Below are positions 1 to 64,000 of a DNA stretch of 64,000 nt, one piece after another. The translations under genes and the position numbers were made by a program. The notes beneath the pieces are model-generated. The model did not search any database. It was not told the origin of the DNA and saw only the letters and a list, made by a program, of their open reading frames with translations. Each line of letters begins with the position of its first letter. The stretch's first letter is position 1. Origin of the DNA: Chitinophaga sp. MM2321. GTDB taxonomy: Bacteria > Bacteroidota > Bacteroidia > Chitinophagales > Chitinophagaceae. Location of the stretch: NCBI RefSeq assembly GCF_964033635.1, contig NZ_OZ035533.1, positions 5,613,001-5,677,000 of the forward strand, written 5' to 3'.

Positions 1-127
1 ATAATAGGGGCCAGCTGTCTCGAATCTTCATATTAAATTTGCCAGCAGCTTGAAAAAAAGTATTTTTAATACTATTAAACACATCGAGCAGGCAGCATCC
101 CCGAAAAAAACCACCATTACAGCGGAT

Positions 128-892
128 ATGAATATTACAGAGAGACATCAGGCGATTCTACAAAAGCTCCAGGAAAGCGGCAGGGTAGATATCATTGAAC
201 TTAGCGACTCCTTACAGGTATCAGGTGTTACCATCAGAAAGGATCTCAAATTACTGGAAGAGAAAAAACTGCTGTTCCGTACAAAAGGCGGCGGCTCTAT
301 TCAGAATCCATATGCCAACGAAAAGCCCCTGAATGAAAAGGAGCTTATTCATGCTGAGGAGAAGAAAAAAATTGCAAAGGCAGCATTACCGTTTATTGAT
401 CAAACGGATTCTATCATCATCGGCTCAGGTACCACTGTTTTTGAACTGGCGCGTATCCTTCATCCTTCCAGGCACCTTACCGTTATTACACCAGCTCTGA
501 AAATAGCCCTGGAACTTTGTAACCGTCAACATATAGAAGTACTGCAAATGGGTGGCCTCATTCATCAGAACTCCTCTTCTGCCGCCGGCTCGTTTGCAGA
601 AAAACTACTGGACGAAATTTCATGCGGCATCCTTTTCCTGGGTGTAGACGGCATAGATCCTGACTTCGGTCTTTCTATTACCAATCTTGCCGAAGCAAGC
701 CTGAATAAAAAGATGATCCATATTGCGCAAAAAGTAGTGATCCTTGCAGACAGCAGCAAGTTTGGCCGCCGGGGCATTGGCCGCATCGGCAACCTCGACC
801 TGATACATTATATCATTACTGATAAGCATGCTCCTAAAGATCTGATCAGTCAAATGGAAGAAAAAGGCGTACAGGTAATTATTGCAGATTAA
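128..892 (+). CDS. DeoR/GlpR-family transcriptional regulator
   Basis: This is a sugar-responsive DNA-binding regulator of the DeoR family. The first ~60 residues form the DeoR winged helix-turn-helix (RHQAILQKLQESGRVDI, then VTIRKDLKLLEEK). The rest is a DeoR sensor domain of the ISOCOT fold, with the phosphosugar-binding style motif GSGTTVFELA and the late motif ILADSSKFG. From the ATG at 128 the product is about 254 residues, the usual family length. The frame stays open to a TTG at 50, but those 26 extra residues do not look like DeoR sequence, so the ATG is preferred. Its target is not visible, because the gene sits at the window edge and its downstream neighbour is an antiporter. Confidence 0.85.
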   Translation: MNITERHQAILQKLQESGRVDIIELSDSLQVSGVTIRKDLKLLEEKKLLFRTKGGGSIQNPYANEKPLNEKELIHAEEKKKIAKAALPFIDQTDSIIIGSGTTVFELARILHPSRHLTVITPALKIALELCNRQHIEVLQMGGLIHQNSSSAAGSFAEKLLDEISCGILFLGVDGIDPDFGLSITNLAEASLNKKMIHIAQKVVILADSSKFGRRGIGRIGNLDLIHYIITDKHAPKDLISQMEEKGVQVIIAD

Positions 893-971
893 TGAACAAG
901 TAAATTATCCGCGGGCCTCACTGCATTTGTCTGTTAATTCATTAAATTAACATTCAAATCCAGCTGCGTAT

Positions 972-2579
972 ATGCATCATTCATTGCTCCTGATTCTTAC
1001 CCTGCTGTTTGCCGTTTTCATGTTAGTAATGGCAGGGCAGAAACTAAAAATATCATATCCTATTTTTCTGGTGCTGGCTGGTCTTGCCATTGGTTTTATA
1101 CCAGGCATGCCCCGCATAGAAATAGATCCGGAACTGATATTCCTGATCTTTTTGCCGCCACTGCTGTACGAAGCAGCCTGGTATACTTCCTGGAATGATT
1201 TCTGGAAATGGAAAAGACCGATAGCACTACTGGCTTTTGGTGCAGTGATTTTCACCTCACTGATCGTGGCGTATATTTCCAATGCCATGATACCGGGGTT
1301 TACACTGGCTCTGGGCTTCCTGCTGGGCGGTATCATTTCTCCGCCCGATGCCGTTGCCGCTACGTCTGTATTAAAGCATGTGAAAGTACCCAAGCGGGCA
1401 TTGACGATCCTCGAAGGTGAAAGCCTGGTGAATGATGCATCCAGTTTAATTGTATTCCGCTTTGCGCTTGCTGCGGTAGTAACGGGGCAGTTCGTCATGC
1501 ACCAGGCGGTGACAGATTTCTTCCTCTCTGCCGGCATGGGCATCGTTATCGGACTGGCCATTGCACATATCATGTATGCCATTCACCGCTTCCTGCCTAC
1601 CACGCCCAGCATTGATTCCGCATTGACTTTAATGACGCCTTACTTCATTTACATCGCTGCGGAGCAGTTTCATTTTTCCGGTGTAATGGCGGTTGTAAGC
1701 GGAGGTCTATTCTTATCCTACCGTTCACACGAAATATTTAAAGATGGTGCTACCCGCATGCAGATGCTCGGTGTATGGAGTACGCTGATCTTTGTTATGA
1801 ATGGCATCATCTTTATCCTGATAGGGCTGGAACTGCCTACCATCGTGGAAGGACTGGGAGATTACTCCATAGGGGAAGCGATAAAATATGGTTTGATCAT
1901 CAGTGTGCTCACCATTCTTATCCGGTTGCTATGGGTATATCCCGCTACTTTCATACCCCGTTGGCTGAGTAAAAAGATCCGTACCAGGGAGGCCAATCCA
2001 GGCTGGAAAGGCCCTTTGATTGTAAGCTGGGCAGGTATGCGGGGCGTGGTTTCACTGGCATCCGCCTTGTCTATACCACTGCTGATCAACGGCCAACCTT
2101 TCCCGCATCGCAACCTCATTTTGTTTATCACTTTTATTGTGATCCTGGTTACACTCGTATTTCAAGGGCTTACTTTACCGGTGCTGATTAAATTAATCAA
2201 GATAAAAGAGATAGATGACATCACCCCGGAAGATGAGCAGAGCGCAGGGATACAGCTATACCTTATGAAAGCGTCTCTTGACAGGCTGCATGAAAAATAT
2301 CTTTTTGAAACAACAGATAATGAGCTGGTGGGTTTTCTGAAAAAAGACCTGGAACATAATATCTCCATTACCCAGGCGCGGCTCGATTCTCTCGTGTGTG
2401 ATGATACGATGAAAGAAGAGGTTGATCTGTATCATCATATACTACTTGATCTATACGGCGTACAACGCAAAGCCCTGTTCAAACTCCGGCAGGACAAGGC
2501 TTTCGGTGATGAAGCCATCCGTAAACAGGAACTGCAACTGGATCTCGATGAACTGAAGATCAGTCAGCCTGAGCACTAA
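972..2579 (+). CDS. CPA1-family Na+/H+ antiporter
   Basis: An inner-membrane monovalent cation/proton exchanger. The 535-residue product has about a dozen hydrophobic segments over the first ~410 residues. It carries the CPA1 signature EGESLVNDASS near residue 150, preceded by SPPDAVAATSV, the usual ion-binding region of NhaP/NHE-type exchangers. The last ~110 residues are charged and predicted cytoplasmic (helical, rich in K/E/D), as in YjcE/NhaP-like bacterial members. It is transcribed alone, 79 nt after the DeoR gene and ahead of a hairpin terminator. Ion selectivity (Na+, K+ or Li+) cannot be read from the sequence. Confidence 0.9.
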   Translation: MHHSLLLILTLLFAVFMLVMAGQKLKISYPIFLVLAGLAIGFIPGMPRIEIDPELIFLIFLPPLLYEAAWYTSWNDFWKWKRPIALLAFGAVIFTSLIVAYISNAMIPGFTLALGFLLGGIISPPDAVAATSVLKHVKVPKRALTILEGESLVNDASSLIVFRFALAAVVTGQFVMHQAVTDFFLSAGMGIVIGLAIAHIMYAIHRFLPTTPSIDSALTLMTPYFIYIAAEQFHFSGVMAVVSGGLFLSYRSHEIFKDGATRMQMLGVWSTLIFVMNGIIFILIGLELPTIVEGLGDYSIGEAIKYGLIISVLTILIRLLWVYPATFIPRWLSKKIRTREANPGWKGPLIVSWAGMRGVVSLASALSIPLLINGQPFPHRNLILFITFIVILVTLVFQGLTLPVLIKLIKIKEIDDITPEDEQSAGIQLYLMKASLDRLHEKYLFETTDNELVGFLKKDLEHNISITQARLDSLVCDDTMKEEVDLYHHILLDLYGVQRKALFKLRQDKAFGDEAIRKQELQLDLDELKISQPEH

Positions 2580-2650
2580 CGTAAACGTACATACGTATCT
2601 ATGTGAATCATTATTTCTTCCGGAAAATAGCTGCCAACTGTTCTACATAA

Positions 2651-2681
2651 AAAAAGCGCCCGCAAGATGCAGGCGCTTTTT
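2651..2681. terminator. bidirectional rho-independent terminator
   Basis: The stem AAAAAGCGCC pairs with GGCGCTTTTT around an 11-nt loop. It lies between the 3' ends of the convergent antiporter gene (plus) and acidic-protein gene (minus). The A-run and T-run on the two sides let it serve both strands. Confidence 0.8.
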
Positions 2682-2699
2682 AACAATGTCTTTTCCGTG

Positions 2700-2987
2700 T
2701 TACTTTTCGTCTTCTTCCTCTTCATCTTCCCCATCATCTTCCAGCCATTCCATGTAGGAGTAGTACCAGTCTTCCAGTTGTTCCAGCAGTTCCTGTTTTT
2801 TCTCCGGGGTGTTTTTGAAGAATTCTTCTACGTTATCTATTTCTTCAACGATGTCGATGTAAGCAGTTTCTTCGTCTTCTTCCACACGTTTGGCAAAGAA
2901 GCGGGGTTTTTCGGTATGAAAAATATATTCATTTTCCGGATCTGTTACAGGATCGTCTGCGATCAGAAATTTAGGTAACTGTGCCAT
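2700..2987 (-). CDS. conserved acidic small protein, function unknown
   Basis: A 95-residue protein with no signal peptide or membrane segment. It opens MAQLPKFLIADDPVTDP and ends in an almost continuous run of Asp and Glu (WLEDDGEDEEEEDEK). The middle is predicted helical with Trp/Tyr (WYYSYMEW). I do not recognise a characterised function; short acidic proteins of this type seem common in Chitinophagaceae. Codon use looks ordinary and the downstream terminator supports a real gene. Confidence 0.7.
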   Translation of the reverse strand: MAQLPKFLIADDPVTDPENEYIFHTEKPRFFAKRVEEDEETAYIDIVEEIDNVEEFFKNTPEKKQELLEQLEDWYYSYMEWLEDDGEDEEEEDEK

Positions 2988-3063
2988 AATGCGTTATTTA
3001 CGTTTTTATTATTATCTGCTAAGTCAGAATTACAAAATTATTGATAATTGCCTAAAAATAAGG

Positions 3064-3171
3064 AATTACTTATTTCATACAATGATCCAAACGGGTAAAG
3101 AACACAAAGATCAGTGGGTTACAACCTGGTGTGTAGTCCTCTCCTGATGGCTTTGCATGAAATAAGTAATT
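3064..3171. repeat. intergenic inverted repeat, 15-bp arms
   Basis: Arms at 3064-3078 (AATTACTTATTTCAT) and 3157-3171 are perfect reverse complements around a 78-nt loop. It lies in the 232-nt gap between the divergent acidic-protein and SMI1/KNR4 genes, where no other gene is visible. Similar large stem-loops occur in other gaps of this window. Confidence 0.65.
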
Positions 3172-3220
3172 TTATTCACAAAATTTCACATCTTTATAGT
3201 CGGTTTTAAACCCACACCAT

Positions 3221-3808
3221 ATGCAAGAATACTGGACCAGATGGGAAAATTGGATGAAACAGCATGCCCCAAGACTACTTAACATCCTTAATCCCGGCGT
3301 TACTTATGAAGCCGTAGAGTCCCTCGAAAAACTCATAGGAGCGGCTATGCCCGCTGATTTCAAAGCATTTTATGCCATCCACAACGGCCAGCAACATGCC
3401 AGGGCAGGATTGGTGGATGCTGACCAACTGTTGCCGGTAGAAGAGATCATAGAAAAGTGGCATCACTGGCAGGACCTGCTGGATGCCGGCACTTTCATGT
3501 ACAATGATGAGCCTATTATCTCTGAGCCAGACACGGGCATCAAAAACAATTGGTGGAATCCGCTGTGGATACCCATTACCAGCGACGGTTTTGGCAATTA
3601 CCTGTGCCTGGACCTGGACCCTGCTCCGGGTGGCCAGCATGGACAAATAATTACCCTATGGCATGATGACAGCCACCGCGCAGTGGTAGCTCCTTCTTTC
3701 CGGGAATGGGTGGCCGCCTATATTGCCGCCATTGAAAAAGGGGATTATATCTTTGTGAAGAAATGGGGTATTGTACACCGGGACACCAGCTTTAACTATA
3801 ACGACTGA
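3221..3808 (+). CDS. SMI1/KNR4-family protein
   Basis: A 195-residue cytoplasmic protein of the SMI1/KNR4 (SUKH) superfamily. It shows the typical pattern LEKLIGAAMPADFKAFYAIHNGQ near residues 45-65 and the W.P...DGFGNYLCLDLDP block near residues 110-135. Family members include yeast cell-wall regulators and many immunity proteins to bacterial toxins. No toxin gene lies beside it here, so an immunity role is only a possibility. The gene ends 12 nt past the end of the remnant AraC reading frame on the other strand, so the two overlap tail to tail. Confidence 0.8.
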   Translation: MQEYWTRWENWMKQHAPRLLNILNPGVTYEAVESLEKLIGAAMPADFKAFYAIHNGQQHARAGLVDADQLLPVEEIIEKWHHWQDLLDAGTFMYNDEPIISEPDTGIKNNWWNPLWIPITSDGFGNYLCLDLDPAPGGQHGQIITLWHDDSHRAVVAPSFREWVAAYIAAIEKGDYIFVKKWGIVHRDTSFNYND

Positions 3809-4408
3809 TAGCTTACCGGTGTATTGCCGGTCCATCGCTTAAAGGCGCGTGTAAAAGCACTCAACTCATTATATCCCAGCATATAGGAAATGTCTTTCAG
3901 CGGATAATTACCTGAAGAGATGTAGTGTAAGGCCAGCGACTTACGTACCGCATCGGCTACTTCCTGGTATTTCACCCCCCTCTGCTCTCAGCTTGCGTTG
4001 CAGGCTGCGTGGGCTCAGGTTGAAATTGGCGGCCATCTGTTCCAGTGAGGCAACTCCCAGGTAGGAATTGGCCAGCAAATAGTTGTATACCCTTGTCTGC
4101 AATGTTTTTGCAACCGTCTTTTCATTTGCAAGGGCGCTTACTTTCTGCAACAACAAACTTTGCAATTCATAGTTAGCACTTAGCACCGGTTCTTCCCAAT
4201 ACCGGGCGTCGAATACCAGCACATATTCTCCGGCGCGCTTTACAGGTTTGCAACGGAATACACGCTCGTATTCGGACAAATCAGGTACCGTGTAAGGCAA
4301 CCGGACCGCAGCAGGGGCAATCTTTTCCAGCAGCACACAGGAGAACAGTTTTTGGGGTGAATAAGATAGCGGCAAACCTTCTGCGTACGGGCACGCCGGG
4401 GGTTTGTC
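3796..4408 (-). pseudogene. remnant of an AraC-family regulator (truncated and frameshifted)
   Basis: Reading minus from 4408, the frame encodes the middle of a regulator with an arabinose-binding-like N-domain (LPYTVPDLSEYERVF, then FDARYW), followed by the first helix-turn-helix (MAANFNLSPRSLQRKLRAEG). The frame then breaks at a run of six G/C at about 3976-3981. Removing one base restores the canonical continuation VKYQEVADAVRKSLA ... DISYMLGYNELSAFTRAFKRWTG and a stop at 3796. The N-terminal ~150 residues expected for this ~330-residue family are absent. The frame is closed 5' by the stop codon of the gene at 4409, so two separate lesions indicate a pseudogene. The G-run alone could be a sequencing error. 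Confidence 0.75.
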
Positions 4409-4984
4409 CTATTTAAAAAACCAGCGTTTTCTTTTATCCTTTTTATGTTCTTCTACCACGGGTGCTACACATGGAACAGGGGCTGTTAATGGATTATTAT
4501 TTACGACTTTCGTATAGCTGATTACCACGGCGCCCGTTGTAAATTGCTGTCTGGAAATTGCATAACCTGTTACTACAACAACAGGAAGATCGACAGTCTG
4601 CGTCACAGCTCTTTTACCGGTGTCTGCCGGAAGCAGTGTAACATCCATCTCTATGCGTTCCAACCCTCTTGTTTCCGCATGGCCTTCATTCGCGATGCTT
4701 ACCACCATTCCGGCAGTAAGCAACATGGCGGGGATAAAGCTATTTCTTTGTGGTAGCGGTGGCGGTATACATCCCCCTAACTGATCATTCGTAAAATGAC
4801 CACATACATTTCCCTTACCGTTATTGATAACAGCGAAAATTTCAGCATCCGTCAATAAGGAGAAATCGATCACGGTTTTATCACAACTAATGCAGTGCTT
4901 ACCGGCAGCAGTATCGGTCATTTTATCCCAATTCTCCCCGCAAGGTGTAGGAATAGATAGGTACAGACCTTTCGTGCATTTCAT
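4409..4984 (-). CDS. conserved Cys-containing hypothetical protein
   Basis: A 191-residue protein. The N-terminal ~70 residues have spaced cysteines in CTKG, PTPCGENW, KHCISCDKTVIDFS and NVCGHF, a pattern I associate with a recurrent but uncharacterised Bacteroidota domain that may bind metal. After a Pro-rich stretch there is one hydrophobic segment (SFIPAMLLTAGMVVSIA), suggesting membrane anchoring, then a tail with a VVVTGYA motif and a basic C-terminus (KKDKRKRWFFK). No enzymatic function is suggested. It sits directly before the truncated AraC remnant, with the remnant continuing in the same frame after its TAG. Confidence 0.65.
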   Translation of the reverse strand: MKCTKGLYLSIPTPCGENWDKMTDTAAGKHCISCDKTVIDFSLLTDAEIFAVINNGKGNVCGHFTNDQLGGCIPPPLPQRNSFIPAMLLTAGMVVSIANEGHAETRGLERIEMDVTLLPADTGKRAVTQTVDLPVVVVTGYAISRQQFTTGAVVISYTKVVNNNPLTAPVPCVAPVVEEHKKDKRKRWFFK

Positions 4985-5191
4985 GTGTACAGGTTATCGG
5001 CTATGAATATACGAAAATAAATCAACATGCAGGATGGGGAAATCCCCGGTACATCTCAATTTCAGCCGAAAATAACATATCTGTAAGTGCCTGTTTTTCA
5101 ATGACAAAAAAGCGTATGCCGGTATGGCATCATAATTGAAATACTATCAACGCTAAAGCAATCAAAAATTTTCAATTTAAAAAGATCAATC

Positions 5192-5494
5192 ATGAAAGCT
5201 CCAAAACGTATTTCAGCATTTCTGTTCGCAGCTGCATTAGGTGCAGTAGTTTCAATGGCAGGTCAGCATGTATATGCACAAGGTATTGACAGCACTGCTA
5301 AAAAAATAGGTCACAAAACAGCCTCCGTAGCTGTGAAGGGCGCATCGGCCGTTACGGATAAAATATATAAAGGAAAAGAAGGGCCAAATGGAGAAACCGT
5401 GTATATCAACAAAAATGATAAAAAATATATAGTGGACGAAAAGGGAAAGAAAGTATATCTGAAAAAGTCTCAGATACATGATAAAAAAGACTAA
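5192..5494 (+). CDS. small exported hypothetical protein
   Basis: A 100-residue protein with a clear Sec signal peptide (basic MKAPKR, hydrophobic core, cleavage near VYAQ). The mature part is Lys-rich, has a helical stretch (TASVAVKGASAVTDKIY) and ends in a block GPNGETVYINKNDKKYIVDE that resembles short basic periplasmic domains reading 'G..V++..+ +YYV'. No specific function can be given. A hairpin terminator follows immediately, supporting a monocistronic gene. The 207 nt before it contain no other gene. Confidence 0.65.
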   Translation: MKAPKRISAFLFAAALGAVVSMAGQHVYAQGIDSTAKKIGHKTASVAVKGASAVTDKIYKGKEGPNGETVYINKNDKKYIVDEKGKKVYLKKSQIHDKKD

Positions 5495-5512
5495 GTTTTA
5501 AGTTTTAGTTGT

Positions 5513-5547
5513 AAAAAAGCCGGCGGGGAAACCTACCGGCTTTTTTT
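5513..5547. terminator. bidirectional terminator between convergent genes
   Basis: AAAAAAGCCGG pairs with CCGGCTTTTTTT around a 12-nt loop. It lies between the small exported protein gene (plus) and the ABC permease gene (minus) and has A- and T-tracts on both flanks. Confidence 0.8.
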
Positions 5548-5560
5548 ATGCTTTACAACA

Positions 5561-6781
5561 CTATTCATACCGCAACGCTTCAATAGGGTCCAACCTCGAA
5601 GCGGCCTGCGCCGGGTAATATCCGAAAAACACCCCGGTAAACGCACATACTGCAAATGATAAAATAATAGAGGATTCGGTTACCATGGTAGGCCAACCCA
5701 ATGTTAGCGTAATCACTTTGGCAGTAGTAACGCCCAGGATCGCCCCTATGACACCACCGGTAATACTGATAATAATTGCCTCTACCAGGAATTGCAACAA
5801 AATATCTATCCCCCTGGCCCCGATAGACATGCGCAGTCCTATTTCCCGCGTACGCTCCGTTACAGATACATACATGATGTTCATGATACCGATCCCGCCA
5901 ATCACCAGCGAGATACCCGCAATGGCCGTGAGCAGAATAGTAAGCAGGCTGCTGGTAGAACTCAGTGTCTTGATCAGCTCTTCCATGGTTCTCACCTGGA
6001 AATTATTTTCATCCGTAGGCCGCAGGCGGTGCGTTTCCCGCAGGATATCTATTATTTCATCCGTTGCCTTGGCAGATTCTCCTTCACTGATAGCAGAGGC
6101 ATAGATGCTCTGGAAATAGATGGTCGCCAGGATACGTTTTTGTACCGTTGTATAAGGTGTAAGAATGATGTCATCCTGATCCTGCCCGAAAGAACTCTGT
6201 CCCTTGGGTGCCAGTGTACCTATCACCTGCAATGGAATGGAATTAAGCCGGATCACTTTGCCGATAGGACTCTCCCCACTGGGAAAGATGTTATTGATAA
6301 CGGTTTGTCCCAGCAAACACACCTTGGCAGCGGTAGCCACATCCGCATCCGAAAAACTGACACCCTGGTCAACCGTCAGCTTGCGGATATCGAAATAGGA
6401 AGGAGCAACGCCCTGCAAACTGGTAGGCCAGTTGAGCGCACCGTAAATAGCCTGTCCTTTGGTAGATGCTACCGGCGATACAGCACTTACATACACGGCG
6501 TTTTTCTGGATCGCTTTCACATCTGTTATGGTGAGCGACTGAAAACTGGCACCTTCCACCCTCACACCACCCGATACATTACTACTGGGCAAAATGGTGA
6601 TCATATTAGATCCCATACTACTCAGCTGCGACTGAATACTCTCCTTGGAGCCTTCTCCTATCGCCACCATAGCAATAACAGCCGCCACACCGATAATGAT
6701 GCCCAACATGGTAAGGAAGGCCCGCAGCTTATTGCGTTCCAGCGCCCTTAATGCTATTCGTATGAGATTAATTGCACTCAT
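5561..6781 (-). CDS. MacB-like ABC transporter permease
   Basis: Membrane subunit of a mechanotransmission-type ABC exporter. The 406-residue protein has the MacB/FtsX layout. TM1 near residues 20-42 (FLTMLGIIIGVAAVIAMVAI) is followed by a ~220-residue periplasmic MacB_PCD domain, then three C-terminal TM helices with the FtsX core (GIGIMNIMYVSVTERTREIG, GVFFGYYPAQAASRLDPIEA). Unlike E. coli MacB, the ATPase is a separate protein encoded just upstream (13-nt gap). It is the last gene of the operon tolC-macA-ATPase-permease. Likely cargo is a drug, lipid or peptide; not determinable here. Confidence 0.9.
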   Translation of the reverse strand: MSAINLIRIALRALERNKLRAFLTMLGIIIGVAAVIAMVAIGEGSKESIQSQLSSMGSNMITILPSSNVSGGVRVEGASFQSLTITDVKAIQKNAVYVSAVSPVASTKGQAIYGALNWPTSLQGVAPSYFDIRKLTVDQGVSFSDADVATAAKVCLLGQTVINNIFPSGESPIGKVIRLNSIPLQVIGTLAPKGQSSFGQDQDDIILTPYTTVQKRILATIYFQSIYASAISEGESAKATDEIIDILRETHRLRPTDENNFQVRTMEELIKTLSSTSSLLTILLTAIAGISLVIGGIGIMNIMYVSVTERTREIGLRMSIGARGIDILLQFLVEAIIISITGGVIGAILGVTTAKVITLTLGWPTMVTESSIILSFAVCAFTGVFFGYYPAQAASRLDPIEALRYE

Positions 6782-6794
6782 GCTTACTGGTTAA

Positions 6795-7544
6795 TTAATA
6801 ATCATCTGCCGTTGGCAATGAAGCCAATGCTTCCTTTGCCGAACGTACCGTTTCATTCATACTGTCTTTGACTACTTTACCATCGCGCAGCATTACTGTT
6901 CTGCTGCTGAAAGCGGCAATATCCGGTTCATGCGTTACAAACACAATGGTTTTACCTTCCTGCTGGTTCAGGTCCTGCATCAGCGACATGATTTCGTAGG
7001 AAGTACGCGTATCCAGGTTGCCGGTTGCTTCATCTGCCAGGATCATGACCGGCTGATTGACCAGCGCACGGGCGATGGCCACCCGTTGTTGCTGTCCGCC
7101 CGAAAGCTGGCTGGGCGTATGTCCCAGGCGATCCGCTAATTTCACTGCCTCCAGCGCCTGTACTGCCTTTTCCCTTCTTTCCTGCGCACTCAACGATGGA
7201 TTATAGAACAGCGGTAACTCCACATTTTCCAATGCAGAAGTGCGCGGTAATAAATTATAAGCCTGAAATACAAACCCTATCTTATGGTTACGCAACCTTG
7301 CCAGCTCATTACGCGACAACTCACTTACATTCACCCCATCCAGCAGGTAGTTCCCATCCGTAGGCTTGTCCAGGCAACCCAATACATTCAGTAGCGTGGT
7401 TTTTCCGGAACCACTGCTCCCCATAATGGTAATAAACTCGCCTGCATGTACATCGAAAGAAACGCCCTTTAGCGCGCGCACCACTTCCGTGCCCATCACG
7501 AACTCACGCCTGATCTGTTGCAGTTCCAGGATTTTCTTGTTCAT
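6795..7544 (-). CDS. MacB/LolD-like ABC transporter ATP-binding protein
   Basis: Cytoplasmic ATPase of the exporter. Walker A is GSSGSGKTT (residues ~43-51), the Q-loop lies in VFQAYNLLP, the ABC signature is LSGGQQQRVAIARAL, and Walker B is VMILADEATGNLD with the switch His in FVTHEPD. At 249 residues it is slightly longer than typical LolD because of a C-terminal tail. Its 5' end overlaps the 3' end of the adaptor gene by 4 nt (ATGA), showing translational coupling. Confidence 0.92.
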   Translation of the reverse strand: MNKKILELQQIRREFVMGTEVVRALKGVSFDVHAGEFITIMGSSGSGKTTLLNVLGCLDKPTDGNYLLDGVNVSELSRNELARLRNHKIGFVFQAYNLLPRTSALENVELPLFYNPSLSAQERREKAVQALEAVKLADRLGHTPSQLSGGQQQRVAIARALVNQPVMILADEATGNLDTRTSYEIMSLMQDLNQQEGKTIVFVTHEPDIAAFSSRTVMLRDGKVVKDSMNETVRSAKEALASLPTADDY

Positions 7545-8770
7545 CGTCTCCGGCCTCCTCCCATTTTTGGTAAAAACGGACTTTTGGTACCAGCGGCGGC
7601 CACCGGGCCACTACTGCCGTTCAGCGAAAGAACCACCACATCATTTTCACTGAGCCCCGACAATACTTCTATATGCGTATTATCGTTCAATCCCGTACGG
7701 ATATGTTTTTGCACCAGTGAATCTCCCCGCAACAACCATACATAATTGGAAGAACCGATACGCTCCACACTTTTGAATTTCCCGGTTGTATCCCTCCGGG
7801 TAGCGCCTGCATTTCTCCGCACCGCACTGGCTATTACATAATCTTTTAGCGCAACAGAGTCGGGCCGGAATTTGAGGGCCTTTACCGACAGCAGCAAAGC
7901 TGTATCTTTTTCTGCTGTAAAGATGGTTACGTTGGCCGTCATCCCCGGCTTCAGTTTTTTATTTTCATTGGGTGCATTAATGATTGTATTGTAAGTCACC
8001 ACATTCGATGAAACGGAGGGCTGTAGCCGGATTTCCTGTACACGGCCGGCAAATACATCTTCCAGGTAAGCATCTACGGTAAAGGTTACACGCTGCGAGT
8101 CTGCCACGTTACCGATGTCTGCTTCATCCACACTGGATTCTACCTGCATTTTGGTAATATCTTTGGCGATCACAAATAACGTAGGTGTATTAAAACTTGC
8201 AGCCACTGTTTGTCCTACGCTCACATTCCTGTTGAGTACTACGCCATCTATCGGCGATGTTATTTCCGTAAAAGAGAAATTTTTTAAAGATGATTGCAAC
8301 TGCGCATTCACACTGGCTACAGTGGCTTTGCTCTGGTTGAGCTGATTGGTGGCTATATCATAATCCGACTTGCTGATAGCCCCTGTTTTAAACAACAATT
8401 CCTGTCGTTTAAAATTATTCTGCTGATACTCAAAGTTGCTTTGCGCCACAAGGAGATTAGCGCGGAACTGGTCTACCTGGGCCTGGAACAAAGATTTATC
8501 CAGTTCTGCCAGCAGCTGTCCTTTTTTTACCTGGCTATTGAAATCAACATACAGGGATTTGAGCGTTCCCGACACCTGCGTACCAACGGCCACGGTATCT
8601 ACCGGTTGTATGGTACCAGTGGCTGTAACGGAAGTAGCAATATGTCCGTAGACAGGCTGCTCTGTTTCGAATGATACCGGCACCTCCTTCTTCCTGATAA
8701 AAAAATACCAGATGGCTAAAGCCACCACCAGGATCGCCACAGCGATGATAATTCCTTTATACTTTCTCAT
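7541..8770 (-). CDS. MacA-like periplasmic adaptor (HlyD/RND membrane fusion family)
   Basis: Bridges the inner-membrane ABC exporter to the TolC channel. It has an N-terminal membrane anchor (residues ~7-27) and a lipoyl half-motif (GTQVSGTLKSLYVDFNSQVKKG). A coiled-coil hairpin of ~100 residues follows (LLVAQSNFEYQQNNFKRQEL onward), then the second lipoyl half (TEITSPIDGVVLNRNVSVGQ), a beta-barrel and a membrane-proximal domain. At 409 residues it has the usual length, with a short Gly/Arg tail. It lies 12 nt after the tolC-like gene and is coupled to the ATPase gene. Confidence 0.9.
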   Translation of the reverse strand: MRKYKGIIIAVAILVVALAIWYFFIRKKEVPVSFETEQPVYGHIATSVTATGTIQPVDTVAVGTQVSGTLKSLYVDFNSQVKKGQLLAELDKSLFQAQVDQFRANLLVAQSNFEYQQNNFKRQELLFKTGAISKSDYDIATNQLNQSKATVASVNAQLQSSLKNFSFTEITSPIDGVVLNRNVSVGQTVAASFNTPTLFVIAKDITKMQVESSVDEADIGNVADSQRVTFTVDAYLEDVFAGRVQEIRLQPSVSSNVVTYNTIINAPNENKKLKPGMTANVTIFTAEKDTALLLSVKALKFRPDSVALKDYVIASAVRRNAGATRRDTTGKFKSVERIGSSNYVWLLRGDSLVQKHIRTGLNDNTHIEVLSGLSENDVVVLSLNGSSGPVAAAGTKSPFLPKMGGGRRR

Positions 8771-8782
8771 ACTTCATGGCAT

Positions 8783-10132
8783 TTATAGTTTTACCGGTAC
8801 GCCCCTGTAAAAATCATAGATCCTGATCGTCAATGCTGCATTGTATTTGGACTGGATATATGATTGCAAAGCCTGGATATATAAATTTTTCTGCTGTAAA
8901 AAATCCACCATATTCGCTACGCCTACCTTTAGTTGTTCTGTAGCAATGCGATAACTTTCCTGTGTAAATTTCAGCTGCTCCACTGCTGCGTCATACTGGG
9001 CCTGGGCGTTTTGTACATTGATATACGCCTGTTCAACTGTCTGCGACAAATTGGTTTTGGTATCCTGTAATACAAGCCTGGACTGATCTACGGCGATCTT
9101 CGATTTTTCTACATTCGTTTTATTCACCCGCCGCGTAAAAATGGGAACGGATAACGTTAGTCCTATCTGCTGATAAAAATTATTATCCAGTTGTTTGAAG
9201 TAAGTATATCCGGGATCTCTTGCATAGGAGCTTCCTAATGCGCCACCGGCTGACAACGTAGGCCAGTAAGCCGCTTTAGCTTTTGCCAGGTCCAGTGAGG
9301 CTATTTCTACACCCAGTTCACCGCTCTTTATTTCCGGCCGGTTGGCATAAGCAGTATCCTGTACCTGTTGCAAGGGTAATACTTCCGCATTGGCCAGGAG
9401 TGTATCGGGTTCATTTATTTCAAAATTGTAGCCACTGGGTAGCTGTAATAATTGTTTCAGTACAAGCTTGTTCTGCCGGTGCTGATTCTCTGCGGTAACG
9501 AGCAGGTACCGGTCATTGGCAAGCTGCGATTGTAGCTCCGCCAGGTCTTTCAGGGCAATAGTACCTACATCATAAAACTGCTGTCCCTGTTTCACCTGCG
9601 CCGCTGAAGTAGTTACCACATCTTTTACGTATACAATATTTTCTTTTGCCAGCAAGATGTTCAGATAGGCTTGTGTGATCAGGACGGTGATATCATTTAC
9701 CTGTTGCGCGATGTTTAATCCCGCTACCTGTGTAAGCAGATTCTTTTGCCTGATATCATAATTGAGTGCTCCTCCCTGAAAGATTACCATTGAAGAGTTA
9801 ACGGAGTAGTTGCCGGAAGCGTTCAGTTCATAAGGTGTGTTGCCGGTAACCGTGGTAATTTTGCCTCCCGACAGCGATTGTGTGGCAGATCCTGTGAGGT
9901 TGGGTAGCCTGGCTGCACGCGATAACAATATATCCTGTTCGCTGCTCATCCGGCTCAACCGCAAACTATTCAGTTGCAGGTTGTACTTCATTGCATAGTC
10001 CAGGCAATCCTGCAACCCCCAAGTGGCAGGCAGTGCAGCTAAACTGCTATCCTGTGCCATCAGCAAAGGGCTATTAAAAAATACTAAAAGTGTAAAAAAT
10101 AATAGTAACCCGGGCCGCCTGATAAACACCAT
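8783..10132 (-). CDS. TolC-family outer-membrane efflux protein
   Basis: Outer-membrane channel of the tripartite exporter. It has an N-terminal signal peptide (LLLFFTLLVFFNSPLLMAQ), then two ~200-residue outer-membrane-efflux repeats rich in heptad-like helices. The motifs QDCLDYAMKYNLQLNS and, in the second repeat, NRPEIKSGELGVEIASLDLA plus LTLSVPIFTRR are typical of the family. It is the first gene of the operon. Its upstream region holds the 50-bp inverted repeat and presumably the operon promoter. Confidence 0.9.
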   Translation of the reverse strand: MVFIRRPGLLLFFTLLVFFNSPLLMAQDSSLAALPATWGLQDCLDYAMKYNLQLNSLRLSRMSSEQDILLSRAARLPNLTGSATQSLSGGKITTVTGNTPYELNASGNYSVNSSMVIFQGGALNYDIRQKNLLTQVAGLNIAQQVNDITVLITQAYLNILLAKENIVYVKDVVTTSAAQVKQGQQFYDVGTIALKDLAELQSQLANDRYLLVTAENQHRQNKLVLKQLLQLPSGYNFEINEPDTLLANAEVLPLQQVQDTAYANRPEIKSGELGVEIASLDLAKAKAAYWPTLSAGGALGSSYARDPGYTYFKQLDNNFYQQIGLTLSVPIFTRRVNKTNVEKSKIAVDQSRLVLQDTKTNLSQTVEQAYINVQNAQAQYDAAVEQLKFTQESYRIATEQLKVGVANMVDFLQQKNLYIQALQSYIQSKYNAALTIRIYDFYRGVPVKL

Positions 10133-10207
10133 CGTATCATCATTGATGTTAGCAAAATGTACGGATAGGAATGGAGGTTAAATAGTAATACAATATACCG
10201 AAAAAAT

Positions 10208-10350
10208 ACCAGGATTAATGGATGATAAGATTTAAAAGGATGGGTGTTTTGTTGTTTATGATGATTACCGGCAGCTGCTATCGCATGCCCGTTTTTTATC
10301 AAACAACAAAACACCCATCCTTTTAAATCTTATCATCCATTAATCCTGGT
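10208..10350. repeat. perfect 50-bp inverted repeat with 43-nt spacer
   Basis: Bases 10208-10257 and 10301-10350 are exact reverse complements over all 50 positions (left arm starts ACCAGGATTAATGGATGATA). Pairing stops abruptly at both ends. The right arm ends on the first base of the antisense stop codon of the DUF983 gene. The element lies in the 217-nt gap between the DUF983 gene and the efflux operon, both minus strand. No T-tract follows it, so it is not a standard terminator. It could be a small non-autonomous mobile element or a regulatory cruciform. Confidence 0.85.
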
Positions 10351-10811
10351 CAGATGGCGCCTTTATACGTAGCGTTTGCCCTTCCGCTTCCTGCGGGTGG
10401 CCCCTGGTACCAGTGTTCATCATATCTTACAAAGAAGGCCAGCCATATGGTTCTGGACCAGCGCATCAGCAAAGGCTGCATAGCCAGCAGGATGAAGGCA
10501 TTAACACCCAGCCACCAGAAGATGCTGTTATCATAAATGGAGAAGCCTATTAATACCCACCAGGCAACAAGGCTGGCCACACATACAGCGATAGACAATG
10601 CATAACTCACATAGCCGGTACCGTAGTAAAAGCCTACTTCCACTTCGATAGGCTGTCCGCAAACCGGACAGGTATCCGGCATTTTCAGACAGTCCTTGAT
10701 GTTATAAGGATTTTTGTATTGAAAGATAGCCCCCCGTCTGCACCTGGCGCATTTATTACCTACCAGGCTTTTGATCAGATTCGGCTTCTCGTGATTTTTA
10801 TCTGCACACAT
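10350..10811 (-). CDS. DUF983 family membrane protein
   Basis: A 153-residue protein with an N-terminal zinc-ribbon pair (CARCRRG and, ~25 residues later, CPVCGQP), followed by two hydrophobic segments (ALSIAVCVASLVAWWVLI and FWWLGVNAFILLAMQPLLM). This is the DUF983 arrangement, widespread in Bacteroidota and Alphaproteobacteria and of unknown function. It lies 30 nt after the AraC regulator gene on the same strand and may be co-transcribed with it. Confidence 0.85.
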   Translation of the reverse strand: MCADKNHEKPNLIKSLVGNKCARCRRGAIFQYKNPYNIKDCLKMPDTCPVCGQPIEVEVGFYYGTGYVSYALSIAVCVASLVAWWVLIGFSIYDNSIFWWLGVNAFILLAMQPLLMRWSRTIWLAFFVRYDEHWYQGPPAGSGRANATYKGAI

Positions 10812-10841
10812 GTTAATGAGTTTGACAGTTATTACTATAAA

Positions 10842-11720
10842 TCAGATTATATTTTTACGGAATTCTTCCGGTGTAATACCTACATATTTCTTGAAGAACT
10901 TCGTGAAATAAGAATTGTCTGTAAAGCTTAGCTGGTAAGCAATAGCGGCGATACTCATATCGGCATTAATGAGCAGTCTTTTTGCTTCCAGCAGGATGCG
11001 GTCGCGGATGATCTCTCCCGCAGATTTGCCCAGCATATGCCGGCAAAAAGCATTGAGATAATTAGGCGTCACATACAGCAGGGCCGCGTAGTCTTTAGGC
11101 AGGCGCAGTTGCATGTAATGCTGCTCTACCAGCTTACGGAAATTACGCAGCAGTACATAATTATGCGACGGCTCCTGTGTGGCCAGTCCTGCCCTGTTGG
11201 CTCGACTCACCTGTACAAACATCTCCAGCAGCAGTAACCGCAACATATCATGACTATAAGCTTCTTCCCCGTTTAGCTCTTTCAGCATTTTCTCAAACAG
11301 CTGCACAACCGTGTGGGTAGCCTCCCCGGGCAGTTGTACCACATCTTCGGCACTTGCACCGCTGAAAAAGGGAAACTTCTCTATGTATTCTGCATCCTGT
11401 AAAAAGGAGTTAAAGAAACCGCCGGCTACATTAATGACATAGCCTTCAATCGTTCCTTCAAAGAACCAGCTGTGTACTTGTCCGGGTACCATAAAGTATA
11501 GTTGTCCCGCTTTTACCGGAAAACGCTCAAAGTCTATCGTATGACTTCCCCCGCCTTTGGTAAAATAGGCCAGATGGTAAAAAGAATGCCGGTGAGGAAA
11601 CCGGATATCGTGGTGTGCAGCGAGATAATCAGTAAATCGTGCTACCAGGATATCTTCCGGAGCTTGTTTTCCCATAGCCAGGGAACAGATGTCATATGTA
11701 GGAATAGTCGCCTTTGACAT
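10842..11720 (-). CDS. AraC-family transcriptional regulator
   Basis: A 292-residue regulator. The N-terminal cupin-like sensor (HRHSFYHLAYFTKGGGSHTIDF; FPVKAGQLYFMVPGQVH) is followed by a C-terminal AraC double helix-turn-helix of ~100 residues, ending in the signature AAIAYQLSFTDNSYFTKFFK and GITPEEFRK. The ligand is unknown. It is divergent from the GntR regulator gene. A TAnnTTTG box at 11728-11735 lies so close to the ATG that the transcript would be nearly leaderless. Confidence 0.9.
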   Translation of the reverse strand: MSKATIPTYDICSLAMGKQAPEDILVARFTDYLAAHHDIRFPHRHSFYHLAYFTKGGGSHTIDFERFPVKAGQLYFMVPGQVHSWFFEGTIEGYVINVAGGFFNSFLQDAEYIEKFPFFSGASAEDVVQLPGEATHTVVQLFEKMLKELNGEEAYSHDMLRLLLLEMFVQVSRANRAGLATQEPSHNYVLLRNFRKLVEQHYMQLRLPKDYAALLYVTPNYLNAFCRHMLGKSAGEIIRDRILLEAKRLLINADMSIAAIAYQLSFTDNSYFTKFFKKYVGITPEEFRKNII

Positions 11721-11727
11721 GATATTG

Positions 11728-11735
11728 CAAAGGTA
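11728..11735 (-). promoter_or_regulatory. -7 box TACCTTTG for the AraC gene
   Basis: The minus strand reads TACCTTTG, an exact match to the Bacteroidota -7 consensus TAnnTTTG, 8 nt before the AraC start codon. No clear -33 TTG was found. Confidence 0.5.
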
Positions 11736-11865
11736 CCATGAAGCGGGGGATTGTGGTTGTGCAATCAGGAGCGAAAATGGTACTTTTTACCTATTGGCTC
11801 AAATTTAATTGATTTATTATGCGAAATTTCCACATTTCAACATCCGTAAATCCCAAAATATTTTC

Positions 11866-11873
11866 TACTTTTG
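11866..11873 (+). promoter_or_regulatory. -7 box TACTTTTG for the GntR gene
   Basis: Exact TAnnTTTG match. Transcription would begin near 11880, inside the operator-like ATCAGATGAT and about 9 nt before the ATG at 11889. This makes the in-frame TTG at 11871 an unlikely start. Confidence 0.6.
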
Positions 11874-11878
11874 CAGTC

Positions 11879-11888
11879 ATCAGATGAT
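11879..11888 (+). promoter_or_regulatory. putative GntR operator (autoregulation)
   Basis: ATCAGATGAT directly abuts the start codon of the GntR-family gene. The same ten bases form the left part of the 15-bp palindrome before the next gene (12580-12594). Binding here would block the promoter, suggesting autorepression. Confidence 0.55.
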
Positions 11889-12563
11889 ATGACGACTAAA
11901 ACAAACGCACCTTTACAGCGCCGGAGCCTTGCAGAAGAAGTAGCAGGCAGGCTCCAGGAACAGATCACTTCCGGCAAATATGCCGTAGGGGAAAAGCTGC
12001 CTACTGAACCCGAGCTCATGGTTCAGTTCGGCGTAGGCCGTTCCAGTATCCGGGAAGCGGTGAAAACACTCGCCAACCAGGGACTGGTACGTGTACAACA
12101 AGGACTCGGTACTTTTGTGGCATCACAAACAGTTACCGGAGAGCTATTGTCGCAACGGCTGCAACGTGCAGATTTTGAAGACCTCAACGAGGTACGTTTT
12201 TTACTGGAGGTAAAGATCGCAGAAAAGGCCGCACTGCACCGCAGTAATAAAGACATTGAAAAGATGAAGGGGTTCCTGAAAAAACGCTACGAATATGCTG
12301 CGGCCAACCAGCTGGAAGCATGTATCCAGGCGGATATCAACTTCCACACAACCATTGCGGAAGCATCCAAAAACGAGATTATGCTGGACCTTTACAAGAC
12401 GGTGGCTGATCATCTTAAAAAATCCTTTTTACTGCGTTACGGAAATACGGAATCCTTTACAGAATCGCAATACCTCCATGATGCCCTGCTGCAAAGTATT
12501 ATAGACAAAGATGCCAGGAAGGCACTCCATTGGGCAACAAAAATAAGCAGTCACCCTAAATAA
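11889..12563 (+). CDS. FadR-subfamily GntR transcriptional regulator
   Basis: DNA-binding repressor or activator responding to a small carboxylate-type ligand, as is usual for FadR/FCD members. Residues ~10-75 form the GntR winged helix (SLAEEVAGRLQEQITSGKYA, GEKLPTEPELMVQFGVGRSS, IREAVKTLANQGLV). The rest is an all-helical FCD domain with the metal-ligand pattern (D..FH near INFHTTIAEASKN, later H). The length of ~224 residues is normal. Start at ATG 11889 because the promoter box overlaps the upstream TTG. It is followed 46 nt later by an MFS exporter gene with a matching palindrome between them, its probable target. Confidence 0.88.
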   Translation: MTTKTNAPLQRRSLAEEVAGRLQEQITSGKYAVGEKLPTEPELMVQFGVGRSSIREAVKTLANQGLVRVQQGLGTFVASQTVTGELLSQRLQRADFEDLNEVRFLLEVKIAEKAALHRSNKDIEKMKGFLKKRYEYAAANQLEACIQADINFHTTIAEASKNEIMLDLYKTVADHLKKSFLLRYGNTESFTESQYLHDALLQSIIDKDARKALHWATKISSHPK

Positions 12564-12579
12564 TTTTTTATACTAAAAC

Positions 12580-12594
12580 ATCAGATGATCTGAT
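12580..12594 (+). promoter_or_regulatory. 15-bp palindromic operator upstream of MFS gene
   Basis: ATCAGAT-G-ATCTGAT is a perfect 7+1+7 palindrome located 15 nt before the MFS start codon. It shares ATCAGATGAT with the site at the GntR gene. This is the expected size for a GntR/FadR dimer site. Confidence 0.65.
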
Positions 12595-12609
12595 CTTAAA
12601 AGAACAACG

Positions 12610-13839
12610 ATGACAACAACAATGCAGGAAGAACCCAAAGCAGCCGCGCAACAGGCAGCCCAGCAAACGGTTTTATCCATCTTATTGGCGCTGAGCTTCA
12701 CCCACTTACTGAACGATACTTTACAGTCTTTGATACCGGCCATTTATCCATTGGTAAAAGATTCCCTGAAACTAAACTTCACACAGGTAGGGCTTATTAC
12801 CCTGACTTTCCAGATGTCGGCCTCCCTGCTACAACCACTGGTGGGGCTGTTTACCGACCGCAGACCCCAACCCTACTCGCTGGCAATAGGCATGGGTTTT
12901 ACCCTGATAGGACTTGTAAGCCTGTCGCTTGCGCATAGCTTCCCGATGGTGCTTGTTTCTGTAGGACTGGTGGGTATTGGCTCCGCCGTGTTTCATCCGG
13001 AAGCATCGCGGCTGGCATATATGGCATCCGGTGGTAAACATGGTATGGCGCAATCCTTATTCCAGGTAGGCGGCAATGCCGGCAGTTCACTCGGCCCCTT
13101 ACTGGCGGCAGCTGTGATTGTACCTTTCGGGCAGTTTCATATCATCTGGTTCTCGCTGGCGGCGCTGCTGGCTATTGTGGTGATGCTGCGGATCAAAAAA
13201 TGGTACAGTGCCAACACGCACCGTATCAAGCCGAAGAAAGCAGTACAGCAACTTGAACTGGATCAGCACAAGCTGTCGAGAGGTAAGGTGATCTTTTCCC
13301 TGAGCATATTACTGATGCTGATCTTCTCCAAATACTTCTATATGGCCAGTATGACCAGCTATTATACTTTTTACCTGATGGAACGTTTTGGCGTATCCGT
13401 ACAAAGTGCGCAGGTATACCTGTTTGTCTTCCTCTTCGCTGTAGCTGCGGGTACCTTTATCGGCGGCCCTGTGGGCGACCGTATAGGCCGTAAATATGTG
13501 ATCTGGATTTCCATTCTGGGCGTGGCGCCGTTCTCCTTATTGCTGCCACACGCCACTTTGTTCTGGACGGCTATACTCAGTGTATTCATCGGTGTTATAT
13601 TGTCTTCCGCTTTCTCTGCTATCCTCGTATATGCGCAGGAGTTAGTACCCGGCAAAGTGGGTATGATTGCAGGACTGTTCTTCGGGCTGGCATTTGGAAT
13701 GGCCGGCGTAGGTTCTGCCCTACTGGGTAAACTGGCAGATCAGACCAGTATCTTTTATGTATACCAGGTATGTGCGTATTTACCGTTAATAGGACTCCTC
13801 ACAGGGTTCTTACCAAACCTGGAAAAGGCAAAGAAATAA
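12610..13839 (+). CDS. MFS transporter, fosmidomycin-resistance (Fsr)-like
   Basis: Inner-membrane major facilitator exporter with 12 predicted helices in 409 residues. The N-terminal block (ALSFTHLLNDTLQSLIPAIY and then TLTFQMSASLLQPLVGLFTD) is highly characteristic of the Fsr family. The MFS loop 2-3 motif is GLFTDRRPQP, and the second-half counterpart is GPVGDRIGRKYV. Likely role is efflux of a toxic or excess metabolite; true fosmidomycin resistance is not implied. Probably controlled by the adjacent GntR regulator and co-transcribed with the following EamA gene (6-nt gap). Confidence 0.88.
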   Translation: MTTTMQEEPKAAAQQAAQQTVLSILLALSFTHLLNDTLQSLIPAIYPLVKDSLKLNFTQVGLITLTFQMSASLLQPLVGLFTDRRPQPYSLAIGMGFTLIGLVSLSLAHSFPMVLVSVGLVGIGSAVFHPEASRLAYMASGGKHGMAQSLFQVGGNAGSSLGPLLAAAVIVPFGQFHIIWFSLAALLAIVVMLRIKKWYSANTHRIKPKKAVQQLELDQHKLSRGKVIFSLSILLMLIFSKYFYMASMTSYYTFYLMERFGVSVQSAQVYLFVFLFAVAAGTFIGGPVGDRIGRKYVIWISILGVAPFSLLLPHATLFWTAILSVFIGVILSSAFSAILVYAQELVPGKVGMIAGLFFGLAFGMAGVGSALLGKLADQTSIFYVYQVCAYLPLIGLLTGFLPNLEKAKK

Positions 13840-13845
13840 ACAGTT

Positions 13846-14730
13846 ATGTGGAAAGGTATCCTGCTTGTGCTGACAGGCGCATGCAGCTTCGGGATTTTAT
13901 CGACGATCGTTAAACTGGGCTATCATCAGGGGTTTACGCTGGGTGAACTTTGCAGTCTGCAGGCAGGTTTCGGCATGCTGGTATTATGGGGCATTCATTT
14001 TTTATCCGGCGCCAAAACGTCCGGACTAAAAAATAAAGATGCACGTACCTCTTTTATATTGGGTAGCTCCACCGGCCTGGTGAGCATTACCTACTATCAG
14101 AGTGTGCAATATATTCCTGCGAGTGTAGCGATTATATTGCTGATGCAGTTTACCTGGATGAGCATGTTGGCGGAATGGGTCATTTATAAAAAAAGACCTA
14201 CCCCTATTCAGTGGGTGGCCGTATTCTTTATCCTGGGTGGTACTTTGCTGGCAGGGGGGCTTTTAAATAACGGTGAAACACCCCTGAACTGGAAAGGCAT
14301 CGGGTTCGGGTTACTGGCTGCCATCTTCTATACCATCTTTATTGTGGTGAGTGGCCGCGTAGCACAATCTCTAACGCCGCTGCTCAAAAGCGCCTGGATC
14401 GTTACGGGTGCGTTTCTGCTGATCACGCTGCTCTTTCCACCGCTTTATCTCATCAATGGTCGGTTTACCGGCACCTCGCTATGGATATGGGGTATACCGC
14501 TGGCGGTTTTTGGCACCGTGCTGCCGCCATTCCTGTTTGCGAAAGGAATGCCGCAAACAGGAGTGGCGCTGGGTGCTATCATCAGTGCAGCCGAGTTGCC
14601 GGTGGCGATGCTATCTGCCACCATCTTTCTCCGGGAGGCAGTAACGCCGCTACAGATAGCAGGTGTAGTGATTATCCTCAGTGCTATTGTTGTGGCAAAT
14701 CTGCAACGCAGGTCCACTCCGGAAGGCTGA
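13846..14730 (+). CDS. EamA/DMT-family transporter
   Basis: A 294-residue membrane protein with ten hydrophobic helices in two EamA repeats (about residues 3-138 and 150-288). Repeat hallmarks are YQSVQYIPASVAIILLMQFT in the first half and GAIISAAELPVAMLSATIF in the second. These proteins export metabolites such as amino acids or related compounds. It follows the Fsr-like gene by 6 nt, so both exporters likely respond to the GntR regulator. Confidence 0.88.
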   Translation: MWKGILLVLTGACSFGILSTIVKLGYHQGFTLGELCSLQAGFGMLVLWGIHFLSGAKTSGLKNKDARTSFILGSSTGLVSITYYQSVQYIPASVAIILLMQFTWMSMLAEWVIYKKRPTPIQWVAVFFILGGTLLAGGLLNNGETPLNWKGIGFGLLAAIFYTIFIVVSGRVAQSLTPLLKSAWIVTGAFLLITLLFPPLYLINGRFTGTSLWIWGIPLAVFGTVLPPFLFAKGMPQTGVALGAIISAAELPVAMLSATIFLREAVTPLQIAGVVIILSAIVVANLQRRSTPEG

Positions 14731-14764
14731 GAGTATTTAAAACCCATGAGGCGTTTTTTTTATT

Positions 14765-14772
14765 TATCTTTG
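14765..14772 (+). promoter_or_regulatory. -7 box TATCTTTG upstream of the TPR/cobalamin operon
   Basis: Exact TAnnTTTG match in the only gap (83 nt) before the eight-gene plus-strand run. Transcription would start near 14779, giving a ~35-nt leader. That is too short for a cobalamin riboswitch. Confidence 0.55.
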
Positions 14773-14813
14773 CCCCCGCTATTAGATCAAAGTGATTTAC
14801 GAACTGTTTTTTC

Positions 14814-15464
14814 ATGAAAGCATTTAATTTATTTATTCTATATCGTTTCCCGCTTGGGATCGTGTTATTGTTGGGTGGTATTGCACTGGGCCTTACTGTA
14901 GGATGGTGGGAAGCCACCGTTGTACTGGTATTGGCAGTGGTATGTATTGTAACACATATCCTGTTTGGTCCCATGAGAATTGTGCAGGAAGCTGTGGAAG
15001 CCGGTGACATTGAAAGAGCTACTGCGCTCATGAACCAGGTGAAGTTTCCTAAACTGTTGTACAAACCTATCCGCTCTGTATATTATTTTATGCAAAGCAA
15101 CATGGCCATGTACTCCAACGATCTGGACAAAGCGGAAGCTACTATCCGTCAGAGTATCAAGTCTGGTAGTCCGATGAAGGAATATGAAGGTATGCAGTAT
15201 TTCCAGCTGGGTACTATCTCTTATCAGAAGAACGACCTTAAAACGGCCGATCAGAACCTGAAGAAAGCGATACGCATGGGCCTTCCTGACAAAGAAAATA
15301 CCGCCGCCGCCCTCTTAACGCTGGCTTCTATTGCGATGAGCCGCCGCGACTTCAAATCTGCCAAGGAATTCTTCCGCAGGGCAAAGGCACAGAAGCCTAC
15401 CACTGAACAGATTGTAAGTCAGATCAAAGAAATGGATAAATATATTTCCAGGATGCCTGGATAA
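14814..15464 (+). CDS. membrane-anchored tetratricopeptide-repeat protein
   Basis: A 216-residue protein with two N-terminal membrane helices (residues ~5-52), followed by a soluble helical domain containing TPR units (YEGMQYFQLGTISYQKNDLK and NTAAALLTLASIAMSRRDFK are good TPR helix pairs). It probably acts as a protein-binding scaffold on the inner membrane. It is the first gene before the cobalamin uptake genes (12-nt gap). The link to cobalamin may be only transcriptional. Confidence 0.75.
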   Translation: MKAFNLFILYRFPLGIVLLLGGIALGLTVGWWEATVVLVLAVVCIVTHILFGPMRIVQEAVEAGDIERATALMNQVKFPKLLYKPIRSVYYFMQSNMAMYSNDLDKAEATIRQSIKSGSPMKEYEGMQYFQLGTISYQKNDLKTADQNLKKAIRMGLPDKENTAAALLTLASIAMSRRDFKSAKEFFRRAKAQKPTTEQIVSQIKEMDKYISRMPG

Positions 15465-15476
15465 GCGAAAGAAAAT

Positions 15477-17420
15477 ATGAACTTCTTTACACTTTCTATT
15501 CTCGGTTGTTTCCCTATTGCCGTTATTGCGCAAACCAGGGATACCAGCCGGATCAGCCAATTGAATGAAATAACGGTAACCGCCAGTAAAGGCCCGCAGA
15601 AGGCCGGTGAAACAGGCAAGGTGGTTACCATCCTCTCCCATGAATATTTACAGCAGAACAGTGGCAGAACTATTGCCAATATCCTCAATGACCAGGCAGG
15701 CATCATCGTGGCAGGCTCCGGCCAGACCCGCGGTGCAGAGCAGCAGGTATATATGAGAGGCGCTTCTGCCGGCAATACCCTTATCCTGATTGATGGACTC
15801 CCCGTGAATGATGCCGCTAAAAGTAACGGCGTTTTTGACCTGAATTTCATCACCCCGGATATGGTGGAAAAGATTGAAATCCTTCGTGGTAGCCAGTCTA
15901 CCCTCTATGGCTCCGATGCTGTAGCCGGTGTTATCAATATTATTACCCGGAAAAACGACGGCAAAAAAGCAGGGATAGGCGCCAGTGCTTCCTATGGCAG
16001 TTACAACGACTTCCAGGGAGGCGCCCACGTACACGGCAGCCTGCGCAAATTCTCTTACCTGCTCGGCTATAAATATGAAAAAACGGATGGCTTTTCAGAA
16101 GCCCATGACGCTACCGGCACCATGAACTTCGAAAAGGACGGCTTCAAACAAAACAACGTTTTTGCCAAACTGGGACTGGAAGCCAGCTCACGCCTGCGTT
16201 TCCAATATCTTTTTTCTTATGGTAAATACCACCATGACCTGGATAATGGTCCCTATACGGATGAAAAGGATTATGCCAACAGGTACAGTAATATGCTGCA
16301 TATGTTCAGCAGCGAATACCGGTTCAAAAAAGGAAGCTGGCATATCCTGTACAGCTACCAGCGCAATAAGCAAAACCTGTTGAATGATTCTACCGACATT
16401 CCAGTGTACAGCTTTGCGAAATACAACAATACAGACTTCTCTTCCAATACCCATCAGGCAGAATCTTATGTAAACCTGAACCTGTCTGAAAAGGTCCGTT
16501 TCATTGCCGGCGGGGTGTATGCCGTTTCCAACTACCAGCAGGACGACTGGCTATTGCTCGCGGATGCTCCCGGTATACCGCCGATTATTACGAAGCTGGG
16601 AAAGGATAGCATCCACAGTAACCAGGTAAGCGCCTATGGTTCCCTGTTACTGCACAATATGGGCGGTTTTAACCTGGAAGCCGGCGGACGGTACAATCAT
16701 CATAACATCTACGGTAATAACGGTACTTTTTCTTTCAACCCGTCTTACCTGCTCAATCAGCAGCATAAAATATTCATCAATATATCATCTGCCTACAAAA
16801 TACCCAGCCTGTATCAGTTGTATGTACCTGGATATGGTAACAGGGAGTTGAAACCTGAGACTACTACCAGTTACGAAGCCGGTTATCAGGCAGCCGTAGC
16901 CAACGACCGGATTAATTTCAGGGTGACCGGCTTTGCCCGTAATACGCACAACCTCTTTTATGCCGATCCGGCCAACTTCTATAAATACCGCAATGCCAAC
17001 AAACAGGTAGCTGCCGGTGTGGAAGCAGAGGCTGCCTGGAACATCAGCAGAACATTACAGCTCACGGTCAACTATACTTATACAGACGGCCGGATCACCC
17101 AGCAGTTGCCAGGTGGTAAGGACACTACGTTCTACAACCTGTACTACGTGCCCAAACACGCTATGAACGCCACATTGGGCTACCAGGTAACGCCTGCCCT
17201 GTATGCCAGCGCCACTTATAAATATATCGGCCAGCGATACCAGGGTACCCAACCTATGGGGGATTATTACACGCTGGATCTTTATGGTGAGTATAAATTT
17301 GGTAACTTGCTTAAAATTTTCGCAGGGTTTAGAAATATTACGGATTATCAGTATTTTGATATCCTGGGTTATAATTCCCGCCGGTTTAACTTTAATACCG
17401 GTATCGTATTTAACTTGTAA
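15477..17420 (+). CDS. TonB-dependent outer-membrane receptor, BtuB-like
   Basis: A 647-residue receptor with a short signal peptide (cleavage near AVIAQ) and a TonB box region (LNEITVTASK). The plug domain (residues ~45-150) has the motif GNTLILIDGLPVND and the end block EIEILRGSQSTLYGSDAVAGVINIITRK in variant form. A ~500-residue 22-strand barrel ends in Phe-rich FNTGIVFNL. Size and context with cobU/T/S/C argue for a cobalamin or cobinamide receptor of the BtuB type rather than a SusC protein. The exact corrinoid is inferred, not proven. Confidence 0.88.
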   Translation: MNFFTLSILGCFPIAVIAQTRDTSRISQLNEITVTASKGPQKAGETGKVVTILSHEYLQQNSGRTIANILNDQAGIIVAGSGQTRGAEQQVYMRGASAGNTLILIDGLPVNDAAKSNGVFDLNFITPDMVEKIEILRGSQSTLYGSDAVAGVINIITRKNDGKKAGIGASASYGSYNDFQGGAHVHGSLRKFSYLLGYKYEKTDGFSEAHDATGTMNFEKDGFKQNNVFAKLGLEASSRLRFQYLFSYGKYHHDLDNGPYTDEKDYANRYSNMLHMFSSEYRFKKGSWHILYSYQRNKQNLLNDSTDIPVYSFAKYNNTDFSSNTHQAESYVNLNLSEKVRFIAGGVYAVSNYQQDDWLLLADAPGIPPIITKLGKDSIHSNQVSAYGSLLLHNMGGFNLEAGGRYNHHNIYGNNGTFSFNPSYLLNQQHKIFINISSAYKIPSLYQLYVPGYGNRELKPETTTSYEAGYQAAVANDRINFRVTGFARNTHNLFYADPANFYKYRNANKQVAAGVEAEAAWNISRTLQLTVNYTYTDGRITQQLPGGKDTTFYNLYYVPKHAMNATLGYQVTPALYASATYKYIGQRYQGTQPMGDYYTLDLYGEYKFGNLLKIFAGFRNITDYQYFDILGYNSRRFNFNTGIVFNL

Positions 17421-17437
17421 ACATTAAATCCAACATA

Positions 17438-18031
17438 ATGTCTTTAAAAAATCTTAATCCCCGGTTTGCAGTGCTGTTGCTGTTTATCCTGGCAGCTGGT
17501 ATCATACGTGTAGTGTTGGGAGCTGATACAAACATGTCTCCTATAGCCATGTTCACACCGGTAGGTGCTATGGCTTTATTTGGCGGCGCCTCTTTTTCAC
17601 AAAAATGGAAATCATACGCATTCCCTTTATTAACGTTGTTTATCAGCGACATCATCCTGATGCAGTTCTTTCACCCGGAATATGCAGCAGGTATCTTGTA
17701 TAAAGGCTGGATGTGGAACTATGTAAGTTTTGTATTCATGGTATTGGCTGGTCAGCTGATGATCAAAAAAATAAGTGTTTCAAATGTGGTGCTGGCATCT
17801 GTTGCAGCGGCATTGATCCATTTTGCTTTTTCCAACTTCGGTGTGTGGATGAGTGGTTCTACAGATATTACCACCGGCTTACCTTTTACAAGAGATTTCG
17901 CCGGCCTGGCCAAATGTTATATCCTGGCCATTCCTTTCATGCAATATGCGCTGATCGGAAACCTGATCTACGGTGCTATTTTCTTTGGTAGCTTTCAACT
18001 GGTACAACGCAGGCTCCGCCTGGCACAATAA
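17438..18031 (+). CDS. DUF6580 family putative transport protein
   Basis: A 197-residue integral membrane protein with about six hydrophobic segments. It carries the block MSPIAMFTPVGAMALFGGAS near residue 30, which I associate with the DUF6580 family. It resembles S-components of ECF vitamin transporters and frequently sits with B12 genes in Bacteroidota. A role in corrinoid movement across the inner membrane is plausible from its place between the BtuB-like receptor and the cob genes. No ECF ATPase is present in the window. Confidence 0.75.
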   Translation: MSLKNLNPRFAVLLLFILAAGIIRVVLGADTNMSPIAMFTPVGAMALFGGASFSQKWKSYAFPLLTLFISDIILMQFFHPEYAAGILYKGWMWNYVSFVFMVLAGQLMIKKISVSNVVLASVAAALIHFAFSNFGVWMSGSTDITTGLPFTRDFAGLAKCYILAIPFMQYALIGNLIYGAIFFGSFQLVQRRLRLAQ

Positions 18032-18038
18032 AGTATTT

Positions 18039-18127
18039 GAGATTTAATTGTCTGGAGATTTAGTTATCTGGAAATCTGATTTTAGAGAGACCCTTTAAAT
18101 GATCGGATTACCAGATGATTAAATCTC
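18039..18127. repeat. intergenic imperfect inverted repeat plus direct repeat
   Basis: GAGATTTAATTGTCTGG at 18039-18055 is followed by a near copy at 18055-18071. The reverse complement of CCAGATGATTAAATCTC (18111-18127) matches the first copy with two mismatches. It fills the 142-nt gap between the DUF6580 gene and the lipoprotein gene, inside an otherwise tightly packed operon. Confidence 0.65.
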
Positions 18128-18173
18128 TACATGTTTCTGAGAAATTGAATATTCTGTATAAAATAAATAGACC

Positions 18174-19502
18174 ATGCGCATATTTTCACGCAAACTCCAA
18201 CTTCCCATTTTCCTGGCAGTAGCAGCTGTATTCACTTTCGCTGCCTGTCAGAAAGATAATGTTTCCGAAATCATTATACCCACTGTTGTTGACCCGGGTC
18301 TTAAAGACGGCAAAGACACGATTGCTGTTGGCGATACCAGGATACTAAGTCCTCAGCTGGCCAACTCTACAAACGGCACTTACCAGTGGCTGGTGAATGG
18401 TGTGATAGCAGGTACCGACTCTACTTTTACGTTCACGCCAACGGAAAGCGGCGACTACACCATTTCCTTTAGCGTGAGTTCCGGCAACAGTCTGACATCT
18501 TACTACTACCGCATCAAAGTAACTGACAAATACGATAACGGTTTTTATCTCATTAATGAAGGCTGGTTCGGACATGAGCCCGGCGATGTAAACTTCTACC
18601 GTAATGGGGAAGATACCCTGCACCTGAATATATTTCAACGGGAGAATGCGGGTAAAACACTCGGTACCACCACCGAATACGGCGCTGTATTTGACCGCAA
18701 ACTGTATCTCATTTCCAAAGAGGGACCATTTGTAGTAGCGGATGCTTCTTCTATGAAAGAAACCGGCCGCGTACCGCAACTGCCTGCTAATGGCAATTCC
18801 TTTGTAGGTGTAGATGCCAACAGGGGCCTCATTGCGACCGTGGATGGTGTTTACCCTATCAACCTTCAGACACTGGCAGTGGGCGCTAAAATCAGCGGCA
18901 TTACCGGCCAGGTAGGTGGCATGATCAAAACAGACAACCATATATTGGTGATGTCTGAGCAGGATGGCATCATTGCCTTGAATACAGGTGATTTCAGCAT
19001 CGCACAAAAACTGGTGAAAGCAGATGTGGGTTTTGCCAGAACGGCCGATGGCAGTATATGGGCCGGGGGCGGTAAATTCCTGTATGCCATCAATCCGCAA
19101 ACATTGGAAGTAACTACGGTTGACATACCATTTGATCTCTATGGCGCATGGGGCGCATGGAATGCCGGCATGCTGACAGCATCGACTGCTGAAAACGCCT
19201 TATTCCTGGGAAAAACCAATGCATGGGGCGCCGGTGGAAGAGAAATCTATAAATATCAACCTGGTAATGCTGCCTCTTTACAAACACCTTTTATTACCTT
19301 ACCTGTAGACAGAGAGTTAATCGGCGCAGGTGTAAGATATAATCCAGCCAACAATTCACTGGTTGTTACCGGCATAGAACCCGGTTATGGAGATCACTAC
19401 AAGGAAAACACACTTTTTATATACGATGCATCCAGTGCAGCCACGAAGAAAACTATTGCCTACACAGGCTTTTTCTTCCCAGCTATGCCGGCATTTAATT
19501 AA
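18174..19502 (+). CDS. surface lipoprotein with Ig/PKD-like and DUF5074-type beta-propeller domains
   Basis: A 442-residue lipoprotein: the signal peptide ends in FTFAAC, so Cys26 would be lipidated. Residues ~45-120 look like a PKD/Ig-like domain (ANSTNGTYQWLVNG ... YTISFSVSSGNS). The remainder repeats short blades (FYLINEGWFGHEPGDVNFY, GGMIKTDNHILVMSEQDGI), as in YncE/DUF5074 proteins that accompany B12 or heme receptors in Bacteroidota. Likely a surface-exposed partner of the receptor. Corrinoid binding is inferred from context. Confidence 0.75.
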   Translation: MRIFSRKLQLPIFLAVAAVFTFAACQKDNVSEIIIPTVVDPGLKDGKDTIAVGDTRILSPQLANSTNGTYQWLVNGVIAGTDSTFTFTPTESGDYTISFSVSSGNSLTSYYYRIKVTDKYDNGFYLINEGWFGHEPGDVNFYRNGEDTLHLNIFQRENAGKTLGTTTEYGAVFDRKLYLISKEGPFVVADASSMKETGRVPQLPANGNSFVGVDANRGLIATVDGVYPINLQTLAVGAKISGITGQVGGMIKTDNHILVMSEQDGIIALNTGDFSIAQKLVKADVGFARTADGSIWAGGGKFLYAINPQTLEVTTVDIPFDLYGAWGAWNAGMLTASTAENALFLGKTNAWGAGGREIYKYQPGNAASLQTPFITLPVDRELIGAGVRYNPANNSLVVTGIEPGYGDHYKENTLFIYDASSAATKKTIAYTGFFFPAMPAFN

Positions 19503-19520
19503 TAATATCCAGCGGCTATT

Positions 19521-20033
19521 ATGTTACACTTAGTTACGGGTGGTGCGCGATCCGGCAAAAGCAGGTATGCGCAGGAGCAGGCTTTATCACTGAGCACGCA
19601 ACCTGTGTATGTGGCCACCGCGAAAGTGTGGGATGAAGATTTTGCACAGCGCATCCAACGGCATAAAGCTGAAAGAGGCGCTGCCTGGATCAACTACGAA
19701 GAAGAGTTGTACGTGAGCCGCCTGCCACTCGACGGACAGACAGTGGTGATTGACTGTGTAACTTTATGGCTCACCAATTTTTTTGCACTGCATGCGTATG
19801 ATATGGATAAAACTTTATCCGCCATACAGGAAGAGATCCGGGTGTTGCAACAAAAAGCAGGTGTATTTATTATTGTCACCAATGAAATAGGAATGGGTGT
19901 GCATGCGGAAACAGCCGTCGGGCGCAGGTTTACCGACCTGCAAGGCTGGGTGAACCAGTACATTGCACGTATGGCCGACACCGTAGTATTAATGGTAGCA
20001 GGCATTCCGGTTGTAATAAAAGGTGAAGCATGA
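19521..20033 (+). CDS. cobU: adenosylcobinamide kinase / adenosylcobinamide-phosphate guanylyltransferase
   Basis: Bifunctional enzyme that phosphorylates adenosylcobinamide and then makes adenosylcobinamide-GDP. The P-loop is VTGGARSGKSRYAQEQA at residues ~5-20. The guanylyl-accepting His lies in RIQRHKAERG, followed by VIDCVTLWLTN and VTNEIGMGVHAETAVGRRFTD in variant form. At 170 residues it has the typical length. It starts the nucleotide-loop assembly block and overlaps cobT by 4 nt (ATGA). Confidence 0.95.
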   Translation: MLHLVTGGARSGKSRYAQEQALSLSTQPVYVATAKVWDEDFAQRIQRHKAERGAAWINYEEELYVSRLPLDGQTVVIDCVTLWLTNFFALHAYDMDKTLSAIQEEIRVLQQKAGVFIIVTNEIGMGVHAETAVGRRFTDLQGWVNQYIARMADTVVLMVAGIPVVIKGEA

Positions 20034-21085
20034 AAAATCAACAAGGCATCATGGAGATTACACCCCTATCGCAGGATTTGAAAGAAGCCTTGCAGGATAA
20101 AATTAACCAGAAGACGAAGCCTCCCGGCTCACTCGGCAAACTGGAGCAACTGGCTTTACAGGCCGGCATGGTGCAGCATACAATGACGCCTGTATTGAAG
20201 CAACCGGCGATCATTGTATTTGCAGGAGATCACGGCATTGCAGCAGAGGGGTTGGTAAATCCTTTTCCACAGGCAGTTACCGCGCAGATGGTATATAACT
20301 TCCTGCAGGGTGGCGCTGCCATCAATGTGTTTTGCCGGCAGCACCAGTTGCAGCTTACCGTAGTGGATGCGGGTGTAAATCATGTATTTGCTCCTCACCC
20401 CTTGCTGAAAGACCGGAAAATAGCCATGGGCACACAGGATTTCCTGCATGGTCCGGCGATGTCGCTGGAACAGTGCAGGCTGGCTATGCAGGCCGGTGCG
20501 GAAGAAGTAAAATTACTCCATACAGGAGGATGTAATATTGTAGGTTTTGGGGAGATGGGTATCGGCAATACATCTGCCGCTGCGCTGCTGATGAGTTACT
20601 TTACCCACATACCCGTGGCTGATTGTGCAGGCGCCGGTACCGGTAGCAACGTGCAACAGCTGGCGCAGAAGAAGGCCATCCTCCAGCAGGTGATGGCACA
20701 TCATGCTACACCACAAACAGCGGAACAGGCGCTGGCCACCTTTGGCGGCTTTGAGATAGCCATGATCTGCGGCGCTATCCAGCAGGCAGCAGCCCTGCAA
20801 ATGCTGGTGGTAATAGATGGGTTTATTGTTACCGCTGCCCTGCTGGCAGCAGCAGCCATGCAACCCGCCGTAAAAGACTACTGCGTATTTGCACACTGCT
20901 CTGAAGAAAAAGGACATAAAGCGATGTTGCAGTTCCTGGGCGTACAACCACTGCTACAGCTGGATATGCGACTGGGAGAAGGCACAGGTGCCGCAATGGC
21001 GATCCCTGTTATTCAAAGCGCCGTAGCATTCCTGGCCGAAATGGCCAGCTTCAATAGTGCACAAGTATCAAACCGTACCATATGA
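20030..21085 (+). CDS. cobT: nicotinate-nucleotide--dimethylbenzimidazole phosphoribosyltransferase
   Basis: Transfers phosphoribose from nicotinate mononucleotide to the lower-ligand base, activating it as alpha-ribazole phosphate. The diagnostic block KTKPPGSLGKLEQLA lies near residue 30, with FAGDHGIAAEG near 65 and GEMGIGNTSAAALL near 170. The catalytic Glu expected near the C-terminus fits DMRLGEGTGAA. The 351-residue length is normal. The ATGA overlap with cobU supports the start at 20030, although an internal Met at residue 8 is possible. Confidence 0.95.
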   Translation: MKNQQGIMEITPLSQDLKEALQDKINQKTKPPGSLGKLEQLALQAGMVQHTMTPVLKQPAIIVFAGDHGIAAEGLVNPFPQAVTAQMVYNFLQGGAAINVFCRQHQLQLTVVDAGVNHVFAPHPLLKDRKIAMGTQDFLHGPAMSLEQCRLAMQAGAEEVKLLHTGGCNIVGFGEMGIGNTSAAALLMSYFTHIPVADCAGAGTGSNVQQLAQKKAILQQVMAHHATPQTAEQALATFGGFEIAMICGAIQQAAALQMLVVIDGFIVTAALLAAAAMQPAVKDYCVFAHCSEEKGHKAMLQFLGVQPLLQLDMRLGEGTGAAMAIPVIQSAVAFLAEMASFNSAQVSNRTI

Positions 21086-21858
21086 AGAAACAATGGCAGC
21101 TATTGCTAACGGCTATCATGTTTTATACACGTTTACCCGTCCCCGTTAGTACGCCGTACAGCCCGGACATGCTCAATAAAGCCACCCGTTATCTCCCACT
21201 TGTTGGATGGATAACGGGTGCTTTTATGATAGCCGTTCTATATGTTTTCGGCGGTATCGCCCCGCGGATAGTAAGTGTATTGCTATGTATAATTATGAGC
21301 GTATGGGTAACCGGCGCCTTTCATGAAGATGGCTTCGCAGACATGTGTGATGGCTTCGGCGGTGGCTGGACCAAAGAAAGGATCCTGGACATTATGAAGG
21401 ACAGCCGCATCGGCACTTACGGCATGCTGGGCCTGTTGCTCCTGATGGCCCTGAAACTCACTTCCTTGTTGTCGCTCCCGATCAATAAGGTGATGCTGGC
21501 AGTGATAGCCGCGCAGCCTTTGAGCCGGTTTATGGCTGTTACCATTATCTATACCCACATCTATGTGCGGGAAAATGAAGACAGCAAATCCAAGCCCGTC
21601 TCCAAAGGCATTAGTTTGCCCGACCTCCTGCTGGCAGGGTGTTTTGGCCTGCTTCCTTTCGTGCTGGTCATGATCTATCTGCAAAATTATACGCTCCTGC
21701 TTATCATTCCTGCCCTGCTATTAGCCCGCTGGTACATGGCAAGGCTCATGCGCAAGTGGATCGGCGGATATACCGGTGATTGTCTCGGCGCTGTTCAGCA
21801 GATCTCGGAAACAGTCATATATTTGAGCTTTTGTATTCTAGCATGGAAATATATCTGA
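21082..21858 (+). CDS. cobS: adenosylcobinamide-GDP ribazoletransferase (cobalamin synthase)
   Basis: Integral membrane enzyme joining adenosylcobinamide-GDP and alpha-ribazole (phosphate). The catalytic metal-binding block is FHEDGFADMCDGFGGG near residue 80, followed by KERILDIMKDSRIGTYG, both diagnostic of CobS. It has several hydrophobic helices over 258 residues. Coupled to cobT by a 4-nt overlap, and its 3' end overlaps cobC by 16 nt. Confidence 0.95.
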   Translation: MKKQWQLLLTAIMFYTRLPVPVSTPYSPDMLNKATRYLPLVGWITGAFMIAVLYVFGGIAPRIVSVLLCIIMSVWVTGAFHEDGFADMCDGFGGGWTKERILDIMKDSRIGTYGMLGLLLLMALKLTSLLSLPINKVMLAVIAAQPLSRFMAVTIIYTHIYVRENEDSKSKPVSKGISLPDLLLAGCFGLLPFVLVMIYLQNYTLLLIIPALLLARWYMARLMRKWIGGYTGDCLGAVQQISETVIYLSFCILAWKYI

Positions 21859-22400
21859 TCCGGCACACCGCACCGGCAATAGAAAGCGGTATTTGTTATG
21901 GCTTCTCTGATGTGGATGTGGCCGATACCTTTGAAGAAGAAGTGGCACTGATCAGGACTAAACTCCCTGCGGGGTCATTTGATGTGTATACCAGTCCGCT
22001 GCAACGCTGCCGGAAACTGGCTGCTGCCCTATTCGGAGAAGTAGCCATCAGCGACGACCGCCTGCAGGAAATGAACTTCGGTGACTGGGAGATGAAGCCC
22101 TGGGAATCTATAGGTCGCGCTGAACTGCAAAAATGGGCGGATGATTTTGTGATAGAAAAGGTACCAGGCGGTGAAAGCTATGAAGACCTCTACACCCGCA
22201 GCATGGAAATGATAGCTGAACTCATTGAAAAAGGCAATGATGCTGTGCTCGTTACCCATGGCGGGGTGATCCGGTCTGTTCTCGCGCATGTAACCAATAC
22301 CCCGCTGGTGGACTCATTTGAGATAAAAGTAAACTATGGCAGAATTTCTCACCTGCATGTGGAAGACGACCAAATAAAAGTGATATTTTATAATTCATAA
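21843..22400 (+). CDS. cobC: alpha-ribazole phosphatase, histidine phosphatase family
   Basis: Removes the 5'-phosphate in the last step of nucleotide-loop assembly. The phosphoglycerate-mutase-type RHG motif appears as YLIRHTAP at the N-terminus. Further marks are YTSPLQRC, the acid NFGDWEM and the second catalytic His in LVTHGGVIR. An in-frame start at 21780 would add 21 residues inside cobS. The ATG at 21843 gives the canonical N-terminus MEIYLIRH and 185 residues. No other phosphatase-type substrate is suggested by context. Confidence 0.92.
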   Translation: MEIYLIRHTAPAIESGICYGFSDVDVADTFEEEVALIRTKLPAGSFDVYTSPLQRCRKLAAALFGEVAISDDRLQEMNFGDWEMKPWESIGRAELQKWADDFVIEKVPGGESYEDLYTRSMEMIAELIEKGNDAVLVTHGGVIRSVLAHVTNTPLVDSFEIKVNYGRISHLHVEDDQIKVIFYNS

Positions 22401-22481
22401 TGATCTTAAAATCTGATCATTATGTTAAAATTTCTAAATATCTCCCTAAAAATCAAAAAAACTGTTATTTCGTGCTAACTT

Positions 22482-22489
22482 TATGTTTG
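22482..22489 (+). promoter_or_regulatory. -7 box TATGTTTG upstream of tatA
   Basis: Exact TAnnTTTG match 41 nt before the tatA start, with CTGTT at about the -33 distance. It fits a separate promoter for tatA after the cobalamin operon. Confidence 0.55.
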
Positions 22490-22530
22490 GAATAACCGTA
22501 TATAAAAGAACATCATAAAAATCTGATATA

Positions 22531-22746
22531 ATGACAACATCATTTTTGAATATCCCGCTTTTGTTTTTGCAAGAAATAGGTGTGAAAGAATTACTGTTAA
22601 TCGCACTGGTTGTTTTGCTGTTGTTCGGCGGTAAAAAGATCCCTGAGTTAATGCGTGGTTTGGGTAGCGGCATACGTGAATTCAAAGATGCCAAAGACGA
22701 TCCAAAGAAAGATGCTAAGGATGCTCCGGAAGCACCAAAGCCATAA
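22531..22746 (+). CDS. tatA: twin-arginine translocase TatA/TatE-family subunit
   Basis: Small membrane subunit of the Tat export pathway. In 71 residues it has one N-terminal hydrophobic helix ([21 protein letters not shown]), the hinge [17 protein letters not shown] and an amphipathic/charged tail with a Lys/Asp-rich end. The usual TatA Phe-Gly hinge is present. It is monocistronic with its own promoter; tatC is not in the window. Confidence 0.92.
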
Positions 22747-22768
22747 GAAATTCATTACGGATTACCAG

Positions 22769-22844
22769 TTGCGGATAACGGATTTGTGGGTAGTAAAGAG
22801 CGAATAACTTTCGCGCTATCTTCTCACAAATCTGATATCCGCAA
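22769..22844. repeat. intergenic inverted repeat, 20-bp arms
   Basis: TTGCGGATAACGGATTTGTG (22769-22788) pairs with 22825-22844 with two mismatches, and the inner loop contains a second small stem (GCGAA/TTCGC). It lies between tatA and the MarC gene without a T-tract, like the other large intergenic stem-loops here. Confidence 0.65.
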
Positions 22845-22923
22845 TTTTAATTGATAGATACGCCCACACCAGCCTCCACCAGGCGCTGCTGCCTGTATAT
22901 CCATAAAGCCTACCCTTTCTGCT

Positions 22924-22931
22924 TATATTTG
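22924..22931 (+). promoter_or_regulatory. -7 box TATATTTG upstream of marC-family gene
   Basis: Exact TAnnTTTG match, 15 nt before the start codon at 22947. Confidence 0.5.
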
Positions 22932-22946
22932 CACAAATGAAGTTGC

Positions 22947-23513
22947 ATGTTCAGTATCGACCAAATTCTGGCTATTACCTTTACCTTATTTGCGGTTATT
23001 GATATTGTGGGATCTATTCCTGTGCTGGTATCCTTAAAAGAAAAACTGGGTCATATAGATGCGGGCAAAGCCACGCTGGCATCGGGCTTCCTGATGATAT
23101 TATTTCTCCTCGTAGGAGAACCCTTCCTGAAGATTTTAAGCGTAGACGTACACTCTTTTGCTGTGGCCGGCTCCATTGTGATCTTTGTCATCGGACTGGA
23201 AATGATCCTGGGCGTCGAATTCTTCAAAAGTGAGAAAGACGCCAAAGCCGGTAGCGTGGTCCCCATCGCCTTCCCGCTGATAGCCGGTTCGGGTACCCTG
23301 ACCACCATTATGTCGCTAAAAGCCAACTTCACCGCATATAATATCCTGGCCGGAATACTCCTGAACCTGGTGATCGTATACATCGTGTTGCGTTGTCTTA
23401 ATTACATAGAACGTTTACTGGGTAAAGCCGGACTGATGGTAGTGCGTAAATTTTTCGGGGTCATCCTGCTGGCAATAGCCGTTAAAATTTTCAAGAGTAA
23501 TATCAATTTATAA
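22947..23513 (+). CDS. MarC/UPF0056 family integral membrane protein
   Basis: A 188-residue membrane protein with about six helices. It opens with the family pattern DQILAITFTLFAVIDIVGSIPV and contains FVIGLEMILGVEFF and the polar block VPIAFPLIAGSGTLTTIMSL typical of MarC. The family has no established transport substrate; early links to multidrug resistance were not upheld. Monocistronic, directly before the tRNA gene. Confidence 0.88.
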   Translation: MFSIDQILAITFTLFAVIDIVGSIPVLVSLKEKLGHIDAGKATLASGFLMILFLLVGEPFLKILSVDVHSFAVAGSIVIFVIGLEMILGVEFFKSEKDAKAGSVVPIAFPLIAGSGTLTTIMSLKANFTAYNILAGILLNLVIVYIVLRCLNYIERLLGKAGLMVVRKFFGVILLAIAVKIFKSNINL

Positions 23514-23518
23514 TGTGA

Positions 23519-23550
23519 TTTGGGATTATACTTTAGAAAATGTAGTTTTG
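23519..23550 (+). promoter_or_regulatory. full Bacteroidota-type promoter of the tRNA gene
   Basis: TTTG at 23519-23522 and TAGTTTTG at 23543-23550 are separated by 20 nt, matching the -33 TTTG / -7 TAnnTTTG consensus. The -7 box ends 10 nt before the tRNA 5' end. Confidence 0.8.
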
Positions 23551-23560
23551 CGTTCTTCCT

Positions 23561-23635
23561 GGCCTCGTAGTACAATGGATAGTATAAGAGTTTCCGAAGC
23601 TCCAGATTCAAGTTCGATTCTTGACGAGGCTACCA
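23561..23635 (+). tRNA. tRNA-Arg (anticodon CCG)
   Basis: Folds as a cloverleaf. The acceptor GGCCTCG pairs with CGAGGCT (G1-U72 wobble), and the D stem GTAC with GTAT around AATGGATA. The anticodon stem AGAGT/GCTCC (one A-C mismatch at 27-43) carries the loop TTCCGAA, giving CCG. The variable loop has four bases. The T stem TCAAG pairs with CTTGA around TTCGATT, and the discriminator A is followed by an encoded CCA. It reads CGG codons. The gene has its own promoter and terminator. Confidence 0.93.
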
Positions 23636-23678
23636 AAAAAACCTCCCATGTGCATTTTTGCCATCGGAGGTTTTTTTT
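23634..23678 (+). terminator. rho-independent terminator of the tRNA gene
   Basis: AAAAAACCTCC pairs with GGAGGTTTTTT around a 19-nt loop directly after the CCA end, followed by a run of eight T. Confidence 0.85.
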
Positions 23679-23705
23679 GGTTAAATTTTGTGACCTATAA
23701 TATAA

Positions 23706-24608
23706 TTACCTGAACAGGTTAATGGTTAATCCAATTTCATAACCGCCATCCACATACGATTTAATGCCCCCCGTTTGTGTGGTGTACATCGCCTGCAGCA
23801 TCACTGTTTGCATGATGTTTACACCGATGCCGCCTGTAAAGCTCCCGGAAGTATGATATAATGCCAGCACGTTGCCTACATTGTTAAGAAATCCTACGTT
23901 CATGCCCAGGTCCAGGATATTATCGTTCCCTCTTACGCCCCTGTAACAAACTTTTGGCTCAAAGCTGCTAACAACGCCCTGTGGCAGGAATTTGTATGAT
24001 ACGGCGGTGAAATAAAGTGTACCGCCGTCTACAGCCTTATTGTCGCCGGTAAACACGCTTCTGATATTGGGCAGGGAGCCTTGCACGGTCCAGTGTTCAT
24101 TGGTATAAGCCATTCCGAACTCGCCTTCAAAATAATCGTCGCGGCGGTTAAACGCTCCGATGGAAGGATCGGAATCGTCGCCAACGATCTTTGTATAATC
24201 CAGTCGCTGTACGTTCAGCGCCAGCGACAGCCCGAAATGGAGGGCTTGCCCCTGCTGGCCCAGCGGCAAATGGTATGCGTACGATAGTGCTACCCTGGTG
24301 CGATTTAACAGTCCCGCTTCGTCATTAAAAACATGAACCCCCCCGCCTACACGGTTGCCGATATAGCCGTCGGCCGTAAAGAATTTCGATATGGGAGCGC
24401 CATCAATACCATTCATCTGGTGACGGTAAGCTGCGTTGATATGGAGCCCTGAATCAATGCCCGCCATCGCCGGGTTTGCCAGGTATTGATTCTGGAAATA
24501 CTGGGTAGCGGATGGCTCCAGCAAGGCCGGCGCCTCGCTGAGAGATTGGGCCATGCCCTGCATGCTGCAACCTGCTGTTAGTAATAAACATAGCAATGAA
24601 GTGCGCAT
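23706..24608 (-). CDS. PorP/SprF-family type IX secretion membrane protein
   Basis: Outer-membrane protein of the PorP/SprF family, which works with the type IX secretion and gliding machinery. The start at 24608 gives a clean signal peptide (MRTSLLCLLLTAGCSMQGMA); the frame also has ATGs up to 24671. The mature part has the family features: ATQYFQNQYLANPAMAGIDSG near the N-terminus, AALSYAYHLPL-like beta strands and a C-terminal barrel. It directly follows the giant protein with the sorting domain, a pairing common for type B cargo proteins in Bacteroidota. Confidence 0.88.
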   Translation of the reverse strand: MRTSLLCLLLTAGCSMQGMAQSLSEAPALLEPSATQYFQNQYLANPAMAGIDSGLHINAAYRHQMNGIDGAPISKFFTADGYIGNRVGGGVHVFNDEAGLLNRTRVALSYAYHLPLGQQGQALHFGLSLALNVQRLDYTKIVGDDSDPSIGAFNRRDDYFEGEFGMAYTNEHWTVQGSLPNIRSVFTGDNKAVDGGTLYFTAVSYKFLPQGVVSSFEPKVCYRGVRGNDNILDLGMNVGFLNNVGNVLALYHTSGSFTGGIGVNIMQTVMLQAMYTTQTGGIKSYVDGGYEIGLTINLFR

Positions 24609-24671
24609 ATAGCTGGTATATAATAGTGTATGGAATGAGAAACGCATGTTATCACATTTTAGTAGGGACAT

Positions 24672-27600
24672 TTACTGCGCCCTGATGATAGTAATATATC
24701 CTTTCGCTGTTTTAGAGCTGCCATTGATCGTGAGGATGTAGTAGTAAGTACCTTCAGCCAATGGTTTGCCATTCATCGTGCCATCCCAGTCGTTGCTGTA
24801 ATTCCTGCGCTGGTATACCATACGGCCCGTGCGATCAAATATCTTCACCTCGTTATCAGGATAACTGTCCAGGTTACGGATCACCCATTTGTCGTTTCTG
24901 CCATCACCGTTTGGCGATATTATATTGGTGGCTTCTACTTTAAAGTCTGCTATCGTGCTGATACTAATACTGCCGGTATTGCTGCATCCGACGGCACTGG
25001 TCACCGTTACTTCGTAAGTGGTATTGGCCATTGTTCTCACCTGCAATACAGCCGATTGCTGCCCGCTGATAATACCATCCGCCGGCGCCCAGCTATAACT
25101 GCCGCCACCGGTGGCAGTGAGCCGGATGATATCGCCTTTGGAAACGTTGTTGCCTTTGTCGCTGCTGATGCTCACTGCCGGCAAACTGTTTACGGTAATG
25201 CGGAAGCTGCGTTGCTGCGTATCTGCACCGCCATTCTGTGTGCCACCGTTATCTTTGATGGTAACGGTTACATTGGCCGTGCCGGAAGTAATGTCAGGTT
25301 TGAGTTGGTAACTGAGTACGCCCGCATCACTTACCGTTAATTGATCGAAATAAGGTTGATCGGCAGCAACAGTGAGCTTGTACGTTTGCACGGGTTCTAC
25401 CGCCGACATGCCCGTTAACCGGATCGTATGCACATCTGTTCCGGCGCAATTGTTTTCATCCGCAATTTCATCCAGTGTAGGTGCCTTGTTAACGAATATG
25501 GAAAGGATATTGATGGTGATTTGTGCAGGCTGACTAGTGTTCAGTCCATCGCTAACGGTAACGGTTACACTAACTGTAGTGCCGGCCTTACTTTTCAGGA
25601 TGGCTGCATCCTTAACAGTGATAGTGCCGCTGCCGTCTATGGCAAAGGCGCCGCCGGAACCGTCTGTTGCAATGGTCCAGTTCTGGATGACACCTCCTGC
25701 ATCTGTGGCGCTGAGTTTTCCAACTATAGTACCGGTGGGGCTTTCGCCTTTTACATCGAAAGTTTGCGCATTGACCACCGGCGCTGTGCCATCGTAAGTA
25801 AAGCTCAACGTATTGGAGGCGGTATTGCCGTTGCCGCCAATATTTATTGCGGCGCCCGCTGGCACGCTGATACTTGTTCCTCCATCTGCCACCGGCGTAA
25901 TCACCACTGTGTAAGTGATATTATCTGCCGTTTGCGGATTACCTGCCGTTGCATTAGTGGCGTTGATATCTGCCGCAGTAAAGCCGGTAACTGCTTCACT
26001 GAAAATAATGGTGACAGTGAGGGGCATGTTTATACGGGAAGCGGCGCCGGAAGATAATACAACGGAAGGATGCTGGGTATTCACCAGTACATTGGTGGTA
26101 CTACCCGCATGGTTGATAGCTGGCGTTGCATTATTGCTGCTGGCGTCGCGGATAGTGCCGTTAACGGCAGCGCCCAGGGCGATACCGTCCATATCCATAT
26201 CGCCATCTTGTACAGTATAACTGAATGTTAACGTGTTGGAGTTGCTGCCTCCGGTGTAGGTGGCTTGCCTGGTGGTGGTTCCTATTATCACATCCAGGCT
26301 TGGTGTGCCGCTTACCGTTACGTTTTCAGAAAAATGCAGGGCAAATGAGAGCACACCCGCAGTAGTATAAATACCGTTGAGCGGCACGTCTACACTGGTA
26401 ACAGCGGGTGCGGTGCCGTCGTATGTAACGTTCAGCGTATTGGAGGCTGTATTGGCGTTGTTGCCGATATTTACTGCTGCACCGGCAGGCACCCGTATGC
26501 TTACGGGGCCATCTGCGGTGGGTGTTACTGATGCAGTATAAGTAATATTGTCTGTTGTTACCACGTTGCTCAAAGTAGCATTGGTAACAACCATATCACC
26601 CGATGTAAAGCCGGTTACTGCTTCAGTGAAGGTGGCCATTATCGTAAATGGCTGATTCACCGGGGAGGTGGCTGTTGTGGAGATAGTAACGCCGGGTATC
26701 CCCGTATTTACAAACACTGCGGCGGTGCTTCCAACTGAATGAAGCGTTAACACTGCATCATTGCCGGCAGCATCGCGGATAGTGCCGCCATTCAGCACCA
26801 GCACGGTTCCCAGGCCAATGCCATCCATATCCATATCTCCCGGCTGTACAGTATAGCTGAAAGAAAGGGCGGTGGAATCGGTACCGCCAGTGTAAGTGGC
26901 ATGACGTGTGGTGGTTCCTATGATGACATCCAGGTAAGGTGTGCCTCCGGTGGTGCTTACAGCAATGTTTTCATTGAAGCTGACGGTAAAGCTAAGTACA
27001 TCTCCGCTGGTGTAATAGCCATTGGCCGGCACATTTACAGCAGTAACAACAGGCGCTGCTGCATCTACCAGCACGCCCGTAGTAGTAGCTACATTGTTGA
27101 GCGGAAGCAGGGCGTTATTACCTGCCTTATCTTTTATGCCGCCACCGTTCAACACCATATTGGCACCCAGGGTAATACCATCCTTATCCACATCTCCATC
27201 CTGTACGGTATAACTGAAGGAAAGGGTATTGGCGCCACTGCCACTGATATATACTGCCTGTTTGGTTTGATTGCCAACCACTACCTCTAATGAAGGGGTG
27301 CCGGTTACGGCAACATTTTCTGCATAATGTACTGCAAAGGAAAGCACATTCCCGCTCTTGTAGGTGCCGTTTGCTGGTACGTCTACACTGGTAACAGCGG
27401 GCGCGGTGCCGTCGTACGTAACGTTCAGCGTATTGGAAGCCGTATTGGCATTGTTGCCGATGTTTACCGCTGCGCCGGCAGGCACCCGTATGCTTACGGG
27501 GCCATCTGCGGTGGGTGTTACTGATGCAGTATAAGTAATATTGTCTGTTGTTACCACGTTGCTCAAAGTAGCGTTGGTAACAACCATATCACCTGAGGTA

Positions 27601-28181
27601 AAGCCGGTTACCGCTTCCGTGAAGGTGGCCATTACCGTAAATGGCTGATTCACCGGGGAGGTGGCTGTTGTGGAGATGGAAACGCCCGGTGCACCCGTAT
27701 TTACAAACACTGCGGCGGTGCTTCCTACTGCATGAAGGGTTAACACTGCATCATTGTCAGCGGCATCGCGGATAGTGCCGCCATTCAGTACCAGTGCGGT
27801 TCCCAGGCCAATGCCATCCATATCCATATCTCCCGGCTGTACAGTATAGCTGAAAGAAAGGGCAGAGGTACCGCTGCCGCTGGTGTAAGTGGCATGGCGT
27901 GTGGTGGTTCCTATGATGACATCCAGGTAAGGCGTGCCTCCGGTGGTGCTTACAATTGTATTTTCATCGAAATTAAGGGTAAAGTTAAGCGTGTTGCCGC
28001 TTGTATAATACCCATTGGCAGGCACTGCTACTGAAGTAATATCAGGTGGGTCCTGGTCTACTACCCAGTTGTAGGTTTCCGGTGTAGGGTCAGCGTTTCC
28101 CGCCTGGTCTACCGCTCTTACGCTTAGTGAATGACTGCCAGGGCCATTACCTGAAAAGGTTACCGGGTTGGTAACAAGCAT
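24672..28181 (-). CDS. C-terminal part of giant Ig-repeat protein with T9SS type B sorting domain
   Basis: Encodes 1169 residues in frame after a frameshift. Bacterial Ig-like modules of ~90-110 residues alternate in two types (VPANGYYTSG... and TSPVNQPFT...). Two cadherin-like modules and one PKD-like module follow. The end is the gliding-motility/CHU_C sorting domain (NIISPNGDGRNDKWVI, then PDNEVKIFDRTGRMVYQRRN, DWDGTMNGKPLAEGTYYY). The start MLVTNPVTF is inside an Ig-like domain, so this is not a separate gene. It continues the frame of 28160-29803 after restoring one base near 28192-28203. Likely a surface adhesin or matrix protein. Confidence 0.88.
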   Translation of the reverse strand: MLVTNPVTFSGNGPGSHSLSVRAVDQAGNADPTPETYNWVVDQDPPDITSVAVPANGYYTSGNTLNFTLNFDENTIVSTTGGTPYLDVIIGTTTRHATYTSGSGTSALSFSYTVQPGDMDMDGIGLGTALVLNGGTIRDAADNDAVLTLHAVGSTAAVFVNTGAPGVSISTTATSPVNQPFTVMATFTEAVTGFTSGDMVVTNATLSNVVTTDNITYTASVTPTADGPVSIRVPAGAAVNIGNNANTASNTLNVTYDGTAPAVTSVDVPANGTYKSGNVLSFAVHYAENVAVTGTPSLEVVVGNQTKQAVYISGSGANTLSFSYTVQDGDVDKDGITLGANMVLNGGGIKDKAGNNALLPLNNVATTTGVLVDAAAPVVTAVNVPANGYYTSGDVLSFTVSFNENIAVSTTGGTPYLDVIIGTTTRHATYTGGTDSTALSFSYTVQPGDMDMDGIGLGTVLVLNGGTIRDAAGNDAVLTLHSVGSTAAVFVNTGIPGVTISTTATSPVNQPFTIMATFTEAVTGFTSGDMVVTNATLSNVVTTDNITYTASVTPTADGPVSIRVPAGAAVNIGNNANTASNTLNVTYDGTAPAVTSVDVPLNGIYTTAGVLSFALHFSENVTVSGTPSLDVIIGTTTRQATYTGGSNSNTLTFSYTVQDGDMDMDGIALGAAVNGTIRDASSNNATPAINHAGSTTNVLVNTQHPSVVLSSGAASRINMPLTVTIIFSEAVTGFTAADINATNATAGNPQTADNITYTVVITPVADGGTSISVPAGAAINIGGNGNTASNTLSFTYDGTAPVVNAQTFDVKGESPTGTIVGKLSATDAGGVIQNWTIATDGSGGAFAIDGSGTITVKDAAILKSKAGTTVSVTVTVSDGLNTSQPAQITINILSIFVNKAPTLDEIADENNCAGTDVHTIRLTGMSAVEPVQTYKLTVAADQPYFDQLTVSDAGVLSYQLKPDITSGTANVTVTIKDNGGTQNGGADTQQRSFRITVNSLPAVSISSDKGNNVSKGDIIRLTATGGGSYSWAPADGIISGQQSAVLQVRTMANTTYEVTVTSAVGCSNTGSISISTIADFKVEATNIISPNGDGRNDKWVIRNLDSYPDNEVKIFDRTGRMVYQRRNYSNDWDGTMNGKPLAEGTYYYILTINGSSKTAKGYITIIRAQ
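25000..28000 (-). repeat. 993-nt internal repeat within the Ig-repeat gene
   Basis: A ~600-nt segment (about 27360-27960) recurs almost identically at about 26370-26970. For example, GGCACCCGTATGCTTACGGG occurs at both 26488 and 27481, a shift of 993 nt or 331 codons. The encoded block contains IRVPAGAAVNIGNNANTASN twice without change. It is a recent duplication and keeps the reading frame. The outer coordinates given are approximate bounds of the Ig-like region. Confidence 0.75.
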
Positions 28182-29803
28182 ATATATTCCTCCCTCCGGC
28201 TTGCCTCATAAATGCTGTTGGATTCAGTTGAGCTAAAGGTAAAGGTGGCGGTGCCGCTGTTCGTGAAGGGCGGCGGTTTGCTTACAATACTGGTAGCGGG
28301 AGGCGTTTGATCCAGCGTGATGCTGGCGTCAAATACTGCCTCATTGCCGGTAGCGTTTTTCAGTTGCATATGCACTGTTTTGGACCCGTCGCCAGGAGAT
28401 AACGTAAAGCTTTTGGTGGCAGCTATGGGTTCATATGCAGTGTATGGCTCGCCATCATTGGCAAAATGCATCTCATTTGCGTTGGCACTGGTAATGGCTA
28501 AATTAACTGTGGGGCTATTGGTATAAGCCGCCCCGCCATTAATGGTAAGGCTGCCGGTAGGCGCCGTCCGCACAATCGTATATACTTCCCCGGTAGAATA
28601 TGGTATATTGGAAAGATGGTTGATGATACCGATACCGGTTACGCCCAGTTTCAGCGTACCATTGCCGGTACCCGTGTTTACCGTAACAGTATAAATGGCA
28701 CCACTGCCGGTTATGCCGCTAGTATGCGGGCTACCCGAGATACCACCGGTGGTGGTGATGCTAAAGGCCGACGCGTTTACATATGAAACCGGCCCGCTGA
28801 ACGTCACGGTAAAATCTACGGTTGCCGCGCCGGTGGGATTGGGACTGGCGCGTACTACACTGACTACAGAAACCGGGTCGCCAATCAGTTTAATGAATTG
28901 TCCATTGCCGGGAGCCGCGGGATCATTCACATAAACATCCCCGTGGCCGTCTACCGCCAGTCCCCAGGGATAAACCAGGGTGCCGGTACTTAGGCCTGTA
29001 TATATTTCCGTACCCGACGTTAGCGCCGGTGCGGCATATTTCATCACATGATAAGTGCTTCCGCTGGCCAGTTCCGAGGTGTACAGATTACCGGCAGCAT
29101 CTATGGCGAGAGCGGAATAACCTTTACCGGTAGCGAGCGTAGTGGGCGCGTAACCCGGTGCTGTCAGTTTGATCAGTTTACCATTTGCGGAACTGTTTGG
29201 AAGGTCGAGGATGTAGATATTATTCTGCTTGTCCGTAACAATTCCCCAGGGATAAGAGCCTGCGCCCGGAGCTATAGGAATACCGGTAAATAAAACTACT
29301 CTGTTCCCCCCATTGGCATCATATCTTGCTACCTGGTAGTTGGCAGTACCATCATACTCCATGGTAAGGAGGTTATTGTTGGCATCTGTTGTGATGGCGG
29401 TGTAAAACTTACCCTGTAGTATTACGCTGGATGTAAAAGTGCCGGCAGCCAGTTTAATGATTTCCCAGTTGTTTGATGTATTCGGGTTCGTTACATACAC
29501 ATCTCCAAGACTGTTCACGGCAAGTCCCCAGGAATGGTCTACACCGGCGTTTACCAGATCTGAATAAACAGTGGTAAATACTCCTGGTGGCGCGCCGTTT
29601 GAGTATCTGCGCACCTCATACTTAGAGCTGCCAGCGTTATAAACCACTACATATGCACTACTCTGCCTGTCGGTAGCTACGGCGGTATAGACGTTGCCGG
29701 TTTCGATTACCGATGGAGTGTACTGCGCAATGCCCCTAAATGAGACCAGCATGCCTCCTAAAATCAACAGGAATATTTGTAATCCTTTGTAAAAAAATTT
29801 CAT
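28160..29803 (-). CDS. N-terminal part of giant secreted repeat protein (frameshifted)
   Basis: A 547-residue frame with a signal peptide (IFLLILGGMLVSFRGIAQ). Residues ~25-330 form NHL/YncE-like beta-propeller repeats (VTDKQNNIYILDLPNS, DAAGNLYTSELASG, AVDGHGDVYVNDPA), followed by Ig-like modules. The frame leaves Ig-like homology at EASRREEY. One extra base near 28192-28203 would give EAS-P-EGGIYMLVTNPVTFSG and join it to the downstream frame, a full product of about 1710 residues. Either a sequencing error or a real mutation that would remove the sorting domain. Confidence 0.85.
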   Translation of the reverse strand: MKFFYKGLQIFLLILGGMLVSFRGIAQYTPSVIETGNVYTAVATDRQSSAYVVVYNAGSSKYEVRRYSNGAPPGVFTTVYSDLVNAGVDHSWGLAVNSLGDVYVTNPNTSNNWEIIKLAAGTFTSSVILQGKFYTAITTDANNNLLTMEYDGTANYQVARYDANGGNRVVLFTGIPIAPGAGSYPWGIVTDKQNNIYILDLPNSSANGKLIKLTAPGYAPTTLATGKGYSALAIDAAGNLYTSELASGSTYHVMKYAAPALTSGTEIYTGLSTGTLVYPWGLAVDGHGDVYVNDPAAPGNGQFIKLIGDPVSVVSVVRASPNPTGAATVDFTVTFSGPVSYVNASAFSITTTGGISGSPHTSGITGSGAIYTVTVNTGTGNGTLKLGVTGIGIINHLSNIPYSTGEVYTIVRTAPTGSLTINGGAAYTNSPTVNLAITSANANEMHFANDGEPYTAYEPIAATKSFTLSPGDGSKTVHMQLKNATGNEAVFDASITLDQTPPATSIVSKPPPFTNSGTATFTFSSTESNSIYEASRREEYICLLPTR

Positions 29804-29812
29804 AGTACGTTG

Positions 29813-30982
29813 TTAAATACAGAGGAAAGGATTTTGCCATCCGGACACGGACTCGTCGTGTATCACTTTAAATTCTTTTGCATCGAAACGCATTCCTTTT
29901 CCCTGGTCAAGAATTATTTTGCGTATGTTATTTCCGTTAGTAGTGATCTTCAGAATATTGGAAGAAGGGAGCGCAAAGCCTGAGAGAGGATAGAAATTTT
30001 TCTCTCCACGTGGCCCTTGTATTACTTCTGTGCGCAGTTGTTGCTTTACTTTGTCCCAGTCTTTTTTCTGTGCATGCGGCAGTAGCTCTTTCCACACCAA
30101 CCCCGCTTCATAGCCCATCAGCGCATAAATATTGGCCGGTTGCTGTGCCAGTTTTTCGAATTGTTTTACAAATACCTGGTTAGCCCTGCTTTCATCTTCC
30201 TTTATCCATGATCGTGAGGTATAAAGCTCCAGGTCCACCTGTTTCAGGTCTTCCAAAATATTGTCGTACACCATTGCTTCATGCACCAGCAGGGGAACTT
30301 CTTTATGTAACCCGCTCTGGACCCATTGCTGCAGGAACCGGAGCCCCATGCTGCCGCAAAAAATGGCATGCACATAGGCGGGTCTTTCTTTCTTCCACCC
30401 GGCAAAAATATTGTCCAGCTCCATTTTGTGCGGGTCCTGTTGATCAAACGGCAGCACCGTCAGTTGTAGCGAGCCGCCTCCAGCAGCGGCAACACCCTGC
30501 TGGAAAGTACTGTTCAGATGATAACCGGCTTCGTATACCGGCATGATCATATGACCACCATTGCCCCACGTACTTTGGGCCCAATGCCCTAAAGCATATT
30601 GGGATTGCCATAATTGGTGGGATGCGTAAAATACATCCGGACTGAGATATGAAAAGTGAGGAACATATTCTCCCATATCAAAAAAGAAGGCGGGTCTTTT
30701 TTCTTTTTCTATGAGTGGAATAAGGTCTGGTACTGATTTGTAGCTGATAAGCCCTGATAAGATATCTACCCGGTTAAAGAAGAGTAGTTTACGTGCAGCT
30801 TCCTCGCTGGCCTTTATACCACCCATATTGGTAAACTCCGGTATAAACCGGATGGTACGCTGCCGGGCAGGGTCCAGTCCCATGCCCAGCAGCCACCCGG
30901 TAATCAGGTGCTGTGAAAAAAAAGGATATATACCTGAGTAAGGGGTCAGGAACCCGATAGTAAGGATAGGATATGTAGACAT
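29813..30982 (-). CDS. substrate-binding-like protein (Peripla_BP_6 type) without signal peptide
   Basis: About 389 residues from the ATG at 30982. A longer frame starts at 31051 but overlaps the upstream gene. The pattern YPILTIGFLTPYSGIYPFFS near the N-terminus and DILSGLISYKSVPDLIPLIE, FAGWKKERPAYVHAIFCGSM and IYALMGYEAGLVWKELL later match periplasmic binding proteins of branched-chain amino-acid/amide transporters. It has no signal peptide and no ABC permease or ATPase nearby. A sensor or scaffold role in the cytoplasm is possible. It lies between the tail-collar gene and the giant secreted protein gene in a tight operon. Confidence 0.65.
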   Translation of the reverse strand: MSTYPILTIGFLTPYSGIYPFFSQHLITGWLLGMGLDPARQRTIRFIPEFTNMGGIKASEEAARKLLFFNRVDILSGLISYKSVPDLIPLIEKEKRPAFFFDMGEYVPHFSYLSPDVFYASHQLWQSQYALGHWAQSTWGNGGHMIMPVYEAGYHLNSTFQQGVAAAGGGSLQLTVLPFDQQDPHKMELDNIFAGWKKERPAYVHAIFCGSMGLRFLQQWVQSGLHKEVPLLVHEAMVYDNILEDLKQVDLELYTSRSWIKEDESRANQVFVKQFEKLAQQPANIYALMGYEAGLVWKELLPHAQKKDWDKVKQQLRTEVIQGPRGEKNFYPLSGFALPSSNILKITTNGNNIRKIILDQGKGMRFDAKEFKVIHDESVSGWQNPFLCI

Positions 30983-31016
30983 CAATCTGTTTCGTAGAAT
31001 AGAAAATGGTTGTTGA

Positions 31017-31607
31017 TCAGCTGCGTGAAGGGAAGACACCTTCGAGCGCAATCAGGTAACTAAGCGCCAGGTAAGGGTTCATAATGGCTGTCGGCTGATT
31101 GCCGCCTGTTGGTCCTACAGTAATATTTCCACCAATGATGGAAGGCGCCAGGGTAGCTGTTTTGTCCTGTGCAGCATAGCCATTAACGGCAACACCACCT
31201 GGGCCTGAGCCGATGGTAGGCAAAGTAGCCGGAACCAGGGTGCTTCCCGGAGTGAGCGCGGTACCCGCCGCAGTGCTGGCAGAAGGGGTTACAGACAAGC
31301 TGCTGGCATCTACAGGGTGTGTATGCGCCGGCATATTGGTGGTCAGCAAAGTAACGGATTCTGCTCCTCCCTGCTGGCCAATAACGTAATTACTAAGGCC
31401 GGTGCCCTGACCCCAACCAATAGGCATCCTGCCTCTCAGGTCAGGTAAAGCGAAAGTAGTAGTGCCATTGCCGCCATAAATGGTGCCTAAGAGGGAAAAC
31501 AGCGCAGTGTTTTGTGCAACGGAAATGAGTTGTCCCCAGCAAAAGGCCCAACCGCGGATCTCAAAATTGCCGCCGAATAAAATGATAAGAGCAAGGTAAG
31601 GTGTCAT
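31017..31607 (-). CDS. phage tail collar domain protein (microcystin-dependent-protein-like)
   Basis: About 196 residues from ATG 31607, which gives the family N-terminus MTPYLALIILFGGNFEIRGW. The collar domain shows FCWGQLISVAQNTALFSLLG, TIYGGNGTTTFALPDLRGRMPIG and GTGLSNYVIGQQGGAESVTL, then a Gly/Thr/Ser-rich region and a C-terminal NPYLALSYLIALEG. Such MdpB-like proteins are common in non-phage bacterial loci. No other phage gene is present. It is the first gene of the operon that contains the substrate-binding-like gene, the giant secreted protein and PorP/SprF. Confidence 0.85.
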   Translation of the reverse strand: MTPYLALIILFGGNFEIRGWAFCWGQLISVAQNTALFSLLGTIYGGNGTTTFALPDLRGRMPIGWGQGTGLSNYVIGQQGGAESVTLLTTNMPAHTHPVDASSLSVTPSASTAAGTALTPGSTLVPATLPTIGSGPGGVAVNGYAAQDKTATLAPSIIGGNITVGPTGGNQPTAIMNPYLALSYLIALEGVFPSRS

Positions 31608-31680
31608 AGTAAATCGGATATAAGTGTTAGAGGATATGTAGAAAATTTCTTTAATTAATTTTGTATTTTCCATTTCAGGA

Positions 31681-31812
31681 AAGGGCCGGGCACAAATCTG
31701 CAAGGTATTCCACGGAGACACATATCAGATCAAAAATCATAGCTATAGCATTACCAACGTGGGCTCACAGGCGGTCAGGGAGATTATTCAGATACCTAAC
31801 ATATTTGAATAA
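31681..31812 (+). pseudogene. orphan coding tail, plus strand
   Basis: An open frame without a start codon ends at the TAA 31810-31812 and encodes KVFHGDTYQIKNHSY, then SITNVGSQAVREIIQIPNIFE. The pattern looks like the C-terminus of a beta-rich (cupin-like) protein. The frame is closed by a stop at 31639 and has no good start, so it seems to be the remnant of a deleted gene. I do not recognise the family. Confidence 0.3.
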
Positions 31813-31921
31813 ATGAAAATAGGATGGAATAAAGTTATACTTTTTCATTGAACTAGTTATACTCTAAAAAAATTTCTTTTTTTTAGTTTGTCATCCTGAC
31901 ATTCTTTCCTTCCGGGTAACA

Positions 31922-32066
31922 CTAATCAGGTGTGTGCCGAAGTGAGAGTGAACTGTCGTTTATATATTCTTCCAGGCAATAGCCTTTATACCTTTCAATG
32001 AAGGCTTCCGCCGTCAGTACATCCTCTATATCCAAATTCGATAGCTCCCTGACAAGGCTACCAAAA
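31922..32066 (-). pseudogene. orphan coding tail, minus strand
   Basis: An open frame without a start codon runs from the edge of the hairpin terminator to the stop at 31922-31924. It encodes SLVRELSNLDIEDVLTAEAF and then IERYKGYCLEEYINDSS. Amino-acid use is protein-like but the 5' part is missing, cut off exactly at the terminator of the next gene. Family not recognised. With the plus-strand tail, it is all that the 520-nt gap 31608-32127 contains. Confidence 0.3.
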
Positions 32067-32118
32067 ATTAAAAAGCCGTAAATGTTTTATTGAAAAACAT
32101 TTACGGCTTTTTAATTTT
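32064..32118 (-). terminator. 25-bp perfect hairpin terminator
   Basis: 32064-32088 pairs perfectly with 32094-32118 around the 5-nt loop ATTGA (core AGCCGTAAATG / CATTTACGGCT). A/T tracts on both sides make it work in either direction. It starts 10 nt after the stop codon of the minus-strand exported protein gene. Confidence 0.88.
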
Positions 32119-32127
32119 ATATAATTT

Positions 32128-32844
32128 TTATTTTGAACTCAGGTCAGCCCGATAAATAAGTATTTCACTCCACCGCGTTTCAACACATTTTGCATAATCC
32201 TGTAGAAAACTATCCCAGGAGCCTTCCCCATTGATCGCATTATACCTTTCAGGAAGTGGTTTCCTATACCCGGCGGCTAATTCTTTCAAACCATTCTTAA
32301 GCCTGGTTACAGTTATAATCTGCGGCCCACCAGAACTATTTGCCTGGTAAACGGTAACACTTTCATTTCCTTCTACCCACACTTTCTTTAATTTGCTTAC
32401 AAGGTCCATTACATTCCCAATCATACCTGGTTTGGGATACATGTGATTAATCACAATTTTATCAGCCCAATCGGAAAGGCCTACAGTACTAAGCGAGTCA
32501 TTGTAATCAAAAAAGGAAGATGAGCCTCTGTCAGTAAGGTATGCAGCTACCGCTTTACTCCAATCATTCGTATGCTCAGTACCAAGGTTCCCTCGCGAGT
32601 CAAGAGACTCCCAGCTGGCTGGCCCCTCCGTTATATGGACACCTCCGGCATCCGGTCCCGACTGAATATCATATACCCGCCATGTCCAATCGCCTTTGTG
32701 GTATTTCTGCGCATGAGCCGCTAATGCTTTTTCGAACTCTAAAACCTTGTCAATTTTTGGGAAAACTCTTGTTGCATTGAGCACGTTTTTTTGTGCCATT
32801 CCCACCAAAGGAATAAGCATCACAAAAAGAATAAACTTTTTCAT
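32128..32844 (-). CDS. exported hypothetical protein
   Basis: A 238-residue protein with a signal peptide (MKKFILFVMLIPLVGMAQ). The mature part contains NATRVFPKIDKVLEFEKALA near the start and WTWRVYDIQSGPDAGGVHI. The spacing resembles dimeric alpha/beta barrel (ABM-like) proteins, with an apparent second half (VINHMYPKPGMIGNVMDLVS onward). This assignment is weak and no catalytic motif is evident. Monocistronic, with a strong terminator behind it. Confidence 0.6.
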   Translation of the reverse strand: MKKFILFVMLIPLVGMAQKNVLNATRVFPKIDKVLEFEKALAAHAQKYHKGDWTWRVYDIQSGPDAGGVHITEGPASWESLDSRGNLGTEHTNDWSKAVAAYLTDRGSSSFFDYNDSLSTVGLSDWADKIVINHMYPKPGMIGNVMDLVSKLKKVWVEGNESVTVYQANSSGGPQIITVTRLKNGLKELAAGYRKPLPERYNAINGEGSWDSFLQDYAKCVETRWSEILIYRADLSSK

Positions 32845-33272
32845 TGGGGAGTTTTTAAAAGTTTAAGAAATTGGGGGAGAGTTCTGATAGGAGATAACAA
32901 TTAATCAAAAGGTAAGACAATAAACGATAACCGGAAGAATTTAAGTTTTCAGGTAACATGTCAGTGCATCCCTTAGCGAAAATGGAAAGTTTTTTTAAGT
33001 ACAAAAGAGGAGCTTATCCTCACCATTTTGCTACCCTATAAACCCCATCAGATACCCGGAAAGGAAATAACATTTCATAACACTAAAAGGTGAGATTCAA
33101 ATAAGAAACCTTTGCTATCTTAATAACCTGAAATAAGTTGTAGCAAAAAACATTAACGTTTAAAAGTTAACCGTAAACTAATCCTTCTATTTCCCTATGT
33201 ATTAATTTCCGGCAACCAGTAAACGATTACCCTTAATACTGAGATCCCTTTAACCCAAATTTATAATTGTAG
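32845..33272. other. 428-nt divergent intergenic region
   Basis: AT-rich gap between the divergent exported-protein gene and the degenerate fibre-gene copy. A near -7 box TATAATTG lies at about 33261-33268, just before the plus-strand start. No open frame with coding character, repeat or RNA gene was seen. Confidence 0.4.
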
Positions 33273-33710
33273 ATGAAAAAAACAACTCTAAAAACAGTCC
33301 TGACAGCCATTTTTTTCTCTTTGTCAATCGTAGTTGTGAATACCCAATATATACAGGATCAATTTGCCATATTCCAACCCGCAACTTTTCGGATTAGTGG
33401 AACCGGAACATTAAAAAATATAATTACGACAGCTGGTCAAGGAGAACATTTTACTTTAAGAACGACAAGCAATAGATGGAACATTTATCTCTCTGGCGTT
33501 GATGTTGGAAATAATACCGAATCCGATTTAACATTTATAGGTATAACTCCCATCAGCAGCAGTAGTTCAAAAAGAGGGCATAGATCTGGACGAAATAAAT
33601 AAAAGCTATTACAAAAAATTGAAGAGCTGACCTTGCACTTAATTAAAATGCAAAAAGAAATTACCCAGGAAAAGCAAGAACTTGCGGTATTAAAAACTGA
33701 AAAGATATAA
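33273..33710 (+). pseudogene. degenerate, internally deleted copy of the fibre-like secreted protein gene
   Basis: The 5' part encodes a signal peptide and QYIQDQFAIFQPATFRISGT, matching the start of the intact paralogs (YIQNQSILAQPATGWISGK). From about 33550 the DNA matches the last ~160 nt of the gene ending at 35174, but in another frame. A further single-base loss (AATAAAAGC versus AATAAAACGC) breaks the tail again. About 1 kb of the middle is missing. The nominal 109-residue frame ends out of frame in SSSKRGHRSGRNK. It is a remnant, probably from recombination within the tandem array. Confidence 0.8.
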
Positions 33711-33761
33711 ATTCAACCTAAATCAAAAGATATTCTTATTAATCTCTATAATACTTCATCT

Positions 33762-35174
33762 ATGAAAAAGAAGATTTACAGTTTGTTGGCCCTTCTATAT
33801 ACCGTAGTTACAGGCTATGCCCAAGATGCTTACATTCAAAATCAGAGTATTTTAGCTCAGCCTGCCACTGGATGGATCAGCGGGAAATTGGCTTCCAGTT
33901 ATCTTCAGACCACTACCGGCACCAGCGCCACGGGTAGTCGTCATCATGATTTTTTCGCCGGCACCAATACGCCTGCCGGTGCTAACTTAAGATGGTCTTT
34001 CGGTTTACAAACATTAGAAACAGGCAGCAATTTAGGATCAGATTTTAAGCTCTGGAGTTACAAAGATGATGGCACCTACCTTGCCACCCCCCTTACGATT
34101 CTAAGATCTACAGGAGTGGTGAGTATCCAAGTAGGAATTGGCACGCCATGGTTAAATACGAATAATTCAACCGGAGTTTTGAGTATTCACGGTGGCGCCA
34201 ATGCTGCCAATAGCTATAGAGGTGCTGAAATAGATTTAAGAGCGGGGGGGCATTCTATTACTCCCGGAGAAATGACTTTTCATACGGGTATTGGTGGCGG
34301 AGGTACAGCGCAGCCGGAAAGAATGAGGATTAATGTCGCTGGCCTGGTAACAATGGGATATGGATTAAGTCTGACCAATACCACGTCCAATAATTTACTT
34401 TACGCGGATGCTGGTTTTGGAGCACCTACTTTGATAACGAGAAGCCAGGGTACGAAAATTACACTCTTGCCTTCCGTCAGTGCCAATAATGTTGACTATG
34501 CGTTTGGACTGGAGAGAAGTGTAAATAATACAGAATCCTGGTACAGTATGCCCAGCCACTCCTACGCACATTCCCTTAAATTCTATGGAGGGACAAGCCA
34601 AATAGGCAGAATAGACGGACTCGGTAATAGTCAATGGGAAGGACAAGGACGGTTTAAAGGATGGTACACTGCCAATGGAACAGGTATGGCAGCGGAGTTA
34701 GGGGTATCCGCTAACCGTGCCGCACTCATCGGATACAACAGGACACCAGGCGCTACAAGTTATATACCTCTGCTGCTCACGGGAGGAACAACAAGTTCTA
34801 ATAACACGAACGTTATAATTAATAATGTAGGTGTTGGAATTGGCACTTTAACCCCACAGTCCGAACTCTCTGTAAAGGGTACCATCACAGCCCAGCGGGT
34901 AAAAGTAACCCAGACAGGTTGGGCAGATTATGTATTTCACAAGGATTATCCACTTCCTTCTTTACAGGATATTGAAAAATTCATACTTGAACATAACCAC
35001 TTACCGGGAATCCCATCAGCAGCAGAAGTTCAAAAAGAGGGTATAGATCTGGGCGAAATAAATAAAACGCTATTACAAAAAATTGAAGAACTGACCTTGC
35101 ACTTAATTAAAATGCAAAAAGAAATTACCCAGCAACAGCAAGAACTTGCGGCATTAAAAACTGAGAGGATATAA
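33762..35174 (+). CDS. secreted tail-fibre-like protein, copy 1
   Basis: A 470-residue exported protein with signal peptide MKKKIYSLLALLYTVVTGYAQ. The body is rich in Gly, Ser, Thr and Asn with beta-type repeats. The C-terminal ~100 residues have the block found at the end of many Bacteroidota secreted fibre-like proteins: GIGTLTPQSELSVKGTITAQ, then TGWADYVFHKDYPLPSLQ, HLPGIPSAAEVQKEGIDLGE and a coiled coil (LLQKIEELTLHLIKMQKEI). That block resembles the stalk region of S74-type tail-fibre proteins. The role is unknown, presumably surface or extracellular structure. The N-terminal ~200 residues are almost identical to those of the next gene. Confidence 0.8.
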   Translation: MKKKIYSLLALLYTVVTGYAQDAYIQNQSILAQPATGWISGKLASSYLQTTTGTSATGSRHHDFFAGTNTPAGANLRWSFGLQTLETGSNLGSDFKLWSYKDDGTYLATPLTILRSTGVVSIQVGIGTPWLNTNNSTGVLSIHGGANAANSYRGAEIDLRAGGHSITPGEMTFHTGIGGGGTAQPERMRINVAGLVTMGYGLSLTNTTSNNLLYADAGFGAPTLITRSQGTKITLLPSVSANNVDYAFGLERSVNNTESWYSMPSHSYAHSLKFYGGTSQIGRIDGLGNSQWEGQGRFKGWYTANGTGMAAELGVSANRAALIGYNRTPGATSYIPLLLTGGTTSSNNTNVIINNVGVGIGTLTPQSELSVKGTITAQRVKVTQTGWADYVFHKDYPLPSLQDIEKFILEHNHLPGIPSAAEVQKEGIDLGEINKTLLQKIEELTLHLIKMQKEITQQQQELAALKTERI

Positions 35175-35226
35175 ATTCAACCGAAATCAAAAAATATTCT
35201 TATTAATCCCTATAATACTTTCATCT

Positions 35227-36627
35227 ATGAAAAAGAAGATTTACAGTTTGTTACCCCTGTTATATACTGTAGTTGCAGGCTATGCCCAGGATAGTGCTTA
35301 CATTCAAAATCAGAGTACTGTAGCTCAGCCTGCCAGTGGGTGGATCAGTGGAAAATTGGCTTCCAGTTATCTTCAGACGACTACCGGCACCAGCGCCACC
35401 GGTAGTCGTCATCATGATTTTTTTGCCGGCACCAATACGCCTGCCGGTGCTAACTTAAGATGGTCTTTCGGTTTACAAACATTAGAAACAGGCAGCAATT
35501 TAGGATCAGATTTTAAGCTCTGGAGTTACAAAGATGATGGCACCTACCTTGCCACCCCCCTTACGATTCTAAGATCTACAGGAATAGTGAGTATCCAAGT
35601 AGGAATTGGCACGCCATGGTTAAATACGAATAATTCAACCGGAGTTTTGAGTATTCACGGTGGCGCCAATGCTGCCAATAGCTATAGAGGTGCTGAAATA
35701 GATTTAAGAGCGGGGGGGCATTCTATTACTCCCGGAGAAATGACTTTTCATACGGGTATTGGTGGCGGAGGTACAGCGCAGCCGGAAAGAATGAGGATTA
35801 ATGTCGCTGGCCTGGTGACAATAGGATATGGGCTAAGCCTAACTAACCCAACGTCTAACCTCGTAAATTTTAATTCAGTTGGCATTAGTGCCCCTACAAT
35901 AAATACAAGGAGTATAGGTACTAAACTTGTCTTATATTCTGCTGTATCTGCAACCACCAGCGACTACGCAACTGGTATTGAATCTTCACATATATGGTTT
36001 AGTGTGCCTTCAAATGGAAATTTACAAGGTTTTAAATTTTATGGGGGAACAAGTCAAATAGGCAGAATAGACGGACTTGGTAATAGTCAATGGGAAGGAC
36101 AAGGACGGTTTAAAGGATGGCTTACCGGAACCGCAGCTACCGGTGCTGCTGCCGAGATAGGAGCAACTGCTTCGGGGGCTTCCTTAATAGGCTTTAATAG
36201 AACTACAGGAGTCTATATTCCTTTGTCTCTGAGCGGGGGAACAACCGCCACCAACCAGACCATCGTTACTATAAATAATATTGGTGTTGGTATCGGTACT
36301 CCTACCCCACAGTCCGAACTCTCCGTAAAAGGTACTATCACAGCCCAACGGGTAAAAGTAACCCAAACCGGCTGGGCCGATTATGTATTCCACAAGGATT
36401 ACCTACTTCCTTCCTTACAGGAGGTTGAAGCGTACATTAATACCCATCAACACCTGGATGGCATTCCTTCCGCGGTAGATGTAGATAAGGATGGAATTGA
36501 TGTGGGAGAAATGAACAAAAAACTATTGGCGAAAGTGGAAGAACTCACTTTATACCTGATTGAGCAGAATAAGAAAATTACGGCACTGGAGGAATGGAAA
36601 GAAAAGCAGGAGAAAGAGAGAAATTAA
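35227..36627 (+). CDS. secreted tail-fibre-like protein, copy 2
   Basis: A 466-residue paralog of the preceding gene, 52 nt downstream, with the same signal peptide and layout. Residues ~1-205 are nearly identical to copy 1, and the following ~65 residues are unrelated. The block TSQIGRIDGLGNSQWEGQGR is identical again, then ~60 residues differ. The PQSELSVKGTITAQ/WADYVFHKDY block is shared, and the coiled-coil end differs (LLAKVEELTLYLIEQNKKI). The spacer before it also duplicates the spacer before copy 1. Function unknown. Confidence 0.8.
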   Translation: MKKKIYSLLPLLYTVVAGYAQDSAYIQNQSTVAQPASGWISGKLASSYLQTTTGTSATGSRHHDFFAGTNTPAGANLRWSFGLQTLETGSNLGSDFKLWSYKDDGTYLATPLTILRSTGIVSIQVGIGTPWLNTNNSTGVLSIHGGANAANSYRGAEIDLRAGGHSITPGEMTFHTGIGGGGTAQPERMRINVAGLVTIGYGLSLTNPTSNLVNFNSVGISAPTINTRSIGTKLVLYSAVSATTSDYATGIESSHIWFSVPSNGNLQGFKFYGGTSQIGRIDGLGNSQWEGQGRFKGWLTGTAATGAAAEIGATASGASLIGFNRTTGVYIPLSLSGGTTATNQTIVTINNIGVGIGTPTPQSELSVKGTITAQRVKVTQTGWADYVFHKDYLLPSLQEVEAYINTHQHLDGIPSAVDVDKDGIDVGEMNKKLLAKVEELTLYLIEQNKKITALEEWKEKQEKERN

Positions 36628-36717
36628 TGCTTATCCGTGGTGGCCTCTTTTGATCCATAAAAAAATACCGGGCAAATTTGCCTTAAAATTTAAAAAAATC
36701 ATTATATCAATATCCCA

Positions 36718-36743
36718 GAAGATACCTGTCCCCAGGTATCTTC
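36718..36743. repeat. perfect 11-bp hairpin after copy 2
   Basis: GAAGATACCTG-TCCC-CAGGTATCTTC is a perfect hairpin with a 4-nt loop, 90 nt after the copy 2 stop. It is followed by C/A-rich sequence rather than a T-tract, so it may slow or protect the transcript rather than terminate it. It lies in the 261-nt gap before the AraC gene. Confidence 0.6.
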
Positions 36744-36775
36744 ACCCCCAAAAAATAGGTTAAGCCCCCAAAGGC

Positions 36776-36813
36776 TCCTATTATCTTTCGCAACTCCTAT
36801 ACTATTTTTCAGA
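36776..36813. promoter_or_regulatory. AraC-regulon motif, copy at the regulator gene
   Basis: TCCTATTATC... runs to TATACTATTTTTCAGA and resembles the motif found at 50212, 55952, 56267 and 62771; its tail TACTATTTTTCAGA is the best-conserved part. It lies 75 nt before the AraC start codon, where an autoregulatory site would be expected. Confidence 0.5.
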
Positions 36814-36888
36814 AAAATTGAAGCATCCGTTATAATTCAATATATTTAGATATGGCATTTCATTTCTCAACTTTAAACTGAATGACTG

Positions 36889-37755
36889 ATGAAATCTATT
36901 GAATTACGGTTACCGAAAGATTTTGACAAATCATTTACTGTATTTAAAGAAGTGGGAAAATCTTTCCCCTGTCCCTGGCATTATCACCCGGAATATGAAT
37001 TAGTACTGGTTTTAAAAAGTAACGGCCGCCGGATGGTGGGAGACAATATCGGGAATTTCGATGAAGGAGACCTTGTATGCATGGGGCCTTCCTTACCTCA
37101 CGTATGGGTAAACGATCCAAAATTTATTAACGGACAGGTTGATTACATGGCTGAAGCTATTGTCATTCATTTTAAAGACAATTTCCTGGGAGAGAATTTC
37201 CTTCAAATTCCTGAAATGGATGCCTTTAAAAATTTTCTGCAATTATCTAACCGGGGCATGGTCATTAATGGGGAGGCTAGGGCAGAAATTACTGCATTAA
37301 TGGAAAAAATGCCGGGTATGAACGGACTTCAGCGTCTGTCATCACTTTTATTAATCTTCGATATTTTATCCCGCACTACTGAGTATGAATTACTGGCGAG
37401 TCCCGGCTTTGTTAAAACCATCAATGTAAAAAGTTCGGACCGGTTAAATAAGATAACAGAATATCTTATACAGAATTTTGATCAGGAGATTTCTTTGTCA
37501 AAAGTAGCCTCCCTAGCCAATATGGCGGTTACTACCTTTAGTAACTTTTTTAAAGAGAACTACAGGGTAACCTTTGTGGAATATCTGAATACCCTGCGGA
37601 TCGGATACGCCTGTAGAAAACTTTCAGAAAAGGATCAAAATATTGTGGATGTCGCTTATGAATGCGGATTCAATAGCCTGGCAAATTTTAACAGACAGTT
37701 TAAAAAATATAAAAACATGACGCCTACCGAATACAGAAGAATAATATGCGCCTGA
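36889..37755 (+). CDS. AraC-family regulator, probable controller of the catabolic locus
   Basis: A 288-residue regulator. The N-terminal cupin sensor has FPCPWHYHPEYELVLVLKSN and DNIGNFDEGDLVCMGPSLPH. The C-terminal AraC DNA-binding domain has EISLSKVASLANMAVTTFS for the first helix-turn-helix and VDVAYECGFNSLANFNRQFK, MTPTEYRR for the second. It sits at the regulator position next to a ~20-gene minus-strand locus with SusC/SusD. The same long motif occurs before itself and in front of the locus's transcription units, so it most likely senses an imported sugar-type inducer. Confidence 0.9.
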   Translation: MKSIELRLPKDFDKSFTVFKEVGKSFPCPWHYHPEYELVLVLKSNGRRMVGDNIGNFDEGDLVCMGPSLPHVWVNDPKFINGQVDYMAEAIVIHFKDNFLGENFLQIPEMDAFKNFLQLSNRGMVINGEARAEITALMEKMPGMNGLQRLSSLLLIFDILSRTTEYELLASPGFVKTINVKSSDRLNKITEYLIQNFDQEISLSKVASLANMAVTTFSNFFKENYRVTFVEYLNTLRIGYACRKLSEKDQNIVDVAYECGFNSLANFNRQFKKYKNMTPTEYRRIICA

Positions 37756-37785
37756 GAAAAAGCGGGACCTGTAAACCTGGCGTCT

Positions 37786-38568
37786 TTATGCATTTAAGCC
37801 ACCATCCATTAGTATATTCTCGCCGTTAATATAAGCACCGGCATCAGAGGATAATAGCACCATCAACCCCTTAATATCATCTTTGTTTGCCATTCTTCCC
37901 AGCGGTACTTTCTTACAATAATTATCTAAAAAACGTGGTGATTGATTATTAAATAATCCACCGGGACTGATACAATTAAACCTTACATTTTTGCCTGTCA
38001 ACATTTTAGTCATGTAACGGTTTAGATTGATCAACCCTCCATTATGGAAGAAATAATCCGGTGGAAGATCTCCCATAGTTGTTCCTTCGTAATTGGATAG
38101 ATCAGGACCAAACATGCCCATCATAGAACTGATATTAATAACGCTCCCGCCGCCACTCTGCACAATCAGGTCCGTCATTTCACGTAAAATAAACATCATA
38201 CCTGTGGCATTCACCTCCATAGATGCTGCAAACTGCTCTATTGCTGCATTGTAGCCTTTCATAGGCCGGGATACTGCGTTATTTACAAATACATCCAACC
38301 GGCCAAACCTATCCATGATCTGGTCTTTCAGCCTCATCACCGAATCACTATCAGCTTGATCAACGTCCATTGCGTGAACATCCAATCCTTCCTTGTTGAA
38401 GTCTTCCGCCACTTTTTGCAATGCTTCCAGGTTACGCGAAGCAATGATCACTGTTCCCCCTGCTTCAGATAACCCTTCTGTAATAGATTTTCCATAATTT
38501 CCGGCGCCACCTGTTACCAGTATAATTTTTCCTTTCAGGCTTAATAGGTCCAATACGTGCATCGTCAA
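37786..38568 (-). CDS. SDR-family oxidoreductase with altered catalytic lysine
   Basis: A 260-residue short-chain dehydrogenase. The Rossmann motif TGGAGNYGKSI and the NNAVSRP block are present. The active-site Ser is in INISSMMG and Tyr in PPDYFFHNGG. The usual YxxxK appears here as YFFHN, so the catalytic Lys position is Asn (codon at 38041-38043). The rest (GGLINLNRYM, CISPGGLFNNQ, ILMDGG) fits a subgroup acting on sugar-acid or polyol substrates. It overlaps the Gfo/Idh/MocA gene by 4 nt and ends the minus-strand array. Confidence 0.88.
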   Translation of the reverse strand: MTMHVLDLLSLKGKIILVTGGAGNYGKSITEGLSEAGGTVIIASRNLEALQKVAEDFNKEGLDVHAMDVDQADSDSVMRLKDQIMDRFGRLDVFVNNAVSRPMKGYNAAIEQFAASMEVNATGMMFILREMTDLIVQSGGGSVINISSMMGMFGPDLSNYEGTTMGDLPPDYFFHNGGLINLNRYMTKMLTGKNVRFNCISPGGLFNNQSPRFLDNYCKKVPLGRMANKDDIKGLMVLLSSDAGAYINGENILMDGGLNA

Positions 38569-39488
38569 CTTTTTAATTGAATAATTGCTCCACCATTTTC
38601 AAAACTTTCACGGGCACCTATCAACGTGTTGATGATAGATTCCGTTTTAGAAAAAGGCAGACGGGATTGTCCTTCTTCCACAGATCGTACAAATTCTATG
38701 ATGTTATCCCTGAACATGGAATAAGAATTCCGGATGTCTATCAACCGCCACCCCAGCTCTCCGAATACGGATAATTGAAAAGTAGACGATATATTCATGA
38801 ATAGATGAAACGTAACCTGCACACCGTTTTCAAATTTCACATGAACAATGTCCTTATCCTTTTCACCAATATGCTGCACAGTAATGGGCTGCGGATCATC
38901 GAGTAATGTAAACACTGCTTCCAGCAGATGAACACCATATTTCAGCCAGTCCTTTTTTCCAACGGCTGTCACTAATTCCAGCTTCCCCAAAGAAGCCAGT
39001 TCCTGCTTCACTATTCTGCACTCATTTGAATAGCGCATGGATGAACAGGACATGAAAACTTTTTCTTTTTCATGTTGATCACTGAACCAGGCAAGATCTT
39101 CCCTGGTAACGGCTATGGGCTTATCAATAAAAACAGGAATCCCTGCCTCAAAGAAGGGTTTGCTCATGGTAACATGCTGCTGTGCATCATCTCTGGATAA
39201 TATTACAGCATCCACCACACCCACCATATCTTCCAGATTATCTACTATATTTTCAATGTGCGTAGTCGCTGCAATACTCTGAGAAATAGTCTTGTCCTGC
39301 GTCCAGATATGCGTCACTTTTGCACCGCTAATCCCTATCGTATCCTTGTTTGCTTCCAGGTAATGCGCTACAGCAGGGTAACCCACACGGATAATTTCAT
39401 CTCCCTTAAAACAACCATTGATAATAGCTGACCAGGAATAAGGGTGTGCATTTCCCGGACTCATTCCTATCATTCCGATTTTGATCAT
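38565..39488 (-). CDS. Gfo/Idh/MocA-family oxidoreductase
   Basis: A 307-residue NAD(P)-dependent sugar oxidoreductase of the family. It has an N-terminal Rossmann fold (KIGMIGMSPGNAH, then VVDAVILSRDDAQQH). The motif FIDKPIA stands where EKP is common, and the C-terminal domain has DWLKYGVHLLEAV carrying the usual His. Likely oxidises or reduces a hydroxyl of a sugar or sugar-acid intermediate. It is translationally coupled to the SDR gene. Confidence 0.87.
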   Translation of the reverse strand: MIKIGMIGMSPGNAHPYSWSAIINGCFKGDEIIRVGYPAVAHYLEANKDTIGISGAKVTHIWTQDKTISQSIAATTHIENIVDNLEDMVGVVDAVILSRDDAQQHVTMSKPFFEAGIPVFIDKPIAVTREDLAWFSDQHEKEKVFMSCSSMRYSNECRIVKQELASLGKLELVTAVGKKDWLKYGVHLLEAVFTLLDDPQPITVQHIGEKDKDIVHVKFENGVQVTFHLFMNISSTFQLSVFGELGWRLIDIRNSYSMFRDNIIEFVRSVEEGQSRLPFSKTESIINTLIGARESFENGGAIIQLKS

Positions 39489-39503
39489 AATCAGTTGCGG
39501 TTT

Positions 39504-40460
39504 TTATTTTAGCCATCCCATTTTATCCCAATGAGGTAGATTCAGAAACGCAGGATCAGGATATGCAAGCCCCTGCGCCCTTTTAAGACCGTCCGGATGC
39601 ATGTATAATCCATCTGCAATGATAAGCGCCTGGCGAAGATATTCCATGCGGTCCATGCCAATCAGTACAGCAGCCACCTGTTCAGATGATAATGCAAATT
39701 TTATAGCCAGGGTCGGCAAATCAGCAAAATCGGCGCCCAGGAGATCGTCATAACGTTGTATATGCTGCTGCACATCCTGTAAAGCCGGATGCAGCTCTTT
39801 TCCACGATCACTTAGAAGCCCTTTTAGTAACACTGACCTGATCACAATTCCGATTCCCCGCTGCTTTGCTTCATCAAATAGTTCAGATTGCCTTTGATCC
39901 ATCAGGTTGTAAGGTACCTGCAGCACATCCCATAACCCGGAACTAATCGCTTTCTCCGTTTCATTGGTCGTGTATGTGGAAGCGCCGATGGCTCTTGTAA
40001 TACCTCTTTTCTCCAGGTCTGTAAATGCTTTTGCAATGGCCTGGTTTTCCAGGATTTCTTCATCAGCCTGATGTAACATGAACACATCTACATAATCTGT
40101 TTGAAGTGCAAGCAGACTTTCACTGACAGAAATTTCTATTATTTTTTTGATTTCGTTATCGGGTGGTAAATTTCCCTGCTTATCGCGAAATCCGCGGCAT
40201 TTAGTTGATATCACCACATCTTTTCTTCTACCGGCAAATGCTTTGCCCATAATGGTTTCGCTATTACCATATAAGCGTGCTGTATCAAAGAAATTAATGC
40301 CTGCATCGGTGGAAGCATGTAACAGCCGGATTGCTTCGTTCTCCGACACCATATCAGCAGCACTGTTCACCCCTATTCCATAAGGCATTCCAATTTCTAC
40401 GCCACCAAAAGCAACTTCGGATACCTGTATAGCAGTTCTTCCTAAAATCCTTTTTTTCAT
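39504..40460 (-). CDS. aldo/keto reductase
   Basis: A 318-residue AKR with the catalytic set DTARLYGNS (Asp, Tyr), VVISTKCRG (Lys) and DVFMLHQAD (His). It opens with the NAD(P)H oxidoreductase pattern LGRTAIQVSEVAFGGVEIG. It is related to L-fucose/D-threo-aldose dehydrogenase-type AKRs, so a role in sugar oxidation is plausible. Its start codon overlaps the end of the aldolase gene by 4 nt. Confidence 0.88.
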   Translation of the reverse strand: MKKRILGRTAIQVSEVAFGGVEIGMPYGIGVNSAADMVSENEAIRLLHASTDAGINFFDTARLYGNSETIMGKAFAGRRKDVVISTKCRGFRDKQGNLPPDNEIKKIIEISVSESLLALQTDYVDVFMLHQADEEILENQAIAKAFTDLEKRGITRAIGASTYTTNETEKAISSGLWDVLQVPYNLMDQRQSELFDEAKQRGIGIVIRSVLLKGLLSDRGKELHPALQDVQQHIQRYDDLLGADFADLPTLAIKFALSSEQVAAVLIGMDRMEYLRQALIIADGLYMHPDGLKRAQGLAYPDPAFLNLPHWDKMGWLK

Positions 40461-41278
40461 TTGTTTGATGTCTGATTTTCCAAATAAGAATTTTGATTTG
40501 CATCCTTATCGGTTTTATTAAACGCATGCACAATACCCGCGCAATAGTTCTTTAAGCCCACTACATCTGCCCCTATACTTACAAAATGATACCCCATAGC
40601 AGTCAACTCATCAAGATTATCGGTACTTCCTACCGTACCGGCAAACTTGCCATGTTTATTGGCTACTTCAGCCACTCTTTTCCTGGTTTCAATGATCTTA
40701 GGGTTTTGCCAGTCTCCCGGAGCGCCGATACTCTGACTAAAATCGCCGGGGCCAAAGAAGAGCATATCAAAACCTTCCAGTGCGGCAATAGCTTCCAGCT
40801 CATCGAGTGGTTCAACATCTTCAATCTGTAATACTATAAATCTTTCTTCATTAGCCTGTTTCAGGTAATCATTAAAATCCAGGGAGGTATATGCACCATC
40901 TGTGTTACCACCATCTATGGGCCTGCGGCCAATTGGATGAAAGCGTGTCATTTGTATTACTTTCCTGGCATCTTCCAGTCCCATTATATGCGGCACCATA
41001 ATACCGGTAGCGTCCAGTTCCAGCGGTTTAATATAATCGCTGTATCCACCGCGCGATACCCTTACCATTATATCGGTATTATGCGCTTTTGTTGCCCAGA
41101 TATTTGCAGCAACAATTGACCAGTCCTGGCCGATATGTTCCTGGTCTATCCAGATACAATCGAACCCGGAAATAGCCGCCACCTCAGACACTCTTGCATC
41201 CGATAAATTTATTTTAAAGCAACTGGTCGTTTTGCCGGCCCTCAGCTGCCGGAGTACCCGGCTTTTTCTCATTTGCAT
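40457..41278 (-). CDS. HpcH/HpaI-type class II aldolase
   Basis: A 273-residue metal-dependent aldolase of the HpaI/GarL family, which cleaves 2-keto-3-deoxy acids to pyruvate and an aldehyde. Motifs include the WIDQEHIGQDW block (DxEH), VRVSRG (Arg), ATGIMVPHIM, VLQIEDVEPL (metal Glu) and FFGPGDFSQSIG (metal Asp). A ~20-residue polar tail is extra. A second ATG 6 nt inside is also possible. As a keto-deoxy-sugar-acid aldolase it fits downstream of the enolase-superfamily dehydratase in the same locus. Confidence 0.88.
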   Translation of the reverse strand: MQMRKSRVLRQLRAGKTTSCFKINLSDARVSEVAAISGFDCIWIDQEHIGQDWSIVAANIWATKAHNTDIMVRVSRGGYSDYIKPLELDATGIMVPHIMGLEDARKVIQMTRFHPIGRRPIDGGNTDGAYTSLDFNDYLKQANEERFIVLQIEDVEPLDELEAIAALEGFDMLFFGPGDFSQSIGAPGDWQNPKIIETRKRVAEVANKHGKFAGTVGSTDNLDELTAMGYHFVSIGADVVGLKNYCAGIVHAFNKTDKDANQNSYLENQTSNK

Positions 41279-41301
41279 GGAAAGTATTTTAAGATTTATT
41301 A

Positions 41302-42567
41302 TTACTGTTCCGCCTTCTCAGCAGTTCCAGGTTTCACCAGATACAACAGGAAAGCACAGATAATCAAAATAAAAGCAGCAGACCGGTATATCATTCCCAG
41401 GTTTATATCTGCATCACGCAGCAAGCCACCTGCATACAATCCGGCTCCGCCAATAATTGTAGCGAACATATTCAGCACCCCATACCCCGTAGCACGATAA
41501 CGGGGGTCTGCCACCAGGCAAAGGATAGGCATCATATTCGCATCTGTAAATGTACGTGTGACACCATAAATCATAAAAAAAACAATGGCAACCGGAAGGA
41601 TGGCCGTATTGCCCGCTATAAATACACAGGGCGCTGCTATGCAAAGTCCGATTACAGGCACCATTACCCGCGCCCTGGGATTGTTTTTACTCCAGCGGTC
41701 AGCTAAAAATCCTCCTAACAGTAATCCAACAATGGAGGCCGGATAAAAATAGCCTGTAGCATACAAACCAGCCATTCCCTGTGAAAGATTAAACTGTTCT
41801 TTATAATACGTGGGCAACCATCCCATAATCATCCAGCCTACTATGCCCATCAATCCCCAGAAGAAAAGCATGTAGATAAAAGCTCTCCGGCTAAACAAGT
41901 CCTTAATAGCCTCTAAAAACCTGACCTTAGTCGCCTCTTCCCCGGCAGGTATATCCGCCTTTTCCACGGGAGCATCCTTCAGCGTGAATGCCAGGATAAT
42001 TGAATAAGCTATGCCGATAATGCCAAAAATATAGAACGCAAAAGTCCATTCATGTTTTTCCGCAATCCACCCACCAACAAAGCCCAGGCTTTGCCCGATC
42101 ATAATACCGGCAATATGAATACCGGAAGCCAGTGAACGCGTAGACCCGCGGTGATAATCTACGATCAGTGCCAGCGCCGCCGGAATATAACAGGCTTCAC
42201 TGATCCCCATCAATGCCCGCGTAGCTAACAAGCCTTCAAAAGTTGTTACGTATGAAGTTAACCAGGTTACCGCCGACCATACAAACAAACTCACGATAAT
42301 AACCCGGCTACGCTTAAATCTGTCCGCAAGAAATCCGGCAAATGGACTTAGCAAACCATACACCCATAGAAAAACAGAAGTCAGCAGTCCGAATTGTCCA
42401 TCGGTCATTGGCATATCTTCTACAATAGAACTCCTCATCGTGGTGATCATGGAGCGATCTATATAGTTTAATGCGCCTACAACAGAAAGTAATGCAACAA
42501 CAAGCCATGCTCCTTTAGCCAATTTTTTAATCGCAGGTTTATCGATAACTGATGAATTTCCAAGCAT
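41302..42567 (-). CDS. MFS transporter, anion:cation symporter-like
   Basis: Inner-membrane importer of 421 residues with 12 predicted helices. Features are ALNYIDRSMITT at TM1, FAGFLADRFKRSRVI (MFS loop 2-3 motif) and GFLADRWSKNNPRARV in the second half. The pattern is close to hexuronate/galactarate-type ACS transporters. It probably carries the sugar acid released in the periplasm into the cytoplasm, where the aldolase and oxidoreductases encoded next to it act. Confidence 0.88.
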   Translation of the reverse strand: MLGNSSVIDKPAIKKLAKGAWLVVALLSVVGALNYIDRSMITTMRSSIVEDMPMTDGQFGLLTSVFLWVYGLLSPFAGFLADRFKRSRVIIVSLFVWSAVTWLTSYVTTFEGLLATRALMGISEACYIPAALALIVDYHRGSTRSLASGIHIAGIMIGQSLGFVGGWIAEKHEWTFAFYIFGIIGIAYSIILAFTLKDAPVEKADIPAGEEATKVRFLEAIKDLFSRRAFIYMLFFWGLMGIVGWMIMGWLPTYYKEQFNLSQGMAGLYATGYFYPASIVGLLLGGFLADRWSKNNPRARVMVPVIGLCIAAPCVFIAGNTAILPVAIVFFMIYGVTRTFTDANMMPILCLVADPRYRATGYGVLNMFATIIGGAGLYAGGLLRDADINLGMIYRSAAFILIICAFLLYLVKPGTAEKAEQ

Positions 42568-42655
42568 ACTCGTTTTAAATTAAACAAATGAAATGAATGC
42601 ACTACGATAATGGTTTCAAACAACGGGAGGAACAAAGCCCTGTCAGATAAATAAG

Positions 42656-44107
42656 CTAATTAAACTTTATAGAATATAAATCTGCATCTTTCATATAAAT
42701 ACGCAGTCTGACAGGCTTTCCAGCGATTTTACTTACACTTTCATTCCCATTCCATGACACTATTCTCTTTATTTCATTTCCAATGATTATTTGCGCATCT
42801 TTTAAGGTATATCCGGGAATAGCCTTCCCTTTTTCATCCTGAATTTCAATGCGGATTTCACCCGCAGCAGAAGTGGAGTAGTTAATTTCAAGTTCCTTAC
42901 CTGAAAATACAAATGGTTTTGTGAGCATCTCTCCCCCATTATAGGGGGCGGACAACGACGAAAATCCATCTATTCTTAAAGAAAACCTTTTCAGATGGGC
43001 GGAGTGTTGTGCATAGTTCTCGTTGACATATACAGACATCTCTACCGGGCTGGTTTGTACAACATTTAATGCCGGATAATTAGAGCGAGATACCCAGTTC
43101 TCCAAACCAATTCCCGGCCTGATAAACGATTCCATGAAGGTTCTGCTATACTCATTGCCCCCACGGGTAGACAACAGAACGGCATCAGAACAATCTTTAT
43201 AATAAGAGGGATTTACATTCAATTTAATAGCCTCCTTATCAGCAACAACCTGGCGATCAGGCATAAAACGAGCGCCAATAGCCACGTAAATGTGTGGTGC
43301 TCTGTAGTAAGGGCTTGTTTGGTGCGTATAGAGGTGCTCCGGCGGTGTATCACCAAATTCCATCGGAACAGGCGTTGTCCAGTTTATAAAGTCCTGGGAC
43401 GTAGACCTACTAACAGATCTGAATTTATCTTTTGTCCATGTACGAAAATAACATACATACTTTTGCTCACTTTCAGACCAGAATGGCACATTCTGAGAAT
43501 CAAAGGCAAAAGACTTCGCTTTTAATACGGCACTATCCTGAAGTTTCTTCCAGTGAATACCATCTGCCGAAACATAAGGGAGCAAGCCACCAGGATGGTA
43601 TCCACCCAAAGCTTTATATCGCTGATCTTTAGGAGCAGCCGGATTTGCATCCAGGAACGGGCAAAAATTATGTGTTACCGGAGCAGCATCGGCCAAAATA
43701 ACATTGTTTTTAAGAGACCCCCGAACGTTATAAATTCCCAGATCAGGTTTAATCCAATGCACCCCATCCTTAGACTCCGCATAACAGGTTACTTCCATTG
43801 GGCTACCGTCTCCCGGCACTGGTAATCCCCGGTAATATGCTCTTAAAATATCTCCATCTTTAATAATGGTCGTATAACCGCTAAACGGACCCTCCCAAGG
43901 GCTGTCAAATTTCAATACAGCTCCTTCATTACGCGGTGTGTGCATCACCATCTTTACATCTGTAAGTTTATCGATCAGGTAATGATCTACAAAAATCTCA
44001 CGCTTATCGCCGAGACGCACAATCTGATGTTGCTGCCCAAAACCTACGATGGGATTATATACTATACTTATAAGGAAGACGGCCCAAATTATACACCTAA
44101 AATTCAT
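42656..44107 (-). CDS. exported beta-propeller glycosidase-like protein
   Basis: About 483 residues from ATG 44107, which gives a signal peptide (MNFRCIIWAVFLISIVYNPI ...). An earlier in-frame start at 44134 is less likely. Repeated blade-like motifs (YYRGLPVPG, CYAESKDGVHWIKPDLGIY, PYVSADGIHWKKL, CYFRTWTKD) suggest a five-bladed GH43/GH32-like propeller, followed by a C-terminal beta-sandwich (~residues 360-480) with KPVRLRIYMKDADLYSIKF. No family can be named. It shares architecture with the protein encoded at 53202-54836. Confidence 0.7.
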   Translation of the reverse strand: MNFRCIIWAVFLISIVYNPIVGFGQQHQIVRLGDKREIFVDHYLIDKLTDVKMVMHTPRNEGAVLKFDSPWEGPFSGYTTIIKDGDILRAYYRGLPVPGDGSPMEVTCYAESKDGVHWIKPDLGIYNVRGSLKNNVILADAAPVTHNFCPFLDANPAAPKDQRYKALGGYHPGGLLPYVSADGIHWKKLQDSAVLKAKSFAFDSQNVPFWSESEQKYVCYFRTWTKDKFRSVSRSTSQDFINWTTPVPMEFGDTPPEHLYTHQTSPYYRAPHIYVAIGARFMPDRQVVADKEAIKLNVNPSYYKDCSDAVLLSTRGGNEYSRTFMESFIRPGIGLENWVSRSNYPALNVVQTSPVEMSVYVNENYAQHSAHLKRFSLRIDGFSSLSAPYNGGEMLTKPFVFSGKELEINYSTSAAGEIRIEIQDEKGKAIPGYTLKDAQIIIGNEIKRIVSWNGNESVSKIAGKPVRLRIYMKDADLYSIKFN

Positions 44108-44169
44108 TCTCCAATAGCGTTTAGTTATTATCAAATTAATGTGTCAGAAGGCAATTCCGCCTGTTAAAA

Positions 44170-44234
44170 GAAAAATATTTAAAGGCTGTAAAAATTAATC
44201 TCCCTTTCACCAGAGAAACATTTACAGCCTTTAA
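44170..44234 (-). terminator. terminator after the SGNH hydrolase gene
   Basis: TTAAAGGCTGTAAA (44179-44192) pairs perfectly over 14 bp with 44221-44234. On the minus strand the stem is followed by ATATTTTTCTTTTAA. It separates the susC-susD-hydrolase unit from the genes below. Confidence 0.78.
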
Positions 44235-44265
44235 TTCAGCTATTCAACGATAGTAATTGCTGCGC

Positions 44266-44946
44266 TTAATTAATATACTTTTTCAAAATATCCGCCCATA
44301 TATAATATCCTTTCTTTGTTAAATGCACGCCATCCCAGGTACAATCTTTAAAGAGATGACCACTGGCATCTGAAAATGGCGTGTGAATATCTATCAACGT
44401 TATTCTTTCCTCCGCTGCAATTTCTATAAGGGCGGCATTTATCTTTAGGATGTGTGCTTCTTTATTGAAATGGTTCATCTGTCTTGTAAAGGAGCTATTG
44501 GTAGGAAGTAAGGTCTGAAAATAAATCCTTGTCCTGGGCGAGCCCTCTTTGATCCGTGTAATCATCCTTTTATAATTTCTGATGATAATACTGTCGGGAA
44601 TGCCGGCAGACACGTCATTGATTCCAATCAATATAAAAACCTTTCGCGGTTTCCCATCAATTACTTCATCCAGCCGTTCAAGTACCCCAAAAGTATTGTC
44701 GCCTGGAATACCCCTGTTTTTAATATGGGATGAGCGTAATAGCTCACCCCATTCTCCCCAGAAAGTAATACTGTTTCCCAACAATACAATGTCCTTTTTT
44801 GAATGGCGAAAGGACTTAAACAGCTCCAACCTCGGGACGTATACGTTAGGACGGGATATGCTGTCCAATTTAATTTCCTGCGCAACGCCCCTTAGAGGAT
44901 TCAGCAAGACAGATAAAATAATGACTACTGATAAATGAAACTTCAT
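44266..44946 (-). CDS. exported SGNH/GDSL hydrolase
   Basis: A 226-residue esterase-type protein with a signal peptide (VVIILSVLLNPLRGVAQ). Block I is DIVLLGNSITFWGEW (nucleophile Ser in GNSIT), block II has KNRGIPGD, block III FILIGINDVS and block V CTWDGVHLTKKGY with the catalytic Asp and His. It probably removes acyl groups from the imported carbohydrate. It lies 51 nt after susD. Confidence 0.88.
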   Translation of the reverse strand: MKFHLSVVIILSVLLNPLRGVAQEIKLDSISRPNVYVPRLELFKSFRHSKKDIVLLGNSITFWGEWGELLRSSHIKNRGIPGDNTFGVLERLDEVIDGKPRKVFILIGINDVSAGIPDSIIIRNYKRMITRIKEGSPRTRIYFQTLLPTNSSFTRQMNHFNKEAHILKINAALIEIAAEERITLIDIHTPFSDASGHLFKDCTWDGVHLTKKGYYIWADILKKYIN

Positions 44947-44997
44947 TTCACACAGAATTTATAAACCCGGTATATTTCTTCTCTTTAATCAAAGAAC

Positions 44998-46770
44998 TTA
45001 AGGATGATCCCATCCATCATTCTGGACCAGATTCTTATTTAACACTAATTCGTTGAATGGAATTGGCGCATAATATTTTTTATCAGCATAATCTCTCACA
45101 ATATTAGCGCGCCAGATGATTCTACCTTTATCTCCTTCTGATAGTTTAACCGAAGCATTGTCTATAATGACATAGACAACTCCCGGAACGCTGACAGCGG
45201 GCGCCTGGTCAACAAATGACACATCAGGTACGCCATCTTCGTTTAAGTCTACCAGTTTATTTTTTTCCGGCACATAAATCCCGTCATATTCTTTCTCCAG
45301 CAGCTTTCCTTTCTTCCAGCGTTTCAGGTCATCATATCTAAGACCTTCGCCAGCCAACTCTATACCACGTTCTCTTCTTACTTCGAGAACAGGAATTGAA
45401 CTGATATCATCAAAGAAGTTGGCTTGCATATAGGCATCGATGGTGGTTGGCATGGCGATATTCGTAATACCCGCACGTTGTCTCAACAAAGCTATGGTCT
45501 TGTTCCAATCGTCAGTAGAAAAAGTACCCAATTCAGCTTTTGCTTCTGCATAATTCAACAGTACTTCTGCATACCGTATAATAGGTATGGAATTGAAATT
45601 GCCATTAATGCCATCAAGGGATTTGTCATCGGTAGTGAACTTCAAAATATGGTACCCGGTGAATGTGTAGAGAAAATCTGGCGGAGCAGGTGAACCGTCG
45701 GATCTTTTGTAGTTTCCCAGGCGTATCGTTTGAGATAACCTTTTATCCCGGTTTTTAACTTCATCCTGGAACTCTTCTGTGGCATAGCCCGCACCATCCG
45801 TAAAGCGCGTACCATCGATATTCAGATAGGTATTAATAAACCGCTTTACAAAACTGATTTTAGGACCGAGCGATGCACTGGTAAATGTCCAGTTGGCAAC
45901 ATGCCACTTTTTCAAAGTGTTATTACTGATAGAGGCCAGCATTACCTCACTGCTAGGAGGGTTTTCAGATACAAACAATGTTCTGTAATCCTTATCGGGG
46001 TTACCGGTTGAATTAAGCGAATAGGTTCCGCTTGTCATGATCTGATTGGCCGACTCAGCTGCATTTTGTAACCAGGTTTGTGCTGTACCTGATAACGACA
46101 ATTCAGTATGATATTTTCTATAAGTTCCTTCGTAAAGACAAATTCTGGATTTTAAGGCCAGCGCAACCCATTTGGTGATTGCTGAGCAGGTATTATCCTT
46201 TTTTGAATCGATGTTCTCACAGGCAAAATTAATATCTGCCAATACAGAATCCATTACCAAAGTTCTCGGATCTTTTGCTTTATACAGTGCTTCATCGGTG
46301 GGTGATAGCGGCTGGCTGTACCAGGGAACATCGCCAAACTGTTTAACCTTATTATAGTAAAACCATGCCCTGAAAAAACGGGCAATGCCTGCATAGTGAT
46401 TCTTCCGGGCTTCTGCTACAGGAGCCTTTTGGTAGTTAGCCAGAAAATAATTCACATTTCTAAGCGTGGTCCAGGTCCAACCAGTTGCTTGCTGGGCAGA
46501 ATATACACCGTACAAATAAGGAGAAACATCCCTAACGGTTATGATATCACTCAGCTTATCACCGATATAAAGGTTACTGAAGTCCCCGTAACCATAAATG
46601 TCGGCAGGCGTGGGAATCATCTGGCTATAGAATGAATTAATATACAATTGTAGATTTTCTTCACTAGAAAACGCCTCGTCTGGAGTCAGGCTATCTAATG
46701 GATTCCGTTCAAGCGCCTTTTTACAGGAGCCTAACAATATTAATACCAGAAATAGATAATATCTTTTCAT
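44998..46770 (-). CDS. susD: SusD/RagB-family nutrient-binding lipoprotein
   Basis: A 590-residue outer-membrane lipoprotein: the signal peptide ends in LLGSC, so Cys would be lipidated. It has the SusD TPR-type helices (YINSFYSQMIPTPADIYG, WTTLRNVNYFLANYQKAP, IARFFRAWFYYNKVKQFG) and the C-terminal block RYAEVLLNYAEAKAELG with RRERGIELAGEGLRYDDLKRW. It captures the oligosaccharide or glycoconjugate for its SusC partner, encoded 24 nt upstream. Confidence 0.95.
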   Translation of the reverse strand: MKRYYLFLVLILLGSCKKALERNPLDSLTPDEAFSSEENLQLYINSFYSQMIPTPADIYGYGDFSNLYIGDKLSDIITVRDVSPYLYGVYSAQQATGWTWTTLRNVNYFLANYQKAPVAEARKNHYAGIARFFRAWFYYNKVKQFGDVPWYSQPLSPTDEALYKAKDPRTLVMDSVLADINFACENIDSKKDNTCSAITKWVALALKSRICLYEGTYRKYHTELSLSGTAQTWLQNAAESANQIMTSGTYSLNSTGNPDKDYRTLFVSENPPSSEVMLASISNNTLKKWHVANWTFTSASLGPKISFVKRFINTYLNIDGTRFTDGAGYATEEFQDEVKNRDKRLSQTIRLGNYKRSDGSPAPPDFLYTFTGYHILKFTTDDKSLDGINGNFNSIPIIRYAEVLLNYAEAKAELGTFSTDDWNKTIALLRQRAGITNIAMPTTIDAYMQANFFDDISSIPVLEVRRERGIELAGEGLRYDDLKRWKKGKLLEKEYDGIYVPEKNKLVDLNEDGVPDVSFVDQAPAVSVPGVVYVIIDNASVKLSEGDKGRIIWRANIVRDYADKKYYAPIPFNELVLNKNLVQNDGWDHP

Positions 46771-46794
46771 CTAATAAAAATTAATATTGAATGA

Positions 46795-49700
46795 CTAAAA
46801 AGTTACGTTCACGCCGAAAGTGTAAGTCTTGAGCATAGGATAAACATTCCCATCACCCTGCGTAGTCTGATAAGTACCCACCTCAATTGTTTCCGGATCT
46901 ATATCAGGTATGTGTTTGAACATGGGTGAAAAGGTCCAAATGTTTTGTCCGGACAAGTAAAACCTGACATTACTAATATTCATGCGTTTGGTGATATGCT
47001 GCGGTAGCGTATATCCGATGGTCAGATCTTTCAATCTTATATAGGATACGTTCTGCAAATAACGTGTTTGAGGCGTCCCGAGCTGACGGGGAGGATAGGT
47101 AGTTCCAAATCTATACCGTGGAAAGTAGGCATCAGGATTATCTTCTGTCCAATGATCCAACGTATGTTTTGGTAAAACTGCATATGATCTTCCGTATTGG
47201 CCCCAAAACAAATCACTTTCATAGCCTGGATACCAATTCCTTTTTCCTACACCCTGAAAGAAAACTGACAGAGAGAAATTATTCCAATCCCAATTTGAAT
47301 TGATGCTGTAGGTAAAACGCGGTTGTGAATTGCCAATGATGGCTATATCACCATGATCATCCACCGTGCTTTTCCCTTTGTTAATTTTCCCATCCTCATT
47401 CAAATCCTTGAATTTAATATCTCCGGGATACAATTTATTCCCAGAAGAGATGATCACAAAGCTCTGGTCAGCATGACTGGCAATATCTTCCTTTGAAGTG
47501 AAGAAGCCGTCATTTACATAGCCCCAGATATCGCCCACTCGCTGTCCTACGTAGTAGGTAGAAATCAGGTTATTAGGGTTGTAGAACTTTGTAATATAGG
47601 ATTGATTGTCAGATAACGTAAAGCGGAAGCTGTAATTGATGGGTTTATTCGATTTAATCTGGTCAGACCATCTTAAAGAAGCTTCAAATCCTTTCGTACT
47701 TAAATCCGCATAATTCCCAACCGGTACTGCCGCGCCGAATACAGCCGGCAATGGTTGTCCGGAAGTAATCATATCGGTCGTATTCCTTTGATACCAATCA
47801 AAAGAAGCACTCAGCCTGTTGTGCAATACGTCAATATCAACGCCTAAATCGAGTGTAGTTGCTTTTTCCCAGGTTAATCCATCCGGTATTACACCCGGTT
47901 GTTGTATATAGGTTGGGAAAACACCATTGACGATGGTTGCGGAAGTGCCAGCTCTTACTTGTTGAATATACCTATAAGAACCAATTTGCCCGTTACCCAA
48001 AGTACCATATGACCCTCTCAACTTAAAATTATCAAGCCACCGGCGGGTATCTTTCATGAAGCCCTCTTCTGCAAGCCGCCATCCTGCGGAAACAGAGGGG
48101 AAAAATCCAAATCTTTCGTTTGCAGGGAATTTAGAAGACCCATCATATCTTCCATTAAATTCCAGCAGGTATTTGTTCTTGAAATCATAGTTTAAGCGGT
48201 AAAACGTGCCCACAGTTGACCACTGGTCCGCTCCTTCCACGATACTATAATTCTGGCCCGTAGCCAAATTAAAGGATGACTTATCAGGTAAAATAAGATT
48301 ATCCCTTTGCATTGAGAGACTTCTATAGTTACTGATTTCTACATTTTCTCCCAGTAATACTTTCAGATGATGATTACCAAAATTGTGTATAAATTCTCCA
48401 TAGAGATTTCCCGAATAGTAGCTGGTTTTATTTGTTACGTTCTTCAAATAATTGCTACCTGAATACATCACTTCATTCGGCTTAACACTAAAGGGAACGG
48501 GAACCACTTTCTGATCGACTCCCTGATTAGTATATTGATAAGTAAAATCCGCCTTTATATTCAACTTGTTCTTTATTGCAGTAGCGGCTAATCCCAGCGT
48601 ATTCCTAATAAAAGTTTGCTGTGTAATGGACCTGCTCTTACCGTAATAATATTCTCCCACACCTTGTGCAGCAGCCTGGCTCAGGTTACCGTCCGGATTA
48701 AGTAACACAGCCATCGGGAACCCGGAATTGTTAATGTTGGTCCAAATGTCCTGTGCACGGTTAGAAGTCATAGGTTCTCTATAATTGTAACTGGAGAAGT
48801 CAGCATTGTTAGTTAGTTTCAACCAGCTGGATAACTTAATACCACCCTTAAACCGGAGATTATATCTATTATACTTATCCGGATTAAATCTAAACAGCCC
48901 TGATTGACTATAATACCTTCCGGAGATAGCATAATCCATTTGATCATTTCCCCCAGAGGCGCTCAAAGCGTGTTCTGTAGAGGGTATGTTATCTACATAA
49001 AGCAACTTGTACCAGTCTGTATTCCCATAGTAAACATATTTTCCATCGGCCGGATTGATCGTTACTTCCGGGAGCAAGCCCGGATGCTCTGAACGGTATT
49101 TCAACGAATCGAGATACGTCTGCGAGAACGGGAGGTAATTATTTACAGTGGCGGGCTGCTGAATATAGTCCGTCCAGCCAATCGATGCCTCCCTAAAGCG
49201 TTCGGCCCAGGTGTAACCATCCCAAATCAGATCGGGCGTAACAGTACGTTGATTGTTGGAGTAACTACCCGAATAAGTTATCTGTGCTTTTCCTTTCCTC
49301 GTAGATTTCGTCGTAATCAGCACCACGCCAAAAACCGCTCTGGCTCCATAAATAGCAGCGGAGGCAGCGTCTTTTAATACGGTTACGCTTTCTATATCAC
49401 TAGGGTTAACATTAAGCGGATCACCAGGTACACCATCAATCAATATCAGTGCCTGACCACCCGCACCTATGGAAGTTGTTCCCCTGATATTAAAGGAAGG
49501 GTTAGCAACAGGCCTACCATCGGATATCTTGATATTCAGGTTAGGAATAGCCCCTTGCAAGGCTCTGGTCACGTTAGGTACTGGTCTGTCAGTAAAAAAT
49601 TCGGTACCGATCTGGTCAACAGCCCCTGTGAGGTTTGCTTTTTTCTGGCTTCCATAACCAACAACTACAACATCGGATAAAGTACCATCTTTATTTTCCA

Positions 49701-50043
49701 TGATCAAATCGATGGAAGCCCGGCCGGCAATGGCTACTTCCTGAGACTTATACCCAATAAAGCTGATGACCAGCGTTCCATCGGGATTAGGTACAGATAG
49801 GGAATAGTGTCCATCTTTATTGGTGAGCGTGCCAATAGATGATGCTTTTAATTTAACGGTGGCGCCTATCAGTGGCTCCCCATTCGCGCTCGTAACGTTT
49901 CCCGTTATAACAGTTTGCGCCATAGCCCAAACACATAGGAATTGGAATAAGAGTATAAGGGAACATGCCTTAACCAACCGCGCTCCAAAAGGCCGATATC
50001 CAGACTTACGGATATCATCCTTTACGATAAAATTATTAATCAT
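46795..50043 (-). CDS. susC: SusC/RagA-family TonB-linked outer-membrane protein
   Basis: A 1082-residue TonB-dependent importer. After a signal peptide (cleavage near WAMAQ) comes a CarboxypepD-like domain (ITGNVTSANGEPLIGATVKL ... SFIGYKSQ). Next are the TonB box region DVVVVGYGSQKKANLTGAV, the plug with GGQALILIDGVPGDPLNVN and VTVLKDAASAAIYGARAVFG, and a ~800-residue barrel ending in YTFGVNVTF. It forms the transport pair with the SusD protein. It is preceded by a promoter region with the AraC-regulon motif. Confidence 0.95.
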   Translation of the reverse strand: MINNFIVKDDIRKSGYRPFGARLVKACSLILLFQFLCVWAMAQTVITGNVTSANGEPLIGATVKLKASSIGTLTNKDGHYSLSVPNPDGTLVISFIGYKSQEVAIAGRASIDLIMENKDGTLSDVVVVGYGSQKKANLTGAVDQIGTEFFTDRPVPNVTRALQGAIPNLNIKISDGRPVANPSFNIRGTTSIGAGGQALILIDGVPGDPLNVNPSDIESVTVLKDAASAAIYGARAVFGVVLITTKSTRKGKAQITYSGSYSNNQRTVTPDLIWDGYTWAERFREASIGWTDYIQQPATVNNYLPFSQTYLDSLKYRSEHPGLLPEVTINPADGKYVYYGNTDWYKLLYVDNIPSTEHALSASGGNDQMDYAISGRYYSQSGLFRFNPDKYNRYNLRFKGGIKLSSWLKLTNNADFSSYNYREPMTSNRAQDIWTNINNSGFPMAVLLNPDGNLSQAAAQGVGEYYYGKSRSITQQTFIRNTLGLAATAIKNKLNIKADFTYQYTNQGVDQKVVPVPFSVKPNEVMYSGSNYLKNVTNKTSYYSGNLYGEFIHNFGNHHLKVLLGENVEISNYRSLSMQRDNLILPDKSSFNLATGQNYSIVEGADQWSTVGTFYRLNYDFKNKYLLEFNGRYDGSSKFPANERFGFFPSVSAGWRLAEEGFMKDTRRWLDNFKLRGSYGTLGNGQIGSYRYIQQVRAGTSATIVNGVFPTYIQQPGVIPDGLTWEKATTLDLGVDIDVLHNRLSASFDWYQRNTTDMITSGQPLPAVFGAAVPVGNYADLSTKGFEASLRWSDQIKSNKPINYSFRFTLSDNQSYITKFYNPNNLISTYYVGQRVGDIWGYVNDGFFTSKEDIASHADQSFVIISSGNKLYPGDIKFKDLNEDGKINKGKSTVDDHGDIAIIGNSQPRFTYSINSNWDWNNFSLSVFFQGVGKRNWYPGYESDLFWGQYGRSYAVLPKHTLDHWTEDNPDAYFPRYRFGTTYPPRQLGTPQTRYLQNVSYIRLKDLTIGYTLPQHITKRMNISNVRFYLSGQNIWTFSPMFKHIPDIDPETIEVGTYQTTQGDGNVYPMLKTYTFGVNVTF

Positions 50044-50182
50044 AATTTTAGTTTTTGGTTTTAGTTGCTTTAAAATGAAATTGATTTACGACCCTGGTTG
50101 ATATATTTTTTCTTTGGGAAATTCTTGCCAGTATTTGTAAAGCCTTACTGACTAAAATATGCTTAAAGTAAAAATGCAAATC

Positions 50183-50249
50183 CAAATCTACTTTTGATTC
50201 ATTTATATCTATGCTACTTTTGTTTATATTAATAATACTATTTTTCAGA
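50183..50249 (-). promoter_or_regulatory. promoter region of susC with AraC-regulon motif (copy A)
   Basis: On the plus strand TGCTACTTTTGTTTATATTA starts at 50212 and runs on to TTTTTCAGA at 50249. Exactly 22 nt away at 50183-50190 is CAAATCTA, the reverse complement of TAGATTTG, a perfect -7 box directed at susC. A second CTACTTTTG lies at 50188, and an inverted GATAGTAGCAAAT follows at 50255. A weaker promoter (TTTG at 50177-50180, TATTTTAG at 50152-50159) is also possible. The 341-nt gap 50044-50384 holds no gene. Confidence 0.65.
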
Positions 50250-50384
50250 GGCAGGATAGTAGCAAATAATAATTTAGCATATAGGTACAGGGAATTTCAA
50301 TTAGTATATTATACTTCTCTTTGTGCCCTCGGTCTAAGCCTGATTTCTAAATAGCCAAAACCGGCTGCTGCATTTTTCTTGTTC

Positions 50385-50855
50385 TTAGTATAGTAAATCC
50401 TTATGTACTTTTATCAAAACTTTTTTGATTCTATTTGATGCGTCCAGGTTGATGGCCGGCATATGGCCTTCTTCCGGGAGGAAAAGTGCAAACATACCCG
50501 GCAAAAGTGGAATACCGATTGATTTATCTTCCTTAAAGGTATATAGTACGTCATCGCTTTGAGGCGTGAAGTCTTTGATTTGCTCGAGTAGTGCTATCGA
50601 GCTGTAGTAAATCAATTCCTTGCCGGAAATGAGTACATGGATATCTGCATACTGTCTATGAATTTCAATGCTCCCGTCATTCACGGGCTTTGTGTTGTAG
50701 TCCTGTACAAGGGCAAATAATTCATCGCCTCTTATAGAATATTTTTTTGCTTCGGTATCGGGAGTAACGGAAGCTATAAAGTCAAATGCTTCACGCCATA
50801 CCTCCTGGTTTCCTTTTGAATAGCAATGCCAGTTATTAATAAAATCTACAATCAT
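50385..50855 (-). CDS. YhcH/YjgK/YiaL-family protein (DUF386)
   Basis: A 156-residue cytoplasmic cupin-like protein. Family marks are IHRQYADIHVLISGKELIYY with the metal-ligand His residues and LLPGMFALFLPEEGHMPAIN, then KKVLIKVH. E. coli relatives sit in sialic-acid and sugar-acid operons and are thought to act as sugar anomerase or isomerase-type enzymes. Here it is the last gene of the run ceramidase-like to YhcH, directly above the susC promoter. Confidence 0.9.
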   Translation of the reverse strand: MIVDFINNWHCYSKGNQEVWREAFDFIASVTPDTEAKKYSIRGDELFALVQDYNTKPVNDGSIEIHRQYADIHVLISGKELIYYSSIALLEQIKDFTPQSDDVLYTFKEDKSIGIPLLPGMFALFLPEEGHMPAINLDASNRIKKVLIKVHKDLLY

Positions 50856-50878
50856 AGCTGCTTAAATTATTGTTTGTT

Positions 50879-51886
50879 TCAATTCAGGTTAGACGGGTTA
50901 AGTTCATTTACCAAAGGTTTCCCTGTGACCAGATTTGCGACGTTCTGAACAAAAATATCCCAAACCCTTTCAAGGAATCTTGAACTGGCGCTGGAACCTG
51001 ATATATGCGGGCTCATAATTACATTGGACATCTGCCAAAGCGGATGTTCCTGTGGCATTGGATAATAATAATGCGTGTCGAGGGCAGCGCCTGCGATCCA
51101 ATTTTCATTTAACGCTTTCAATAGTGCCTGCTCCTGAATGAGTGGCCCCCTGGCAGGGTTTAAAATAAATGCATGCGCAGGCAGCATTTTAAGTTCGGGT
51201 TCTCCAATGAGCCCCGCTGTATCGCCCGTATGTGGGAGGGCCATGATCAGAAAATCCAGCCCGCTCAAAAAAGCTTCTTTTTCATCCATCAGGAACACCC
51301 GGTCAGGTAATATCCCTGCCGCATCTCCTGTTCCCGGAACACAGTAAATATTTTTTCGTTCAGAAACACCTCCACGTGTCATCACATGCACTTTCATATC
51401 AAGAGCTTTAGCCAGTCGCGCTGTTTCACGACCGATACCACCATAACCCCAAATCCCCACAACAGACCCTCTTATTTCACGTTGGAACCTTGCGGAACGA
51501 TCCCATATCCGGGATTCCTGGTTACGGATAATACCCCGCATATCGCGCGCAAGATTAATCATCATGCCTATATTCCATTCTGCAATAGGTACATCAAAAA
51601 CACCCAATGCATTGCATGCTTTTACACCTCTTTCAGGTAACTGATGCCCCATTAACTGAGTATAGCCTGCAGAAGAAATCTGAAGCATTTTCAGGTTCTT
51701 CATTTCCTGGTGATTTTCCGGTGGGAAAGTACAGAAAAGCACATCGCAATTTTGCAGCTGCTCAATTGGGAGTACGCGCACTTTTTCCTGGGGATCATTT
51801 ATTACTGCCACATTTACACCCGCTATTTCTTTCAGGGAATTTAGCAAGGGTTGATAAACCGGCATGTCAATTAATATGTTAATCAT
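50879..51886 (-). CDS. D-isomer-specific 2-hydroxyacid dehydrogenase
   Basis: A 335-residue NAD(P)-dependent dehydrogenase. The nucleotide-binding motif is VGIWGYGGIGRETARLAKAL. The catalytic triad fits Arg in FILNPARGPLIQE, Glu in MPQEHPLW and His in IMSPHISGSSAS. It probably interconverts a 2-keto and 2-hydroxy acid in the degradation route. It is 8 nt from the enolase-superfamily gene and 23 nt from the YhcH gene. Confidence 0.88.
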   Translation of the reverse strand: MINILIDMPVYQPLLNSLKEIAGVNVAVINDPQEKVRVLPIEQLQNCDVLFCTFPPENHQEMKNLKMLQISSAGYTQLMGHQLPERGVKACNALGVFDVPIAEWNIGMMINLARDMRGIIRNQESRIWDRSARFQREIRGSVVGIWGYGGIGRETARLAKALDMKVHVMTRGGVSERKNIYCVPGTGDAAGILPDRVFLMDEKEAFLSGLDFLIMALPHTGDTAGLIGEPELKMLPAHAFILNPARGPLIQEQALLKALNENWIAGAALDTHYYYPMPQEHPLWQMSNVIMSPHISGSSASSRFLERVWDIFVQNVANLVTGKPLVNELNPSNLN

Positions 51887-51894
51887 ATCGTGAA

Positions 51895-53157
51895 CTATGT
51901 AGTTAAAATTTTACCCGGAACGCTATTGAATTCCCCGCTCCCCGGAATAAAGGGGAACCGGCGGATAGTGTCTTCAGTTAATGTAATTCCCAACCCAGGT
52001 TTTTCCGGTGGTAATATATAGCCTCCTTTCATTTGCAAAGAATCGCCAATTACCTCGGAATGTAAGGGACCGTATGCGGGCGCTACTTCGAGTATAATTG
52101 TATTCGGACAGGCGAAACCACAATGAATATTTTGCATTTGTGAGCCACCAGCTCCCCAGGCATGGGGAGCTATTTTCTGGCCACTGGAAGCTAACATGCC
52201 TGCCACCTGGATAAATGAACCTAATCCAGCGGTGAACGATGCATCAGGTTGACCAATCATAAAACTATGTTCATTGATGAAAGTCTGCCATTCGGAAACT
52301 GTTGTAAGGCATTCGCCTCCGGCGATCGGAGTGGTGGTTTCACGACATAGCTGGGCATACAAATCAGGTCGTGTATAATGCAAAGGCTCCTCAAGAAAAA
52401 TCAGGTTATATGGCTCAAGTTGCCTGGCTACAGCGGAAGCTGTTTCCAGGCCCCAGGTAATGCCAGGACTGTTTCCCATGTGGGCATCCAGCATGAGCCA
52501 AAGATCATCCCCAAAACGTTCTCTTATAAAACGAACCTTTCCCGCTTCAAAATCCGCAGCAGCATTGGGCTCATTTGGTATTTCAAATCCCTTGCCCTTT
52601 TCAAAGGAGCCTGCTCCTATTTTTACACCACGAAAACCCAGCGAACAATAGAATTCAATTTTCTCCTCGAGTTTGTGCAGTGGATAGTTGCTCGGTCCTC
52701 CGGTTGCATAACAGGGTAAAGCAGCAGGCATGGGAATCCCGGTGTTTTCGGATGCCGTTAATGGAAAGTCCTTACTCCAAAGATCCCTCATTAATTTGTA
52801 AACCGGCTGTCCCTCCATCTTACCTTTCAGATCCCATAATGCGGCTTCGATTCCCGCCAGTACAATTGCTCCTAAACCAACCCTGCACCAGAAATTTGCG
52901 CAATGATACATTCTTCTCCATAGTTCCGGAATATCATCTACGTTGTTCCCTATTAAAATAGGCTTGAAAAAATCAACTATAGGCGGGACCCCTTCAGGGA
53001 AAAAGTACCCGGCGTAAGTTTCTCCCAACCCAGTCAACTCGGTGTCTGTTTCAATAATAATAAATGCCGCACTTCTTAATGTCCTGGATTCAGACAAAAA
53101 TGGATCCAGTGTACAGGGTCCTGTTAACAGTATAGTCTTAACGTCAGTTATTTTCAT
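51895..53157 (-). CDS. enolase-superfamily (mandelate racemase/muconate lactonizing) sugar-acid dehydratase
   Basis: A 420-residue enzyme. The Mg ligands fit LWLMLDAHMG (Asp), IFLEEPLH (Glu) and IAGGECL (Glu), and the general base dyad is IGQPDAS (Asp) with KIAPHAWGAGG (His). The catalytic His and the VKIG strand (only one Lys of the usual KxK) place it with acid-sugar dehydratases or epimerases rather than enolases. The N-terminal cap (MKITDVKTILLTG) is typical. It would make a 2-keto-3-deoxy acid, the kind of substrate used by the HpaI-type aldolase in the locus. Confidence 0.87.
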   Translation of the reverse strand: MKITDVKTILLTGPCTLDPFLSESRTLRSAAFIIIETDTELTGLGETYAGYFFPEGVPPIVDFFKPILIGNNVDDIPELWRRMYHCANFWCRVGLGAIVLAGIEAALWDLKGKMEGQPVYKLMRDLWSKDFPLTASENTGIPMPAALPCYATGGPSNYPLHKLEEKIEFYCSLGFRGVKIGAGSFEKGKGFEIPNEPNAAADFEAGKVRFIRERFGDDLWLMLDAHMGNSPGITWGLETASAVARQLEPYNLIFLEEPLHYTRPDLYAQLCRETTTPIAGGECLTTVSEWQTFINEHSFMIGQPDASFTAGLGSFIQVAGMLASSGQKIAPHAWGAGGSQMQNIHCGFACPNTIILEVAPAYGPLHSEVIGDSLQMKGGYILPPEKPGLGITLTEDTIRRFPFIPGSGEFNSVPGKILTT

Positions 53158-53201
53158 CGCCGATTTTTCATTTTTTCTTTATCCTAATTTAATCACCTTC
53201 C

Positions 53202-54836
53202 TCAGGGTATATTTTCAAAGTATAGTGCATATACCCTGGCTTCACCACCATTGGGGTAAGATATCTTCACCGAAAAATCCTTGTTTACCTTAGCATATCT
53301 GTTTCCGGCCCATTTAATCTCCTGGTATAATCCTTCATTGACAACCAGGGCAGCATTCTTACCGGCATAACCAGGAATCGGCAAACCTGTTTTATCTAAA
53401 AGTTCCACTTTAATGGGAGCATCCTTACTAATGTTTTCTGCATTTAAAAGCAATCGTACTTTACCGGAAGTAATCTCTTTCTTCTCTATGATCCTTGTTT
53501 CAAAACTCGCGGTTTCCTCCTGGTTTCTGGTTGCCAGATATCCAAAACCATCTCTCCGCAATGTAACCAACCCAACACCTCCTCTTGGAGGATAACTAGG
53601 TTTGGTCATATCCCAGCTACCATACCATATGAATGTTTTATCTCCTACATTGGCAAAGCCTTGTCCCTGGATAAGTCCACCTTGATCCCATTCACCTTCT
53701 TTCCCTTTTGAAATCAATACATAATCCGCAGTTGGTTCCCGATAAGATATACCATCATTGCTCAACATGAGTCCCAAATCCATAGACCTGTCCTGCCATT
53801 TTGGTGCTCCATGCCACAGTCCATGAACACCAAGCAAAACATTACCCCTGTTCCAGGTGGAAGATGCAATATGAGATTCCTCGCCTTCTCCTACCGGAAC
53901 AACCTTACCACTCATTCCATTACGGATAAAGCTGTAACTCAACAATGAATCCCATTTAATTAAATCGCGGGAACGGAGAATAGTCATAACACGTCCTACG
54001 ATCTTGCCATCAGGCTGCCAAACAGTGGGGGAAAATACCTGACCTGGTAGGTAATAGATGCCATTCCAGCGATAGAGACCACCCTGTTCAAAATTGATAG
54101 CCGGCAGCATGAGGTCCTTTTCGAGCAGAAAGCCATTTTCGAACTGCATTGGTGTTTCAGCTTTCCAACTAAGTCCATCCGCGCTAAACAATACGATGGT
54201 CGTAGACCCCTTACCTCTGCCTTCGCCAGTACCAAGATGCGCCATCACTGTTAACAACATTTTGTAACGTTTACCAGGATTCGGATCCTTGGGCTCATGT
54301 ATCACGATAAGATGCACCCCGGCAGCAGCATCCTGTGGATCTATCTTTACCAGATTATTTGCTTTGTTGCCATTATGTTCTACTAAACCTAAATCGGGTT
54401 TGTGCCAGTTAATCCCATCCTCACTTTCTGCATAAGCAGGACGCAGCCCGGAAAACCCTTTTCCTTGTTTGATTAATTTCAACCCCTGGTCATCTGCAGA
54501 GATATACCACATTCTGAATTTTCCCTTATCACGGATCACCGAGCCGTAAAATTGTACTGCCCACTCATCTACTGAACCTTTCGGACCCCTTGCTACTACC
54601 GGGTTATTCGGATGCTTGTCCGGAGTAACCATCGTAAGCTTGAGATTCTTTTTCCAGGGTATACTATGGTCATCAAAAGCAAATAATACTTTTACGTTTG
54701 ATTCACCGTTTTCAGGAGGTTGCACGCTTAGTTGTGCCATCGAGATTTTACCCACGCCCAGCAGCAATGTCAGGATAAGTGCTATAGTTGATAGCCCCGA
54801 AGAATTAATTAATTTGCACTTTTTCTTTAGATTCAT
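53202..54836 (-). CDS. exported beta-propeller glycosidase-like protein, second member
   Basis: A 544-residue protein with a signal peptide (STIALILTLLLGVGKISMAQ). Blade motifs recur (FRMWYISADDQGLKL, AYAESEDGINWHKPDLGLVE, VLFSADGLSWKAETPM, LMLSNDGISYREP), as in GH43/GH32-like propellers. The C-terminal ~100 residues form a beta-sandwich (VRLLLNAENISKDAPIKVEL ... ARVYALYFENI). It resembles the protein at 42656-44107 in layout but not in detail. Likely a periplasmic or surface glycoside-cleaving enzyme; the family is unrecognised. Confidence 0.7.
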   Translation of the reverse strand: MNLKKKCKLINSSGLSTIALILTLLLGVGKISMAQLSVQPPENGESNVKVLFAFDDHSIPWKKNLKLTMVTPDKHPNNPVVARGPKGSVDEWAVQFYGSVIRDKGKFRMWYISADDQGLKLIKQGKGFSGLRPAYAESEDGINWHKPDLGLVEHNGNKANNLVKIDPQDAAAGVHLIVIHEPKDPNPGKRYKMLLTVMAHLGTGEGRGKGSTTIVLFSADGLSWKAETPMQFENGFLLEKDLMLPAINFEQGGLYRWNGIYYLPGQVFSPTVWQPDGKIVGRVMTILRSRDLIKWDSLLSYSFIRNGMSGKVVPVGEGEESHIASSTWNRGNVLLGVHGLWHGAPKWQDRSMDLGLMLSNDGISYREPTADYVLISKGKEGEWDQGGLIQGQGFANVGDKTFIWYGSWDMTKPSYPPRGGVGLVTLRRDGFGYLATRNQEETASFETRIIEKKEITSGKVRLLLNAENISKDAPIKVELLDKTGLPIPGYAGKNAALVVNEGLYQEIKWAGNRYAKVNKDFSVKISYPNGGEARVYALYFENIP

Positions 54837-54910
54837 TTTAATTCATTTTATTATTGATAATAATGTTTGTCCGATTTTGTTATTGAGATGAGCATGTTCA
54901 CCCTAATTGT

Positions 54911-54918
54911 CAAATATA
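54911..54918 (-). promoter_or_regulatory. -7 box TATATTTG upstream of the 53202-54836 gene
   Basis: The minus strand reads TATATTTG, an exact consensus match 75 nt before the start codon. A partial copy of the AraC-regulon motif (AGCTACTATCTT) begins at 54946, 28 nt away, inside the 3' end of the neighbouring gene. Confidence 0.45.
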
Positions 54919-54950
54919 TTTCCACCTTTCACAAGTCCGGATGATAGCTA

Positions 54951-55829
54951 CTATCTTGTCATGCCATATCTATCTGTTATCCATTTAACCGCCCGGTCTA
55001 CCGATCCCTTGGGAGTGCTATGACCTTTTGGCTCTGTCATTACATTTAATTCTACATCACTTTTTGATGAGGCCTTACTTATCTTTCTTGCCAATTCAAT
55101 CGCTTTATCTGTATCTACCCGTTCATCCCTGTCGCCAATTACAATCCATACTCCTTTTTGTGACAGCGAATTAATTTTGTTATCAAGATTAAGTGACGCA
55201 GGGATATCTGTAGCAGAAAAGCCCGAAAATTCCTTTAATGCCAGCAAGTCGGTCACCGGAGCAAAAGCAGCAACGGCTTTCACACCAGGCTCGGATGCAG
55301 CGAATTGAAGTGCTAAATAACCACCCCTGGAAGTTCCACACACGGCAATCTTATCAGGATCAGCATAGCCCTTTTTTATGAGGAACTTCAGAATTTCGCT
55401 CACGCTACGATTATTATCTTTTACAAAATCTTCCCCCCGCTTTGCGGCAACCGCCCAGCCCGTCAATCCGCTTTCAGCTGCTTTCCGGATTCTTTTTCCA
55501 TGATAAGGTATATCCAACGATACACATAGCCAGCCATATTCTTTCGCCAGGCGGGTCCCGCATTGTCTAAAATATTCACTGTTCAGCGTCTCATCTATTG
55601 TATTAGATAAAATAACTAATATAGGTTGTGGTGATTTTCCTTCAACATAACCCCATATACCAAAGTCCACCCCATTATCAGTTCTCATATGACGCACGTC
55701 TGTTTTCAGAGATTGACTGCTACCTATTTGTGTAATACACAAAAGCGGGATCATGATAAAACAGATCTTTGTCCATAAAGACAAAATGCCCTGATAAGTA
55801 TATATACCTATCTGTTTCGATTCAGCCAT
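54951..55829 (-). CDS. exported alpha/beta hydrolase
   Basis: About 292 residues from ATG 55829; the frame extends to 55925 but without homology. An N-terminal hydrophobic segment (WTKICFIMIPLLCITQIGSS) acts as signal or anchor. The nucleophile elbow is AVCGTSRGGYLAL (Ser in GTSRGG). The acid fits WIVIGDRDERVDTDKA (Asp) and the His MTEPKGHSTPKGS. It is probably an esterase or peptidase-like hydrolase for an acyl or ester group on the substrate. Two motif-bearing promoters lie upstream. Confidence 0.85.
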   Translation of the reverse strand: MAESKQIGIYTYQGILSLWTKICFIMIPLLCITQIGSSQSLKTDVRHMRTDNGVDFGIWGYVEGKSPQPILVILSNTIDETLNSEYFRQCGTRLAKEYGWLCVSLDIPYHGKRIRKAAESGLTGWAVAAKRGEDFVKDNNRSVSEILKFLIKKGYADPDKIAVCGTSRGGYLALQFAASEPGVKAVAAFAPVTDLLALKEFSGFSATDIPASLNLDNKINSLSQKGVWIVIGDRDERVDTDKAIELARKISKASSKSDVELNVMTEPKGHSTPKGSVDRAVKWITDRYGMTR

Positions 55830-55922
55830 ATTGATTTTCTTATTATTTTCATATCGTTTATGCTCGTTATTCACCCCGATCATTTCAATTCCGTGGACAT
55901 CAGGAAAGTAACACCACACAAC

Positions 55923-55989
55923 CAAAAATAGCCATACCAGCTACCAATATTTGCTACTATTCTTTATATTCCTAATACTTGTTTTCAGA
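55923..55989 (-). promoter_or_regulatory. promoter with AraC-regulon motif (copy E) for the alpha/beta hydrolase
   Basis: CAAAAATA at 55923-55930 is the reverse complement of TATTTTTG, a perfect -7 box. TGCTACTATTCTTTATATTC starts at 55952, exactly 22 nt away, and continues to TTTTCAGAT at 55989. Transcription would start about 85 nt before the ATG at 55829. Confidence 0.65.
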
Positions 55990-56236
55990 TTATTTTGCAC
56001 GTATAGGAAATGGGAGGGAGAAGAAATTATTTTAGTTTATTCAATCCGTAATTATATCTAGCCAGGCGGTAATTATTAAATTAATCTTGTGACAGCCCTG
56101 CCAGGAATCCTCTATCGAGCATTAATTACGTATACAAAGTTCTGAGTTTTCCGTGTCGGGATATCCGAAACTAAAATGAGCCAGCGATTGGAATCCACTT
56201 GTTAAAAGATTTACAGGAATAATTATACTGCTTAGT

Positions 56237-56304
56237 CAAAGTTAATATGCAAACAACCTTGCACTATGCTACTTTTATTTCAAATTATAATACTATTCTC
56301 CAAA
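56237..56304 (-). promoter_or_regulatory. promoter with AraC-regulon motif (copy B)
   Basis: CAAAGTTA at 56237-56244 (minus strand TAACTTTG, perfect -7 box) lies 23 nt from TGCTACTTTTATTTCAAATT starting at 56267, which continues with TAATACTATTCTCCA. It points the same way as copy E, ~315 nt further upstream. The intervening sequence has no gene I can recognise. The whole gap 55830-56433 holds these two promoters and nothing else visible. Confidence 0.55.
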
Positions 56305-56433
56305 AAGTAAGATAAGTTACTGTGCCTGGTTTTTAAGCGCAAAAATCACTCGTTTCATCCTTTAAAAAGCTGTATCGGAATCATCGGGAAACGTATGCTA
56401 CTGGGGAAAAGAATTTACAGGAATGAAAGGTAT

Positions 56434-57813
56434 CTATTGCGGCCCATGCACATCTTTTACCCGATGTATTAATTGCAGCAATTGATTACGGATATCATCT
56501 TCCGCCTGCAATTCAAGATGACAGGTACGACAGCGCCAGGTTTCATATCCCCCTTTTTCAATTTCATGGGCAGGTGGCACATAACCGATATAACCATTAG
56601 CCATACATATTGTAAAATAAGGTGTCCCGGCAGTTTGTGCTTTCAGCCACAAACCCGTTTCCGAAAAAAATTCGCCTCCCAGCGCACCGATCACGCCACT
56701 GCCAATGCTTATAGCTTGTACCGGGAAAGCAACCCTGTCCGGGAACTCATTCAATAAAACCTGTTCCCTCGCATAGATCTTATCAATACCATCCTGATCA
56801 GTAACAAGACGCTCATATATTGTTTCCCCTACTATTTTTTTTGCAGACATTAATTCATTAGCGGATGGTTTACGAACCCCCATCTGCTCTTCTTTATATG
56901 CAACAGCTATTGCAGGATTCACTTCCCATTGAATGTCTTTGACAGCCTGAAAAACTTTCTCTGCCAGATCGGAGCCGATCAACTCACTCTTTTTAAAATT
57001 TTCTTTGGGATAGCGGTCCGGCTGCAGGAAATCCCAGATATTGGCTTCACCACTGGTTCCATTGCTCATCATGCCAATAAAATCAGTTCCGGCATTCAGT
57101 TTAGCCGCAATTTGTTTTGAGAACACCCCAAAATAATCAGGTGTAATGGTACCATCCTCACAATCGCCTACATAGTGCATGGAATAATTAGCCAATACAC
57201 TGATCCATTTTTCATCCATCCCTTTTACCGCCAGAAAAGACAAGCTGGTATCTATCCGGGAGGCCCGCTTTTCAATATCGCTTTCATACCCTAACGGGTT
57301 CGTTTTTATAGTATCATTTCCACCTGTTACCGGATTATGTGCCACAAATCCCGGTTTCATAAAATAGCGCCTGCATACTACGTGCTCAGGGGCATCTACC
57401 ACAGCAAATGCTATTTTCGCCGGCCGCAGATTTTGCTGAGCCTGCATTACGGATTGTACAATCAATGCCGGCAACTTCTTTCTATAGGCCATATCCACCG
57501 CACACCCCAACAGATCAGTCACAGATCCTGCGGAATGCGTATGCGTACTTGAAATAAGAATATTTGCTGTCGGGATGCCTGTCTGTCGGAATATTTCTGA
57601 TTTAACTTCATTCAGGAAATCTATCTGCATCGCACAAATGTCTACCACAACAAGCGCCACAGTGGTGTGGGCGTCCTTTACAACCAATGCTTTGGCGTGC
57701 AAATTATCATGTATCTTTTTTGCATAATAAGTGATAAGATTACCATTAACAAGTGTACCCAAAGGTGGCGTAATATCAACTTGTGAGGCTCCCGCAGAAA
57801 ACAGCTCTTTCAT
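56434..57813 (-). CDS. neutral/alkaline ceramidase-like protein
   Basis: A 459-residue protein with the N-terminal pattern SAGASQVDITPPLGTLVNG, then ALVVKDAHTTVALVVVDICA and LISSTHTHSAGS. This is the layout of the neutral/alkaline ceramidase family domain, with its zinc-binding His pair (THTH). The nucleophile region fits MMSNGTSGEANIWD. No signal peptide is visible, so it may be cytoplasmic. Shortened relatives of ~450 residues occur in sugar-degrading gene clusters and may act as amidases or sugar-acid hydrolases rather than on ceramide. Confidence 0.75.
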   Translation of the reverse strand: MKELFSAGASQVDITPPLGTLVNGNLITYYAKKIHDNLHAKALVVKDAHTTVALVVVDICAMQIDFLNEVKSEIFRQTGIPTANILISSTHTHSAGSVTDLLGCAVDMAYRKKLPALIVQSVMQAQQNLRPAKIAFAVVDAPEHVVCRRYFMKPGFVAHNPVTGGNDTIKTNPLGYESDIEKRASRIDTSLSFLAVKGMDEKWISVLANYSMHYVGDCEDGTITPDYFGVFSKQIAAKLNAGTDFIGMMSNGTSGEANIWDFLQPDRYPKENFKKSELIGSDLAEKVFQAVKDIQWEVNPAIAVAYKEEQMGVRKPSANELMSAKKIVGETIYERLVTDQDGIDKIYAREQVLLNEFPDRVAFPVQAISIGSGVIGALGGEFFSETGLWLKAQTAGTPYFTICMANGYIGYVPPAHEIEKGGYETWRCRTCHLELQAEDDIRNQLLQLIHRVKDVHGPQ

Positions 57814-57861
57814 TAAAAAAAATTATATAGCCAGGAAATTATCTTATTAAGATACTATCTC

Positions 57862-58944
57862 TTACGCCCATGCTTTACGCAAAAACCTGAGCCAGTTTTT
57901 ATGGAATAGATTATCAATATCTGCTGCTGTATATCCCCGACGCGAAAGAATACCTTCATACTTCTGAAGGTCCGCGATGGAGTTTAAATCCCAGGGAGAT
58001 TGTTCCCGGCCAAAAATTCCATCCAGGTCACTACCAATACCCACATGCAGACTGTTGCCTGCAATCTGGCAAATATGATCCCAATGATCTACCAGATTTT
58101 CCAGTTTTATATTGAGTTGCCAGGGATCTGAAACTGTATCTATAAAACGGATATCCATTGCCCAGCAATCCAGCATACCACCAATGACCGCACCTCTTTC
58201 GATTAACCGTTTTATCTGATCATCGGTCAGTTGCCGCTGTGTTGGTACTATCTTTCTTGTATTACAATGACTGGCCCAAACCGGACCACTGTAGTTATCC
58301 ATTGCCTGATAAAAACCTTCATCCGTCAAATGGGTTACATCCAGGATCAGGTTCAGTTTCTCCATTTCTTTCAGCAATGCTATGCCGGCTGAAGTCAAAG
58401 GCCCTTCCATCTTAGTGCCAGGCGCATATCTTCCGGGACCAAAATGCGATAGCCCTACTGCACGTAGTCCGTAATCGTAGGCTTTATGTAAATAAGAAAT
58501 ATCAACGAACGAATCTGCTCCTTCCAGGCTTAAAATATAACCAACAGGTTTGGTTTCATCAGGGATAGCAGCATCATTCCATAAGTCCAGGTGTGCTTCC
58601 AGTCCTTCGAGATCTTTTACCTGGGTCATTTCTCCCATGGCTTCCATTTCTTTATACCAGGCCAGTTGCCCCTGTGTCATAGCCCATGCCTGCTGGGGAG
58701 AATGCCAGCCGGGTAAAGAACTCCCCGGCGGTGTAAACCGGGAAAGCTGGGTAGCCACTACCAGTCCTATTCCACCTTTTCGTAACTCCGGTAAACAAAC
58801 CGTTCCTTTTCCCCTATCCGGCTTATCTTTTAAATGCATCTCTCTTTGCCGTATCTCATCCAACGGACGGGATAGATCCCTGTTCCATTCTATTGCATTC
58901 ATGGACAGGTCAAGATGTGCGTCAAAAATGAATGTCTTACTCAT
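57862..58944 (-). CDS. membrane dipeptidase (M19) family hydrolase
   Basis: A 360-residue metallohydrolase of the renal-dipeptidase family. The metal ligands fit FDAHLDLSMN (HxD), SLEGADSF (bridging Glu), LDVTHLTDEG and WASHCNTRKI (His residues), and IGSDLDGIFG (Asp). No signal peptide is seen, so it probably acts in the cytoplasm. Bacterial M19 members cleave dipeptides, some beta-lactams or N-acylated D-amino acids. Here an amide-linked intermediate is likely. It overlaps the upstream dehydrogenase-like gene by 8 nt. Confidence 0.87.
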   Translation of the reverse strand: MSKTFIFDAHLDLSMNAIEWNRDLSRPLDEIRQREMHLKDKPDRGKGTVCLPELRKGGIGLVVATQLSRFTPPGSSLPGWHSPQQAWAMTQGQLAWYKEMEAMGEMTQVKDLEGLEAHLDLWNDAAIPDETKPVGYILSLEGADSFVDISYLHKAYDYGLRAVGLSHFGPGRYAPGTKMEGPLTSAGIALLKEMEKLNLILDVTHLTDEGFYQAMDNYSGPVWASHCNTRKIVPTQRQLTDDQIKRLIERGAVIGGMLDCWAMDIRFIDTVSDPWQLNIKLENLVDHWDHICQIAGNSLHVGIGSDLDGIFGREQSPWDLNSIADLQKYEGILSRRGYTAADIDNLFHKNWLRFLRKAWA

Positions 58945-59932
58945 TAATGCTACGATTGATAGTGGTTGACGAAACAGCGTTTTCCCTTTTATAATTGAAG
59001 GGATACTTCTCCATGATGCGCTGTATCTGATAACTGAATCTCCGGAATGTTTCCGCTAATTTTTTCGAATCGCTTTCCTGGTATTGATAAAGACCCTTAT
59101 TTTTTTCAGCCGGTCGTTTTAGTTTTTCAATGCTCTCAATAAAAAATTCCGGAATAGTGCTATCCTTCGATAATTCAGGGTTCAGGTCCTTCATCACGCG
59201 GCCATAACTACAGGCGCCACCCATCAGATCTATGTACCTGAAATTCCCTGCAAATGGCAAATAATATCCGGGGTCATTTCTGCATGCCCGGTCGATATCC
59301 TCAATAGAAGCATATCCATTGGATACCAGGAAAAAAGCTTCCCTGGTCATGGCAGCGATCATTTTTGCCCGGATGCCAAGACCACCGGAAACAATATAAG
59401 GATCTTTTCCCCAACTTGTTTTTGCAGTATCGGCCAACTGATCAACCAAGGCCATCTTATTTTTACCGGTAGCAATAATTTCAAGAAAATAAGTAGTGTG
59501 CGCAGGTTCGGACCAATTAAGTCCTATGATACGCTCCGGATAATGGCAACCTTCCTGCAAAGTGCTTAACGGAATACTTTCTGTATTTATCGCTATCACT
59601 GCATGCGCCGGTAGCTTATTTTCTAACTGCTCAATCAGTAATTTCTTCTTCAATACAGCTTCTTCCGTTATCACAATGGCCATTTTGTACGGCAGCTCAC
59701 TATCCAGTACATCTGTAATGTCCAGTAGCTTCCGGTTGATCACCTGCGCCGTGTGTTGCGTTAAGTCTGCATAATGAATAGCAATATTTTCTGCTGCCTT
59801 ATGTTTATTTTCCGTACATAATACTACAGCATATCCTGACTGTAACAAACACACAACAACGCTATACACCAGTTTCCCCTCTCCTACAATCAATACAGGT
59901 TCCTTCTTAATTCCATTCAATTCCATGTACAT
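58937..59932 (-). CDS. 3-hydroxyacyl-CoA-dehydrogenase-like protein lacking the catalytic His
   Basis: A 331-residue protein with the two-domain 3HCDH layout. The NAD-binding N-domain ends at INTESIPLSTLQ, with the C-terminal helical domain beyond. The glycine loop is altered (IVGEGKLVYSV instead of GxGxxG). The catalytic His, normally in GxHWxEP, is Asn (IIGLNWSEPAHTTYFLEI), codon at 59516-59518. It lies between the aminotransferase and the M19 gene with the intact paralog (61324-62298) nearby. It may be a degenerate enzyme, a partner subunit or a different-reaction member. Confidence 0.8.
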   Translation of the reverse strand: MYMELNGIKKEPVLIVGEGKLVYSVVVCLLQSGYAVVLCTENKHKAAENIAIHYADLTQHTAQVINRKLLDITDVLDSELPYKMAIVITEEAVLKKKLLIEQLENKLPAHAVIAINTESIPLSTLQEGCHYPERIIGLNWSEPAHTTYFLEIIATGKNKMALVDQLADTAKTSWGKDPYIVSGGLGIRAKMIAAMTREAFFLVSNGYASIEDIDRACRNDPGYYLPFAGNFRYIDLMGGACSYGRVMKDLNPELSKDSTIPEFFIESIEKLKRPAEKNKGLYQYQESDSKKLAETFRRFSYQIQRIMEKYPFNYKRENAVSSTTINRSINE

Positions 59933-59968
59933 TATTTATTTGAACATAAGTAATGCCCCACTCCGGAG

Positions 59969-61273
59969 CTATATGCCACTTAACACTTCTGATGCAATTT
60001 TAATGGCGTGCTCTATCTCTTCTTCCGTATGTACAGCACTGATATACCACAAGCCTCTTCCAATGATTCTTATCTTCCTGTCATGCATTCCTGCTATAAA
60101 CTTGCCTAGTTTAACGCGGTCCAGCGCCAGCGTATCCCTGTAATCATGCATTTCACCGCCGTCTGTAAAGCCCATGTGAAACATAGGACCAGGGCCCTGA
60201 ACAACCAAATGCTGGCCGTGTTTCGCCGCCGCTTCGCGCAATCCTTCCATCAGTCTTTTGCCATATTGAAACATGCGGTCGTAAGGAGCCTCTTTTTCCA
60301 ACACCTCAATAGTAGCAAGGGCCGCAGCAATGGTTGGATTACTTGCATTCATGGTACCTGCATGTATCACCTTCGCCTCTTCTATTAAGTTCATCCACTC
60401 CCTTTTACCCGCCACTACACTTATCGGGTAACCGCTTCCGAGAGCTTTCGCAAAAATGGAAAGATCCGGTGTAACGTTGAAGTATTGCTGCGCACCGCCA
60501 AGTCCCAGTCTGAAGCCAGTGATCACCTCATCAAAGATCAATGCCATTCCATGCTCATCACATAGCTCGCGGAGTCCGGACAGGAACCCTTCTACAGGCT
60601 GGATACAACCATTATTACACATCACGGGTTCTGTAATAATGGCTGCTATTTCGTTTTTATGTGCGGCTACAATCTTTTTAAGTATCGTAATATCATTCCA
60701 TGGCGCGATGATAAATTCATCTCTGGATTGTGCCGGCAAACCTGCCGTCCATGGGTGTACTTCCGGTGCTTCTTTACTGCCCAAAGCAGCTACGGAAGGA
60801 GCGGAAATTCCCCAGCACATATTGTCCAACCAACCATGATAATGGCCTTCAAAACGAAGGAATTTTTTGCGGCCTGTTTTAGCTCTCGCTACCCTTAAAG
60901 CTGTTTGCACTGCTTCCGATCCATCCAGGCAAAAGCGCATCAGTTCAGCAGATGGGATTAAGCGGTGGATGGTTTCTGCCAGCTCTATTTCTTTTATATG
61001 TTGCCCGGCAAACAATTGTCCCTGCTCTGTATATTCATGTATTGATTTCAATACATGTGGATGTGAGTGCCCCAATATCAATGGTCCCTGGCTCAGGGTG
61101 AAGTCCAGATATTCATTATCATCCACATCATAAATCCGGCTTCCTTTTCCATGTGTATAAAAGATAGCATGCGGATGATTATATTTCCTGAACTCTGAAG
61201 AAACACCGCCAGCCATTACCTTCTTTGCCCTTTCAAGCAAGTCGGCAGACCGGGTATATTTTATCTTTTCCAT
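59969..61273 (-). CDS. class III aminotransferase, GSA-aminomutase-like
   Basis: A 434-residue PLP enzyme. The N-terminal block GGVSSEFRKYNHPHAIF and YLDFTLSQGPLILGHSHP resemble glutamate-1-semialdehyde 2,1-aminomutase. The PLP-binding Asp is in LIFDEVITGFRLGLGG and the Schiff-base Lys in SIFAKALGSGYPIS. This position, beside dehydrogenases in a catabolic locus rather than heme genes, points to transamination of an amino-sugar-acid or amino-acid-type intermediate. Not a hemL. Confidence 0.87.
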   Translation of the reverse strand: MEKIKYTRSADLLERAKKVMAGGVSSEFRKYNHPHAIFYTHGKGSRIYDVDDNEYLDFTLSQGPLILGHSHPHVLKSIHEYTEQGQLFAGQHIKEIELAETIHRLIPSAELMRFCLDGSEAVQTALRVARAKTGRKKFLRFEGHYHGWLDNMCWGISAPSVAALGSKEAPEVHPWTAGLPAQSRDEFIIAPWNDITILKKIVAAHKNEIAAIITEPVMCNNGCIQPVEGFLSGLRELCDEHGMALIFDEVITGFRLGLGGAQQYFNVTPDLSIFAKALGSGYPISVVAGKREWMNLIEEAKVIHAGTMNASNPTIAAALATIEVLEKEAPYDRMFQYGKRLMEGLREAAAKHGQHLVVQGPGPMFHMGFTDGGEMHDYRDTLALDRVKLGKFIAGMHDRKIRIIGRGLWYISAVHTEEEIEHAIKIASEVLSGI

Positions 61274-61323
61274 TACAATTGAAATGGGGTTATATGAATA
61301 ATAAAATGCGCGAAAAACGATGG

Positions 61324-62298
61324 CTATTTTTTTAATGCAGGGGTAATCGTTTCCGATGGGAACATAGCTGCCAAGCGGTAAATGTCCTGATTAAAAGAAG
61401 CAAAAGCTTTATCCCATTTTACGGAATCCTCTTCTGTATAACTATAAAACCCTTTGGAATTCTGGGTCCCCCTGGCATCTTCATTCATCAATCGTTGAAT
61501 GATGACAGGTACCTCATCAGAATTGCTCAAAGCAGGGAACAAGGTGTTGAAGATGACAAGATAATCTTCCAGTCCCATGAAGTCCATCCGTTTGAAGATC
61601 CCCATCAGGGTTATCCACGAGCCGGCATCATATCTGAAAGCCTTATCGGCATCTTCAATGGAGGTGTGGCCATTTCCTACCAGCGACAACGCTTCCCTGT
61701 ATACTGAATACATCAGGCGGTTGGTAATAAAGCCCCGGATATCCTTTCTTAGCAAGGTTGGTTCTTTTCCCCATGCATGCGCCAGTTCAAACACCCAATC
61801 AGCTGTCCGGGTAGCTGTTTTTTCACCGCAAATGATTTCCAGGAACCGGGTCGCAAACGCAGGTTCGGCCCAATGAATGCCAATGAACCGTTCAGGAACC
61901 GGGATAAATCCCTGTAGCATACTAATTGGTATGGCCGAGGTATTACTCGCTAAAATGGTGTCTTGTCCTACTGCTGCTGCAATCTTTTTGAAAACCTTTT
62001 CTTTAATCTGCACATCCTCTATGATGCATTCCACTACCAGGCTGCAATCATGCAATTCTTCATAATTATTAGAGATGGTCAGGGAAGATAGATAAGCTTC
62101 TACAGGCTTTATTAAAAGTCCTCCCTGCTCGCAAACAAGAAGCTGATCCCTGATCCGGCCAGCAGCAATGGCCTCTTCACCCATCAGTGGAGCAATCGCT
62201 TTTACGGTATGACCAGCTATTAAAAGTGAAGCCACAATGCTGCTTCCCATCAAACCCAATCCGACAATACCGATATGGATATTTTTAATATCTGTCAT
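61324..62298 (-). CDS. 3-hydroxyacyl-CoA-dehydrogenase-family protein (L-gulonate/carnitine dehydrogenase-like)
   Basis: About 324 residues from ATG 62298 (an in-frame start at 62343 would overlap the RidA gene). The Rossmann motif is HIGIVGLGLMGSSIVASLLI, followed by ASNTSAIPISMLQGFIPVPE. The catalytic His is present in FIGIHWAEPAFATRFLEI. The short single-dehydrogenase form is that of L-gulonate 3-dehydrogenase and carnitine dehydrogenase. In this locus it likely oxidises a 3-hydroxy acid. Confidence 0.87.
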   Translation of the reverse strand: MTDIKNIHIGIVGLGLMGSSIVASLLIAGHTVKAIAPLMGEEAIAAGRIRDQLLVCEQGGLLIKPVEAYLSSLTISNNYEELHDCSLVVECIIEDVQIKEKVFKKIAAAVGQDTILASNTSAIPISMLQGFIPVPERFIGIHWAEPAFATRFLEIICGEKTATRTADWVFELAHAWGKEPTLLRKDIRGFITNRLMYSVYREALSLVGNGHTSIEDADKAFRYDAGSWITLMGIFKRMDFMGLEDYLVIFNTLFPALSNSDEVPVIIQRLMNEDARGTQNSKGFYSYTEEDSVKWDKAFASFNQDIYRLAAMFPSETITPALKK

Positions 62299-62302
62299 TA
62301 TT

Positions 62303-62698
62303 TTAAGGCTTAGTGGGTAATTTGACAATGCAATCAATCTCAACTTTTATACTTTCGGCCAAGACAGATTGTACGGTGGTTCTGGCTGGTCTTATTCCCG
62401 GAAAAAAAGTGGCGTATACTTTATTGAACCTATCGAAATCACCAATGTCAGTTAAATGCACGGTACACTTTACTACATCTTCCATAGCAGCTCCTCCAGC
62501 CGTTACAATGGCTTTAATATTCTCCAGCGTACGTTTTGTTTCTTCTTCAATGGTTCCTAAAACAAACTTCGAGGTTTTGAAGTCAACAGCGGCTTGTCCA
62601 CTAACGAATAAAAAGCCATCTACCAAAACAGCATCCGAATAAGCTCCTGTAATAAATGAAGGATCCCTGTCTGGATGATTAACACCTACTTTGCCCAT
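62303..62698 (-). CDS. RidA/YjgF-family enamine/imine deaminase
   Basis: A 131-residue protein of the RidA superfamily, which hydrolyses reactive enamines or imines released by PLP enzymes. Features are AYSDAVLVDGFLFVSGQA, the ligand Arg in PGIRPARTTVQSV and the late Glu in KVEIDCIVKL. It fits as a helper to the class III aminotransferase encoded two genes later. It is the first gene of the longest transcription unit of the locus, 4 nt from the dehydrogenase gene and behind a motif-bearing promoter. Confidence 0.88.
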   Translation of the reverse strand: MGKVGVNHPDRDPSFITGAYSDAVLVDGFLFVSGQAAVDFKTSKFVLGTIEEETKRTLENIKAIVTAGGAAMEDVVKCTVHLTDIGDFDRFNKVYATFFPGIRPARTTVQSVLAESIKVEIDCIVKLPTKP

Positions 62699-62741
62699 AA
62701 ATCAATTATTAAGAATTTCGCATTTCTATCTCCTGCGAGTC

Positions 62742-62808
62742 CAAAATTAGCTTACCGCAATTCCCGATTATGTCACTTTTGTTCAGATTTGTAGTATTAT
62801 TTTTCAGA
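62742..62808 (-). promoter_or_regulatory. promoter with AraC-regulon motif (copy C) for ridA unit
   Basis: CAAAATTA at 62742-62749 is the reverse complement of TAATTTTG, a perfect -7 box 44 nt before the RidA start. TGTCACTTTTGTTCAGATTT begins at 62771, exactly 22 nt away, and continues with GTAGTATTATTTTTCAGA. Confidence 0.68.
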
Positions 62809-62851
62809 AAATGGAGATGAGATATAGGGGAAGATGAGATGGGGCTACCAT

Positions 62852-62890
62852 TAAAAAAAGAGGTCTGCAAATATTTAATTTGCAGACCTC
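62852..62890 (-). terminator. terminator of the ABC-F gene
   Basis: GAGGTCTGCAAAT (62860-62872) pairs perfectly with 62878-62890 around a 5-nt loop. On the minus strand it is followed by CTTTTTTTAA. It lies 42 nt after the ABC-F stop codon. Confidence 0.85.
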
Positions 62891-62931
62891 CTGGTCGATA
62901 ATTCCTTTAATTTATGTTATTCACTATTACT

Positions 62932-64000
62932 TTATGCATTCAGTTCACTCAGCTCCAGCCAGCGCATTCCTTTTTCATCCAGCAATTGCAATATTTCACC
63001 AATGCGGTGTGTGAGCGGTTCCATCTGATCATAAGGCAGATCACCATTGGCTAGTTTAGCCTCGATCATTTTCTTTTCCTTTTCCAGATTTTCCATATCT
63101 TTCTCTAACAACTCCAGCTCACGCTTTTCTTTGAAAGACATTTTACGTGCGGTGTTTTCCACAGGTGCTGCCACAGGAGCAGCCACCACTACAGGTTCGG
63201 CACGGCCTTCTTTTTTATTGGTAGCTTTCTTCTTTTCTTCTTCTTTCTGCGCTTCGCGGTACTGTGTATAGTTCCCGGGGAAATCGCGTATTTCTCCATC
63301 TCCCTCAAAAACTAATAAATGTTCTACCAGTTTATCCATGAAATAACGGTCGTGACTCACAATGATCACGCAGCCCTGAAACTCCAGTAAAAAGCTTTCC
63401 AGGATACCCAGCGTAGGCAGATCCAGGTCATTCGTTGGTTCATCCAACACCAGGAAGTTGGGATTGCGGAACAAGATAGAAAGCAAATGCAATCTTCTTT
63501 TCTCCCCGCCACTCAATTTGGAGATGTAGGTATATTGCTTCTCTGCAGGAAACAGAAACAATTCCAGGAACTGGCCGGCACTTACTTTTGAGCCATCTGC
63601 CAGCGGGAAGTTTTCTGCGATATTCTTCACAAACTCAATCACCCTGACATCTTCCTTTACTACCAGGCCGGTCTGGGAATAGTTACCAAAAACGATGGTT
63701 TCCCCTATATTGATCTTACCCGAATCCGGTTGCTCAGTACCCAGGAGCATATTCAGAAAGGTAGATTTACCTACCCCGTTCTTACCGACTACGCCTACAC
63801 GCTCCCCTCTTTTGAAAGTATAATCAAATCCTTTCAGGATCACATGATCCCCGTAGGCTTTGTTCACTTTTTTAAGTTCCAGGATCTTTCCGCCCAGGCG
63901 GGTCATCTTCACATTGAGTTCCAGCTGCTGATCCACCACCTTTGCACTGGCGCGCTCCTTTACTTCATAAAAGGCATCCTGGCGCGACTTTGACTTGGTA
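62932..64000 (-). CDS. ABC-F family ATPase, Uup-like (5' part outside the window)
   Basis: C-terminal ~355 residues of a cytoplasmic ABC-F protein. The frame stays open to the window edge, where it reads the inter-domain linker (KSKSRQDAFYEVKERAS), so the apparent start at 63939 is internal. The second ATPase domain has Walker A GVVGKNGVGKSTFL, signature YISKLSGGEKRRLHLLSIL, Walker B NFLVLDEPTNDLDLPTLGIL and IIVSHDRYF. After it come a Lys/Ala-rich linker and a C-terminal coiled coil (KRELELLEKDMENLEKEKKM), as in Uup. Likely ribosome-associated translation or branched-DNA-related function. Confidence 0.92.
   Translation of the reverse strand, partial: TKSKSRQDAFYEVKERASAKVVDQQLELNVKMTRLGGKILELKKVNKAYGDHVILKGFDYTFKRGERVGVVGKNGVGKSTFLNMLLGTEQPDSGKINIGETIVFGNYSQTGLVVKEDVRVIEFVKNIAENFPLADGSKVSAGQFLELFLFPAEKQYTYISKLSGGEKRRLHLLSILFRNPNFLVLDEPTNDLDLPTLGILESFLLEFQGCVIIVSHDRYFMDKLVEHLLVFEGDGEIRDFPGNYTQYREAQKEEEKKKATNKKEGRAEPVVVAAPVAAPVENTARKMSFKEKRELELLEKDMENLEKEKKMIEAKLANGDLPYDQMEPLTHRIGEILQLLDEKGMRWLELSELNA

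Follow-up and report, generated by a model that had tools for sequence, protein, structure and literature searches.

A 38-bp direct-repeat motif accompanies an AraC-family regulator gene and the uptake and catabolic operons of a Bacteroidota locus

Is the catabolic locus of Chitinophaga sp. MM2321, together with its AraC-family regulator, one regulon tied by a shared long motif, as an earlier note on this DNA had proposed? In the window, by which we mean the whole stretch of 64,000 nucleotides analysed, all five 38-bp sites are present at 36776-36813, 50212-50249, 55952-55989, 56267-56304 and 62771-62808, and the distances of 22, 22, 22 and 23 nt from the motif starts at 50212, 55952, 62771 and 56267 to their TAnnTTTG boxes are exact. 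Three details required correction: the sites had been read on the plus strand while the functional motif strand is the minus, the site before araC is reversed relative to that gene and has no downstream box, and the activator site had been placed just upstream of the -33 region, which the proximal half-site in fact covers. On the minus strand, Site 1 (50212..50249; 48.5 bits with the refined matrix) lies upstream of the SusC/SusD operon, with its -7 box, TAGATTTG (50183..50190, minus), at 21 nt. Site 2 (55952..55989; 40.4 bits) precedes the hydrolase-to-YhcH operon and has the minus-strand box TATTTTTG at 21 nt (55923..55930); since the mechanical TTG start (55925) falls within this box, the true start codon of that gene lies further in. 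The same operon is preceded by a second, tandem site, Site 3 (56267..56304; 36.8 bits), with TAACTTTG (56237..56244, minus) at 22 nt. Site 4 (62771..62808; 39.5 bits) is found upstream of the RidA operon, followed at 21 nt by TAATTTTG (62742..62749, minus). The weakest of the five, Site 5 (36776..36813, minus; 29.1 bits, refined), is proximal to araC, has no TAnnTTTG downstream and is proposed to be autoregulatory.

The sites stand out clearly from the surrounding sequence. The first 19 nt of the motif match four times in the window with up to three mismatches (shuffle mean 0.05); one of these matches (41362, minus) lies outside the named sites, and the sites at 36776 and 62771 fall below that threshold. 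The second half matches seven times (shuffle mean 0.99), five of these at named sites. When each window site was left out in turn, 2 or 5 positions scored at least as high as the held-out site, counting itself and the training sites, which leaves no room for any non-site. Each site, read on the minus strand, is a direct repeat with a 21-bp period: identity at lag 21 is 0.61 in the window (next best 0.50, at lag 24) and 0.585 in the sites of ortholog loci (next best 0.453). The half-sites, as defined on Site 1, occupy positions 5-17 and 26-38 of the 38-mer, with approximate consensus GAAAAATAGTATCA and AAATAATAGTAACA and variable A/T-rich letters. Two half-sites in direct orientation 21 bp apart are also the arrangement of the AraC-type 21-bp direct-repeat regulons of Bacteroidota.

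Three minus-strand gene runs lie downstream of the sites. The SusC/SusD run (37786..50043; assigned by Pfam and homologue names) begins with SusC, SusD, a GDSL hydrolase and a 492-aa protein, some homologues of which bear glycosyl hydrolase family 32 names, and ends with five genes, here module B, encoding an MFS transporter, an HpcH aldolase, an aldo/keto reductase, a GFO/IDH-like protein and an SDR; a single promoter would serve the whole run. The second presumed operon (50385..55925, Pfam) encodes an alpha/beta hydrolase, an unassigned 544-aa protein with several named relatives from Planctomycetes and Verrucomicrobia, an MR/MLE dehydratase-like protein, a 2-hydroxyacid dehydrogenase and YhcH. 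The third, module A (56434..62698, Pfam), comprises RidA, a first 3HCDH-type dehydrogenase, a class III aminotransferase, a second 3HCDH-type dehydrogenase, an M19 dipeptidase-like protein and a ceramidase-like protein. Module A recurs beside AraC in relatives, as does module B, and recurrence together argues that the operons under the motif function together. Searches of NCBIfam and of PDB sequences for clues to the substrate returned superfamily-level names only. YhcH and RidA reached NCBIfam subfamily cut-offs, and none of 18 regulon proteins (SusC and SusD not included) reached an equivalog cut-off among the best 25 matches of each; for the 492-aa and 544-aa proteins, neither Pfam nor NCBIfam gave a match, nor did PDB at E 1e-3. 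An acidic or nitrogen-containing sugar is the kind of substrate that the enzyme families point to.

The regulator gene (36889..37755, plus strand) encodes a 288-aa protein with a weak N-terminal cupin match (Cupin_2, 8.3e-4, 19.5 bits, under the 27.2 cut-off) and the C-terminal AraC-type double helix-turn-helix that defines the AraC/XylS family, supported by Pfam (HTH_18 at 1.2e-21 and HTH_AraC at 6e-15, both above cut-off) and by PDB sequence relatives that are AraC-type DNA-binding domains, such as MarA, SoxS and AraC. As to the separate N-terminal ligand-sensing domain of that family, the observations are this cupin match under the cut-off and a WHYHPEYE stretch that is invariant across 25 aligned sequences. 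A hybrid two-component regulator, which would carry a sensor kinase and a receiver, was rejected as its identity, since Pfam finds neither in the 288 aa, just the helix-turn-helix and the weak cupin.

That the motif should be conserved at orthologous loci was a test set beforehand, and its outcome favours the proposal. With the matrix of the five window sites and a threshold of 20 bits, a site was found in 36 of the 44 loci whose AraC is at least 56% identical, against one of 36 loci with a more distant AraC (Fisher p 9e-14); at 25 bits the counts were 26 and 1, and at 30 bits 23 and 0. One hundred column-permuted matrices at 20 bits hit on average 0.21 of the 44 ortholog loci, and at most 1; in a first control, which used five permuted matrices for each locus, individual scores of such matrices rose as high as 27 bits (L046) and 23 bits (L120). 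A refined matrix, trained on those same loci, finds a site in 39 of the 44. For four of the five loci still without one, a site exists elsewhere in the genome; one AraC-bearing genome (L064) has no consensus-pattern match and no matrix site in its 9-kb contig. A related site, its box at 21, also occurs in two Alistipes loci (AraC 41%; 27.4 and 19.3 bits, first matrix), which means that the motif is not wholly exclusive to this ortholog group. Comparison of sequences, then, links the motif to the AraC gene, and conservation of the motif upstream of operons together with the regulator is what characterizes 21-bp direct-repeat regulons of Bacteroidota. As the motif goes with this regulator in many relatives, it is very likely the regulator's landing site. 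The combination of regulator, repeat and box spacing occurs in Chitinophagaceae, Cyclobacteriaceae, Spirosomataceae and Sphingobacteriaceae.

Whole-genome scans add to this picture. In the 6.78-Mb genome of the strain itself, the consensus pattern with up to three mismatches matches three times (50212, 55952 and 62771; reversed control 0), 56267 and 36776 being too divergent to be caught. A shorter, looser pattern has three exact matches, all at this locus, and over all matches with up to three mismatches it is at background (44 versus 55 in the reversed control); another pattern, whose spacer is one base too long and which serves as a control for spacing, catches no window site and gives 44 matches versus 42 reversed. 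Among 21 AraC-bearing whole genomes, 16 contain a total of 29 matches (reversed control 0), of which 27, judged by contig numbers and coordinates, share a contig with AraC at a distance of no more than about 37 kb; the remaining two are upstream of RidA-like and SusC-like genes. The pattern is absent from 5 of these 21 and from 3 of 8 AraC-bearing genomes, most of which have matrix sites near AraC. Across 244 genomes of the family, it occurs in 6 of 12 with an AraC ortholog versus 5 of 232 without (p 1.4e-6). The proposed regulon gains support from both ortholog loci and genome scans. The own-genome consensus matches all fall at this locus; five family genomes counted as AraC-negative, where the ten best candidates per genome were scored, have a single match apiece, in two cases ahead of a SusC-like gene.

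These five genomes are in line with another scenario, in which the sites would be those of a different regulator, either an AraC paralogue or a hybrid two-component system, with the local AraC just carried along. The protein has matches at E 1e-3 in 61 other places of its own genome, so a paralogue could bind the sites too, and 21-bp direct repeats are also known from hybrid two-component regulators that carry an AraC-type domain (PMC3878776). We nevertheless consider this very improbable: the motif follows this ortholog group, by loci and by genomes alike, and the 41 unique sites within 350 bp upstream of the ortholog have one orientation throughout. Could the sites instead be no more than a UP-like element, or an extension of the promoter, shared by these AT-rich promoters and lacking a regulator of their own? 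They are AT-rich and hold a fixed position ahead of the -7 box, but the own-genome consensus matches are confined to this locus, the motif also stands before araC without a box, and the 209 intergenic boxes in 40 own-genome 20-kb stretches, an independent systematic sample, show nothing special at lag 21 before them; such an element is barely credible. On that sample, the 21-bp repeat 21 nt before a -7 box was likewise rejected as a genome-wide rule of promoter grammar. Among all lags, 21 ranks first in the AraC-paralogue loci (589 boxes), the ortholog loci (645) and a small set from the strain's own genome (129), and the grammar may hold for AraC-linked loci.

The spacing to the -7 box provides additional clues on the mode of control. 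The letters of the box lie outside the motif matrix. Of 83 unique sites, 46 are followed by a TAnnTTTG that starts at exactly 21 nt and two by one at 22 nt; any other offset is seen once at most. In 19 further sites, from loci found by the genome-wide pattern scans, the box is at 21 in 17; away from AraC, 8 of 42 sites lack a box at 21 or 22. The nearest ORF downstream of 48 boxed sites, by BLASTP match to window proteins, is RidA (13), SusC-like (13), dehydrogenase 1 (8), hydrolase (2), HpcH (2), aminotransferase, MFS or MR/MLE (1 each), or without such a match (7, five of which have Pfam matches). None of the 46 boxed sites has TTTG near -33, at spacings of 16-24. A site over the -33/-35 region, a fixed distance to the box and no consensus -33 are the features of a class II activator-dependent promoter. 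A half-site in the place of the -33, with the box 21 nt on, would be compatible with an activator touching RNA polymerase in a class-II-like manner. Under repression, the site over the -33 region would block the polymerase until a ligand frees it; the overlap with the expected -33 position accords with this, and the reversed site at araC could be repressive. A repressed promoter should, however, retain a -33 of its own, and an activator in contact with polymerase would require just such a rigid spacing of 21 nt; repression therefore appears very unlikely.

The araC-proximal site poses a separate question. Site 5 is reversed relative to araC, as are all 41 unique sites within 350 bp upstream of AraC; 29 of these lie at 38-76 bp, and just 7 of the 29 have a box. 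Such reversed, mostly boxless sites suggest autoregulation. A candidate -7 box of araC itself, TATATTTA (36841..36848, plus strand), agrees at five of six specified letters and starts 27 nt past the edge of Site 5, with a possible -33, TTG, at 36818-36820. This candidate is conserved at no single offset from the reversed site: none of the 29 sequences has an exact TAnnTTTG for araC, and near-matches at offset 38 in 10 of 29 reflect a lineage-specific alignment. On this one point, Site 5 might instead be a relic, left from an ancestral state in which araC and RidA were divergent neighbours, with no autoregulatory role. Such a divergent RidA, served by the site, is found next to AraC in Larkinella and some further loci; in the window, the RidA operon has a site of its own and lies 25 kb from araC, whose site is the weakest. 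In Cyclobacterium and Lunatimonas, by contrast, two adjacent sites are present, the distal one boxed for the divergent operon and the AraC-near one boxless, which argues that the latter was retained in its own right. The relic is a possible reading that we doubt, and we favour autoregulation.

The sites, their repeat, their spacing and their conservation with this AraC gene are properties of the sequences themselves, and they make it highly probable that the AraC protein binds the sites, activates the -33-less promoters of the uptake and catabolic operons and controls its own gene. In the mechanism that we infer, two protomers of the 36889-37755 protein would occupy the tandem half-sites of each 38-bp site, whose distance of 21 bp, two helical turns, would place them on one DNA face. 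At structural-gene promoters, the downstream half-site would fill the place of the missing -33, with TAnnTTTG 21 nt on. SusC/SusD outer-membrane uptake, the hydrolases and modules A and B would be activated, and through the further reversed site, mostly without a -7 box, the regulator would control its own gene, up or down. The inducer would be a pathway intermediate. More tentatively, and with rather less than an even chance, we put forward that this is a Bacteroidota regulon of several families for an undescribed pathway that degrades an acidic, N-acylated or aminated sugar, with two portable modules and a GSA-aminomutase-like aminotransferase in module A, in which the -33 was given up for the 21-nt spacing and blocks join through one 38-bp site plus box. 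Among the papers listed by literature searches, one of which brought up PMC3878776, there was none on this regulon or gene combination and no description of the aminotransferase/RidA/dehydrogenase module. For environmental Bacteroidota, the locus defines an activator regulon with unusual clarity by comparison, through its regulator, half-site letters, 21-bp repeat and exact -7 distance. It also connects that module with SusC/SusD uptake, opens the pathway to a test by deletion of one gene, and provides a defined inducible-promoter layout for Bacteroidota.

How does this compare with known systems? In Escherichia coli, the class-II activators RhaS, MarA and SoxS use tandem half-sites overlapping the -35 region, much as is proposed for the present sites; here the promoter is of the Bacteroidota -7/-33 type and the half-site letters differ. 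RhaR of Bacteroides, regulator of the L-rhamnose regulon, is likewise a one-component AraC-family protein of a Bacteroidota catabolic regulon, with a target set other than the RidA-aminotransferase-dehydrogenase module seen here and with motif letters that are described as particular to each group. The hybrid two-component systems of Bacteroides thetaiotaomicron, as described in PMC3878776, share with our locus an AraC-type domain, direct-repeat motifs whose tandem sites are on average 21 bp apart and SusC/SusD targets, but they are sensor kinase fusions, in contrast to the 288-aa protein. The architecture matches published Bacteroides AraC-type motifs, so that the kind of control is already known, and this example of it is new and well supported.

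The five copies of the motif, at 36776 (before araC, 36889..37755, plus strand), 50212, 55952, 56267 and 62771, and the distances of the last four to the TAnnTTTG box, the -7 promoter element, proved exact as reported in an earlier note. Taken on the minus strand, all five give an ungapped alignment of 38 bp. This 38-mer repeats itself in direct orientation, with a mean identity of 0.61 at a lag of 21 (n = 5 sites) and a lag of 24 second at 0.50, so that its half-sites (positions 5-17 and 26-38) lie two helical turns apart. When each site was held out in turn, 2 or 5 positions of the window scored at least as high, a count that includes the held-out site and the training sites. Across the 6.78-Mb genome of the strain, a consensus pattern with up to three mismatches matched three times, always at this locus (50212, 55952 and 62771), and its reversed control never; the pattern misses the sites at 56267 and 36776, which diverge too far from it. 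A shorter pattern gave three exact matches, every one at this locus, and a single one-mismatch match elsewhere (416532), with no TAnnTTTG box downstream. At up to three mismatches it returns background: 44 matches versus 55 for the reversed control.

Conservation of the motif at orthologous loci, proposed earlier, is borne out. A search of genome contigs with the AraC protein matched at least 561 loci, of which the 80 best were used: 44 (L045-L087 and L089) carry an AraC at least 56% identical, and in the other 36 the identity is 47% or less. With the five-site matrix and a threshold of 20 bits, sites appear in 36/44 ortholog versus 1/36 distant loci (Fisher p 9e-14), at 25 bits in 26/44 versus 1/36 and at 30 bits in 23/44 versus 0/36. 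One hundred column-permuted matrices found, at 20 bits, a mean of 0.21 of the 44 loci (maximum 1); a separate control with five permutations per locus reached 27 bits (L046) and 23 bits (L120), so isolated permuted matches above 20 bits are possible. A refined matrix (at least 22 bits) finds sites in 39/44 ortholog loci, an in-sample figure since it was refined on ortholog sites. Of the five loci left without one (L064, L068, L069, L081 and L084), four have a whole-genome pattern match, in a scan that matched five of eight genomes overall. Going by record titles, four families are represented, Chitinophagaceae, Cyclobacteriaceae, Spirosomataceae and Sphingobacteriaceae, the family being checked for Niabella, Lunatimonas, Larkinella and Parapedobacter. 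Three of the 36 distant loci (L101, L102 and L103) reach 20 bits with the refined matrix. In L101 and L103, from uncultured Alistipes (AraC 41% identical), a related site at 9802 (minus strand) has the box at 21 nt and a SusC-like gene downstream, which suggests that the motif may be common to related AraC proteins beyond the ortholog group.

In 21 AraC-bearing genomes the pattern matched 29 times, in 16 of them (reversed control, none). By contig numbers and coordinates, 27 matches share a contig with AraC, about 37 kb or less away; the other two (L196 and L197) have the box at 21, with RidA-like and SusC-like genes downstream. The five genomes without a pattern match, those of L065, L070, L071, L083 and L085, have weaker matrix sites. 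Among 244 genomes of the family, 12 have an AraC ortholog (E ≤1e-100, with scoring limited to the top 10 candidates of each genome) and 11 the pattern, which occurs in 6/12 AraC-positive versus 5/232 remaining genomes (Fisher p 1.4e-6); all five genomes with two or more matches are AraC-positive.

One spacing to the box stands out. Among 83 unique sites of at least 22 bits (window, 44 ortholog loci and 20 further stretches), scored with a matrix built without the box, TAnnTTTG starts exactly 21 nt past the site in 46 and 22 nt past it in two, and any other offset to about 70 nt occurs at most once. Seventeen of 19 additional unique sites, in loci from scans of 29 AraC-bearing genomes (21 + 8), also have it at 21. 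The -33 element of the phylum is TTTG (PMC7366714); none of the 46 sites has it at spacings of 16-24 from the box, and the proximal half-site occupies the -33 position. Such a layout is what one would expect of an activator that takes the place of the -33 element. For Flavobacterium johnsoniae, the same source states that no -33 motif could be found (PMC7366714), so a missing -33 element is by itself no proof of such substitution. From the activator geometry of the earlier note the fixed spacing is retained, but the proximal half-site lies at -33 and not upstream of it.

In the 350 bp preceding AraC orthologs there are 41 unique sites, every one reversed relative to its AraC gene; 29 lie 38-76 bp from its start, and only 7 of these 29 have a box. 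The Larkinella loci, where RidA is divergent on that side, belong to these seven, and the Cyclobacterium and Lunatimonas loci carry paired adjacent sites, the distal boxed and the proximal boxless. We read the boxless sites as putative autoregulatory sites. In the window, whose gene upstream of araC is co-directional with it, a relic is a fair alternative. Upstream of araC lies a tandem paralogue pair (33762-35174 and 35227-36627, plus strand; 79% identical) without Pfam or NCBIfam match, the first product starting with a signal-peptide-like stretch.

Two gene modules recur, complete or partial, adjoining AraC: module A (~56434..62698, minus strand; RidA, dehydrogenase, aminotransferase, dehydrogenase, M19, ceramidase-like) and module B (SDR, GFO, AKR, HpcH, MFS), which lies with SusC/SusD within 37786..50043 (minus strand). 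With targets called as the nearest downstream ORF matching a window protein, 48 boxed sites precede RidA (13), SusC-like (13), dehydrogenase 1 (8), hydrolase (2), HpcH (2), aminotransferase, MFS and MR/MLE (1 each) genes. The remaining seven have no such ORF; five show Pfam matches (PhyH, glucosamine isomerase-like, GH3, sodium symporter, 3-keto-disaccharide hydrolase) and two none. In another genome (L171) a site precedes MR/MLE and 2-hydroxyacid dehydrogenase genes. The enzyme families (dehydratase, pyruvate-type aldolase, transporter) point to a probable acidic-sugar catabolism, and the aminotransferase and RidA to a putative amino branch; the transporter is nearest to a galactonate family, below that family's cut-off. 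The closest relative (L045) has its counterpart of the site (L173) between SusC and the ceramidase-like gene, the latter within 1.3 kb, leaving no hydrolase-to-YhcH block (50385..55925, minus strand) at that place; the window may therefore have gained block and sites together. Within this block, a 544-aa protein (53202-54836, minus strand) without Pfam match has several named relatives from Planctomycetes (e.g., Rhodopirellula) and Verrucomicrobia, which suggests possible gene exchange. The mechanical TTG start of 54951-55925 (minus strand) overlaps the -7 box at 55923-55930 and is thus likely placed too far upstream.

Similar layouts occur elsewhere. At ~4.953-4.958 Mb of the strain's genome (L202 15184-19114 and the junction with L203), two AraC paralogues (46% and 51%) flank M19-like (62%), dehydrogenase-1-like (50%) and SDR-like (20%) genes; the dehydrogenase gene is preceded by a different 38-mer, which has a partial 21-bp repeat (9/17) and TAnnTTTG exactly 21 nt downstream. 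A 21-bp repeat, ATAGTGTCG ... CTATAGTGGCT, stands before a TAnnTTTG box near-identically in Chitinophaga alhagiae (L120 ~6777, minus strand; an AraC of 37% identity lies ~3 kb away) and at one intergenic place of the strain's genome among stretches L205-L244. It looks like a candidate for another AraC-type regulon.

The regulon is real and clearly bounded and belongs to a known kind, with AraC binding and activation predicted. No paper describing it or its gene combination was found in the literature searched. For Bacteroides, AraC-type regulators that use 21-bp direct repeats are already described: hybrid two-component systems (PMC3878776) and RhaR (PMC3870299). Unlike the hybrids, the window's AraC has no kinase or receiver match and so bears the greater likeness to RhaR.
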